From Apteryx mantelli (lineage: Eukaryota > Chordata > Aves > Apterygiformes > Apterygidae): 64,000 nt of DNA. Shown here piece by piece: positions 1-64,000 of the stretch. Under the pieces are notes generated by a model, which saw nothing but the letters and a program-made list of their open reading frames with translations, was not told the DNA's origin and did no database searches. The stretch lies in NCBI RefSeq assembly GCF_036417845.1, contig NC_090014.1:248001-312000 (forward strand). The letters run 5' to 3'. Position numbers and translations under genes: made by a program. The stretch's first letter is position 1. Each line of letters opens with the position of its first letter.

Positions 1-835
1 CACATGCAATGCACATGCAATGCGTGTGCGATGCACATGTAGTGCACATGCACTGCACATGCAATGCACATGCGCTGTGTGTGCAATGCACATGCAATGC
101 ACATGCGCTGTGTGTGCGATGCACGTCATGCACATGCAATGCACATGCGATGCGTGTGCGATGCACATGTAGTGCACATGCAATGCACATGCAATGCACA
201 TGCGATGCGTGTGCGATGCACATGTGATGCACATGCAATGCACATGCAATGCACATGTGATGTGTGTGCGATGCACATGCAATGCACACGCGATGCACAC
301 GCGATGCACATGCAATGCACATGCGCTGTGTGCGATGCACATGCAATGCACATGCGATGTGTGTGCGATTCACATGCAATGCACATGCAATGCACATGCA
401 ACGCACATGCGATGTGTGTGCGATGCACATGCACATGTGATGCACATGCAATGCACATGCGATGCACATGCGCTGTGTGTGCGATGCACATGCAATGCAC
501 ATGCGATGTGTGTGCGATGCACATGCAATGCACATGCAATGCACATGTGCTGTGTGCGATGCACATGCAATGCACATGCGATGTGTGTGCGATGCACATG
601 CAATGCACATGCAATGCACATGCAACGCACATGCGATGCGTGTGCGATGCGTGTGCGATGCAGATGTGCTGCATATGCAATGCACATGCAACGCACATGC
701 GATGTGTGTGCGATGCACATGCAATGCACATGCGATGCACATGCGATGCGTGTGCGATGCGTGTGCGATGCAGATGTGCTGCACATGCAATGCACACGCA
801 ATGCGCGTGCGAGGCGCGTGCGTGTGCGAGCCGGG
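1..835. repeat. CACATGCAATG-type minisatellite in a PC intron
   Basis: About 70 near-copies of a unit close to 12 bp, built from ATGCACATGCAA, ATGCACATGCGA and ATGTGTGTGCGA variants. Most steps alternate purine and pyrimidine. It ends about 30 bp before the first PC exon in the window. The unit is close to a multiple of three and lacks stops, which explains long spurious open frames on both strands. It is intronic sequence of PC, whose earlier exons lie before the window. Confidence 0.9.
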
Positions 836-865
836 GGTGACCCGCGGGGGGGGCCGTGTGCGCAG

Positions 866-3800
866 GGCCGCCGCCGGCGGGGCTGCGGGCGGTGCTGGGC
901 CGCGAGGGCCCGGCGGGCTTCGCGCGGGCGGTGCGGGCGCACCGCGGGCTGCTGCTCACCGACACGACGTTCCGCGACGCCCACCAGTCGCTGCTGGCGA
1001 CGCGCGTGCGCAGCCGCGACCTCAAGCGCGTCGCCCCCTTCGTGGCGCACGCCTTCAGCGGCCTCTTCAGCATCGAGAACTGGGGCGGTGAGCCGCCGCC
1101 GCCCTCGTGCCGCGCGGGGGGCGGGGCTTGCACGGCGGGGGGCGGGGCTTGCACGAGGAAGGGGGCGGGGCTTGCACCGGGACACAGAGGTTTGCACCGG
1201 GAGGGGGGTTGCACCAGGGGACGGGGGTTGCATGGGGGACAGTGGATGTGGGGTGTGCACGAGGGGGTGGGGCTTGCAATAGGTGGGCGGGGCTTTCACC
1301 AGGGGCGGGGCTTGCACGAGGCAGGGGGCGGGGCTTGCACCAGGGCACGGAGCTTTGCACCGGGAGGGGGAGGGGGAGTTGCACCAGGGGATGGGGGTTG
1401 CGTGGGGGACATGGTGGATGTGGGGTGTGCACAAGGGGGAGGGGCTTGCACGAGTTGGGCGGGGCTTGCACCATGGGCGGGGCTTGCACGAGGCAGGGGG
1501 CGGGGCTTTCACGAGGCAGGGGCGGGGCTTGCACCAGGGCAGTTAAGGGTCGCACCAAGGTGGAGGATTGCCCCGGGGTAGGGTGGACGTGGGGGTGTGC
1601 ACAAAGGGGGGCGGGGCTTGCACGAGGTGGGTGGGGCTTGCATGAGGTGTGGGGCGGGGCTTGCACGAGACAGGGGGCGGGGCTTTCACGAGGCAGGGGC
1701 GGGGCTTGCACCGGGGCAGTTAAGGGTCGCACCAAGGTGGAGGATTGCCCCGGGGTAGGGTGGACATGGGGTGCGCACAAAGGGGGGCGGGGCTTGCACG
1801 AGGTGGGTGGGGCTTGCAGGAGATGTGAGGGCAGGGATTGCACTAGAGGGGGCGGGGCTTGCACGAGACAGGGGGGCGGGGCTTGCATGAGACAGGTGGG
1901 CGGGGCTTGCACCAAGCAAACAAGGTTTGTGGGGGGGGGGTGAGTCGCACCGGGATGGGGGGGGGGGGTTGCACCAGGGGACGGTGGCTGCGGGGGCGTG
2001 CACCGGGGGTGGGCGGGGCTTGCGCGAGACAAGGGGGCGGGGCTTGCGCGAGACAGGGGGCGGGGCTTGCACCAAGCCCCCCCCCCCCGACGCTGCCCCC
2101 CCCCCCTTGCCGCCCGCAGGCGCCACCTTCGACGTGGCCATGCGCTTCCTGCACGAGTGCCCCTGGCAGCGGCTGCGCGACCTGCGCCAGCTCATCCCCA
2201 ACGTCCCCTTCCAGATGCTGCTGCGCGGCGCCAACGCCGTCGGCTACACCAACTACCCCGACAACGTCGTCTACCGGTGCGGGGGCGACACCGCGGGGGG
2301 ACACGGGGGGGGACACAGGGACATGCGGACGCGGGGGGACACGGGGGGACACGGGGCGCCAACGCCGTCGGCTACACCAACTACCCCGACAACGTCGTCT
2401 ACCGGTGCGGGGGCGACACCGCGGGGGGGGACACCGGGGGGGACACGGGGACATGCGGACGCGGGGGGACACGGGGGGACACGGGGCGCCAACGCCGTCG
2501 GCTACACCAACTACCCCGACAACGTCGTCTACCAGTGCGGGGGGACACCGGGGGGGGGCGACACCGCGGGGGGGACACCGGGGGGGACACGGGGACATGC
2601 GGACGCGGGGGGACACGGGGGGACACGGGGCGCCAACGCCGTCGGCTACACCAACTACCCCGACAACGTCGTCTACCGGTGCGGGGGCGACGCCGGGGGG
2701 GGGGGGACACCGGGGGGGACACGGGGACACGGGGGGACACAGGGCACCGACGCCGTTGGCTGCACTGACCCCTGCATGCCCCCGTGACCCCCCCGCTGAC
2801 CCCAGCGCACCCCCGTGACCCCTGCGTCCCCCGTGACCCCAGTGTGCCCCCATGACCCCCCGCTGCCCCTGCTGCCCCCACCAACCCCTGCTGACCCAGC
2901 GTGCCCCCATGACCCCCCACTGACCCCTGTGCACCCTGTGACCCCCTGCTGCCCCATGACCCCCCGCTGACCCTGCTGACCCTTGTGTGCCCCCGTGACC
3001 CCCTGCTGACCCCTGTGACCCCCTGTGACCCCCTGCTGACCCCTGTGACCTGCTGTGACCCCACTGACCCCCATGCGCCCCCGTGACCCCACTGACCCCC
3101 GTGCACCCCTGTGATCCCCCGCTGACCCCTGTGACCCCCCGTGACCCCCCGTGACCCTGCTGACCCCTGTGACCCTGCTGACCCCCTGCTGACCCCGTGA
3201 CCCTGCTGACCCCTGTGACCCCGCTGACCCCCCGCGCCCCGCCGTGCCCCCCGCACACCCCCCCGTCTGACGTTGCCCCCCGTCCCCGGGGCCCGGCGGG
3301 GTCGCTGGCGCGGCGGGGCAGGTTCTGCGAGGTGGCGGCGGCCAACGGCATGGACGTCTTCCGCGTCTTCGACTCGCTCAACTACGTGCCCAACCTGGTG
3401 CTGGGCGTGGAGGCGGCGGGGCGCGCGGGCGCCGTCGTCGAGGCCGCCATCTCCTACACGGGCGACGTGGCCGACCCGGCGCGCACCAAGTACGGCCTCG
3501 ACTACTACCTGCGCCTCGCCCGCGAGCTCGTCGCCGCCGGCACCCACATCCTCTGCATCAAGGTGCGGGGGGGGGGCTCGGGGGGGGGGGGTCTGGGGGG
3601 GGCGGTTGGGGGGTCCTGGGGGGGCGGGGAGGGGTATAGGGGGGTATTGGGAGTCCTGGGGGGTGGTTGGGGGTCCTAGGGGGCGGGGAGGGGGTATAGG
3701 GGGGTATTGGGGGTCCTGGGGGGCGGTTGGGGGTCCTGGGGAGTCGGGGAGGGGGTATAGGGGGGTATTGGGGGTCCTGGGGGGCGGTTGGGGGGTCCTG

Positions 3801-6800
3801 GGGGGGCGGGGAGGGGGTATAGGGGGGTATTGGGGGTCCTGGGGGGGTTTGGGGGTCCTGGGGGGGTGGGGAGGGGGTATAGGGGGGTATTGGGGTCCTG
3901 GGGGGGCGGGGAGGGGGTAGAGGGGGGTATTGGGGGTCCTGGGGGGGGGTTGGGGGGTCCGGGGGGGGTGGGGAGGGGATATAGGGGGGTATTGGGGGTC
4001 CTGGGGGGGGTTGGGGGGTCTGGGGGGGCGGGGAGGGGGTATAGGGGGGTATTGGGGGTCCTGGGGGGGCGGGGAGGGGGTAGAGGGGGGTATTGGGGGT
4101 CCTGGGGGGGGGTTGGGGGGTCCTGGGGGGGGTGGGGAGGGGATATAGGGGGGTATTGGGGGTCCTGGGGGGGCGGTTGGGGGGTCCTGGGGGGGTATTG
4201 GGGGTCCTGGGGGGCGGTTGGGGGGTCTGGGGGGGCGGGGAGGGGGTATGGGGGGTATTGGGGGTCCTGGGGGGCGGTTGGGGGTCTGGGGGGTCGGGGG
4301 GAGGGGTATGGGGGGTATTGGGGGGTCCTGGGGGGGCGGGGAGGGGGTATGGGGGGTATTGGGAGTCCTGGGGGGGGGTTGGGGGGTCCTGGGGGGGCGG
4401 GGAGGGGGTATAGGGGTGTATTGGGGGTCCTGGGGGGGCGGTTGGGGGGTCCTGGGGGGGCGGGGAGGGGGTATAGGGGGGGGTATGGGGGTCCTGGGGG
4501 GGGTGGGGAGGGGATATAGGGGGGTATTGGGGGTCCTGGGGGGGCGGTTGGGGGGTCCTGGGGGGGCGGGGAGGGGGTATGGGGGGGTATTGGGGGTCCT
4601 GGGGGGCGGGGGAGGTATAGGGGGGTATTGGGGTCCTGGGGGGGGTTGGGGGGTCCTGGGGGAGGTTGGGGGTCCTGGGGGGCGGGAGGGGGTATGGGGG
4701 GGTATTGGGGGTCTGGGGGGAGGGTTGGGGTCCTAGGGGGGCGGGGAGGGGGTATGGGGGGTATTGGGGTGCAGAGAGGGGGATCGGGGGATGAGGAGGA
4801 GGTTTAGGGGTTATTGGGGTGCAGAGAGGGGGATTCGGGGTGCAGGGAGGGGGATTTGGGGTGCAGGTAGGGGGATTTGGGGTCCCTGGGGTACCGGGAG
4901 GGGGATTCGGGTGCAGGGAGGGGAATTGGGGTGCAGGGAGGGGGATTTGGGGTGCAGGTAGGGGGATTTGGGGTCCCTGGGGTACCGGGAGGGGGATTTG
5001 GGGTGCAGGGAGGGGATTTGGGGTGCAGGGAGGGGGATGTGGGGGCCCTGGGGTACCCGGAGGAGGATTTGGGGTACCCGGAGGGGGATTTGGGGTGCAG
5101 GGAGGGGATTTGGGGTGCAGGGAGGGGGATGTGGGTCCCTGGGGTACCCGGAGGAGGATTTGGGGTGCCGGGAGGGGGATTTGGGGTGCAGGGAGGGGAT
5201 TTGGGGTGCAGGTAGGGGGATTTTGGGGGTCCCTGGGGTACCAGGAAGGGCGAATTGGGTTCCCTGGGGTACCAGGAGGAGGATTTGGGGTGCAGGGAGG
5301 GACATTTGGGGGTTCCTGGGGTGCAGGAAGGGCGATTTGAGGGTCCCTGGTGGAGGGGGATTTGGGGCGCAGAGAGGGGGATTTGGGGTGCGGAGAGGGG
5401 GATTTGGGGTGCAGGGAGTGGGATTTGGGGTCCCTGGGGTGCAGGGAGGGGGATTTGGGGCGCAGAGAGGGGGATTTGGGGGTCCCTGGGGTACCCGGAG
5501 GGGGATTTGGGGTGCAGGGAGGGGGATTTGGGGTCCCTGGGGTACCTGGAGGGGGATTTGGGGCGCAGAGAGGGGGATTTGGGGTCCCTGGGGTACCGGA
5601 GGGGAATTGGGGTGCAGGAAGAGGGATTTGGGGTCCCTGGGGTACCGGGAGGGGATTTGGGGTGCAGGAAGAGGGATTTGGGGTCCCTGGGGTACCCGGA
5701 GGGGGATTTGGGGTGCAGAGAGGGGGATTTGGGGTCCCTGGGGTACCGGGAGGGGAATTGGGTGCAGGAAGAGGGATTTGGGGTCCCTGAGGTACCGGGA
5801 GGGGATTTGGGGTGCAGGAAGAGGGATTTGGGGTCCCTGGGGTACCCGGAGGGGATTTGGGGCGCAGAGAGGGGATTTGGGGTCCCTGGGGTACCAGGAG
5901 GGGGATTGGGGTGCAGGAAGAGGGATTTGGGGTGCCGGGAGGGGATTTGGGGTGCAGGAAGGGGGATGTGGGGTCCCTGGGGTACCTGGAGGGGATTTGG
6001 GGTGCAGGGAGGGGATTGGGGGTCCCTGGGGTGCAGGAAGGGCGATTTGGGGTACCCGGAGGAGGATTTGGGGTGCAGGGAGGGGAATTGGGGTGCAGGG
6101 AGGGGGATTTGGGATTCAGGGAGGAGGATTTGGGGTTCCCTGGGGTACCCGGAGGGGATTTGGGGTGCAGGTAGGGGGATTTGGGGTGCAGGGAGGGGGA
6201 TGTGGGGTCCCTGGGGTACCTGGAGGGGGATTTGGGGTGCAGAGAGTGGGATTTGGGGTGCAGGAAGGGCAATTTGGGGTGTGGAGAGGGGAATTTGGGG
6301 TGCAGGGAGGGGGATGTGGGGTCCCTGGGGTACCGGGAGGGGGATTTGGGGTGCCGGGAGGGGATGTGGGGTCCCTGGGGTGCAGGAAGAGGGGTTTGGG
6401 GTGCCGGGAGGGGGATTTGGGGTGCAGAGAGGGGGATGTGGGGTCCCTGGGGTACCGGGAGGGGGATTTGGGGTGCCGGGAGGGATGTGGGGTCCCTGGG
6501 GTGCAGGAAGAGGGGTTTGGGGTGCCGGGAGGGGGATTTGGGGTGCAGGGAGGGGGATGTGGGGTCCCTGGGGTACCCGGAGGGGGATTTGGGGTGCAGG
6601 GAGGGGATTTGGGGTCCCTGGGGTACCGGGAGGGGATTTGGGGTGCCGGGAGGGGATGTGGGGTCCCTGGGGTGCAGGAAGAGGGGTTTGGGTACCCGGA
6701 GGGGGATTTGGGTGCAGAGAGGGGGATGTGGGGTCCCTGGGGTACCCGGAGGGGATTTGGGGTGCAGGGAGGGGGATGTGGGGTGCAGGGAGGGGGATGT

Positions 6801-9800
6801 GGGGTCCCTGGGGTACCCGGAGGGGGATTTGGGGTGCCGGGAGGGATGTGGGGTCCCTGGGGTACCCGGAGGGGGATTTGGGGTGCAGGGAGGGGGATGT
6901 GGGGTCCCTGGGGTACCCGGAGGGGGATTTGGGGTGCAGGGAGGGGGATGTGGGGTCCCTGGGGTACCCGGAGGGGGATTTGGGGTGCAGGGAGGGGGAT
7001 GTGGGGTCCCTGGGGTACCCGGAGGGGGATTTGGGTGCAGGAGGGGGATGTGGGGTCCCTGGGGTACCCGGAGGGGGATTTGGGGTGCAGGAAGGGCAAT
7101 TTGGGGTGCGGAGAGGGGGATTTGGGGTGCCGGGAGGGGATGTGGGGTCCCTGGGGCGCAGGAAGAGGGGTTTGGGGTACCCGGAGGGGGATTTGGGGTG
7201 CAGAGAGGGGGATGTGGGGTCCCTGGGGTACCCGGAGGGGGATTTGGGTGCAGGGAGGGGGATTTGGGGTTCAGGGAGGAGGATTTGGGGTCCCTGGGGT
7301 ACCCGGAGGGACATTTGGGGTGCGGAGAGGGGGATTTGGGGGTCCCTGGGGTACCAGGAAGGGCGAATTGGGTTCCCTGGGGTACCTGGAGGGGATTTGG
7401 GGTGCCGGGAGGGGGATTTGGGGTGCCAGGAGGGGATTCAGGGTGCTGGGAGGGACAATTGGGGTGCAGGGAGGGGATGTGGGGTCCCTGGGGTACCCGG
7501 AGGGGGATTTGGGGTACCGGGAGGGGATTTGGGGTGCCGGGAGGGGGATTGGGGGTCCCTGGGCGCAGGAAGAGGGGTGTGGGGTACCCGGAGGAGGACT
7601 CGGGGCGCCGGGCGGGAGGCCCGGGGGCGGCGGGTGACGCGGCCGCCGCGCAGGACATGGCCGGGCTGCTGACGCCGGAGGCGGCGCGGCTGCTGGTGGG
7701 GGCCCTGCGGCAGCGCTTCCCCGAGCTGCCGCTGCACGTGCACAGCCACGACACGGCCGGCGCCGCCGTGGCCTCCATGCTGGCCGCCGCCGCCGCCGGC
7801 GCCGACGTGGTCGACGTGGCCGTCGACGCCATGGCCGGCATGACCTCGCAGCCCAGCATGGGCGCCCTCGTCGCCTGCGCCCGCGGCACCCCCCACGACA
7901 CCGGTAGGCCCCCGCCGCCGCCACTGCCGCCGCCATGCCACGGCCATGCCACGGCCACGCCGACATCGCCACGGCCATGCCACGGCGACGGCAGCAACGC
8001 CATGGCAACACCACCACCACCACGGCGATGCTGACAGCGCCACGGTGATGCCACGGCCATGGAAGCATGGCCACGGCAACGCCAACGTTGCCACGGCCAT
8101 GCCGACATCGCCACGGTGGTGCCACGGTGATGGCAGCACCGCCACGGCAACGCCAACATTGCCACAGTGATGCCAACATCACCATGCTGATGCCACGGCA
8201 ACAGCAGCGCTGCCACGGCAACGCTAACATTGCCACGGCAATGCCAACATCACCATGGTGATGCCACGGCAATGCCAACATTGCCATGGCAACACCAACA
8301 TTGCCACGGTGATGCCAACATTGCCACGGTGATGCCAACATTGCCACGGTGATGCCACGGCGACGGCAGCGCTGCCATGGCAACGCCAACATTGCCATGG
8401 TGATGCCAACATCACCATGGTGATGCCACGGCAATGCCAACATTGCCATGGCAACGCCAACATTGCCACGGTGATGCCACGGCGACGGCAGCACTGCCAC
8501 GGCAATGCCAACGTTGCCACAGTGATGCCAACATCACCATGGTGATGCCACGGCAATGCCAACATCGCCATGGTGATGCCATGGCAACACCAACAGCACC
8601 ACGGTGATGCCAACATCACCACGGTGATGCCACGGCAACACCAACATTGCCACGGTGATGCCAACATCGCCACGGCCATGCCATGGCGACGGCAGTGCTG
8701 CCACGGCAACGCCAACATTGCCACGGCGATGCCGATATCACCATGGTGATACCACGGCCATGGCAGCATGGCCACAGCAACGCCAACATTGCCACGGCGA
8801 CGCCAATGCTACTACGGCAACGCCATGGCGATGGCAGCACCACCGAGGTGATGCCAACATCACCATGGCAACGCTGTGGCAATGCCAACGTTGCCGTGGC
8901 GATGCTGCGGCGATGGCAGCACCTCCGCGGCAGTGTCAACGTTGCCAATGCCACCATGGTGACGCCATGGCGATGGCGGCACTGCCACGGCGACCCCGAT
9001 GTTGCCATGGCGATGCTACAGCGATGGCATCACCGCCATGGTGGCACCACCGTTGGCATGGTGATGCCACGGTGACGGCAACACTGCCATGGTGGCCCCA
9101 CTGTTGCCATGGCGATGCCAGCGCTGCCACAGCAATGCCGTGGCAACGCCAACACCTCCGGGTGCCCATTCCTGGGGTCCCGGTCCCCGAGGTCCCCATG
9201 GTCCCCATCCCTGTCACCAGGGTCTCCACGGTCCCTGTCCCTGGGTCCCCATCCCTGGACTCCCTCGTCCTTGAGGTCCCTGTCCCTGGGTCCCCATCCC
9301 TCACCCCCAGGGTCTCCGTGGTCCCTGTCCCCAGGGTCCCTGATCCCTGAGATCCCTGTCCCCATCCCCGTGGTCCCCATGGTCCCCGGTCCCACGTGTG
9401 CCCCCCTGGCAGCAGGCACCACGCTGGAGCAGGTGTTCGAGTACAGCCCCCATGTCCCCGTCCCCGTCCCTGTCCCCGTGGTCCCTGTGGTCCTCATGGT
9501 CCCCATGGTCCCTGTGGTCCTCATGGTCCCCATCCCCATGATCCCTATGGTCCCCGTGGTCCTCATGGTCCCCATCCCCATGGTTGCCATCCCTGTGGTC
9601 CCCATGGTCCCCGTGGTCCTCATGGTCCCTGTGGTCCCCATGGTCCCTGTGGTCCTCATGGTCACCATCCCCACGGTCACCATCCCTGTGGTCCCCATGG
9701 CCCTCGTGGTCCCCATGGTCCCCGTGGTCCCCATGGTCCCTGTGGTCCTCATGGTCCCCGTGGTCCTCATGGTCCCTGTGGTCCTCGTGGTCCTGGTCCT

Positions 9801-12800
9801 CATGGTCACCATCCCCACGGTCGCCATCCCGTGGTCCCCGTGGTCCCTGTGGTCCTCATGGTCCCCGTGGTCCCCATGGTCCCTGTGGTCCTCATGGTCA
9901 CCATCCCCACGGTCGCCATCCCCGTGGTCCCCATGGCCCTCGTGGTCCCCATGGTCCTTGTGGTCCCCATCCCCGTGGTCCCCATGGTCCTTGTGGTCCC
10001 CATGGTCCCTGTGGTCCTCATGGTCCCCATCCCCATGGTTGCCATCCCCGTGGTCCCCATGGTCCTCATGGTCCCTGTGGTCCCCATGGTCCCCGTGGTC
10101 CTTACGGTCCTTGTGGTCCCCATGGTCCCTGTGGTCCTCATGGTCCCCATCCCTGTGGTCTCCATGGTCCTTGTGGTCCCCATCCCGTGGTCCCCATGGT
10201 CCCTGTGGTCCCGTGGTCCTCATGGTCCCCATGGTCCCCGTGGTCCCTGTGCTCCCCGTGGTCCTCATGGTCCCCATCCCTGTGGTCGCCATCCCTGTGG
10301 TCCCCATGGTCCCCGTGGTCCTCATGGTCCCCATCCCCATGGTTGCCATCCTGTGGTCCCCATGGTCCCTGTGGTCCTCATGGTCCCCATCCCCATGATC
10401 CCCATGGTCCCCATGGTCCTCATGGTCCCTGTGGTCCTCGTGGTCCTGGTCCTCATGGTCACCATCCCACGGTCGCCATCCCCATGGTCCCCGTGGTCCC
10501 CGTGGTCCTCATGGTCCCTGTGGTCCTCATGGTCACCATCCCTGTGGTCCTCATGGTCCTGGTCCTCATGGTCACCATCCCCATGGTCGCCATCCCTGTG
10601 GTCCCCATGGTCCCCGTGGTCCTCATGGTCCCCATCCCCATGGTTGCCATCCCTGTGGTCCCCATGGTCCCTGTGGTCCTCATGGTCCCCATCCCCATGA
10701 TCCCCATGGTCCCCATGGTCCTCATGGTCCCTGTGGTCCTCGTGGTCCTGGTCCTCATGGTCACCATCCCCACGGTCGCCATCCCCATGGTCCCCGTGGT
10801 CCCCGTGGTCCTCATGGTCCCTGTGGTCCTCATGGTCACCATCCCCACGGTCGCCATCCCCGTGGTCCTCATGGTCCCCGTGGTCCCCATGGTCCTTGTG
10901 GTCCCCATGGTCCTTGTGGTCCCCATCCCCGTGGTCCCCATGGTCCTCATGGTCACCATCCCCACGGTCCCCATCCCTGTGGTCTCCGTGGTCCTCATGG
11001 TCCCTGTGGTCCCCATGGTCCCCGTGGTCCTCATGGTCCCTGTGGTCCCCATGGTCCCCGCGGTCCCCGCGGTCCCGGCGTCCCGGCGTCCCCGGTCCCA
11101 CGTGTGTCCCCCGTCCCCCCCCGGCGGCGGCAGGCATCGCGCTGGAGCGGGTGTTCGAGTACAGTGAGTACTGGGAGGCGGCGCGGGGTCTCTACGCCGC
11201 CTTCGACTGCACGGCCACCATGAAGTCGGGCAACGCGGACGTCTTCGAGAACGAGATCCCGGGCGGGCAGTACACCAACCTCCACTTCCAGGCCCACAGC
11301 ATGGGGCTGGGCCACAAGTTCAAGGAGGTGAAGAAGGCCTACGCCGAGGCCAACAAGATCCTCGGGGACCTCATCAAGGTGGGGACGCCGGCGCCGCGCT
11401 GCGCTGCGCCGGGGGGTGCTGGAGGGGGGGGACGTCACCATGGGGCAGGTCCTCATGGCGCAGGTCCCCATGGGGCAGGTCACTATGGGGCTGGTCCTCA
11501 TGGGCAGGTCCCCATGGGGCTTCTCTGGGGGGGAACGTCCCCATGGGGCAGGTCCTCATGGCGCAGGTCCCCATGGGTCTGGTCCTTCTGGGGAATGTCC
11601 CCATGGGGCATCTCTGGGGGGAACGTCCCCATGGGGCAGGTCCTTCTGGGGAATGTCCCCATGGGGCAGGTCACTATGGGGCTGGTCCTCATGGGCAGGT
11701 CCCCATGGGGCATCTCTGGGGGGGAACGTCCCCATGGGGCAGGTCCTTCTGGGGAAGGTCCTCATGGCGCAGGTCCCCACGGGGCAGGTCCTCATGGGCA
11801 GGTCCCCATGGGGCATCTCTGGGGGGAACGTCCCCATGGGGCAGGTCCTTCTGGGGAAGGTCCCCACGGGGCAGGTCCCCATGGGGCAGGTCCTTCTGGG
11901 GAAGTTCCCCATGGCGCAGGTCCCCATGGGGCAGGTCCTTCTGGGGAAGGTCCTCATGGGGCAGGTCTCCATGGGGCAGATCCTGTGTGGCAGGTCCCAA
12001 GGCTGTGGTGACACCGTGGGGCAGGTCTGGGTGGTGCGGTGCCACCATGGGGCAGGTCCCAATGCATTGGTGACACCGTGGGGCAGGTCTGGGTGGTGCG
12101 GTGCCACCATGGGGCAGGTCCCAATGCATTGGTGACACCATGGGGCAGGTCCTGATGCATCGGTGACACCATGGGGCAGGTCCGGGTGTCACGGTGACCC
12201 CGCGGGGCAGGTCCGGGTGTCATGGTGACCCCATGGGGCAGGTCCGGGTGTCACGGTGACGCCGCGGGGCAGGACCAGGTGTCACGGTGACGCCGCGGGG
12301 CAGGTCCGGGTGTCACGGTGACGCCGCGGGGCAGGTCCGGGTGTCACGGTGACGCCGCGGGGCAGGTCCGGGTGTCACGGTGACCCCGCGGGGCAGGTCC
12401 GGGTGTCACGGTGACGCCGCGGGGCAGGTCCGGGTGTCACGGTGACGCCGCGGGGCAGGTCCGGGTGTCACGGTGAGCCCGCGGGGCAGGTCTGGGTGTC
12501 ACGGTGAGCCCGCGGGGCAGGTCCGGGTGTCACAGTGACCCCGCGGGGCAGGTCCGGGTGTCACAGTGACCCCGCGGGGCAGGTCCGGGTGTCACGGTGA
12601 CCCCGTGGGGCAGGTCCGGGTGTCACGGTGAGCCCGTGGGGCAGGTCCGGGTGTCACGGTGCCACCATGGGGCAGGTCCAGGTGTCACGGTGACGCCGCG
12701 GGGCAGGTCCGGGTGTCACGGTGACGCCGCGGGGCAGGTCCGGGTGTCACAGTGACCCCGCGGGGCAGGTCCGGGTGTCACGGTGAGCCCGTGGGGCAGG

Positions 12801-15800
12801 TCCGGGTGTCACGGTGCCACCATGGGGCAGGTCCAGGTGTCACGGTGACGCCGCGGGGCAGGTCCGGGTGTCACGGTGACGCCGCGGGGCAGGCCCCGGC
12901 GCGGCGGTGACGCGGTGGTGCGCAGGTGACGCCGTCGTCGAAGATCGTGGGCGACCTGGCGCAGTTCATGGTGCAGAACGGGCTGTCGCGGGCCGAGGTG
13001 GAGGCGCGGGCGGACGAGCTCTCCTTCCCCCGCTCCGTGGTGGAGTTCCTGCAGGGCCACATCGGCACCCCGCCGGGGGGCTTCCCCGAGCCCTTCCGCT
13101 CCCGGGTGCGTGCCGGGGCGCCGGGAGGCACTGGGGGCACTGGGAGTGACTGGGAAGCACTGGAGGCACTGGGAGGCACTGGGAGGGGACTGGGGGGCAC
13201 TGGAGGCACTGGGAGGCACTGGGAGGGGACTGGGAGGGGACTGGGAGGGGACTGGGGGGCACTGGGGGGCACTGGGAGGGCACTGGGAGTGACTGGGAGG
13301 CACTGGGGGACACTGGGAGGGGACTGGAGGGGACTGGGGGGCACTGGGAGGGGGCTGGGGGGCACTGGGGGGCACTGGGAGGGGACTGGGAGGGGACTGG
13401 GGGGCACTGGGGGGCACTTGGGACTGGGAAGGGACTGGGAAGCACTGGGAGGCACTGGGAGGGGACTGGGGGGCACTGGGAGGCACTGGGAGGCACTGGG
13501 AGGGGACTGGGGGGCACTGGGAGGCACTGGGAGGCACTGGGAGGGGACCGGGGGGCACTGGGAGGCACTGGGAGGGGACTGGGAGGGGACTGGGGGGCAC
13601 TGGGAGGCACTGGGAGGGGACTGGGGGGCACTGGGAGGGGACTGGGAGGGGACTGGGGGGCACTGGGGGGCACTGGGAGGCACTGGGAGGGCACTGGGAA
13701 GGGACTGGGAGGCACAGGGAGGGCACTGGGGGGGAACTGGGAGGGCACTGGGAGTGACTGGGGGGCACTGGGAGGCACTGGGAGGGGACTGGGAGGGGAC
13801 TGGGGGGCACTGGGAGGGCACTGGGAGTGACTGGGAGGCACTGGGGGACACTGGGAGGGGACTGGGAGGGGACTGGGGGGCACTGGGGGGCACTGGGAGG
13901 GGACTGGGGGGCACTGGGGGGCACTGGGAGGGCACTGGGGGGCACTGGGAGGCACTGGGAGGGCACTGGGGAGCACCCATCCCTTAGCAATGGGGTTGCC
14001 AGGGGCACCATCTCCCTAGCAACGGGGCACCTGGGGTTGCCGGGGTCACCCATCCCTTAGCAACGGGGTTGCCGGGGGCACCAGGTCCCTAGCAACGGGG
14101 CACCTGGGGTTGCCAGGGACACCCGTCCCTTAGCAACGGGGCTGCCGGGGGCGCTGGCTCCCTAGCAACAGGGCGACTGGGGTTGCCGGGGACACCCGTC
14201 CCTTAGCGAGGGGGTTGCTGGGGGCACGATCTCCCTAGAAACGGGGCACCTGGGGTTGCTGGGGGCACCTGGGGTTGCCGGGGACACCCATCCCTTAGCA
14301 ACGGGGTTGCCGGGGGCACCAGGTCCCTAGCAACGGGGCACCTGGGGTTGCCAGGGACACCCATCCCTTAGTGACAGGGTTGCCAGGGTCACCATCTCCC
14401 TAGCAATGGGGCATCTGAGGTTGCTGGGGGCACCTGGGGTTGTCGGAGACACCCGTCCCTTAGCGAGGGGGTTGCCGGGGGCGCTGGCTCCCTAGCAACA
14501 GGGCACCTGGGGTTGCCGGCGTCACCCGTTCCTTAGCAACGGGGCTGCTGGGGGTGCTGGCTCCCTAGCAACAGGGCACCTGGGGTTGCCAGGGGCACCC
14601 GTTCCTTAGCAACGGGGTTGCCGGGGGGCACCAGGTCCCTAGCAACGGGGCACCTGGGGTTGCCGGGGTCACCCATCCCTTAGCAACGGGGTTGCCGGGG
14701 GCACCAGGTCCCTAGCAACGGGGCACCTGGGGTTGCTGGGGGCACCCATCCCTTAGCGACAGGGTTGCCGGGGGTGCTGGCTCCCTAGCAACGGAGCACC
14801 TGGGGTTGCCGGGGTCACCCATCCCTTAGCGATGGGGTTGCCGGGGGCACCTGGGGTTGCCAGGGACACCCGTCCCCCTAGCGCTGGGCCCCTCCGCCGG
14901 CGCGGGGGGCCGTCGGCGACGGTGGCGGGCGCCCGCAGGTGCTGAAGGACCTGCCGCGGGTGGAGGGGCGCCCGGGCGCCTCGCTGCCGCCGCTGGACTT
15001 CGAGGCGCTGGGCCAGGAGCTGGCGGCGCGGCACGGGGCGCCGCCGGGCCCCGAGGAGCTGCTCTCGGCCGCCATGTACCCCAAGGTGTACGACGACTTC
15101 CGCGACTTCACCGCCGCCTTCGGCCCCGTCGACTGCCTCGGCACCCGCCTCTTCCTCGAGGGGCCCAAGATCGCCGAGGAGTTTGAGGTGGGCGGGGCTT
15201 GTGGGGGCGGGGCTTGTGGGGAGGGGGCGGGGCTGGGAGGGGATGGAGCCAGGGGGTGGCTTGGGGAGGGGCGGGGCTTGGGGAGGGGCAGGGCTTGGGG
15301 ATGGCTGGGGTGGGGTGGTCAGCTGGGGGCGGGGCTTCACGGGGCTGGGGCGGGGCTTAGGCAGGGGTGGGGCTTGTGGGTGCTGGGATACTGCTTGGGT
15401 AGGGGGTGGGGCTTGTGACCTCAGGGGTGGGGCTTAGAAAGGGGCGGAGCTTGTAGGAGTGGAGCTTGGGTGGGTCTTGGGGGTCTGGAGGAGAGCGAGG
15501 GGAAGGGGAGGGGCCTGGGGTCTGTGGCGGGGCTTGTGGGGTCTGGGCGGGGCTCCTGGGGAGGAGCCAAAGGGGGCGTGGCTTAGAGGGGGGCTTGCCA
15601 GAGGGAGGAGCCAAAGCGATAGGGCAGGGCCGAGGAGGCGGAGCCAACAATGAGGAGGAGGGGCCACGGCGGTGGGTGGGGTCGTGGGCGGAGCTCCAGG
15701 GAGGGCACTGCCAGAGAGGGGTGGGGCCAAGGCGAGTGGGCGGGGCTAATTGTGTGTGCGGGGTGGGGAGGGGGGGCTGCACGCTGCGCTCTCGCCCACC

Positions 15801-18738
15801 CACCGGGCTGCCCCGGCCCTCGCACGCTCACGGCGGCCGTCGCACGCTCGCAGGGCTCTTGCACGCTCACAGTGGCTCTTGCACGCTCACGGCAGCCCTT
15901 GCACACTCATGGCAGCCCTTGCACGCTTGCAGGGCTCTTGCACGCTTGCAGGGCTCTTGCATGCTCGCATGGCTCTTGCACGCTCACAGTGGCTCTTGCA
16001 CACTTGCATGGCTCTTGCACGCTCGCGGTGGCTCTTGCACGCTCGTGACAGCCCTCACACACTGGCGGTGGCCCTCGCACACTGGCGGTGGCTGTCGCAC
16101 ACTGGCGGTGGCTGTCGCACACTCGCGGTGGCCCTCGCACGCCGGCGGTGGCCCTCGCACGCTGACGCGCGGGCGGGCGGGCGGCGCGGCGGCAGGTGGA
16201 GCTGGAGCGGGGCAAGACGCTGCACATCAAGGCGCTGGCGCTGGGCGACCTCAACGCCGCGGGGCAGCGCGAGGTTTTCTTCGAGCTCAACGGGCAGCTG
16301 CGCTCCATCCTCGTGCCCGACACCCGCGCCATGAAGGTGGGCGCCGGGGGGGCCCCAAGGGACCTGGGGGGGTCCTGGGGGCGCTGGGAGGACGTCGGGG
16401 GGGTCCCAAGGGACCTGGGGGGGTCCTGGGGGCGCTGGGAGGACGTCGGGGGGGGTCCCAAGGGACCTGGGGGGGCGCCGGGGGGGTCCCAAGGGACCTG
16501 GGGGGGTCCTGGGGGCGCTGGGAGGGCGTCGGGGGGGTCCCAGGGGCACCGGGGGGGCGCCGGGGGGACCCCAAGGGACCTGGGGGGGCATCGGGGGGGC
16601 CCCAAGGGACTTGGGGGGGTCCTGGGGGTGCTGGGAGGACGTCGGGGGGGTCCCAAGGGACCCGGGGGGGTCCTGGGGGCGCTGGGAGGGCATTGGGGGG
16701 GTCCCAGGGGCACCGGGGGGGCGCCGGGGGGGCCCCAAGGGACCCGGGGGGGTCCTGGGGGCTATACGGCCATCCCGGGGGGGACATAGGGGGGTCCCAG
16801 GTCACCCATGGGGGGATCCTGGGGACATGGGGGGGTCCCAGAGGCTATGGGGGGGTCCTTGGGGCCATGGGGGGGTCTGGGGGCTATAGGGGGGGTCCTG
16901 GGGGCACTGGAGGGGTCCCAGAGAATATTGGGGGCGTCCCAGGGACCATGGGGGGGTCCAGGGGCTATAGGGGGGTCCCAGGGACCATGGGGGGTCTGGG
17001 GGCTATAGGGGGGTCCCAGGGACCATGGGGGGGGTCTGGGGGCTTTAGAGGGGGTCCCAGGGACCATGGGGGGTCCGGGGGCTATAGGGGGGGTCCAGGG
17101 GCTATAGGGGGTGTCCCAGGGACCATGGGGGGGGGTCTGGAGACCATAGGGAGGTCCCAGGGACCACGGGGGGGTCCTAGGGACCATGGGGGGTCCCAGG
17201 GACCATGGGGGGGTCTGGGGGCTATAGGGGGGTTCCCAGGGACCATGGGGGGGTCCCAGGGACCATGGGGGGTCTGGGGGCTATAGGGGGGGTCCCAGGG
17301 ACCATGGGGGGGGTCTGGGGGCCATGGGGGGGTCCCAGGGGACTTTGGGGGGGTCCTGGAGGCTATAGGGGGGGTCCTTGGAGACACAGGAGGGGTCCTT
17401 GGGGACACTGGGGGGGTCCCAGAGGATATGGGGGGGGATCCTGGGGGCCATGGGGGGGTCCTGGGGGCTATGGAGGGGTCCCAGGGGACATTGGGGGTCC
17501 CGGGGACCATGGAGGGGTCTGGGGGCTATAGGGGGGTTCCCAGGGGCTATAGGGGGTGTCCAGGGACCATGGGGGGGGGTCTGGAGGCCATAGGGGGGTC
17601 CCAGGGACCATGGGGGGGTCCAGGGGCTATAGGGGGGTTCCCAAGGGGCTATAGGGGGGTTCCCAGGGGCTATAGGGGGTGTCCCAAGGACCATGGGGGG
17701 GGGTCTGGAGGCCATAGGGGGGTCCCAGGGACCATGGGGGGGTCCAGGGGCTATAGGGGGGTTCCAAGGGGCTATAGGGGGGGTCCCAGGGGCCATGGGG
17801 GGGGGTCCAGGGGCTATAGGGGGGTTCCAGGGGCTATAGGGGGTGTCCCAGGGACCATGGGGGGGGGGTCTGGAGGCCATAGGGGGGTCCCATGGGCCAT
17901 GGGGGGCATCCAGGGGCTATAGGGGGGTTCCCAGGGGCTATAGGGGGGGGGTCCCAGGGACCATGGGGGGGGTCCTGGGGACATTGGGGGGTCCCAGGAG
18001 CCATGGGGGGGTCCTGGGTGCCATGGGGGGGGGGTCCGGGGGCTATAGGGGGGTTCCCAGGGGCTATAGAGGGGGTCCCAGGGACCATGGGGGGGGGGTC
18101 CTGGGGACATTGGGGGGTCCCAGGGGCTATAGGGGGGTTCCCAGGGGCCATGGGGGGGTCCCAGAGCATATGGGTGGGATCCCAGAGACCATGGTGGGGT
18201 CCGGGGGCTATAGAGGGGGTCCCAGGGACCACGGGGGGGGGTCCTGGGGACATTGGGGGGTCTCAGGGGCTATAGGGGGGGTCCCAGGAGCCATGGGGGG
18301 GGTCTGGAGGCTATAGGGGGGGTCCGGGGGCTATAGGGGGGGTCCCAGGGGCCACGGGGGGGGGGGTGTCCCAGAGCATCCATGACAGCACAGGGGATAT
18401 GGCGGGGGGGGACAGGGGTGTGCCAGGCACCCCCCCCCCACCGCCGCCCCCCGTTTTTGTGCCCCCCCCCCCCCCTCCCCGGATGCCAGGAGCGGCCGGC
18501 GCACCCGAAGGCGCAGCGGGGGGCGCGGGGGCAGGTGGGGGCGCCGATGCCGGGCGAGGTGGTGGAGGTGCGCGTGGCGCCCGGCGCGGCCGTGGCCAAG
18601 GGGCAGCCGCTCGTCGTGCTCAGCGCCATGAAGCTGGAGACGGTGGTGACGGCGCCGCGCGCGGGCACCGTGGCGCGGCTCCACGTGCGGCCCGGCATGA
18701 GCCTGCAGGGCGACGACCTCATCCTCGAGATCGAGTGA
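866..18738 (+). CDS. PC: Pyruvate carboxylase, C-terminal half (9 exons, 5' part outside window)
   Basis: Mitochondrial biotin enzyme that carboxylates pyruvate to oxaloacetate (anaplerosis, gluconeogenesis). Exons: 866-1087, 2120-2276, 3322-3562, 7654-7903, 11134-11378, 12926-13105, 14939-15187, 16196-16336, 18490-18738. All have AG/GT borders and matching phases, giving about 643 open codons, roughly human residues 535 to the end. Visible parts: carboxyltransferase motif [14 protein letters not shown] (exon 1); the carbamylated lysine of LCIK at the very end of exon 3 (codon 3560-3562), joined to DMAGL in exon 4; metal-ligand histidines in LHVHSHD (codons 7741 and 7747); tetramerisation region (exons 5-8); biotinyl domain (exon 9), with the biotin lysine at 18631-18633, 34 residues before the stop. 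That motif reads AMKL where human PC has AMKM. The biotin-carboxylase half must lie before position 1. Introns are almost entirely minisatellite. Exon 2 and exon 5 borders have extra copies in neighbouring introns. Confidence 0.96.
1105..2095. repeat. GGGGCGGGGCTTGCAC-type minisatellite, PC intron
   Basis: Dozens of copies of GGGGCGGGGCTTGCACGAG and related blocks. Some form larger duplicated units, such as the near-identical stretches around 1540-1680 and 1710-1850. Each unit carries a GC-box-like GGGGCGGGG. It fills the intron between the first two PC exons of the window. Confidence 0.85.
2227..2790 (+). repeat. Tandem duplication of the 3' edge of PC exon 2 with its splice donor
   Basis: The last ~50 bp of exon 2 ([16 protein letters not shown] plus the donor) recurs downstream with GGGGACAC-rich spacers. 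Copies start at 2227 (the real exon), 2355, 2485 and 2629, plus a decayed one near 2743, so spacing is 128, 130, 144 and 114 bp. GT dinucleotides follow at 2277, 2405, 2535 and 2679. The exon frame stays open to 2787. The donors at 2535 and 2679 are 258 and 402 bp from the first, so they are in phase with it. Confidence 0.93.
2790..3240. repeat. CCCCTGCTGACCCCTGTGAC minisatellite, PC intron
   Basis: Degenerate short tandem units of the GTGACCCCCTGCTGACCC type fill the rest of the intron before the exon at 3322. No other signal seen. Confidence 0.8.
3570..4790 (+). repeat. G-rich GGGGGTATTGGGGGTCCTGG array, PC intron
   Basis: About 25-30 copies of a ~50-bp unit made of a TATAGGGGGGTATTGG part and GGGGTCCTGGGGGG parts. 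The coding strand is almost continuous runs of 4-9 G, so G-quadruplex and R-loop potential is very high. Begins 8 bp after the donor at 3563. Confidence 0.88.
4790..7615 (+). repeat. GGATTTGGGGTGCAGGGAGG minisatellite, PC intron
   Basis: Nearly 3 kb of 20-30-bp G-rich units (GGGATTTGGGGTGCAGGGA, GGTCCCTGGGGTACCCGGAG), partly organised into ~48-50-bp higher-order repeats around 6850-7080. It runs up to the acceptor of the exon at 7654. Long open frames on both strands here are repeat artefacts. Confidence 0.88.
7925..9155. repeat. GCCACGGCAACGCCAACATTG minisatellite, PC intron
   Basis: Units of roughly 12-24 bp mixing GCCACGGCAACG, CCAACATTGCCACGGTGATG and CCAACATCACCATGGTGATG. Starts about 20 bp after the donor at 7904. 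Confidence 0.85.
9160..11095. repeat. CCATGGTCCCCGTGGTCCTC minisatellite, PC intron
   Basis: About 1.9 kb of GTGGTCCCCATGGTCC-type 9-12-bp units in larger duplicated blocks; the stretches around 10380-10560 and 10690-10860 are near-identical. Interrupted at 9409-9453 by a copy of a PC exon edge. Confidence 0.87.
9400..9453 (+). pseudogene. Extra partial copy of the start of PC exon 5
   Basis: The segment GCACCACGCTGGAGCAGG and the following GTGTTCGAGTACAGC encode [11 protein letters not shown]. This matches the start of the true exon at 11134 ([14 protein letters not shown]). The upstream sequence TCCCACGTGTG and a CAG acceptor are also shared, so intron end and exon start were copied together. 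After about 11 codons it runs into the minisatellite with no donor, so it cannot replace the exon by itself. Confidence 0.85.
11405..12005. repeat. GTCCCCATGGGGCAGGTCC minisatellite, PC intron
   Basis: Units of about 19-30 bp (CCCATGGGGCAGGTCCTTCTGGGGAA and the like, with a CCATGG palindrome) immediately after the exon ending at 11378. Confidence 0.83.
12005..12905 (+). repeat. ~31-bp CGCGGGGCAGGTCCGGGTGT minisatellite, PC intron
   Basis: Roughly 28 regular copies of a unit reading GGTGACGCCGCGGGGCAGG then TCCGGGTGTCAC. The array abuts the exon at 12926, whose first bases (CAG, then GTGACGCCG) match the repeat core. The unit may therefore derive from this exon border. Confidence 0.87.
13108..13975. 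repeat. GGCACTGGGAGGGGACTGGG minisatellite, PC intron
   Basis: About 80 copies of ~11-bp units alternating GGAGGCACTG, GGAGGGGACTG and GGGGGGCACTG. Begins just after the donor at 13106. Similar units occur in the RELA 3' UTR at about 40120-40500. Confidence 0.86.
13976..14875. repeat. CCTTAGCAACGGGGTTGCC minisatellite, PC intron
   Basis: About 15 copies of a ~60-bp unit with CCCTTAGCAACGGGGTTGCC, TCCCTAGCAACGGGGCACC and GGGGTTGCCGGGG parts. GCAAC and GTTGC form repeated inverted half-sites that resemble the RFX/X-box consensus. Confidence 0.86.
15188..15790. repeat. GGGGCGGGGCTTG GC-box-like array, PC intron
   Basis: Irregular copies of GGGGCGGGGCTTGTGGG and GGGGTGGGGCTTAG, related in style to the array at 1105-2095. 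No gene signal seen. Confidence 0.75.
15800..16190. repeat. GGCTCTTGCACGCTCGCA minisatellite, PC intron
   Basis: About 18 copies of a ~21-25-bp unit (GCTCTTGCACGCTCACAGTG) leading into the exon at 16196. Confidence 0.82.
16337..18365. repeat. GGGTCCCAAGGGACCTGGGG and GGGGCTATAGGGG arrays, PC last intron
   Basis: First part (to about 16780): ~50-bp units of GGGGGGTCCCAAGGGACC plus a GCGCTGGGAGGACGTCG block. Second part: units of GGTCCCAGGGACCATGGGGG plus GGGGCTATAGGGGGG, with higher-order duplications around 17500-18000. The CTATAG palindrome recurs elsewhere in the window. Confidence 0.85.
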
Positions 18739-20150
18739 GGATGCGCCGCCTTTTTTTTTGGGGGGGGGGGGGGGCGTGGGAAAATAGGGGGGGGGGCGTG
18801 GGAAAATAGAGGGGGCTTTTCCCACGCTGCCGCATCCGGCTGCACCCCGAGGTCGGAGCCCGCGCGGAGGCGACGGGGCGATGGGGAAGGTTATGTGTCA
18901 TCCCCCCCCCCCCCAAAATGGTACCTGGGGGTGTGACCCCCCCCCCCCTCCGCCTTTGCTGGAAAAGTGCCCTGAAATGGACCCCCCCTCCCAGCAATGG
19001 ATTTCCCCCCCCCCCCCCAAATGGATGAGCCCCCCCCCCCCGAAAATGGAGCCCCGGAAGGGACCCTGAAAAGAGATGGGCCCCCCCCGCAAAAAAATGC
19101 TACCCTGGGAGGGAGCCTGGAAAGGGTGTCCTAAAATGGGCCCCCCCGGGAATGGATTTCCCCCCCCTCCCAAATGGAGCCCCCCCCCCAAAAAAAGGGA
19201 TCCTGAAAAGAGACACCCCCCAAAATGGTACCTGGGGAGGGGCCCCCCCTAAAAGGGACCCCCCCCAAAATGACCCCCCCTGGAATGGCCCCCCCTCCCA
19301 AATGGCCCCCCAGGAATCGAGCCCCCCCCCCCAAAAGGGACCCCAGAAAGAAACACATCCCCCCCCCCAAAATGGTACCCTGGGGTGGGACCCCTGAAAT
19401 GTGCCCCCCCCCCGAAATGACCCCCCCCCAGCAAAGGGACCCCCCCCCAAAAGGGACCTCCCACATCACCCCCCCGGCACTTTAGGAGCCCCCCCCCAAC
19501 CATGAACCCCTCGCCAGCCCCGGCCCCGTCAGGCACCCCCACCCCCAAAAAAGGGGGGGCTTCACCCCGTGGGGGGGGCTCAGCGCCCCTGGGGGGGCTC
19601 TGCACCCTCTGGGGGGGCTCAGCACCCTTGGGGGGGATATAAGCCCTTTTGGGGGGGTCTCAGCACCCTTGGGGGGGATATAAGTCCTTTGGGGGGGCTC
19701 AGCACCCCTGGGGGGGGCTCTGCACCCTCTGGGGGGGCTCAGCACCCTTTCTGGGGGGCTCCCCCCCCATAACACTAACCCTGGAAACGGGGGGGGGGTC
19801 CCCACACGTGCCCCCCCCCACCGAGCTGCCTTATGGGAGTCCTGCGCTTTTGGGGGGGCCCCCCCAGCCCCCCCCTCCCCCCAGCTGCTGCCGAACTGGA
19901 TGCTGGTGCCAAACGGGGGGGGCCCCCCCCCAAAAATACGATTTTGTGGGGGGGGGTCCCAAAGCGGGGGGGGGAGGGGGGGACACGGAGACTGTGACCA
20001 AAAAGGGAGAGACTGGAAGTGGGGGGGGGGGGCCGCCCCCCCCCCGTGGGAACAAACCGGGGGGGGGGACGACGACGACATGGGGCTCCCCCCCCCGGCC
20101 CCCCCCCTTCCCCGGGGGCTCCGGGGCAATAAAGACTGGACTAACCGCAG
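18739..20150 (+). other. PC 3' untranslated region (inferred)
   Basis: From the PC stop to the poly-A signal. It consists of C- and G-homopolymer-rich sequence with short repeats (CCCCCCCAAAATGG-type; GGGGGGCTCAGCACCC-type at 19570-19760). No coding exon seen. Confidence 0.65.
20128..20133 (+). terminator. Poly-A signal of PC
   Basis: AATAAA, followed about 20 bp later by a GT-rich element (TGTGTGCC). It is the first canonical signal after the PC stop on this strand. Confidence 0.75.
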
Positions 20151-20559
20151 CGCCTGTGTGCCTCCCGTGGGGGGGGGGGGGGCTATAGGGTGCCGCCCTA
20201 TAGGGCCTTATAGCGAGTGCCGCGGGGGTCTATAGGCGAGCGGAGCGGGCTCACGCAGCCCTATAGGAGACCCTCCCTCCCCCAGTGCCGGGGTGTTCTC
20301 CCAGCAGCTCCCACCGTGGAAGCCCTATACGTCCCCACACCTCTTATGGAGAGGTTCGGCCCCCCCCCCATAGAATGGAGCGCCTATAGAATAGCCCCCT
20401 GGGGAGTAGAGCCCGTTGGGGAGTACGGCCCTAGCGGCGCTCGTGAGCTGCTGCCCTGCCCCCCCCTCCTCTTTCTCTATAGGGGGAGGCGGTGGGCGGG
20501 GCTGGTCCCCTATAGCGCAAGCCCCGCCCCCTCGCCTATAGGCGCTCCGGCGCCTGCTA

Positions 20560-20830
20560 TGCGCCGCGCTGGGCACCGCCCCGCGCATGCGCGCGGCCAC
20601 GCCTCCCGCCCCTCGCCGCCTCTTCCCATTGGCTGTCGTGCGGGCCAATGGGAGTGGCGACCTCGCGCGCCCCCTCCCTCCACCCGCCCGGGGGGGCGCG
20701 TGCGCGGCGCGGCGCGCGGTCGCCATGGAGACGCGGCCTATAGGCAGAGGAGGGCCCGGGCCGGGCTATAGGCGACGTCCCGCCCCTATAGACGGGCAGG
20801 CGGCTGCGAGGAGGTCAGTGTGGTGGGGGG
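20560..20830. promoter_or_regulatory. CpG-rich promoter-like region with no assigned gene
   Basis: Contains an NRF1-type GCGCATGCGC near 20584, a facing pair of CCAAT boxes (ATTGG near 20629, CCAAT near 20645), GC boxes, and an X-box-like GTCGCCATGGAGAC around 20718-20731. A GAGGTCAGTG donor-like site follows near 20812. It lies between the converging 3' ends of PC and OVOL1. I found no coding exons to attach to it. It could be an unannotated non-coding RNA start or the relic promoter of a lost gene. Confidence 0.5.
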
Positions 20831-21066
20831 GGGGCGGATGGATGACGTCGTTCTGTAGGGGCTGGTGGTCGCCATAGGGGCAAAGCCGCTACCGGGCGTG
20901 TATAGGGGGCGGCTGTGAGGGGCAGGATGGGGGGAGGGGTGACCCCGCCCCCATCCTATAGGGGCCCTATAGCTCTTCCCACAGGTTTAGGGGACACAGA
21001 AGCAGTGGGGGGGGGTAGCCGGGGCCCATAGGGACAGGCAGGAGCCTATAGGTGAATATGTATAGC

Positions 21067-21072
21067 TTTATC
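21067..21072 (-). terminator. Candidate OVOL1 poly-A signal (GATAAA variant)
   Basis: On the minus strand this reads GATAAA, about 1.5 kb after the OVOL1 stop. No canonical minus-strand AATAAA was found between here and the stop. Weak call. Confidence 0.3.
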
Positions 21073-21099
21073 TGGGCTCCCCTCCCCCACCACCACGCG

Positions 21100-22600
21100 A
21101 TGCTGTGCTGCTGGGGGGCGGGGCCAGCCCTAGGGGGCGGGGCCTGCGCCCGGATGGGGGGCGGGGCCTGCCCGATGGGGGCGTGGTCGCTGTCAGCAGG
21201 GGGCGGCACCTGTTGCAGGTGGGGTGGGGCCTAGCAGCAGGGCAGGGCCTGAGAGCCCTGGAGGGGCGTGGCCTCTCCTAGGGGTGGGGCCTCAGTGCCC
21301 ACCCAGGGCAGCATCTTGCTGGGGTGTGTGGCCTCCCCTTGGGGGCGTGGCCTAAATATTAATGTGGGGTCCTGGCAGTCAGGGGGCATTTGGCCTCCCT
21401 GCAGTGGAGGGGGGGGGCGTGGTCCGCACCCAAATTGGGCGTGGCTTAGCAGCAGCACCCCCCCCCAGAAGTGCCTAGCCCCTGCCAGGCAGGGGGCGGG
21501 GCCTGAACCCATGAGGGGCGTGGCCTAGAAGGGGAGGGCGGGACCTAAGGCCCAACACAGGGCAGCAACAAGGCCTGGCCAGGGAGGGGGCGTGGCCTAT
21601 GAGGGGGCGGGATGAGCCAGGGCAGCGCCGCCTCCAGCCTTGTGTGCCAGCTTGGAGGGGGGGGCTCGAGGGTGGAGTCCATGGCAGCAGGGGGCGTGGC
21701 TCAGATGGTGGGTGGGTGTGCCCTAGGGGCAGGGGGCGTGGCCTAGAGGGTGGGATGAGCCAGGGCAGTGCCGCCATCAGCCTTGGGTGGCAGCTCAGTT
21801 GGGGGAGGAGCCTCAAGGGTGCAGTCCATAGCTGGGGGCGTGGCCCAGGTGGTGGGGCGTGGCCTGGTGTCAGGGGGCGTGGCCTAGAGGTTGGGATGGG
21901 CCAGGGCAGCACCGCCACCAGCCTTGTGTGCCAACTTGGTGGTGGGAGGGGGGGTTGAGGGTGGAGTCTGTGGTGGCAGTGGGCGTGGCCTATGTACAGG
22001 GGGCGTGGCCTAGGGGTTGAGGCAGGCCAGCATGGCTCCACCACCAGCCTTTCGTGCCAGCTCGGTTCGGGGGGGGAGCCTCAAGGGCAGAGTCCATAGC
22101 AGGGGGGCATGTCCCAGGCGGTGGGGGCGTGTCCTATGGACGGGGGCGTGTCCTAGAGACAGGGGGCGTGGCCTAGGGGTCGAGGCAGCCCAGCACAGCC
22201 CCACCACCAGCCTTGCGTGCTGGCTCCGTTGTGGGGGGGGGGGAGGAGGCACCTCGGGGGCGGAGTCCACAGCAGGGGGTGTGTCCTATGGACAGGGGGC
22301 GTGGTCTATGGACAGGGGGCGTGGCCCAGGGGTCGAGGCAGCCCAGCCCAGCTCCACCACCACCAGCCTTGCGTGCCGGCTCCGTTGTGGGGGGGGGGGG
22401 AGGCGCCTCGGGGGCGGAGTCCACAGCAGGGGGCGTGTCCTATGGACAGGGGGCGTGTCCTATGGACAGGGGGCGTGGCCTAGGGGTCGAGGCAGCCAGC
22501 ACAGCACCACCAGCCCTGCGCGCCGGCTCCGTTGGGGGGAGGCACCTCGAGGGCGGAGTCCCCGGCAGGAGGGGGCGTGTCCCAGGCGGCGGGGGGCGTG
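21100..22600. repeat. GGGGCGTGGCCTA array downstream of OVOL1
   Basis: Dozens of GGGGGCGTGGCC or GGGGCGTGTCC elements. From 21600 they sit in about seven ~125-165-bp units that also carry ACCACCAGCCTTGCGTGCC (copies near 21634, 21770, 21913, 22037, 22201, 22355, 22505). The core matches KLF/SP-type CACC boxes. The array runs to the OVOL1 stop codon, so it probably forms its 3' UTR. Confidence 0.83.
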
Positions 22601-22602
22601 TC

Positions 22603-30079
<7,477 letters not shown>

Positions 30080-30189
30080 CGCCGGATCCCGCCCGCCGGA
30101 TCCCGCTCGCCGGGTCCCGCCCGGCCCCGGGGCCTCGCTGCCGCCGAGCGCCGGCCGGATTCGGCCTCCGAGACCGAATCCCGGGTCAG

Positions 30190-30940
30190 TCGCAGCGGCG
30201 GATCCCAGATCCCGGGTCAGTTCCGGCCCCGGATCCCAAATATCCGGTCAGTTTCAGTCCCGTCTCGCCGATCCCTGGTGGGTTTCAGTGTCGGATCCCA
30301 AATCTCTGCTCCGTTTCCGCGTTGGATTCCCAGATCCTGGCTCAGTTTCTGTGTTGGATCCCAAATCTCCAGTCAGTTTTGATCCTGGATCACAGATCTA
30401 GGTCAATTCCAGCTTCAGCTCCCAAATCTCCGCTCAGTTTCCGTCCTGGATGGCAGATTCCTGGTCAGTTTCAATCCCGGATCCCAGGTCAGTTTCACCA
30501 CCGGATCCCAGATCCTGGGTCAGTTTCAGCCCCAATCACAAATCTCCAGTCAGTTCAATCCCGGATACCCAGATCCCTGGTCAGTTTCAGCACTGGATCC
30601 CAAATCCGTGGTCAGTTTCAGTGCTGGACCGCAGATCCCAGCTCGGTTTCCACGCTGGATCCCAAATCCTGGTCAGTTTCGGTGCCGGACTCGAAGTTAT
30701 TGGTCAGTTTCAGTGCTGGATCCCAAATCCCCGGTCAGTTTCGGCGCCGGATCCCAAATCCCCAGTCAGTTTCGGCACCGGATCCCAAATTCCCGGTCAG
30801 TTTTGGCGCCGGATCCCAAATCCCTGGTCAGTTTCGGCACCGGATCCCAAATCCTCGGTCAGTTTCAGCACCGGATCCCAAATCCCTGGTCAGTTTTGGC
30901 GCCGGATCCAAATCCCCAGTCAGTTTCGGCGCCGGCTCCC
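30190..30940. repeat. ~30-bp GGTCAGTTTCGGCGCCGGAT minisatellite upstream of OVOL1
   Basis: About 22 copies of GGATCCCAAATCCCTGGTCA with GTTTCAG or GTTTCGG. Lies 5' of the OVOL1 start codon and may be partly transcribed as 5' UTR. Confidence 0.85.
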
Positions 30941-31119
30941 GGCTCCGCCGCCGTCCCGGCTGCTCCGTGTGCTGCCGGGATGTTGCGTGCCGATGCCGTG
31001 GAAGCGACGCGGTGCTGGAGATGCCGGGCGTGCGGAGTCGTGTGGATCCGTGCGGCTCCAGGTGTCTCCGTGCGCAGCTCCAGGTGTCTCCGTGCGGCTC
31101 CGTGCGGCTCCGGGCGTCT

Positions 31120-31300
31120 CCGGGTGTCTCCGGGCGCCCGGGAAGGGCTTTATGGGGCCGCAGCCGGCGGGACCGGTCGGGCCGGGCGGGAGCCGGAGCC
31201 GCACGGAGCCGGTCGGGCCGGCGCCGCGTTGGGAAATAACGGGGCCAGCGGGAGCCCGCGGCGCCCTGACGCCCCCGACGCCGCCACCGGCTCCGGCTCC
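31120..31300 (-). promoter_or_regulatory. Possible OVOL1 promoter region
   Basis: GC-rich unique sequence with a minus-strand CCCCATAAAGCCC (plus 31144-31156), a weak TATA-like element, and CCGGTCGGGCC repeats. It lies about 1.1 kb before the OVOL1 start codon. No transcript evidence is available. Confidence 0.3.
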
Positions 31301-31379
31301 GCGCGGGGACGCGGGACACCGGGACGTGGGGACACGGGGGGACGCGGGGACACGGGGGGACGCGGGGACACGGGGACGG

Positions 31380-33020
31380 ACGTGTGTCCCTGTCCCAGCC
31401 CCACGCGTGTCCCCGTGTTGGACCCACGCGCGTCCCCATCCCAGTCCCCTTCCCGGCCCCACACGTGTCCCCACACCAGCCCCACACATCCCCATCCCGG
31501 CCCCATGTGTGTCCCCATCCCAGCCCCACACTTGTCCCCATGTTGGACCCACACGTGTCCCCATCCCAGTCCCCATCCGGCCCCACACATCCCCATCCTG
31601 GCCCTACGTGTGTCCCCATCCTGGCCCCACAAGTGTCCCCATGTTGGACCCACACATGTTCCCAAACTGGCCCCACACGTGTCCCCATCCCAGTCCCCAT
31701 CCCGGCCCCACACATGTCCCCATCCAGGCAATGTGCGTGTCCCCATCCCAGCCCCACATGTGCCCCATCTTGGCCCTATGCATGTCCCCATCCTGGCCCC
31801 ACACGTGTCCCCATCTTGGCCCCACAAGTGTCCCCATGTTGGACCCACACGTGTCCCCATCCCAGTGCTCATCCTGGCCCCACACGTGTCCCCATCTTGG
31901 CCCCACACGTGTCCCCATGACAGCCCCACACATGTCCCTATGCTGCCCCAATACGTGTCCCCATCTTGGCCCCACATGTGCCCCACCTTGGCCCCACATG
32001 TGCCCCATCTTGGCCCCACAAGTGTCCCAATGTTGGACCCACGCGTGTCCCCATCCAGGTCCCCATCCTGGCCCCACACATGTCCCCATCTTGGCCCCAC
32101 ATGTGCCCCATCTTGGCCCCACAAGTGTCCCAATGTTGGCCCCACGCATGTCCCATCTTGGCCTTATGCATGTCCCCATGTTGGACCCACACGTGTCCCC
32201 ATCCCAGTCCCCATCCCGGCCCCACACGTGTCCCCATCTGGGCAACGTGCGTGTCCCCATCCCAGCCCCACATATGTCCCCATCTTGCCCCACATGTGTC
32301 TCCATCCCAGCCCCACATGTGTCCCCATCTTGGCCCCACACATGTCCCCATCCAGACCCCACGCATGTCCCATGTTGGACCCATGCATGTCCCCATCCCG
32401 GCCCCACATGTGCCCCATCTTGGCCCTATGCATGTCCCCATCCTGGCCCCACACGTGTCCCCATCTTGGCCCCACACGTGTCCCCATGTTGGACCCACAC
32501 GTGTCCCTATGCTGCCCCCATACGTGTCCCCATCCTGGCCCCACATGTGTCCCATCTTGGCCCTATGCATGTCCCATGTTGGACCCACACGTGTCCCCAT
32601 CCCAGTCTCCATCCCAGCCCCACACGTGTCCCCATCTTGGCCCCACATGTGTCCCATCTTGGCCCCACAAGTGTCCCCATGTTGGACCCACACGTGTCCC
32701 CATCCCAGTCTCCATCCCGGCCCCACACGTGTCCCCATCTGGGCAACATATGTGTCCCCATCTTGGCCCCACATGTGTCCCCATCTTCGTCGCACACATG
32801 TGCTCCATCCTTGCCCCACACATGCCCCACCTTGGCCCTATGCATGTCCCCATGTTGGACCCACACATGTTCCTAAGCGGGCCCCACACGTGTCCCCATG
32901 CCAGCCCACGCGTGTCCCCATCCAGGCCCCACACGTGTCCCCATCCAGGCCCCACACGTGTCCCCATGCCAGCCCCACGCGTGTCCCCATCCAGGCCCCA
33001 CACGCGTCCCCACGGCACCT
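31380..33020. repeat. CACACGTGTCCCCATCTTGG minisatellite with E-box cores
   Basis: Units of ~24 bp (CCCCACACGTGTCCCCATC). The core CACACGTGT contains the E-box CACGTG, and more than 20 intact cores are visible; others are ATGTGT or AAGTGT variants. It occupies most of the OVOL1-AP5B1 intergenic region. Confidence 0.87.
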
Positions 33021-33139
33021 GGGGGTCGCCCCCCTGCCCGGCGCCTCTCGGCGCCTTCCCGGCCACGCGTGTTCCCGGCCACGCGTGTTCCCGGTCACGC
33101 GTGTTCCCGGCCACGCGCCGCCGCCCAGGCTCCGCCCCG

Positions 33140-34050
33140 TCGGCACCCGGGGGCGGGGGAGGGGCCCGGCCCGGACGCCTGGGCCCCGACACCCCCCCCC
33201 CCACCCCCCCCCCCCAGCCGCAGCCCCAGCGGGACGCGGAGACGCCCGGGAGGCGCCGGAGGAACCGGTCGCACCGGGACGGCCCCGGGCGAGTAACAGG
33301 CACCCGGACGCCTGGGCCCCCAACGGGGACGTCCGGACGCCTGGGTCCCCTTGGGGGGGGGCACCCGGACGCCTGGGCCCCTAACAGGGACGTCCGGACG
33401 CCTGGGCCCTCTTGGGGGCACTCGGACGCCTGGGCCCCTTAGGGGACACCTGGATGCCTGGGCCCCCTTGGGGGGGGCACCCGGACGCCTGGGCCCCCAA
33501 CGGGGACGTCTGGACGCCTGGGTCCTCTTGGGGGGGGCACTTGGATGCCTGGGCCCCTAACAGGGACACCCGGACGCCTGGGTCCTCTTGGGGGACACCC
33601 GGACGCCTGGGCCCCCAACGGGGACACCCGGACACCTGGGTCCTCTTGGGGGGCACCCGGACGCCTGGGCCCCCCCGAGGGCAGCGGTCACAGCAGGGGG
33701 GAGGAGCCGGACGCCTGGTTCCCCCCGGGGCGGAGGGGACCCGCCCGGACGCCTGGGCCCGCTCGGCAGCGGGGCGGCTACGTGCCGCTGCGCCGGGGCG
33801 GCCCCGTTGCCACGAGCCAGGGCGGCGCCGGCCCGCGGGGCCCAGGCGTCCGGCCCGTCTTTCCGGCCCCGGTGGCTTCGGGGGGGCCGGGGGGGACGGA
33901 CGCGGGGGAACCAGCCCGCCCGGCCCGCTGACTCACGCGGCCTCGGCTGCCCCCGGGGCCCAGGCGTCCGGGAGCCCCCCCCGCCCCCCCCCCCGGGGCC
34001 CAGGCGTCCGGGTGCCTCTCCAGGGGCCCAGGCGTCCGGGGGCTATAGGG
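33140..34050. repeat. CCCGGACGCCTGGGCCCC array, OVOL1-AP5B1 intergenic
   Basis: About 25 copies of the ~14-18-bp core, spaced by AACGGGGAC or CTTGGGGGG-type linkers, in both CCCGGACGCCTGGGC and GCCCAGGCGTCCGGG orientations. Confidence 0.86.
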
Positions 34051-34345
34051 ACCCGTCAGGGCTATAGGGGCCCCGGGGGGGGGGGCATAAAGGCTCTAGG
34101 GGGTCGCTGGGGTCTGTGGTTGCTGGAGGGGGCTATGGGGGGCTATAGGGGGTCTGGGGTTTCCATAGGGGCCGTGGGGGGGGCTATAGGGGGTCTATGG
34201 GGTCGCTGGGGGCTGAGAGGAGCCACAGGGGCTATAGGGGGTTTTGGGGGTCCACAGGGGCTATAGGGGGCTACAGGTGCTATGGGGGGTCCATAGGGGC
34301 TATAGGGGGGCCTATGGGGTCCATAGGGGACCCTGCAGTCCCCTC
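34040..34345. repeat. GGGGGCTATAGGGG short array
   Basis: About 12 CTATAGG elements in G-rich context, like those in the last PC intron and at 46.7-48 kb. It precedes the AP5B1 promoter repeats. Confidence 0.75.
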
Positions 34346-34414
34346 CCATAGCCCAAAATGCCCCGCGACCCCCCCTATGCCCTGCGGTGACCCCCAGCAT
34401 CCCACAGTTCCCCG

Positions 34415-34625
34415 CGGCGGCCCGGAGGCGCCGCGCTGTATCCCACAGCGCCCCGCGAGCGCCCCGCTGTATCCCGGCAGGCCCCGCGGCGGCGCCGAAG
34501 CGCCCCGCTATATCCCGGCGGGCCCCGCGGCGGCGCCAAAGTGCCCCGCTATATCCCGGCAGGCCTCGCGGCGACGCAGAAGCGCCCCGTTGCATCCCGG
34601 CGCGCCCTGCGGCGGCGCAGGCGCA
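34415..34625 (+). promoter_or_regulatory. AP5B1 promoter made of a 41-bp tandem repeat
   Basis: Five or so copies of GCCCCGCTATATCCCGGCG plus GGCCCCGCGGCGGCGCC, with unit starts at 34461, 34502, 34543 and 34584 (period 41). Each holds a TATAT-like element. The last copy ends about 40 bp before the AP5B1 ATG. Confidence 0.6.
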
Positions 34626-34660
34626 GCACCTTCCTCCCCCCCCACTCCTGCGCGGCCGCC

Positions 34661-36862
34661 ATGGCGCCGGCGGCCGCCGAGGCCTGGGCGCGGCTCGGGG
34701 CGGCGCTGGGCGGCGGCGACCACCGGGACCCGCCCGCGGTGCGCGCGCTGCGCGGCCCCGCCCCCGCCCGCCGCCACCAGGTGCGCGCCCGGACGCCTGG
34801 GCCCCCCCCGGGGGGGGGAGGGGGAACCCGGACGCCTGGGCCCCTGTTGGGGGGCAGGAAGTGACACCTGGGTCCCCAGAGCGAGGCCTAAAGGGGGGGA
34901 GGGATGGGCTTCCCCGGACGCCTGGGCCCCCTTGACCCGGACACGTGGGCCCCCCCGACCCGGACACGTGGGCCCCCTTGACCCGGACGCCTTGGCCCCC
35001 CCGACCCGGACACCTGGGCCCCCCCATTCCCGGACACCTGGGCCCTCCCTGACCCGGACACCTGGGACCTCCCAACCCGGACGCCTGGGCCCTCCCCGAC
35101 CCGGACGCCTGGGCCCCCCCGCAGGTGTCGGTGCTGTGGCTGCTGCTGGAGTCTCCCGGTTCCGTGTGCCCGAGCCGGGCGGTGGGCGAAGAGGCGGCCG
35201 AAGCCCTGCTGGAGCTGCTGGCGCTGCCGGAGCCGCCGGGGCCCCCGCGCGCCCTGCTGCTGCTGGCCACCGCCACCGTCCTGGTGGCCACCGGCGCCGC
35301 CACCGCCGCCGCCGCCTTTGCGGCCCTGCTGCTGCGCCCCGACGAGCCGCGTCCCGCCGCCGCCGCCGAGTGCCTGCGCGAGCTGCACGCCGCCCGCCCG
35401 CCGCTGCTGAGCGCCTGCCCCGCGCCGCCACTGCCGCTGCCCTGCGGCCGCCCGCCGCCGGTGCCGCTGGCCCTGCTGCTGGCGGCCGCCCCGGCGCCCG
35501 GCGCCGTGCCGGCGCTGCTGGCCGGCGCCTTCCTGCAGCCGCCGGCCGCCCAGGCGCAGGCGCTGTGGGCGCTGAGCGGGGCGGCGGTGCCGGCGCCGGC
35601 CGTCTTCAAGGCGCCGCTGGTGCGGCTGCTGGGCAGCGGGGAGGCGGCGCCGCTTCACGCCGCCCTGCGCCTCAAGGCCGCTTTCGGCGAGGCGCTCTTC
35701 ACCGCCGAGGACGAAGCCTTCCTGCTGCGGCGCCTGGCCGGGCTGGCGCAGCACCCGGCACTGCCGCCGCCGCGCCGCCTCTTCTTCCTCGAGTGCGTCG
35801 CCGCCTTCCCCGAGAACCGGCCGCTGGGCGCCGGCGGGCCGCCGGTGCTGCTGACGCCGCGCCTGGCCGCCGGGCTCTTCCCGGGGCGCTGCGACGCGCC
35901 GCCCGGCGCCCTGCTGGCCCGCTACGAGCTGGCGGCGGCCGTGTGCGCCGAGAACGGGGGCCGGGACGCCGAGCGGGGCGGGCGCTGCCTGCGGCGCCTG
36001 GCGCTGGAGCTGGCGGCGGCGGGGCCGGCGGCGGCGGGGCTCTTCTGCGGCGCCGCCGCCCTCTACGCCGCCCGCCTGGGGCCCGACGTGGCGCTGGCCG
36101 CCGCCGCCGCCGGCCTCTTCCTCCGCCGCCCGGCCCTGGCGCCGGCGCTGCTCGACTTGGCGGCGGCGGCGCCGGGCACCGGCTGGCCGGCGGCGCTGGG
36201 GCGGCGCTGCGGCGGGCCGTGCTGACGGCGGCGGCGGTGCCGCCGGCAGGGGACGCCGAGCTGCGCTGGCACCTGCGGGTGCTGGCGCGGGCGCCGGGGC
36301 CGGCGGGCGGCGCGGCGGCGGCTCGTTGCTTGCGGCGCTTGGCGGCATCCGCCGGCGACTGGCGCGGGGGCCACGCCGCCCTGGCCGCCGCCGCCCGCAT
36401 GCTGCCGGCGCCGGGGCTGCCGCCGCCGGCCGCCGACGTGGACGTGCGCGACCGGGCCCGGCTCTACGCCGCTTTGGCCTCCTGCTTGAGCCCGGCCAAG
36501 CTGGGCGCCGTCACCCGTCCCGGCGACGCGGCCGCGGCGTCGCGGCCCCGCGGCTTTTCGGCGCCCGTCGCCCCCCGTCCCCGCCCGGCCCCGGAGCCGG
36601 CGCCGCTGCAGCTCCGCCGCCTTCCCCAACCGCCGCCGCCGCCGCTGCCGCCGGTGCCGGCGGACGTGCCGACGGACTCCCCCGCGGGCTACGGGCGGGC
36701 GGCGGCGCGGCGGCGAGCGGCCCCGGCTTTCCGCCTCCGCCTCCGCCTGGAGCCGGGGCCGCGGCGGCTGCTGGCGCTGCAGCTGCGCCTGGAGCCTCCC
36801 GGCAGCGGCCCGGTGCCGAAACCCGGCTGCCGGCTCTGTCCGCCCCGGCCGAGGTGTCGCTA
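34661..36862 (+). CDS. AP5B1: AP-5 complex subunit beta-1 (3' end lost in assembly gap)
   Basis: Large subunit of the AP-5 adaptor, which works with SPG11/SPG15 at late endosomes. Exon 1 is 34661-34780 (ATG in a CCGCC-ATGG context, 40 codons ending in HQ). Exon 2 starts at 35125 and runs into the N gap. Family matches: the exon 2 start VSVLWLLLESP against human VSLLALSMEYP, ATECLREL-type AAAAECLRELHAARP, VFKAPLVRLLGSG, LKAAFGEALFTAEDEAFLLR, QHPALPPP, FPENRPLG, AELRWHLRVLA, RDRARLYAALASCLSPAKLG. About 619 of roughly 880 residues are present. The reading frame jumps by -1 (or +2) between about 36185 and 36215, in CTGGGGCGGCGCTG. One frame stops at 36223, while homology continues in another frame to the gap. 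This is probably a one-base error. Extremely alanine-, leucine- and GC-rich. Confidence 0.9.
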
Positions 36863-37062
36863 NNNNNNNNNNNNNNNNNNNNNNNNNNNNNNNNNNNNNN
36901 NNNNNNNNNNNNNNNNNNNNNNNNNNNNNNNNNNNNNNNNNNNNNNNNNNNNNNNNNNNNNNNNNNNNNNNNNNNNNNNNNNNNNNNNNNNNNNNNNNNN
37001 NNNNNNNNNNNNNNNNNNNNNNNNNNNNNNNNNNNNNNNNNNNNNNNNNNNNNNNNNNNNNN
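36863..37062. other. Assembly gap (200 N)
   Basis: Exactly 200 N, a typical placeholder for a gap of unknown size. It separates an unfinished AP5B1 exon from an internal RELA intron, so the true gap must contain at least the AP5B1 end and the RELA 5' exons. Confidence 0.97.
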
Positions 37063-37204
37063 TAGTGGTCACTGGTGGCCCCGCTGGTCCCCGCTGGTCC
37101 TTGGTGTCCCTGGTGGTCCCTAGTGTCCCCAGTGGTCCCCGCTGGTCCCCGGTGGTCCCTGGTGTCCCCGGTGGTCACCGGTGTCCCCGTGTCCCCGGCG
37201 GCAG

Positions 37205-40105
37205 GTGACTTCCACTGCATCGAGGAGAAGCGCAAGCGGACGCGGGAAACCTTCAAATCCTTCGTGCAGAAAACGCCCTTCGCGGGTGGGCGAAACGGGC
37301 CAAAAACGGGCGAAAACGGGCAAAACGGGGGGGGGGGAAGGGGGGGGAAACGGGGCTGGGGGGCTCCGGCAGCGGGTCCCGGGGGTCCCTGGGGGATCTG
37401 GGGTCCCTGGGGGGGTATTTGGTGTCCCCAGGGGGGAATTTGTGTCCCCAGGGGGTATTTAGGGTCCCTGGGGGGGTATTTGGGGTCCCGGGGGGTCCCT
37501 GGGGGGTATTTGGGGTCCCTGGGGGGGTATTTGGGGTCCCCAGGGGGGAATTTGGTGTCCCCAGGGGGTATTTGGGGGGTATTTAGAGTTCCTGGGGGGT
37601 ATTTGGGGTCCCGGGGGGTCCCTGGGAGGTATTTGGGGGGTATTTAGGGTTCCTGGGGGGTATTTGGGGGTCCTCAGGGGGTATTTGAGGTCTGTGGGTG
37701 TACCCAGGGGGTATTTGGGGCCCCCAGGGGGGTAATTGGGGTCCCCAGGGGGTATTTGGGGGTTCCCAGGGGTTCCTGGGGGGTATTTGGGGTCCTTGGG
37801 GGGTATTTGGGGGGTATTTAGGGTCCCTGGGGGGGTATTTGGGGTCCCCAGGGGTTATTTGGGGGTCCCCAGGGGTCCCAGGGGGTATTTGGGGTCCCTG
37901 GGGGGTATTTGGGGGGTATTTGGGGTCCCGGGGGGCCCCCGGGGGGGTATTTGGGGCCTCCTGGGGGTATTTGGGGCCCCCAGGGGGGTATTTGGGGTAT
38001 TTGGGGTCCCCGGGGGGGATATTTGGTGTCTCCGGGGGGGTCGGGGGTGCCCGGGGGTCCGGCCCCCCCCCGTGACGGCGCTGCCCCCCCTCCCCCCCCC
38101 GCAGGCCCGGCGCCCCCCGAGCCGCGGCCCCCCCGGCGCATCGCGGTGCCCACGCGCCCCGGCCCGGCCCCCCGCGCCCAGCCCGGCCTCGGTGAGCACC
38201 GGGGGGGCAAAACGGGGGGGGCGAAACGGGGCTGGGGGGGCAAAACAGGGTCTGGGGGGGAAAAACGGGGGGCTGGGGGGCAAAACGGGGGGCGAAACAG
38301 GGGTCTGGGGGGGAAATGGGGGTCTGGGGGGGCAAATGAGGGGGCAAAATGGGGGTCTGGGGGGTGAAACGGGGGGCAAAATGGGGCTGGGGGGGCAAAA
38401 CGGGGCTGAGGGGGCAAACCAGGGGTCGGGGGGGAGGGAACAGGGGTCTGGGAGGGCAAATGAGGGGGCAAAATGGGGGCTGGGGGGGCAAAACAAGCAT
38501 TTGGGGGGGCAAATGGGGGGGGGCAAACCAGGGGTCTGGGGGGGGGGAACAGGGGTCTGGGAGGGCAAATGAGGGGGCAAAATGGGGGCTGGGGGGGCAA
38601 AACAAGCATTTGGGGGGGCAAATGGGGGGGGCAAACCAGGGGTCGGGGGGGGCAACGGGGTCTGGGGGGCAAATGGAGCAAAACAGGGCTGGGGGGGGGC
38701 AAAACAGGCATCTGGGGGGCAAATGAGGGGGCAAAACAAGGGTCTGGGGGGCAAATGAGGGGGCAAAATGGGGGCTGGGGGGCAAAACGGGGTCTGGGGG
38801 GCAAATGGGAGGTCTGGGGGGGGTAGATGGGGGCCGAATGGGAGGCTTGGGGGGGCAATACAGGGCCTGGAGGGTAGATGGGGGGGTCTGGGGGGGGCAA
38901 ATGGGGGAATCCGGGGGGCAAATGGGGGGTCTGGGGGTAGATGGGGGGTCTAGAAGGGAAATGGGGGGGCTGGGGGGGAAATGGGGGGGGGCAAAGGGGG
39001 GTCTAAGGGGCAAAAGAGGGGTCTGGGGGGCAAATAAGGGGTCTGGGGGGGGCAAATAGGGTCTAGGGGGGTAAATTGGGGGGGTCTGAGCAGTAAAAGG
39101 GCAGAATAGGGAGCAAATAGGGGGTCTGGGGGGCAAATTGGAGATCTGGGGGGGGAAGAGGGGTCTGGGGGGGCAAATTGGGGTTCTAAGCAGTAAAAGG
39201 GCAGAATGGGGGGTAAATTGGGGTCTGGGGGGGGGCAAATAGGGTGTCTGGGGGGGCAAAAGGGAGGTCTGGGGGGGGGTCCAGACTTGGGGCCCCCCCC
39301 AAGTTGGCATTGGAGGGGGGGATCCCCAATTTCGGGGCTCACCCCCCTCCCTCCCTCCCCCCCCCCCCGCAGCTCTCCTGCCCCCCCAGGCCCCGGCGAC
39401 CGCCCCGGCCCCCCCGGCCTTCGCTTTCGGGGGGCCCCCCCCCGCCGCCGCCGCCGCCCCCCCCATCGCCGCCCCCATCGCCGCCCCCCTGGCCCCCCCC
39501 TCCTCCTCCTCCTGCTCCTCCATTTTGGGGGCGAAAGCGCCGCTTTTGGGGGCGCCCGAGGCCGAGCACCTCTCGGAGGCGCTGCTGCAGCTGCAGTTCG
39601 AGGACGGCGGCGGCGGCGGCGGGGGGGGGTCCGGCCCCCCCCCCCTTGGATTTCGGGGGGGGCAGTGGGGGGGGCGGCGGCAGCAGCCCCCTGGATTTGG
39701 GGGCGCTGCTGGCCGACGGCCCCTTCCCGGCCCTCGACACCATCAACGCCGCCGACTTCCAGCGCCTGCTGGGGGGGGGGGGGCCCGACACCCCCCCCCC
39801 GCTGCCGCTGCCCCCCCCCGCCGTGGCCGAGCCGGGCGCCGGGGGGGCCGAGGCGGCGGCGGCGGCGGCGTTCGGGGCGGGCGGCTTCGGCGGCGCCTTC
39901 TTCGGCGGCGGCCCCCCCACGCTGCTCGCCTACCCCGAGGCCATCGCCCGGCTGGTGCAGGGCCAGCGGCCCCCCCCCCGGCGCCGAGCCCCCCCCCCCC
40001 CGGCGGCGGCGGCGCCCTCCCCCCCCGGCCCCCCCCGACGAGCCCCTGCCCTCCCTGGGCGACCTCGACTTCGCCGCCTTCCTCGGCCACTTCCCCTCCT
40101 CCTAG
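37205..40105 (+). CDS. RELA: RELA (NF-kB p65), C-terminal part: nuclear localisation signal and transactivation domain
   Basis: NF-kB p65 transcription factor. Visible exons: 37205-37285 (DFHCIEEKRKRTRETFKS; the KRKR nuclear localisation signal), 38105-38191 (PPRRIAVPTRPG), and the last exon 39373-40105. The last exon has SEALLQLQFEDG, LLADGPFPALDTINAADFQR, LAYPEAIARLV and the terminal LDFAAFLGHFPSS, matching human SEALLQLQFDDE, MEYPEAITRLV and MDFSALLSQISS. The Rel-homology DNA-binding exons are absent and presumably lie in the gap. In the last exon the frame shifts by +1 twice. The first shift is in a 9-G/11-C stretch (39621-39645) and the second is in C runs (39970-40036). Homology is intact on both sides of each, so homopolymer-length errors are likelier than a dead gene. 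Confidence 0.92.
37320..39335. repeat. RELA intron minisatellites
   Basis: 37380-38060: GGGGTATTTGGGGTCCCTGG units (~22-24 bp). 38200-39300: GGGGGGCAAAACGGGGGTCTG units (~24-30 bp), strongly G-rich on the coding strand. No additional exons were recognised. Confidence 0.85.
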
Positions 40106-40109
40106 GCGG

Positions 40110-41135
40110 GGGGGGGCGCTGGGGGGTGCTGGGGGGTGACTGAGGGGCACTGGGAGCCGCTGGGGGGCAACTGGGAGCCGCTGGGGGGTGACTGGGGGGC
40201 ACTGGGAGCCGCTGGGGGGTGACTGAGGGGCACTGGGGGGCAACTGGGGGGCACTGGGAGCTGTTGGGGGGCGACTAGGAGCCACTGGGGGGCACTGGGA
40301 GCCGCTGGGGGGCACTGGGAGCAACTGGGAGACAATTGGGAATGACTGGGAGGCAACTGGGAGTGACTAGGGGGTGACTGGGGGGCACTGGGAGCTGCCG
40401 GGGGGCAACTGGGAGCCACCTGGGGGGTGCTGGGAGCAACTGGGGCATACTGGGAGCGACTGGGGGATGACTGGGAGCTACTGGGGATGACTGGGAGTGA
40501 CTGGGGGACATGGACTGAACCATTGGTGCCTTTTGGGGGGGGGGACATGGACTGAACCATTGGGGCCTTATGGTGGGGGGGACCTGGACTGAACCATTGG
40601 GGCCTTATGGGGGGGGGGAACCTGGACTGAACCATTGGGGCCTTATGGAGGGGGGGGGGGGGAACCTGGACTGAACCATTGGGGCCTTATGGGGGGGGGG
40701 GACATGGACTGAACCATTGGGGCCTTATGGGGGGGGGGGACCTGGACTGAACCATTGGTGCCTTATGGGGGGGCCTGGACTGAACCATTGGGCCTTATGG
40801 GGGGGACATGGACTGAACCTTTGGGGCCTTATGGGGGGGACATGGACTGAACCCTTGGGGCCTTACAGTGGGGGACATGGACTGAACCATTGGGGCCTTA
40901 TGGGGGGGACATGGACTGAACCATTGGGGCCTTATGGGGGACGACATGGACTGAACCATTAGGGGTCCTTATGGGGGGGAACGGGCTGTACCATTGGAGT
41001 CCTCATTAGGGGGGTTGGATCAGCCCATTGGGGTCTTACGGGGGGGCTGGACTGAACCACAGGGCTCCTCATGGGGGGGAGATGGGTTGTACCGTTAAGG
41101 ACATATTGGTGGGGGCTAGACTGAACCATTAGAGT
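40110..41135 (+). repeat. VNTR-like arrays in the RELA 3' UTR
   Basis: 40110-40500: ~11-bp GGGGGGCACTGGGAGCC units. 40505-41135: about 16 copies of a ~36-bp unit, GGACATGGACTGAACCATTG plus GGGCCTTATGGGGGG. Both lie between the RELA stop and its poly-A signal, so they should be part of the mature mRNA. Confidence 0.85.
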
Positions 41136-41431
41136 CCCGGGGGGGGGGGGGAGGAGGGAACCCCACACCCCCTGCCCCCCCCTACCAGGAGGGCGGGGTC
41201 CAAGCACGCCCTGCCCCCATCCCACCTTCCCCCCCTTGGCTCCACCCCCCGGGGCCAACCAGCCAATGGGAGGTGGCTCCTCCCCCTTCCCCTCCCCCGA
41301 GCAAGCATTATCCCTCCCCTCCCCCCCCCAACCGCAGTGCCTTGGCCGGGGCGTTCCCGGCCCCCATCCCCCCCCCCGCGCCCGGCCCGGGGGGTGGCGC
41401 GGCCTTTTGTAGAGCCGGTTTGAACCTTCCT

Positions 41432-41437
41432 AATAAA
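41432..41437 (+). terminator. Poly-A signal of RELA
   Basis: AATAAA in CCTAATAAACGATC, about 1.33 kb after the RELA stop and about 390 bp before the DRAP1 ATG. First canonical signal on this strand. Confidence 0.8.
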
Positions 41438-41529
41438 CGATCAAACGCCGCCCCGGACGCCTGGGTCCTTTCGGAAGGGGGAGGGGGGGAGGGGAGGGGG
41501 GGGAACCCGGTCGCCTGGGCCCCGCGGGG

Positions 41530-41827
41530 CGGGGCCTAAGGCGGAAGCGGCGCCGAGCGGAAGCGGCGAACCCGGAAGCGGCTTGGGGGAGGCGGGTGCG
41601 GGGCGTTGATTGACAGAGCAGGGGGGCGTGACGCGAAGAGAGATGGGGCGGGGCGGAGCGCCGGAAGGGGCGGGGCAGGGCGCCGGAAGGGGCGGGGCGC
41701 GCAGCGGGAGGGCTCAGGCCGCACCGGAGGCAGCGGCAGCGGCCGCGCCGGGGAGCGGGAGGCGCCGCCGCCGCCGCCGGGGGGGGGCCGCTGCCGGGAG
41801 GGGGCCGGGGCCGCCGCCGCCTCGGCG
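41530..41827 (+). promoter_or_regulatory. DRAP1 CpG-island promoter with ETS-site cluster
   Basis: TATA-less. Five GGAAG ETS cores occur in GGCGGAAGCGGC, GAGCGGAAGCGG, CCCGGAAGCGG and twice in GCCGGAAGGGGCGGGG, interleaved with SP1-type GC boxes, ending 5' of the ATG at 41828. The layout is typical of a housekeeping promoter. Confidence 0.7.
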
Positions 41828-44800
41828 ATGCCGAGCAAGAAGAAGAAATACAACGCGCGGTTCCCGCCGGTGAGGAGCGACAGGGAACCGGGCGGGAGGG
41901 CGGGTGGGGGGGGGGGGAGCCGGGCCTCCACTTCCGCCGGGGCCTCCAGGTCTCCATGGCAACCGCTGGGGGGGGGCGGAAGGGCCTCGCTCCTCCCTCC
42001 CTCCCCCCCAATGGATCCCGCCTCCCCCTCAGGTGCAGGGAGGGGGCGTGGCTGGGAGGGAGGTGGGCGTGGCTGGAGGCGGGGCGGGGCCTCCCCTCAG
42101 GTTTGCCTCGGGAGGCGCCCGGGGGCGGGGCCAGGGCGGGGCCAAGGAGAGGGGTGGGGCCTTCTTCCTCCCCCTTCCCTTCAGATGGCTCTGGGGGGGC
42201 GGGGCCAGGGAGAGGGGGCGGGGCTGCGCCCTCAGGCTCAGGGGCCTCGCGGGGGCGGGGCCTAGAGGAGGGGCGGGGCTTGTACGGGGCAGGGCCAGTC
42301 ACCAGGGCGGGGCCAGGGCTCCCTCTGTGTTTCCAGCCCTGGCTTAAAAGGTTGTGGGGGGGGAGGAGGCGCTTGCTTGGGGGCGTGGCCTCACGGAGGG
42401 GCGTGGTCTGTTGGGGGCGGGGCCTCCCCTGGGGCGGGGCCTGAGGGTGCATCCCGCAGGCGCGCATCAAGAAGATCATGCAGACGGACGAGGAGATCGG
42501 CAAGGTGGCGGCCGCCGTCCCCCGTCATCATCTGTATCCTGCGCCCGGACGCCTGGGTCCCCCCGGGGGCGGGGGGGGGTGGGGTGGGGGGTCCCCCGGA
42601 TGCCTGGGTTCCTTTGGGAGCCGCCCCCCAGACGCCTGGGCCCCCCGGACGCCTGGGTCCCTCGGGAGGTGACAGGTCCTGCGGGAGGGTCCCGGACGCC
42701 TGGGCCCCCCGGACACCTGGGTCCCTCGGGAGGTGGCGGGTCCCTTGGGAGGGTCCCGGCCACCTGGGCCCCCCGGATGCCTGGGCCCCCCGGACACCTG
42801 GGTCCCTCGGGAGGTGGCGGGTCCCGCGGGAGGGTCCCGGATGCCTGGGCCCCCTGGACACCTGGGTCCCTTGGGAGGTGACAGGTCCTGCGGGAGGGTC
42901 CCGGACGCCTGGGCCCCCCGGACACCTGGGTCCCTCGGGAGGTGGCGGGTCCCTTGGGAGGGTCCCGGCCGCCTGGGCCCCCCGGATGCCTGGGCCCCCC
43001 GGACACCTGGGTCCCTCGGGAGGTGGCGGGTCCCGCGGGAGGGTCCCGGATGCCTGGGCCCCCTGGACACCTGGGTCCCTCGGGAGGTGACAGGTCCCTC
43101 GGGAGGGTCCCGGACGCCTGGGCCCCCCCGCCCCCGGGGTCCTTAGCGGGCGGCGCAGCGCGGGCGCTCGAGCTCTTCCTGGAGTCGCTGCTGCGCAAGG
43201 CCTGTCACGTCACGCAGTCGCGCAACGCCAAGACCATGACCACGTCCCACCTGTGAGCGCCCGGACGCCGGGGCCCCCCGGGGCGCGGGGGGGGGGAGGG
43301 CGGGGGCTGCCCGGATGCCTGGACCCCCCTGGGGGATGGAGGAGGGATCCCTGGACGCCTGGGCCCCTCAGACGCCTGGGTCCCTTCCCCGCTCTGCGGT
43401 GCCTCAGTTTCCCTTTTTGCCCTGAGGACCCAGGGGAGGGGGTGGGGCTTAGCCTGGGGGTGGGGCTTAGCCTGGGGGTGGGGCCTATCCAGGAGAGTGG
43501 GGCTTAATCAGGGTGGGGCCGTAGGGCTGGTTGGGAGGGGAAGTGGGGTAGAACCTAGTCCAGGGGGTGCGGCTTAGACAAGGGGTGGAGCTTGTATGGG
43601 GTGGGGCTTAGGGGGTGTGGCTTAGCCAGGGGGTGGGGCTGGGGCCTGGTCTGGGTGAGAGGGGGAGCTGGGACTGGGGGTCAGGTAGGGGGTGGAGCCT
43701 AGTCTAGGGGGTGGGGCTTAGCCTGGAGGTGGAGCTTGTGTAGGGGGTGGGGCTTAACCGGGGGTGGGGCTGGGGGCCTGGTCTGGGTGGGAGGAGGAGC
43801 TGGGAGTGGGGGCCAGGTGGGGGTGGGGCTTAGTCCCAGGGGGTGGAGCCTAATCTGGGGGTGGGGCTTAGCCAGGGGGTGGGGCTTAGCCAGGGGGCGG
43901 GGCTGGGATCTGGCCTGGTTGGGAGAAAGAGCTGGGACTGGGAGGCGGGAGAGGGTGGGGCCTGACCCAGGGGGGTGGGGCCTGATCTGAGGGGGAGGAG
44001 CCTGGTCAGGGGTGGGGCCTGGCTTAGGGGGTGTGGCCTAACGAAGCCCCACCCCTCCAGGAAGCAGTGCATCGAGCTGGAGCAGCAGTTCGACTTCCTC
44101 AAGGATCTGGTGGCGGCGGTGCCCGACATGCAGGGGGAGGGCGAGGAGGCGGCGGGCGAGGGCGAGCGGCCCCCCCCGCAGGTGAGCCGGACGCCTGGGC
44201 CCCTTCCCCGGACGCCTGGGCCCCTGCCCCGGACACCTGGGCCCCCAGGGGCGGGTGCGGGGACCGTGGGGGTGCCCGGACGCCTGGGCCCCTCCCGGAC
44301 GCCTGGGTCCCTCGCGCAGGGGCCGCCGCCCGGGCGCAGGCCGCAGGAACGGGGGTCCCGGCGCCAAGGGCAAAGACCCCAAACAGTCGGGAACCGACTC
44401 GGAGCAGGAGGTGAGGCGGGCCCGGACGCCTGGGCCCCTCCGGGGGGGGGAGGGATCGGGCTCCCCCGGACGCCTGGGCCCCTCTGGGGGTGGGATTGGG
44501 CCCCCCGGACACCTGGGTCCCTCATGGGGGTGGGATCAGCCCCCCCCCCCGGATGCCTGGGCCCCTCCACGGGGGGGATCGGACCCCCCCCGGATGCCTG
44601 GGCCCCTCCACGGGGGAGATCAGACCCCCCCGGATGCCTGGGCCCCTCTGGGGGTGGGATCAGACCCCCCCGGATGCCTGGGCCCCTCTGGGGGTGGGAT
44701 CGGACCCTCCCGGACACCTGGGCCCCTTTGGGGGAGGGATGCCCCCCCCCCCGGATGCCTGGGTCCCTCATGGGGGGTGGGATCGGACCCTCCCGGATGC

Positions 44801-46016
44801 CTGGGCCCCTGTGGGGGAGGGATCGGACCCTCCCGGACACCTGGGCCCCTCCACGGGGGGGATCGGACTCTCCCGGACGCCTGGGTCCCTCCGGGGGTGG
44901 GATCGGACCCTCCCGGACACCTGGGCCCCTCATGGGGGTGGGATCGGGCCCCCCCCGGATGCCTGGGCCCCTGTGGGGGTGGGATCAGGCCCCACCCGGA
45001 CGCCTGGGTCCCTCCACGGGGGAGGATCGGACCCTCCCGGACGCCTGGGTCCCTCTGGGGGTGGGATCGGGCCCCCCCCGGACGCCTGGGCCCCTCGCGC
45101 TGCCCCAGGAGGACTCGGAGGACAGCGACAGCGACGGGGACGAGGAGGCGCCGCCGCCCCCCGCGAGGCCCCTGCCCTTCGCCAGGTAGCGCCCGGACGC
45201 CTGGGCCCCTTTTGGGGGGGGGTTAAACTGCCCGGACGCCTGGGCCCCTTTTGGGGGGGGGGTTAAACTGCCCGGACGCCTGGGCCCCTTTTGCGGGGGG
45301 GGTTAAACTGCCCGGACACCTGGGCCCCTTTTGGGGGGGGGGGGGGGTTAAACTGCCCGGACGCCTGGGCCCCTTTTGGGGGGGGGGGGTTAAACTGCCC
45401 GGACGCCTGGGCCCCTTTTGCGGGGGGGGTTAAACTGCCCGGACACCTGGGCCCCTTTTGGGCGGGGGGGGGGGTTAAACTGCCCGGACGCCTGGGCCCC
45501 TTTTGGGGGGGGGGGGGTTAAACTGCCCGGACGCCTGGGCCCCTTTTGGGGGGGGGGTTAAACTGCCCGGACACCTGGGCCCCTTTTGGGCGGGGGGGGG
45601 GGGTTAAACTGCCCGGACGCCTGGGTCCCTCTTGGGGGGGGTGGGGGGGGACACAGACTCCCGGACGCCTGGGTCCCTTTTTTGGGGGGGAATAGGAGTT
45701 CCTGGATGTCTGGGTCCCTTGGGGGGGGGTTAAACTGCCCGGACGCCTGGGCCCCTTAGCGGGGGGTGCAGGGACACCCGGACGCCTGGGTCCCTCGTTC
45801 CGGGGGGAAGGAGACAACAGCGTGGGGGCAGGAGGGGAGCGCAGCCGTCCCGGACGCCTGGATCCGCTGAGCCCCCCCCCTTCCCCCCCCCAACCTCGCC
45901 GCAGCCCCCCGGCCCCCTTCGCGCCGCCGCTGCCGCCGGGGGGGCTGCCCCCGGCGCCCGGCCCCCCCCGCGGCGCCGCCGAGGAGGAGGAGGACGAGGA
46001 AGACTACGACTCCTAG
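41828..46016 (+). CDS. DRAP1: DRAP1 (NC2-alpha), TBP-binding corepressor subunit (complete, 7 exons)
   Basis: Histone-fold subunit that pairs with DR1 (NC2-beta) and blocks TFIIA/TFIIB entry at TBP-bound promoters. Exons: 41828-41869, 42460-42533, 43159-43252, 44061-44181, 44320-44410, 45109-45185, 45905-46016, about 202 residues (human 205). Near-identical to human over the histone fold: [74 protein letters not shown]. It then has [31 protein letters not shown] and the acidic end EEDEEDYDS. Two exons each hold one base too many in a C run: 5 C where 4 are expected at 42519-42523, and 8 C where 7 are expected at 44170-44177. Removing one C from each restores the conserved frame. These are probably consensus errors, since everything around them is conserved. 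Confidence 0.93.
42540..45790. repeat. DRAP1 intron minisatellites
   Basis: 42540-43135: CCCGGACGCCTGGGCCCCCC copies with a GGTCCCTCGGGAGGTGGCGG partner, including a near-identical ~230-bp duplication (about 42690-42900 against 42930-43110). 43430-44050: GGGGGTGGGGCTTAGCC units. 44190-45105: CCCGGATGCCTGGGCCCCTC plus GGGGGTGGGATCGGAC units. 45187-45780: TTAAACTGCCCGGACGCCTG plus GGCCCCTTTTGGGG units of ~48-52 bp. Confidence 0.87.
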
Positions 46017-46295
46017 CGCCGCCTCGGGGCGTTTCGGGCCCCCCCCCCGGCGCCCCCCCCTCCCCGGCCCAGTTCGGCACTGGGAGCACTGGGATCTCCC
46101 CCCCTGCCCCCCCAATCCCGCCCTCCCCCCGGCACTGGTGCGACGAGTTGTGCCCGGCAGCTTGGCCCGGACGCCTGGGCCCCCCCGGCCTGTTTTTTGG
46201 GGGGGGGTGGGGGCGGGGGGGTGTTGGGGTGGGGGGGGCAGGGGGTTTTGGGGCCGTTTTAACGAGTCTCGGGGGGGGGGGTTTTGTATCGCCTC

Positions 46296-46301
46296 AATAA
46301 A
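46296..46301 (+). terminator. Poly-A signal of DRAP1
   Basis: AATAAA in CCTCAATAAAAGTCGC, about 280 bp after the DRAP1 stop. Confidence 0.82.
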
Positions 46302-46439
46302 AGTCGCAGTTTCAATAGAAACGGGAGGTGCCGGCGCCCGGACGCCTGGGTCCCCTGGGGGCGGGGCCGCCCGGACGCCTGGGTCCCCTGGGGGCGGGGC
46401 CGCCCGGACGCCTGGGCCCTTCCCCCTCCCCCCCCCGCG

Positions 46440-46660
46440 CTGCCCCTATGGAGCGTCTGCGACTCGGCGCTGCGCATGCGCGCTGGGAGGGGGCGTGGCC
46501 TGGCCGCCGAGGGGCGGGGCTAGGGCCGCGCGGGGCTCCGCCCTTCCCGGCAGCAGCGGGCGGTGTCTGCGCATGCGCGTTGCCCCCCCTTCCCCGGCGG
46601 CTGCTGCGCGGAGCCGCGGCCGCCAGAGGGCAGCAGAGACCCGGAGGGGCCGCCGGGGGC
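46440..46660. promoter_or_regulatory. CpG-rich patch with two NRF1-type sites, no assigned gene
   Basis: CTGCGCATGCGCGC near 46469 and CTGCGCATGCGCGT near 46568 both contain GCGCATGCGC-type NRF1 cores. GGGGGCGTGGCC and GGGGCGGGGC elements lie between them. It sits just after DRAP1, before the 62-bp satellite. No coding exon is attached. Confidence 0.4.
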
Positions 46661-47960
46661 TATAGGGGGTCATGGGGGGGCTGTAGGGGCCCATAGGGGG
46701 CTATGGAGCATCTATAGGGGACAATAGGGGGATACAAAGGGGCTATAGGGGCCCATAGGGGGCTATGGAGCATCTATAGGGGACAATAGGGGGCTACAAA
46801 GGGGCTATAGGGGCCCATAGGGGGCTATGGAGCATCTATAGGGGACAATAGGGGGCTACAAAGGGGCTATAGGGGCCCATAGGGGGCTATGGAGCATCTA
46901 TAGGGGACAATAGGGGGCTACAAAGGGGCTATAGGGGCCCATAGGGGGCTATAGAACATCTATAGGGGACCATAGGGGGCAATGGAGCATCTATAGGGGA
47001 CCATAGGGATCTACAAAGGGGCTAGAGGGGCCCATAGGGGGCTATGGATCATCTATAGGGGGCTACAGAGGGGCTATAGGGGCCCATAGGGGGCTATGGA
47101 GCATCTATAGGAGACCATAGGGAGTTACAAGGGGGCTATAGGGGCCCATAGGGAGCTATGGAACATTTATAGGGGCCCGTGGGGGATCGTAGGGGGCTAC
47201 AAGGGGATCTGTAGGGGCCCATAGGGGGCTATGGAGCATCTATAAGGGCCCATTTGGGACCATAGGGGGCTACAAGGGCGTCTATAGGGGCCCATAGGGG
47301 GCTATGGGGGGGCTATAGGGACTCATAGAGGGCTATGGGGCATCCATAGGGGACTACGGAGGATCTATGGGGCCCATGGAGTATTCATAGGGGGCTGTAG
47401 GGGGTCTATACAGTGTTCATAGGAAGATATGGGAGCCTATCAATGTCTATATAGAGCTATAGGGTAGCCATAGCGGCCCATGGGGTATCCCTAGCGGACC
47501 ATAGGAGTTTATAAAGTGTCCATAAGGGGCTATAAGAGAATCTATAGGGACCCATGGGCTCTGTATGGGAGGCCATAAGGGGGCTTATGGGGCCATTGGG
47601 GCCTATAGGGGGGGGTATTGAGTACCCACAGGTGCCTCTAGGGATCCATAGAGGACCTATAGGGGGCTATCGGGTATCCATGGGGGCCTATAGGGACTCA
47701 CGGGGGATTTATAGGGGCCCCAAGGCATCGGGGGGGGGGTTATAAGGTATCTATAGAAGGCTCTGGGGTACTTATTGGGGCCTATAGGCTTTTGGGGGGG
47801 GCTATAAGGGATCTATAGGAGCCCCATAGAGGGGCCTGGAGGGGCTATTGGGGGCATCGGGGATCCGTAGGGGGCCCCCAGGTGTCCGTAGAGGTCTGCG
47901 GGGCTCCATAGGGGGCTATAGGGGCCCGCGGGAGGAGCTATAGGGGCTCCGCGGGAGGCC
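46650..47960. repeat. 62-bp CTATAGGGGCCCATAGGGGG satellite
   Basis: Clear 62-bp period from about 46730 to 46930: CTATAGGGGCCCATAGGGGG, CTATGGAGCATCTATAGG, GGACAATAGGGGGCTACAAA, GGGG. It decays to irregular CTATAGG-rich units by 47960. It fills the DRAP1-SLC22 intergenic space; no gene seen. Confidence 0.88.
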
Positions 47961-48059
47961 AGCGGGGGGGTGGGGGGGCCGGGGCGGGCCCAGGCGTCCG
48001 GGCGTCGGGCCCGGCTCCCCGCGGCGCTGGAATCCCTGCGGCCCCCCCGCCCCCCCCCC

Positions 48060-48221
48060 CTCGTTAATCCCTTCCCGGCGCCGGTGAAACTTCAACCAAA
48101 CGAGCCGCTCGCGCCCTCATATAAGGGGCCGCGCGGGGACGGGGGACGGCCAGCGCCACCACCCCGGGGACGGGGACGGGGACGGGGACAGCGCCGGGGC
48201 CCCCGGCCCCCCCCAGCCCAG
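48060..48221 (+). promoter_or_regulatory. Promoter and probable non-coding first exon of the first SLC22 gene
   Basis: CATATAAGG TATA box at 48118-48126, AACCAAACG at 48094-48102 and GTTAAT at 48063-48068. A start site about 30 bp after the TATA box would give a short leader ending at a CAG/GTACCC donor (GT at 48222). That would splice to the acceptor at 50976-50978, just before the ATG. Core layout matches the second SLC22 gene. Confidence 0.6.
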
Positions 48222-48239
48222 GTACCCCCCGGCCCCGCG

Positions 48240-49450
48240 CCAACGACGGGGACGGGGTTGGGGACATCGACGAAGAGTTGGGGACATCGGCGAAGGGTTG
48301 GGGACATCAGCAAAGGGTTGGGGACATCGACGAAGGATTGGGGATGTCGGTGAAGGATTGGGGACATCAGCAAAGGGTTGGGGACATCGGCAAAGGGTTG
48401 GGGACATCGACAAAGGATTGGGGATATCAGCAAAGGGTTGGGGACATCAGCGAATGGTTGAGGACATCAGCAAAGGGTTGGGGACATGGGCAGGGGGACG
48501 GGGACCCTGTGGGGGGACGGGGACCGGGACGGGTTGGGGACATCCAGGAGGAGATGGGGACCGGGACAGGTTGGGGACCTCAGCAAAGGGTTGGGGACGT
48601 CGGCCAGGGGACGTAGGAACGAACTGGGGACCCTTGGGGACATCGGCAAGGGGACGGGGACACCTCAGGCGAGACGGGGACCAGGACAGATTGGGGACCT
48701 CAGCGAAGGGTTGGGGACATCGGCTAGGGGACACAGGGACGAGCTGGGGACATCCAGGAGGGTATGGGGACCAGGAGCCCTTGGGGACATCAGCAAGGGG
48801 ATGGGGACAGGTTGGGGACGTTGGTGAGGGGACACGAGGACGAATTGGGGACATCGAGGAGGGGACGGAGCCCAGGGGAGGTTGGGGACCTCGGCCAAGA
48901 GTTGGGGACGTCGATGAGAAGACACAGCAACTAATTGGGGACATGGAAGAGGAGACGGGCACCAGGGACCCTTGGGGACATCGGCAAGGAGATGGGGACA
49001 CTTGGGGGGAGGGGGACCAAGACAGGTTGGGGACATCGGTGGGGGGACACAGGGACAAACTGGGGACATCGAGGAGAGGATGGAGCCTGGGGGAGGTTGG
49101 GGACCTCAGCAAAGGGTTGGGGACATCAGTGGGGGGGGACACAGGGACGAACTAGGGACATCGAGGAGAGGATGGAGCCTGGGGACCCCAGCGAAGGTTG
49201 GGGACATCGGCCAAGGGGGATGAACTGGGGACATCCAGGAGGGGGCCGGGGACCAGGATGGGTTGGGGACATCAGAGAGGGGACACAGGGACATCCAGGA
49301 GGATCCAGACACAGGTTGGGGACACTGAGGAGGTGACGGGGGACACGGGGATGAATTGGGGGACATCGATGACATTTTGGGGACATCGAGGAGGGGGACA
49401 GGGCCCAGGACGGGTTGGGGACGTGCTGAGACATCGGGGAGGGGACGGGG
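48240..49450. repeat. GGTTGGGGACATCGGCAAAG minisatellite, SLC22 gene 1 leader intron
   Basis: About 45 copies of a ~24-bp unit (GGGTTGGGGACATCGGCAAA) that grade into larger GGACAGGTTGGGGACCTCAG units. Confidence 0.85.
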
Positions 49451-49659
49451 ACCGTCACCTCGGGGCCATCGGCGCCGCAGCTGGCCGGATGTCCCTGTCC
49501 CCGGGGAGCCGGGACGGGGTGGGGACGGGACAGGGGCCACCAGGGAGGGGACAGGGGCTGGGACATGCCAGGGACATCGGGGAGGGGACACTGGGGAGGG
49601 GACAGGGACACTGGGGAGGGGACAGGGACACTGGGCAGGGCTGGTGCCACCATCGCCGA

Positions 49660-50825
49660 GCCGTGTCCCCTGCCGGCCCCATCCCCGTGTCCCCCCCCCG
49701 TGTCCCTGCAGTCTCCATCCCTGTGTCCCCCCCCCCCGTGTCCCCACGGTCCCCACATCCCCGTGTCCATGTCCGGGTCCCCATCCTGGTGCTCACGTCT
49801 GCGTCTGACCCGTGTCCCTGCCGTCCCTGTGTCCCTGCCGTCCCTGTGTCCCTGTCCCCGTGTCCCTGTCCCTGTGTCCCTGTCCCCGTGTCCCTGCGGT
49901 GGTGGCAGTGTGGTCCCCATGTCCCCATGTCCTGGTGGTGACAACCGTGTCCCCAGGGCAGGATGAGCTTCGCGGTGATGCTGGTGCAGGTGGGCGGTGC
50001 AGAGCCCCATGTCCCCCATGTCCCTCCATATCCTCCCATGTCCCCGTGTCCCCCACATCCCATCTCCTCCCATGTCCCCCATGTCCCCCGTATCCCCCAT
50101 GTCCCCCCGTGTCCCCCATATCCCCCATGTCCTCCATGTCCCTTGTGTCCCTCATGTCCTCCATGTCCCTCGTGTCCTCCATGTCCCCCCATGTCCCCCC
50201 GTGTCCCCCATATCCCCCATGTCCTCCATGTCCCTTGTGTCCCTCATGTCCCTCGTGTCCTCCATGTCCCCCCATGTCTCTCGTGTTCTCCATGTCCACC
50301 ATGTCCTCCGTGTCCTCCATGTCTCTCATGTCCCCCATGTCTCTCATGTCCACCATGTCCTCCATGTCCCCCATGTCCCCCATGTCCCTCCATGTCCCCG
50401 TGTTCCTCCATGTCCCTCCATGAACCTCCATGTCCCCCATGTCCCTTGTGTCCCCCATGTCCCTCCATGTCCCCCATGTCCCCCATGTCCCTCCATGTCC
50501 CCCATGTCCCCCCATGTCCCCCATGTCCCTCCATGTCCCTCCATGTCCCTCCATGTCCCCCATGTCCCCCCATGTCCCCCATGTCCCTCCATGTCCCTCC
50601 ATGTCCCCATGTTCCTCCATGTCCCTCCATGAACCTCCATGTCCCCCATGTCCCTTGTGTCCTCCATGTCCCCCATGTCCCTCATGTTCTCCATATCCAC
50701 CATGTCCCCCATGTCCCCCATATCCTCCTTGTCCCTCATGTCCTCCATGTCCTCCATGTCCCCCATGTCCCCATGTCCCCCATGTCCTCCACGTCCCCCA
50801 TGTCCCCCACGTCCCCCGCGTCCCG
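49660..50825. repeat. CCCCATGTCCCTCCATGTCC minisatellite
   Basis: 9- to 12-bp ATGTCCCCC and ATGTCCCTCC units. It contains and surrounds the extra copies of the first coding exon's start. Intronic or intergenic; no independent gene. Confidence 0.83.
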
Positions 50826-50930
50826 GCGGTGACGGCCGTGTCCCCGGGCAGGATGAGCTTCGCGGCGGTGCTGGAGCAGGTGGGCGGCGCGGGGCCCCAT
50901 GTCCTCCATGTCCCTCCACGTCCCCCATGT
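49940..50930 (+). pseudogene. Two extra copies of the start-codon exon edge of SLC22 gene 1
   Basis: The acceptor and start GGCAGGATGAGCTTCGCGG occur at the real exon (ATG 50980) and also with ATG at 49963 and 50853. The 50853 copy is identical through GTGCTGGAGCAGGTGGGCGG and shares upstream CCCGGCGGTGACGGCCGTG, at a spacing of 127 bp. The 49963 copy is more diverged (TTCGCGGTGATGCTGGTG). Both then run into minisatellite. Confidence 0.88.
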
Positions 50931-50979
50931 CCCCCACGTCCCCCGCGTCCCGGCGGTGACGGCCGTGTCCCCGGGCAGG

Positions 50980-53900
50980 ATGAGCTTCGCGGCGGTGCTG
51001 GAGCAGGTGGGCGGCGCGGGGCGCTTCCAGGCGCTGCACACGGCGCTGCTGGTGCTGCCGCTGCTGCTCATGGCCAGCCACAACCTGCTGCAGAACTTCA
51101 CGGCGGCGGTGCCGCCCCACCGCTGCCGCCCGCCGGCCGCCCCCAACGGCACCCTGCGCGCGGGCCCCAACGGCACCCTGGGCGCGGCGCTGCCCGAGCC
51201 GGGGCCCTGCCGGCGCTACGCGGCGCCCGGCGCCGACGGCGCGGCCAACGCCACCGAGCCCTGCCGCGACGGCTGGGACTACGACCGCAGCGTCTACGTG
51301 GCCACCATCGTCTCCGAGGTGGGGACGGGCTGGGCGGAGGCGGAGGGGTGGAGGGATGGAGAGGCGGAACGGTGGAGATGGAGGGATGGGGATGGAGGAA
51401 TGGAGATGGAGGGATGGAGCGATGGAGCAGTGGAGGGATGGAGAGGCGGAAGGATGGAGATGGAGGGATGGGGATGGAGATGGAGGAATGGAGATGGAGC
51501 GATGGAGCGATGGAGCAGCGGAGGCATGGAGAGGTGGAAGGGTGGAGATGGGAAGTTGGAAGGATGGAGATGGTGAGATGGAGGAATGGAGATGGCGGAA
51601 TGGAGATGGATGGGTGAAGATGGAGCTGTAGGGGGATGGAAAGACGGAGGAATGGAGATAGAGATGGAGGGATGGAGCAATGGAGCAATGGAGGCATGGA
51701 GAGGTGGAAGGATGGAGAAGGGCAGATGGAGGGATGGAGATGGTGAGATGGAGGGATGGAAATGGAGATGGAGGGATGGAGCAATGGAGGTGGATGGATG
51801 GAGAGGTGGAAGGATGGAGATGGGAAGATGGAGGGATAGAGATGGTGAGATGGAGGAATGGAGATGGAGGGATGGAGATGGATGGGTGAAGATGGAGCTG
51901 TAGGGGGATGGAAAGATGGAGGGATGGAGATGGAGATGGAGGGATGGAGATGGAGATGGATGAGTGAAGATGGAGCTGTAGGGAGATGGAAAGATGGAGG
52001 AATGGAGATGGTGAGCTTAAGATGAGGAATGGTGGGATGGAGATGGAGCTGTATGGTGGTGGAGGTAGAGGGATGATGGAGGGATGGAGATGGTGAGATG
52101 GAGGAATGAAGATGGAGAGATGGAGATGGATGAGTGAAGATGGAGCTGTAGGGGAATGGCAGGATGGAGAGATGGAGATGGTGAGCTTAAGATGAGGAAT
52201 GGAGGGATGGAGGTGGAGCTGTACGGGGATGGAGGGATGGAGGTAGAGGGGTGATGCAGGGACGGAGTTGGAGAGGCTGAAACAGGGATGGAGCTGTCTG
52301 GGGTGGAGGGACAGACGAGATGAAGGTTCGGGTAAGGATCAACTAGATGGAGGAAGAACGGGATGAGAGGAAGGAGGGAGGGCTGGAGAGCGAGAACCGG
52401 GGGTGGGTAGAGGGATGGAAGGTGGGGAAGGATGGAGAGGGATGGGCAGAGTGGGCGGACGGAAGGACGGAGAGAAAACGCTGTACGGAGGTGGACGGAT
52501 GGATGGAGGCTGGAGATGGATGAATGGAGACAGGGCCGGGTGGACGGAGGGGGGGCCGCCTGGACACCCCCGATCCCGTCCTCACCCCGTCCCCGTCCCT
52601 CCCCGCAGTGGGACCTGGTCTGCAGCTACCGGCAGCTGCGGCAGATGGCCCAGTCCATCTACATGGCCGGGGTCCTCGTGGGCGCCCTGGTCCTGGGCAA
52701 CCTCTCGGACAGGTAGGAGCAGCCAGGCCCCGCCGTGCCTCGGTTTCCCCATTGGGATGCTGGCCAGCTGCCTCCCAGTGGCTCCCAGTGGCTCCCAGTG
52801 GCCTCCTGGTTGCAGGTTCGGGCGCAAGGCCATGCTGATGTGGTCCTACCTGCTGCTGGGGGCGATGGGCACGTGCACGGCCTTCGCCCCCAACTACGCG
52901 GCCTACTGCGTCTTCCGCTTCGCCAGCGGCATGGCCCTCTCCGGCTTCGGCCTCAGCGTCGCCTGCCTGGGTGAGGTCGGCCGCGGTGACTGGGGTGGCT
53001 GTGGGGGTGGCCCTGTGGCCGTGGATGGGGAGAAGTCCATGGCCGTGGGTGGGAATGTGCCAATGGCCGTAGATGGAGACATCACACTTGCCATGGATGG
53101 GGACATCCTAATGGCCATGGATGAGGGCATCCCAGTGACCATGGATGGGGACATCCCAGTGACTGTGGATGGGGACAACATCATGGCCATGGATGGGGAC
53201 ATCCTAATGGCCTTGGATGGGGACAGCCCAATGGCCATGGATAGGGACATCCCAGTGACTGTGGATGGGGACAACATCATGGCCATGGATGGGGACATCC
53301 CAGTGACCATGGATGGGGACAACACCATGGCCATGGATGGGGACATCCCAGTGACCATGGATGGGGACAACCCCATGACCATGGATGGGGACATCCTAGT
53401 GGCCATGCATGGGGGACAACTCCATGACCATGGATGGGGACAACCCCATGGCCATGAATGGGGACATCCCAGTGGCCATGGACGAGGACATCCCAATGTC
53501 CATGGACGAGGACATGCCATGGGGACATGTCCGGACACGGCGGCGCCACATGCGCGAGGAGGGTCCCAGAGGGGGAAACCGAGTCACCCGCGGGTGCCGC
53601 GGCGCTTCCTTGCAGTGGTGGAGTGGATCCCCACGCCCTACCGCGCCATCACCGTGGCCATCACCGGCTTCGCCTACACCCTGGGCCAGATCCTGCTGGC
53701 CGGCATGGCCTACGCCATCCCCCACTGGCGCCGGCTCCAGCTCTCCGTCTCCCTGCCCTTCTTCTTCTTCCTCCTCTACTCCTGGTAGGGGCGTCCCGGA
53801 CGCCTGGGTCCCTTCGGGAGGGGTGGGGGTGGAGTGGGGCCCTCCTCCCTGGGGGGGGCAGTGGGGCGTGTGGGGCTCTCATCCCACCTTGCACCGCCCC

Positions 53901-56900
53901 CCCCTCCAAAACTGCCGTGCCTCAGTTTACCCCCCTCGCCGGCCGCAGGTGGCTGGCCGAGTCCGCGCGCTGGCTGGTGCTGTCGGGCAAGGCCGAGAAG
54001 GCCGTGAAGGTCCTGCAGAGGGTGGCCAGGATAAACAAGAGAAAGGAGGAAGGGGAGAAGATCACGGCGGAGGTATGGTGGCCCCAGGGTGGGGGTGGGG
54101 GTCTCCAGGCCAGGCCGGTCTCAGTTTTCCCCCCCCACCAACCTCTCCCGTCTGCCGACAGATCCTCAAGTCCAACATGCAGAAGGAGTTGGCCTGCATG
54201 AAGTCGTCCTACACCGTCTCCGACCTGGTCCGGACCCCGGCCATCCGGCGCATCTTCTTCTGCCTCTCCATCGTCTGGTGGGGATGGGAGGGATGGAGAG
54301 GGGGATGGAGAGGTGGATGGGGAGGGATGGAGAGGTGAAAGGATGGCTGGATATATGGATGGATGAGTGGATGGATAGATGGTTGGGTGGACGGACAACT
54401 GGATGGATGGATGGATGGATAGCTAGGTGGGTAGGTGGACAGATGGATAGATAGATGGATGGATGGTTGGGTGGATGGATAGCTGGATGAATGGATGGAT
54501 GAATGGGTAGATGGATGGATGGATGGTTGGGTGGATAGATGTGTAGTGGGTGGATAGATGGATAGGTTGCTGGGTGGATGGATGGAGGGACGGACAGACA
54601 AGCAGAGACTCCAGCCGTCCCTCTACGACACAGCAGCGTTGTCCTCCAGGCGAGACCCTCTGCAGTGTCCCACGGGACGGAGACACCCCAGAGCAACTGG
54701 GAGAGGCCACCGCGTGCAAGGCCAGCGCGCGGCACCCGAGCGACGAGGCCCCGTGCGAGGCCCTCGCCGAGTTTCCCACCTCCCCCCTCCTCTCTGCCCC
54801 CGCTCCAGGTTCTCCATCAGCTTCTCCTACTACGGGCTGGCCATGGACCTGCAGAACTTCGGGGTCAGCATTTATCTCATCCAGGTGATTTTCGGCGCTG
54901 TCGACTTCCCGGCCAAAGTGTTGGTGACCATCTCGCTGAGCTACATCGGCCGGCGGGTGACACTCGTGGTGTCCCTCCTCTCGGCGGGGCTGGTCATCAT
55001 TGCCAACATCTTTGTCTCCACAGGTTATTGGGGGATGGAGGGACGGGGGCCAGGCGGGGGGGGGGGTCAGGGCAGGGTGAAGGCCACCCATCTGTCCATC
55101 TACTTATCTGTCCATCCATCCTTCCCTCCATCTAACCAATCAACCAACCGTCTCTTCACTCCCTACTCATCCTTCCACCCATCCCTCCTTCCATCCATTC
55201 TTCTACTCACTTATCCATCCAACCATCATCCATCATCCATCCAACCATCATCCATCCAACCATCATCCATCCAATCATCATCCATCCAACCATCATCCAT
55301 AGTCCATCCAACCATCATCCATCATCCATCCAACCATCATCCATCCAATCATCATCCAGCCAACCATCATCCATAGTCCATCCAACCATCATCCATCCAA
55401 CCATCATCCATCCAATCATCATCCACCCAATCATCATCCATCCAACCATTATCCAGCCAACCATCATCCAGCCAACCATCATCCATCCAACCATCATCCA
55501 TCCAGCCAACCATCATCCATCCAACCATCTCCTCCCTCCTCACCTGTTCCCCCCACCCATCCCTCCCACCCTGTCCCTGGGGCGAGCGCAGAGGCCGTCC
55601 CAGACCTCCCCATGCCCCCGCAGAGCTCCAGACCGTGCGCACGGCGCTGGCCGTCGTCGGCAAGGGCTGCCTCTCCGCCTCCTTCAACTGCATCTTCCTC
55701 TTCACCACCGAGCTCTACCCCACTCCCATCAGGTAAGCCCACCCTTCCCCAGTTGCCCCACGGCGGGGTAGATCCCACGGGGGGGGCAGATCCCACCTCG
55801 GTTGCCCCCTTCGTCCCCCGCCAACCCTGCGGCTGGTGTCGCTCTCTTCCCCCCCTCCAACGGCAGGCAGACCGGCCTGGGCTTCGGCAGCACCATGGCG
55901 CGGGTGGGCGGCATCGTGGCGCCGCTGGTGAAGATGATGGATGAGTATTACCCCTTCCTGCCCCCCGTGGTCTACGGGGCGGCCCCCGTCATGTCGGCCG
56001 TGGCGGCCGGCTTCCTGCCCGAGACCCTCAACGCGCCGCTGCCCGACACCATCGAAGAGGTGGAGAACAGGTGGGCGCGCGGGACGGGACGGGGGGGGGG
56101 GAGGCTTGGTGGACGGAGGGATGGACGGATTGATGGACAAAGGGGCGGGTGGTTGGCTGGATGGATGGATGGCAGGTTGTGGTGATGGACAGATGGTTGG
56201 ACGGACAAACGGGTGGATGGACAAGTGGATGGATTGATAGACAAACGCGTGGGTGGCTGGATGGGTGGAAAAATGGGAGGTTGTGTTCATGGATGGATGA
56301 GTCAACGGACAGAGGGATGGATGGACAAGTAGATGGATGGACTGACAGACAAATGGGTGGGTGGGTGGACGGACAGGTGGAAAAATGGCGGGATGTGTTG
56401 GATGGACAGCAAATGGATGGATAGACTGTTAGACAAATGGGTGGGTTGTCGGTTGGACAAATGGAGGGATGTGTTGGATGGATGGGCGAATGGGTGGATG
56501 GACAGGCAGCTGGATGGACAAATGGGTGGGTGGGCTGATGGTTGGACAGATGGGTCAGTAGATGAATGAATGGATGGAGGGATGTGTTGGTGGACGGATG
56601 GATGGACTGGAAGACAAATGGGTGGGTTGTTGGCTAGATGGACGGATGGAGGGATGTGTTGGTGGGCAGATGGATGGATTGGAAGACCATTAGGTGGACT
56701 TTTGGATGGACAGATGGCTTGGAGGATGCTTGGGTGACTTTTTGGGTGGATGGATGCGTTGGCTGGACAAACGGGGCTGCTGGGTGAGCGGATTGGAGGA
56801 CCAACGGGCGGGGGGGGGGATCGGCTGGATGGATGAGGGGAGAACGAGCAGGGCGGATGGACGCACGGAGGGAGCGGGACGCACGGAGGAGCGGGCAGAC

Positions 56901-57056
56901 ACGGCGTGGAGCACCCTCGGAGGGGCCTCGCCGCGCCGGGGGCCTTCTTCACCCCTCGTCTTCCTCCCCTCCAGATCCAAACAGAAGCAGCTGGAGGACA
57001 CCAAGGAGAAGATCCCGCTCCAGCCCCAGGACAAAGCCCTGCAGAAGGAAGCTTGA
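50980..57056 (+). CDS. SLC22 organic anion transporter 1 of 2 (OAT1/OAT3-like), 10 coding exons
   Basis: Plasma-membrane 12-helix MFS exchanger of organic anions against dicarboxylates. Exons: 50980-51318, 52609-52712, 52816-52970, 53616-53784, 53949-54072, 54162-54277, 54809-55023, 55624-55732, 55867-56070, 56975-57056, giving 538 residues. Seen: the family N-terminus [25 protein letters not shown] then a large loop with several NGT/NAT glycosylation sites; MFS signature [27 protein letters not shown], whose lysine matches OAT1 K382; PIRQTGLG, whose arginine matches OAT1 R466; C-terminal IPLQPQDK, as in OAT3. No frame break. A Gly/Val codon is split at 52970/53616, as in gene 2. The two anion-binding basic residues argue for OAT1/3-type rather than cation transport. 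The exact orthologue (A6, A8 or A20 type) cannot be fixed here. Confidence 0.93.
51325..52560. repeat. GGATGGAGATGGAGGGATGG array, SLC22 gene 1 intron
   Basis: Purine-rich ATGGAGATGG/GGATGGAG 6-10-bp units with larger duplicated blocks (about 51560-51640 against 51840-51920). Confidence 0.85.
52990..53545. repeat. ~36-bp CCATGGATGGGGACATCCCA minisatellite, SLC22 gene 1 intron
   Basis: About 14 copies of ATGGATGGGGACATCCCAGT with GACCATGG or GGCCATGG; open in one frame. Between exons ending at 52970 and starting at 53616. Confidence 0.86.
54280..56810. repeat. TGGA/ATCC tetranucleotide-type arrays in SLC22 gene 1 introns
   Basis: 54340-54600: GGATGGATAGATGG. 55090-55540: CCAACCATCATCCATCCAAT (~16-bp units). 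56110-56780: GGACAAATGGGTGGGTGG and GATGGATGGAC units. Each lies inside an intron and ends before the next acceptor. Confidence 0.85.
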
Positions 57057-57103
57057 GGGGCTCCAGAGGGGGCTCGAACCCGCCCCGGCCGGGCCCCCGT
57101 GGG

Positions 57104-57109
57104 AATAAA
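57104..57109 (+). terminator. Poly-A signal of SLC22 gene 1
   Basis: AATAAA 48 bp after the stop, followed by a GT/T-rich TGTCTCGGGGTTTTGG. The 3' UTR is very short. Confidence 0.85.
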
Positions 57110-57139
57110 GCAGCTCTTCCGCGGCGCCGCTGTCTCGGG

Positions 57140-57785
57140 GTTTTGGCCTCCAATAACCCGGCGCCCCAGAACCCCCCACGGCCGGGGTCACCCCGATAAC
57201 GGGGCGCCCCATAACCACCCATGTCTGGGGTCACCCCGATAATGGGAAACCCCATAACCACCCATGTCTGGGGTTACCCCACTAATGGGTGCCCCATAAC
57301 CACTCATCCGAGGTGACCCCCAATAATGTGACACCCCATAACCCCACATCCAGGGTCACCCCGATAATGCAGCAACCCCCCCCCCCCAAAACCACCCATT
57401 TGGGTTTACCCCGATAAGGCGACACCCCATGACCCCACCTCTGGGGTTACCCCGATAACTTGGTGCCCCATAAGTCCCTGCGTGGGGTTACCCCAATAAC
57501 GTGACACCCCGTAACCCTGCACCTGAGGTTACCCTGATAATGCGACGCCCCGTGACCCCCACATCTGGGGTTACTCCAAGAAGGTGGCACCCCCATAAGC
57601 CTTTACGAGGTGAACCCCAACAACGTGACACCCCATAGCCCCTCTCCGGGGTTACCCCAATAACACGACGCCCCATAACTCCATCTGGGGTTAACCCCGA
57701 TAACGTGACACCCCCATAACCCCATGTCCAGGGTTACCCCGATAGCGTGACGCCCCCATAACTCCATCCAGAGCCACCCCGTGTC
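57140..57785. repeat. GGGGTTACCCCGATAACGTG minisatellite between the SLC22 genes
   Basis: About 13 copies of a ~46-50-bp unit with CACCCCATAACCCC and GGGGTTACCCCGATAA. GGGGTTACCCC is a near-palindrome repeated in every unit. Confidence 0.86.
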
Positions 57786-58049
57786 CCCATCTCCACCACC
57801 CCTTGGATGGTGCCCCAGCCCCATCCCAACCTCTTCCATCCTCCAGGACCGGCCCATCCCGGCGCTGCCCCTTCCCCGACTTCTCCCCGGGGGCCACCGC
57901 GGCCCTTGTCCCCGTGGCCACTGTGGCCCTTGGCCGCCGACCGCCAGCCCGCGCGCCGTCCTCGTCAAAAATTAATCGCCGGCTTCCCCAGGCGGAGAAG
58001 ACACTGACCTCCGCGGCCGGACCGGGCTGCCTCCGTCAGCAGCTTTTCC

Positions 58050-58560
58050 CGGCTGGTAAAATTTAACCCCGCGGAGCCAGGTGACATCGGGTGGAGGAAG
58101 GAGACCTTCTTCCTCCTCCTCCTCCTCCTCGCCGGGGCCACCTCCGATAACCCCGCGGCAGGACGGCATAGATTAACCCGGCCGATGCCGTCCTCCCTCC
58201 TGGAAAAGCACCAAATTCCCAATCATTTATCACCGCAAAAAAATTGCAATTTTCTCTTTTTTTTCCCCACCATGGCACTTTTTTTTTTTTTTCCTGCCTG
58301 TTTTGGGAAACTTTTTGCTCCCAAAAAGACCGCGCCGGGGAGGATAATGTGGCTCATCCCTCCTGAGGGGTTTCACCCGGCCACGGGCGGGAGATGCTCG
58401 GGGGCATCGGGCCGTTTGGGTGCAGCACCTTTTTTTTGTTGTTGTTTGTTTGGCCTTAATCCAACTGGGGAAAAAAAAGAAAAAAAAAGAAGGAGTCAAA
58501 CGTTAACCAAACGGGGCTGTTTGCAGGGTTATATAGCTGGCGGGAGCGCCGCGGACCTTG
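58050..58560 (+). promoter_or_regulatory. Promoter of SLC22 gene 2
   Basis: TTATATAG TATA box at 58529-58536, 25 bp after the start of AACCAAACG (58505-58513). The latter overlaps GTTAACC. Further GATTAACC (about 58171) and TTTAACC (about 58059) sites resemble HNF1 half-sites, a factor known to drive kidney OAT genes in mammals. Start site inferred near 58560. Confidence 0.6.
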
Positions 58561-58778
58561 CATCGCGAGCGCGGCGCGTTCCCGGGGGCGAAAGCTCTCC
58601 CTCTGGGGGGTCTGCAGGTCGCGGGAGCGGGCGGGACGTGCATGAAAGCGGCCGAAGCCGGCAAAATCCGGGGCCGGGTCGAGGCACCCCGGGGCCCTGC
58701 AGCCCGTCCCCCGCGGCGGCGGCGGAAGGGGGGGGACCGGCCCCTAAGGCGACGTTTCGGGGCCCTCGGGACGGCGCC

Positions 58779-61700
58779 ATGGCTTTCGCCGACCTCCTGG
58801 ACCACGTCGGGGGCATGGGGCGCTTCCAGGTGGTCTACGTGGCCCTCCTGGCCTTGCCCATCTTCATGATGGCCAGCCACAACCTTCTGCAGAACTTCAC
58901 CGCTGCCGCCAGCGAGCACCGCTGCCGCGTCCGTTGGGAGGCCAACGGCACCGGCCTCAGCCCCGGAGACCTCCTGCGGGTCTCCGTCCCCGGCGGCGAG
59001 CGGTGCCGGCGCTTCGTCGCGGCGCAGTGGTGGCTCCTGGAGGTCAACGGCACGGCCGCCAACGGCACCGAGCCGGAGACGGAGCCCTGCCACGACGGCT
59101 GGACCTACGACCGCAGCGTCTTCGCCAGCACCATCGTCACCGAGGTGAGGCAACCCTCCACCCCCCACGTTGGGCGTCTTCCAACTGGAGCGTCTTCCCT
59201 TGGCTGGTGGCGCTCAACGCCGCCAACACTCGGGCCGAGCAAAGGGGATGAGGGGGGTCAACGGCCCTCGACGGCAGGTCCAAGAGGACCCGGATGACCC
59301 CCTCGAAGGTGGCTCCCAACCATGGTGAGGCAGGGAAGGGTTTCACGGCACCTTCTTGGCGCCCACGCCGTTGGCCGTTGAGTTGAGTCAACCCCATCGG
59401 ATGCTCTTGGTCCCGGGACGGGACGGTGGGACGCAGTCGTCGTCCCCCCCCCCCCCCATCACGGTCTCTATCCCGCCTTTCTTCTCGGCAGTGGGATCTG
59501 GTGTGCGGCTCACGGGGGCTCAAGCAGCTGGCCCAGTCGCTCTTCATGGCCGGCGTCCTGGTGGGAGGCATCGTCTTCGGGGGCCTCTCGGACAGGTGAG
59601 TCCACCACCAGGAGGGACATCCCGTCTGCCCGGGCATTTCCACCTCGTGTGTTTTTTTTTTTTAATTCTCCACCCAGGTTTGGCCGCCGGTCGCTGTTGA
59701 CCTGGTGCTACCTGCAGATGGGCACCATGGGCACGTGCACCTCCTTCGCGCCCACTTTCTCCGTCTACTGCCTTTTCCGCTTCCTCACCGGCGCGGCCCT
59801 CTCCGGCATAGTCCTGAACAGCGTCTCGCTCTGTACGTGGCTCCCCCAGCCCCGCGTTGTCGTTCCCCCCCCCCCCCCTTGATGACCTCCCGCCCGGCCC
59901 CAAACCATGCGCGTCTCTTCTCCAGCCCTGGAGTGGATGCCCACGCACGCCCGGGCGGTTGTGGGGACCATGATGGGATATTGCTACACCCTGGGGCAGT
60001 TCCTCCTGGCCGGGGTGGCCTACGCCATCCGCGACTGGCGCTGGCTGCAGCTCGCCGTCTCGCTGCCGTTCTTCATCTTCTTCCTCTACTCCTGGTGAGG
60101 AGATGGGGGGTGGTGGGGTGCATGGACAGATGGTGGGGTGGAGGGATGGTGGGATGGATGGATGTTGGGATGCATGCTGGGATAGATAGATGGATAGTGG
60201 ATGGACGTTGGGATGCATGGATGGATGGTGAGATGTTTGGATGGTTGGATGGATGGTGGGGTGCATGGCTGGATGGGTATTGGGATGCATGGCTGGATGG
60301 TGGGGTGCATGGATGGATGGTGGGATGGATGGATAGTGGGTAGGTAGTGGGGTGCATGGATGGTTGGGGTGCATGGATGGACAGTGGGACAGATGGATGT
60401 TTGGATGGATGGATATTGGGGTGCAGGGATGGATGGTGGGATGGATGGATGGTGAGATGGATGGTAGGTGGGTAGTGGGGTGCACAGATGGATGGGGTGC
60501 ATGGATGGATGGTGGGACAGATGGATGTTTGGATGGATGGATATTGGGGTGCATGGATGGATGGGGTGCATGGATGTGTGGGTGGAAGGGCAGATGAATG
60601 CACAGACGGATGGATGGAGGGGGTGCAAGGATGGGTGTAGAGTTGGCTGGATGGATGGATGGATAGAGGAGCAGACGGATGGAGAGATGGATGACGGGGT
60701 GGCCGGGTAGCTGCCCAATGCCTTCTCCTCACCCCAGTGAAGACCCCCCACACACACACACTTGGCTCGCCCAGGACAGGGGGACCCATCCCAACACCCA
60801 ACCCGCTCAAGGGCGCCCAAGCGTCGCCCCGGCGGTCGGGGCCAAACCTCTGTCCCCGTCTCCGGCGCAGGTGGCTGACGGAGTCGGCCCGTTGGCTGCT
60901 CATGGCCGGGAAGCCCAAGCAGGCCCTGAAGGAGCTCAAGAAAGTGGCCAGGACGAACGGGAAGAAGGAGGAAGGGAACAAGCTCGACATCGAAGTAAAA
61001 GGGGGGAGGGGGCCCACACGTGGACACCTCCTGCAGTTGGGGGGGGGGAGGTCCCCCTACACCCCCCTTCCAGCCCCTCACACGTGTCCGTCCCAATAAA
61101 TCCATCCCCGCATCTGTCCGTCCCCAATGCCACCATCCGTCCAGCCTTACGCAACCATCCGAGCCCATGCACAAGTGTTTTCCTCCTCCCGCGTCCGTCT
61201 GTCCTTCCTCCCCTCCACGCCATGACACTTCCAGCCTGGTGCTGACGTCCCTTGGGTGCCATCGAGGGTCCCACCTGCCGCCATCCCCCCCCCCCCAGGA
61301 AACCTCCTTCTCCTCCCCAGGCCCTGAAGTCGTACATGGAGAAGGAGATGACCTCGGTGAAGACCAGCCACACGGTGGTGGACCTGGTGCGGACGCCCGT
61401 GGTGCGCCGCATCTCCTGCTGCCTCTGCTTCGTCTGGTGAGCCTCGTGCTGGAGGAGGGTGGCCGGGGAGGACGCGAGCAGGAGGAGGTTGATGCCCGTC
61501 CATCCGTGGAGCCACCTGCCAACTGTTCCGTTCATCCGTCCCCAAAACGCAACCGTCCACCTGCACGTCCACCCACCTTCCCTTTGTCCGTTCTTCCAGC
61601 CATTCAGGCCTCTGTCTTGTCCAACCATCTCCATGCCCAAACCTCTACCCATCCTACGCAACCCCCTTTCCATTGGTCCGTTTTGGAAGGGGAAACTGAG

Positions 61701-63971
61701 TCATAGGGCAAGATTTGGGCATCAGCGGCGTCCCGGCCCCCCAAGCTCCCCAGGAAGGGACACACACACACACACAGCGGGCTGGGTCCCACGGGCCAGG
61801 GGCTGGTGGGTGACCCCCAGGTCCCCAGCTCATGAGAGTTGTCCCCGCGTGGCCCCCAGGTTCTCCACCAGCTTCGCCTACTACGGGCTGGCCATGGACC
61901 TGCAAAACTTCGCCTTCGACATCTACGTGATCCAACTGGTCTTCGGGGCCGTGGACTTCCCGGCCAAGCTGATCTCCATCCTCACCATCACCTTCGTGGG
62001 GCGACGCTTCACCCAGTCGCTCGCCCTCATCTTGGCTGGTCTGGCCATCTTGGCCAACATCTTTGTGCCACGAGGTGAGGGCTTGTCCCCCCCCCCCCCC
62101 CCCCCACTCTGCCACCCGCATCTGGGGTGTCACCAGCACCAGCCACCCCCCCCCCCCCCGGGAACCCACCTCACCATCCTGCAGGGACACGTGTCCATCG
62201 CAGGTCATCTCGGAGGGGCCAAAACGAGCTCAAGTCGTTAACGCGGCGCACGGTCGCGGTGGCACGTGGACCATCCTGGGGAAAGCTGATTGGTTTTGAC
62301 CTTTATTGGGTGATTCGCTGCAAAATCCCAGGGTTTGGTGAGGGGGTGGGGTGAGGAGGTCCTTCTCCACCTGCCACCCTATTCGTCGGCCCCAGCTTTG
62401 ATGTCCTCGTCCCCGCAGACCTGCGAACGCTGCGGACCGCCCTGGCCGTCTTCGGCAAGGGTTGCCTGGCCTCCTCCTTCAACTGCGTCTACCTCTACAC
62501 GGGCGAGCTGTACCCCACCGTTATTCGGTAAGGAGGGGGGACGGGGTGGTGGTGGTGGTGGGGGACACAGGTTTTGGGGGAGGGGGGTGGTCCCGGGCTG
62601 GTTCCTGACGGCGTCCCGGTGCCCCGCAGGCAAACGGGCATGGGGCTGAGCAACACCATGGCCCGCATTGGCAGCATCACGGCCCCGCTGGTGAAGATGG
62701 CCGGCGAGATCTTCCCGGCGTTGCCCTTCGTCATCTACGGGGCGGCGCCGGTGGTGGCGGGGTTGGCGGCCACCTTCCTCCCGGAGACGCGCAACGCGCC
62801 GCTGCCCGAGACCGTGGAGGAGGTGGAGAGCAGGTGGGGAGGAGGCCACGGCATGGCAGGGATGGGGCGTGGGGACGGGTGGGTCAATGGAGGGATGGGG
62901 ACCATGGGGATGGTGGGGTGGATGGGTATGGAGCTGGATGGGTGTGTGGTCATGGTTGGACATGGAGGGATGGATGAAGGATGGAGAGATGATTGGTTGT
63001 ATGTGGGGATGGGTGGATGGATGTGTGGGGAGATGGATGGAGGGGTAAGTGGTTGCGGCTAGGGATGGAGGGATGGAGGAATGGATGGATGAAGGGATGG
63101 ATGAAGAGATGATTGAGTATGGAGATGGATGGATGAGTGCTTGTCTTCGGGAATGAATGTGTGGATGGAAGGATGGAGAGATGATTGAGTATGGAGATAG
63201 ATGGATGAGTGCTTGTCTTCAGGAATGAATGTGTGGATGGAAGGATGGAGGGATGATTGAGTATGGAGATGGATGGATGAGTGCTTGTCTTCAGGAATGA
63301 ACGTGTGGATGGAAGGATGGAGGGATGATTGCGTATGGAGATGGATGGATGAGTGCTTGTCTTCAGGAATGAACGTGTGGATGGAAGGATGGAGGGATGA
63401 TTGCGTATGGAGATGGATGGATGAGTGCTTGTCTTCGGGAATGAACGTGTGGATGGAGGGATGATTGAGTATGGAGATGGCTGGATGAGTGCTTGTCTTC
63501 GGAAATGAATGCGTGTGTATGGAGACAGACAGACAAACGGCTGTGTTTGGGGATGGATGGACGACTGTAGAAGGGATGCATGGATGGGTAGACAAACGGG
63601 TGGATAGACAGCAGGGTGAACGGGCAGATGGAGGGATGTCTAGGAGGATGGACACACGGATGGGTAGCTTGACGAATGAATGCCTGGGGATAGGGATGGA
63701 TGGATGGATGGAGTGGTCCATGGATGGATGGTGGGATGGACAGGTGGATGGGCAGCTGGACAAACGGACCTGGCCGAACGCCTGGGTAGACAGGGGTGAG
63801 GACATCAGGGTGAAAAGCCACCGTGCGCCCACGACCCCCCCTCCCAGCCCAGCCCTGCTCTCTCGTCCCACCAGGACACGTCCCCGGACGGACGAAGCCC
63901 AGCAGCTCCAGGTCCTGCTCCACGCCGCCCGGCCCGACCCCGCGCCCGAGGGGACCCCAAAGCCCCACTAG
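58779..63971 (+). CDS. SLC22 organic anion transporter 2 of 2 (OAT1-like), 10 exons
   Basis: Tandem paralogue of the previous gene, with every internal exon the same length. Exons: 58779-59144, 59492-59595, 59678-59832, 59926-60094, 60871-60994, 61321-61436, 61860-62074, 62419-62527, 62630-62833, 63875-63971, giving 552 residues. Start context GCGCC-ATGG. Seen: [17 protein letters not shown] (compare OAT1 MAFNDLLQQVGGVGRFQ); [16 protein letters not shown] glycosylation sites in the first outer loop; [41 protein letters not shown] and VIRQTGMG, with the lysine and arginine expected for organic anion recognition; [19 protein letters not shown]; then an unrelated short basic/proline tail. No frame break. 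No poly-A signal before the window ends. OAT1/SLC22A6-like by its start, but orthology is uncertain after lineage-specific duplication. Confidence 0.93.
60100..60720. repeat. GGATGGATGGTGGGGTGCAT array, SLC22 gene 2 intron
   Basis: Units of TGGATGGATGGTGGGATG and GGGTGCATGGATGG with a ~120-bp duplication (about 60360-60460 against 60475-60570). Confidence 0.84.
62860..63790. repeat. 72-bp VNTR and GGAT-rich array, SLC22 gene 2 last intron
   Basis: A regular 72-bp unit from about 63080 to 63500, with GAGTGCTTGTCTTC at spacing 72 (GCTTG at 63139, 63211, 63283, 63355, 63427). Flanked by simple GGATGGATGG sequence. The unit is 24 codons long and open. Confidence 0.87.
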
Positions 63972-64000
63972 GGCCAAACCCCTCCCGGGAACAAGCCGAG

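Follow-up and report, generated by a model that had tools for sequence, protein, structure and literature searches.

Why should the edges of coding exons reappear inside the minisatellites of the neighbouring introns? The question is raised by 64,000 nt of Apteryx mantelli contig C37 (NC_090014.1), hereafter ‘the window’, for which a preliminary description claimed that four exon borders had been copied into adjacent arrays with their splice dinucleotides kept. The contig (776,894 bp) looks like a bird dot chromosome, judged from its size and content; tandem repeats detected by TRF cover 62.6% of the window, and GC is 0.60–0.78. Exons were defined by reading the sequence, yielding 45 exons and 40 introns or 5' flanks in PC, OVOL1, AP5B1, RELA, DRAP1, and two SLC22 genes. 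The identities of PC and AP5B1 were confirmed, and the first SLC22 gene is closest to SLC22A6. The names OVOL1, RELA, and DRAP1 are presumed from protein similarity; zinc fingers were detected in OVOL1 and a histone-fold match in DRAP1. The window was picked by a reader who had already noticed the pattern.

Exon-derived sequence was sought in two ways. The screen previously applied to chicken was repeated (blastn-short, length of at least 20, at least 42.1 bits), and a border-wise test looked in the adjacent intron for AG or GT together with the exact exonic bases next to it (78 borders).

At the donor of the PC exon at 2120–2276, 50 exonic bases (2227..2276, + strand; sequence reading and screen) recur in the intron that follows, on the same strand. 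The first copy (2355..2404; 50 bp, 100%, 99.6 bits) is followed by GT and the start of the intron, with its donor at 2405; the second (2485..2533; 49 bp, 100%, 97.6 bits) has A for G as its last exonic base and keeps GT at 2535; and the third (2629..2678; 50 bp, 100%, 99.6 bits) has its donor at 2679. A stretch at 2742..2774 (+), recognized by eye and unscored, is probably an older, decayed copy without the donor. The acceptor edge of the PC exon at 11134–11378 (11134..11164, +; sequence reading and screen) has a counterpart at 9416..9446 (+; 42.1 bits), in which 28 of 31 exonic bases are alike and CAG is kept. This copy lies 1718 bp upstream of the real edge, with the GTCCCCGTG array (9472–11076) in between. 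Its screen match (9422–9446) falls exactly at the 42.1-bit threshold and starts at exon base 7, although the likeness begins at base 1; the border-wise test misses it because of the mismatches.

The first coding exon of the SLC22A6-like gene, whose real acceptor edge and start codon lie at 50979..51022 (+; sequence reading and screen), has two copies that retain both AG and ATG: an identical one at 50852..50895 (+; 44 bp, 100%, 87.7 bits) and a more diverged one at 49962..49997 (+; 36 bp, 91.7%, 48.1 bits). On the minus strand, 13 exonic bases at the acceptor of OVOL1 exon 2 (26444..26456; sequence reading and border-wise test) are followed in genomic order by an array (26520..27116, −; string counts) with ten units in which AG precedes TCTGCC. 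All ten occurrences of TCTGCC in this intron are so preceded, and AGTCTGCC occurs 11 times on the OVOL1 strand of the window (in the exon and the ten units) and 0 times on the opposite strand. In the OVOL1 intron, neither swapped exon edges nor any of 200 dinucleotide shuffles matched more than 6 bases, against 13 for the real edge. Because only these 13 exonic bases are common to exon and array, OVOL1 fails the length and score screen and was admitted on the border-wise test alone; the intronic side averages 55% alike, so the OVOL1 case rests on about 16 bases.

Across the window, the screen returned six matches, from the PC donor (three), the PC acceptor (one), and the SLC22 acceptor (two), and all six lie in the adjacent intron or flank, with none distal and none antisense among the 40 introns and flanks. 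Their sources sit at the exon border (exon positions 108–157 of 157 for the PC donor; 1–36 and 1–44 for SLC22). In the border-wise test, three of the 78 borders reach at least 7 bases (PC 50, SLC22 44, and OVOL1 13). Matches at the short end of this range do arise by chance, since other introns, among the 16 results shown, reach 10 bases with swapped edges and 9 with shuffles. Exact repeats crossing the border measure 74 bp in PC (50 exonic), 84 bp in SLC22 (44 exonic), and 16 bp in OVOL1 (13 exonic). The two initial claims are thus borne out: direct copies exist at all four borders, OVOL1 being the weaker case, and the copies of all four keep their AG or GT.

The 31-bp array before PC exon 6 (12007..12893, +; TRF and string counts) had been placed beside these cases as sharing the first bases of that exon. 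Ten of its units contain GGTGACGCCG, a ten-mer common to array and exon start that lacks the splice AG and includes the first nine bases of the exon. This likeness stands, but AG followed by the exon start occurs 0 times, which rules out a captured border here; the ten-mer may be a chance match.

Further cases were found outside the window. In the 10 kb upstream, taken as the remainder of PC, edge copies accompany three of the seven PC exons: PCu4, PCu5, and PCu7 (the last at 8861–8950 of the 10-kb piece). Exact repeats across these borders measure 60 bp at PCu5 (31 exonic), 55 bp at PCu7 (15 exonic), and 26 bp at PCu4 (11 exonic), and TRF repeats cover 82.6% of the next 10 kb upstream. On another small contig, C35, the end of a MARK4 exon is repeated in a 72-bp unit, with the splice dinucleotide kept in three of four units. 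At six borders searched with strings from the exon side, all 34 copies retain AG or GT (34/34). Edge copies are therefore present at seven C37 borders (five in PC, one each in OVOL1 and SLC22) and at one C35 border.

Large contigs served as the control; here exon matches were delimited by HMM, not by exact borders, and 1.5 kb was added in both directions. The 58 matches came from two families (the 30 best of 132 and the 30 best of 141, minus two on small contigs), and none has edge copies (0/58; median TRF cover 0). The small-contig set (C31–C41) comprised 21 matches, namely those two and 19 hand-picked from 132, 141, and 159 matches; a search with PF00083 gave 13 matches, none on small contigs, and was left out of the comparison. 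Upstream PC differs from the large contigs (3/7 versus 0/58; Fisher p = 0.0008, the upstream piece being taken as the same gene). The other small contigs gave 1/21 versus 0/58 (p = 0.27, again with HMM-bounded matches), and the exact-repeat test on the small-contig matches was positive in 0/21. Recurrence and a general process in this GC-rich chromosome are supported by the three additional PC cases; an excess on small contigs as a class is at most tentative in this sample.

The preliminary description knew of no name for such copies as a class; two are in use. In chicken, Hron et al. (2026, Genome Biol Evol; PMC12954441) described ‘exon stuttering’, or ‘sequence stuttering’, with 190 of 236 introns on dot chromosomes, where it is enriched. 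Exonic parts there span 20–187 bases (median 36), more than 90% of sources lie within 1 base of the border, intron length varies strongly between individuals, and local repeat expansions were noted in some instances in other birds (PMC12954441). The Apteryx copies share the direct tandem repetition of edge and splice site in the adjacent intron, the involvement of both donors and acceptors, exonic parts of some tens of bases, and the GC-rich, repeat-filled introns of a probable dot chromosome; the PC donor, PC acceptor, and SLC22 acceptor pass the same screen threshold, and OVOL1 does not. The main text of that paper mentions neither OVOL1, SLC22, nor pyruvate carboxylase, and it does not use the word ‘mirage’.

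‘Mirages’ are minisatellite-like tandem duplications of exon–intron boundaries in the amphioxus Adh3 and globin genes (Ebner et al. 2010, PMC3087553, and Canestro et al. 2002 as cited there). According to Ebner et al. (2010), the units consist of intron end plus exon start, or of exon end, at either border, and many of them keep their splice signals; length instability is reported, somatic in the case of Adh3 and from one haplotype to another for a globin gene, and regular splicing is considered undisturbed. Here too the repeats span the exon–intron border, at donors as well as acceptors, and splice signals are kept in most units. The Apteryx copies belong to the class called exon stuttering in chicken and mirages in amphioxus, which suggests that avian stuttering and amphioxus mirages are one thing in two literatures; among the publications listed on mirages and intron minisatellites, none concerns birds, judged by title. 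A related scheme is intron gain by tandem genomic duplication, reported for a potato RdRp gene (PMC4974935) and proposed in the Rogers model as cited in PMC3087553. Splice-like sites lie within tandem duplications there as well, but a new intron was inferred in that case and none is indicated here. PC (five borders), OVOL1, an SLC22 gene, and MARK4 are thus new, detailed instances in another bird of a phenomenon described from chicken. The amphioxus work supplies a ready model of intron gain, and PC supplies a test bed, with 14 near-identical donor sites behind one exon.

With a probability of roughly 0.8, we regard the edge copies as a by-product of minisatellite turnover, that is, as border-spanning tandem duplications tolerated because the original exon stays intact. 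The introns of C37 are largely minisatellite, and an array abutting an exon would at times expand across the border in a duplication unit spanning one exon–intron junction, so that the splice dinucleotide is carried along with between 11 and some 60 exonic bases. Replication slippage, unequal exchange, or gene conversion are candidate routes, and the copies may later decay or be re-amplified with the array. Selection need not remove a duplication of one border, since the exon it came from stays whole and keeps the site with which it is normally spliced; duplications inside an exon, by contrast, would be removed. We infer both this tolerance and the order of events, array first and exon edge second; the PCu4 repeat unit, which holds the widespread core CGGACGCCTGGG beside the copied edge, fits that order.

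With two of three PCu4 copies and only 10 intronic bases at MARK4 taken into the comparison, mean conservation of the copies is higher on the exonic than on the intronic side in five of eight cases (the two PC borders of the window, PC_b and PC_e, together with SLC22, PCu5, and OVOL1) and lower in three (PCu7, PCu4, and MARK4), and we therefore make no claim that the copies are under selection. In five arrays two to three copies were compared: in four of these the nearest copy is also the one most similar to the edge, and in the fifth, MARK4, there is a tie; two long arrays have no distance trend in similarity (rho 0.02, 14 copies; rho −0.26, 10 copies). The fall of similarity with distance that would follow if the exon edge were a steady source is thus not general.

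The copies might instead be used in splicing, as decoy donors and acceptors that give alternative transcripts, some units becoming new exons or introns (an idea put forward for the amphioxus mirages). Scored with a matrix made from the locus itself, most decoys resemble the real sites: 6.9, 4.1, and 6.9 against 6.9 for the PC donor, 12.8 and 12.8 against 12.8 for PCu5, and 6.8 and 6.6 against 6.6 for SLC22. The 72-, 144-, and 216-bp extensions at MARK4 preserve the frame and contain no stop, and those at the PC donor are in frame in two of three cases (258 and 402 bp) and stop-free to the end of the next exon in all three. However, the absence of stops is expected in sequence so rich in G, and frame is not generally kept, the PC donor decoy at +128 being out of frame and only 1/14 of the PCu7 decoys in frame; at OVOL1, where the real site scores 7.1, eight of the ten decoys stay under 2. 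We consider splice use very unlikely. To a wider idea we would give similarly low odds: that border-spanning minisatellites are one recurrent chordate process wherever GC-rich introns turn over fast, occasionally supplying working in-frame decoys, in which case the MARK4 array, with its 72-bp unit and three donors still intact, would be an exon in the course of gaining a coding repeat.

It is less probable still that the consensus was wrongly expanded or duplicated during assembly of GC-rich repeats. The base-level quality of homopolymers is open to doubt, since frame seems to shift within C or G runs in exon 2 of DRAP1 and in the last exon of RELA, and a gap of 200 N lies at 36863–37062; yet the copies carry their own substitutions and indels and are spread over eight borders and two contigs, and in chicken the PHF8 structure was verified with raw nanopore reads (Hron et al., PMC12954441). 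A search for another copy of the PC locus that could serve as an independent comparison found none. We are just as sceptical that minisatellites generally begin at exon borders and were seeded there. The eight borders with edge copies would agree with such an origin, but only 4/40 window introns or flanks have any, and similarities in the weak range of 28 to 42 bits are not clearly concentrated next to their exons (3 proximal, 46 distal), so that the arrays in general seem not to be exon-derived. The core of one array is present 6,462 times in the assembly and thus did not originate at the exons studied here.

Chance similarity in GC-rich, low-complexity DNA, with which the swapped-edge matches and perhaps the PC exon 6 ten-mer agree, has next to no probability as the source of the long copies, which are rejected as chance products by the swaps, by the lack of antisense and distal matches, and by five intron shuffles whose maxima are 30.2 to 34.2 bits, against 42.1 to 99.6 for the real matches. 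A single 19-bp exact repeat in the interior of a RELA exon does look chance-like; it lies in a region of G and C runs and was discounted on that ground as low-complexity sequence.

Copies of exon edges were sought in the window by repeating the screen of Hron et al. (2026; PMC12954441), with 45 exons compared against 40 introns or 5′ flanks (blastn-short, dust filter off, length of at least 20, at least 42.1 bits). Six matches passed, 6/6 of them in the intron or flank adjoining their own exon, with none in non-adjoining introns and none antisense among these introns and flanks; five shuffles gave top scores of 30.2 to 34.2 bits, below the 42.1-bit threshold. Three of the matches repeat the last 49–50 bases of the PC exon at 2120–2276; one, scoring exactly 42.1 bits, repeats the start of the PC exon at 11134–11378, and the other two that of the first coding exon of the SLC22A6-like gene. 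A border-wise test, in which AG or GT had to recur exactly in the neighbouring intron together with the exonic bases beside it, was applied to 78 borders and gave 50 exonic bases for PC, 44 for SLC22, and 13 for OVOL1; in the remaining 75/78 the exact recurrence was at most six bases, the PC acceptor being included there because of mismatches in its copy. Besides the OVOL1 exon itself, AG|TCTGCC occurs in the window only in ten array units. The copying of four exon borders into adjacent arrays, as claimed in the preliminary description, is thus borne out by the screen for the PC donor, PC acceptor, and SLC22, and, more weakly, by the border-wise test for OVOL1. The array before PC exon 6, also said to share that exon's first bases, does carry GGTGACGCCG in ten units; AG plus the exon start is found in none, and this array is therefore set apart from the other cases.

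The PC donor units (128, 130, and 144 bp) extend from exonic GGCGCCAACGCC across the donor into G-rich intron, and what seems, by eye, to be a decayed exonic copy lies near 2742, beyond the last clean unit. Both SLC22 copies carry the start codon. Relative to the true ATG, the one lying 127 bp upstream is out of frame, and that 1017 bp upstream is, judged by distance, in frame. Between the PC acceptor copy and its source, which are 1718 bp apart, stands a 1.6-kb array of a different unit.

The preliminary description knew of no named account of such copying as a class, which is incorrect, since Hron et al. (2026; PMC12954441) and Ebner et al. (2010; PMC3087553) describe the phenomenon. The former present sequence stuttering and exon stuttering in chicken as novel, reporting 236 introns in 115 genes, with 190 of these introns on dot chromosomes, which hold <4% of introns. 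The sources lie at most one base from the border in >90% of cases, the exonic parts span 20–187 bp, and splice sites are included in the copies. Intron lengths differ between birds, local expansions are noted in some instances in other birds, and the pattern is mentioned, as unshown data, for GC-rich gerbil genes (PMC12954441). The main text of that paper uses none of the terms mirage, OVOL1, SLC22, or pyruvate carboxylase, and a literature search under the stuttering terms found nothing beyond it. Tandem repeats across exon-intron borders were described in amphioxus globin genes by Ebner et al., who credit Canestro et al. (2002) with the name mirages, given at Adh3, and outline a route from such repeats to new introns (PMC3087553).

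The next 10 kb upstream in the same gene (C37:238001–248000; L082) hold seven additional PC exons, three of which have edge copies, all new relative to the preliminary description: the PCu4 acceptor (L082 2072–2700; three copies with 11 exonic bases after AG, two of them also alike over about 40 bp of intron), the PCu5 acceptor (3866–4147; two copies with 31 exonic bases), and the PCu7 donor (8951–9690; 14 copies at a spacing of about 52 bp). On another small contig, at the MARK4 locus (L075, C35:329800–332100; 1227–1576 within it), a 72-bp unit repeats about the last 60 bases of an exon (86 bp at 84.9%). Donors are present in 3/4 copies, and splicing at these three intact decoys would lengthen the protein by 24, 48, or 72 residues, in frame and stop-free.

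Edge copies accompany 0/58 exon matches on large contigs (two Pfam families) and 1/21 on contigs C31–C41 (three Pfam families), a difference with a Fisher p of 0.27. For L082, which belongs to the gene of two window cases, the comparison of 3/7 with 0/58 gives p = 0.0008, and that of all C37 exons (7/52) with 0/58 gives p = 0.004, biased in that the window was picked by a reader aware of the pattern. These counts therefore support the recurrence of edge copying on C37 and its occurrence on C35; they do not by themselves prove an excess on dot chromosomes.

Exact repeats span the border at the PC donor, SLC22, OVOL1, PCu4, PCu5, and PCu7, and the best-supported reading is that such tandem duplication would be a by-product of array turnover, with slippage, unequal exchange, and conversion as candidate routes. 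At six borders, 34/34 copies located through exon-side strings have intact splice dinucleotides; this does not in itself point to selection, because the dinucleotide sits within the copied unit. The exonic side is better kept than the intronic in 5/8 cases and worse in 3/8. Decoys mostly score like real sites, except for 8/10 of those at OVOL1, and splicing may survive them by exon definition, a decoy offering an edge without the remainder of its exon.

A dispersed array core complicates the view of strictly local arrays. The window contains 83 occurrences of CGGACGCCTGGG (53 on the plus and 30 on the minus strand; about 0.05 expected), which fall between 26000 and 54000 in intergenic DNA and in seven of the listed introns; L082 contains 28 more. 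Across the assembly the 18-mer CCCGGACGCCTGGGCCCC has 6,462 occurrences (2,953 forward, 3,509 reverse) and its reversed control 0. Arrays of unrelated introns share the core, and therefore not all arrays look locally born. At PCu4 the stretches immediately preceding the exon and two of the copies contain it; for PCu4 at least, the widespread core may have reached the exon and carried its edge along.

The window spans 248001–312000 of C37, which measures 776,894 bp in an assembly of 1.504 Gb and 408 contigs; C1 has at least 221 Mb, and C36, C37, C38, and C41 each have <1.5 Mb, sizes that look like those of a bird genome with dot chromosomes. Along the window GC ranges from 0.60 to 0.78, and Tandem Repeats Finder arrays cover 62.6%. 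The 45 exons were fixed with PC, OVOL1 (minus strand), AP5B1, RELA, DRAP1, and two SLC22 genes read by eye. PC was confirmed by comparison with solved pyruvate carboxylases and AP5B1 by Pfam, and the first SLC22 gene comes closest to SLC22A6. The names OVOL1, RELA, and DRAP1 are putative, given for protein similarity; zinc fingers were detected in the OVOL1 product, for which no OVOL entry stands among the best 60 matches listed, and the DRAP1 product has a histone-fold match.

A 200-N gap (36863–37062) between AP5B1 and RELA hides the end of the former and the first part of the latter. In DRAP1 exon 2 (42460–42533) the frame seems broken in a homopolymer run, which reads GTCCCCCGTC where the protein would presumably need one C fewer, and in the last RELA exon (39373–40105) conserved-looking parts are, by reading, split over two frames. 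These breaks within C/G runs seem to be homopolymer base errors or genuine frameshifts. An 11-bp CACATGCGATG array (1–812) occupies the DNA preceding the PC exon at 866, and arrays like it are also present on C219, C271, and other parts of C37.
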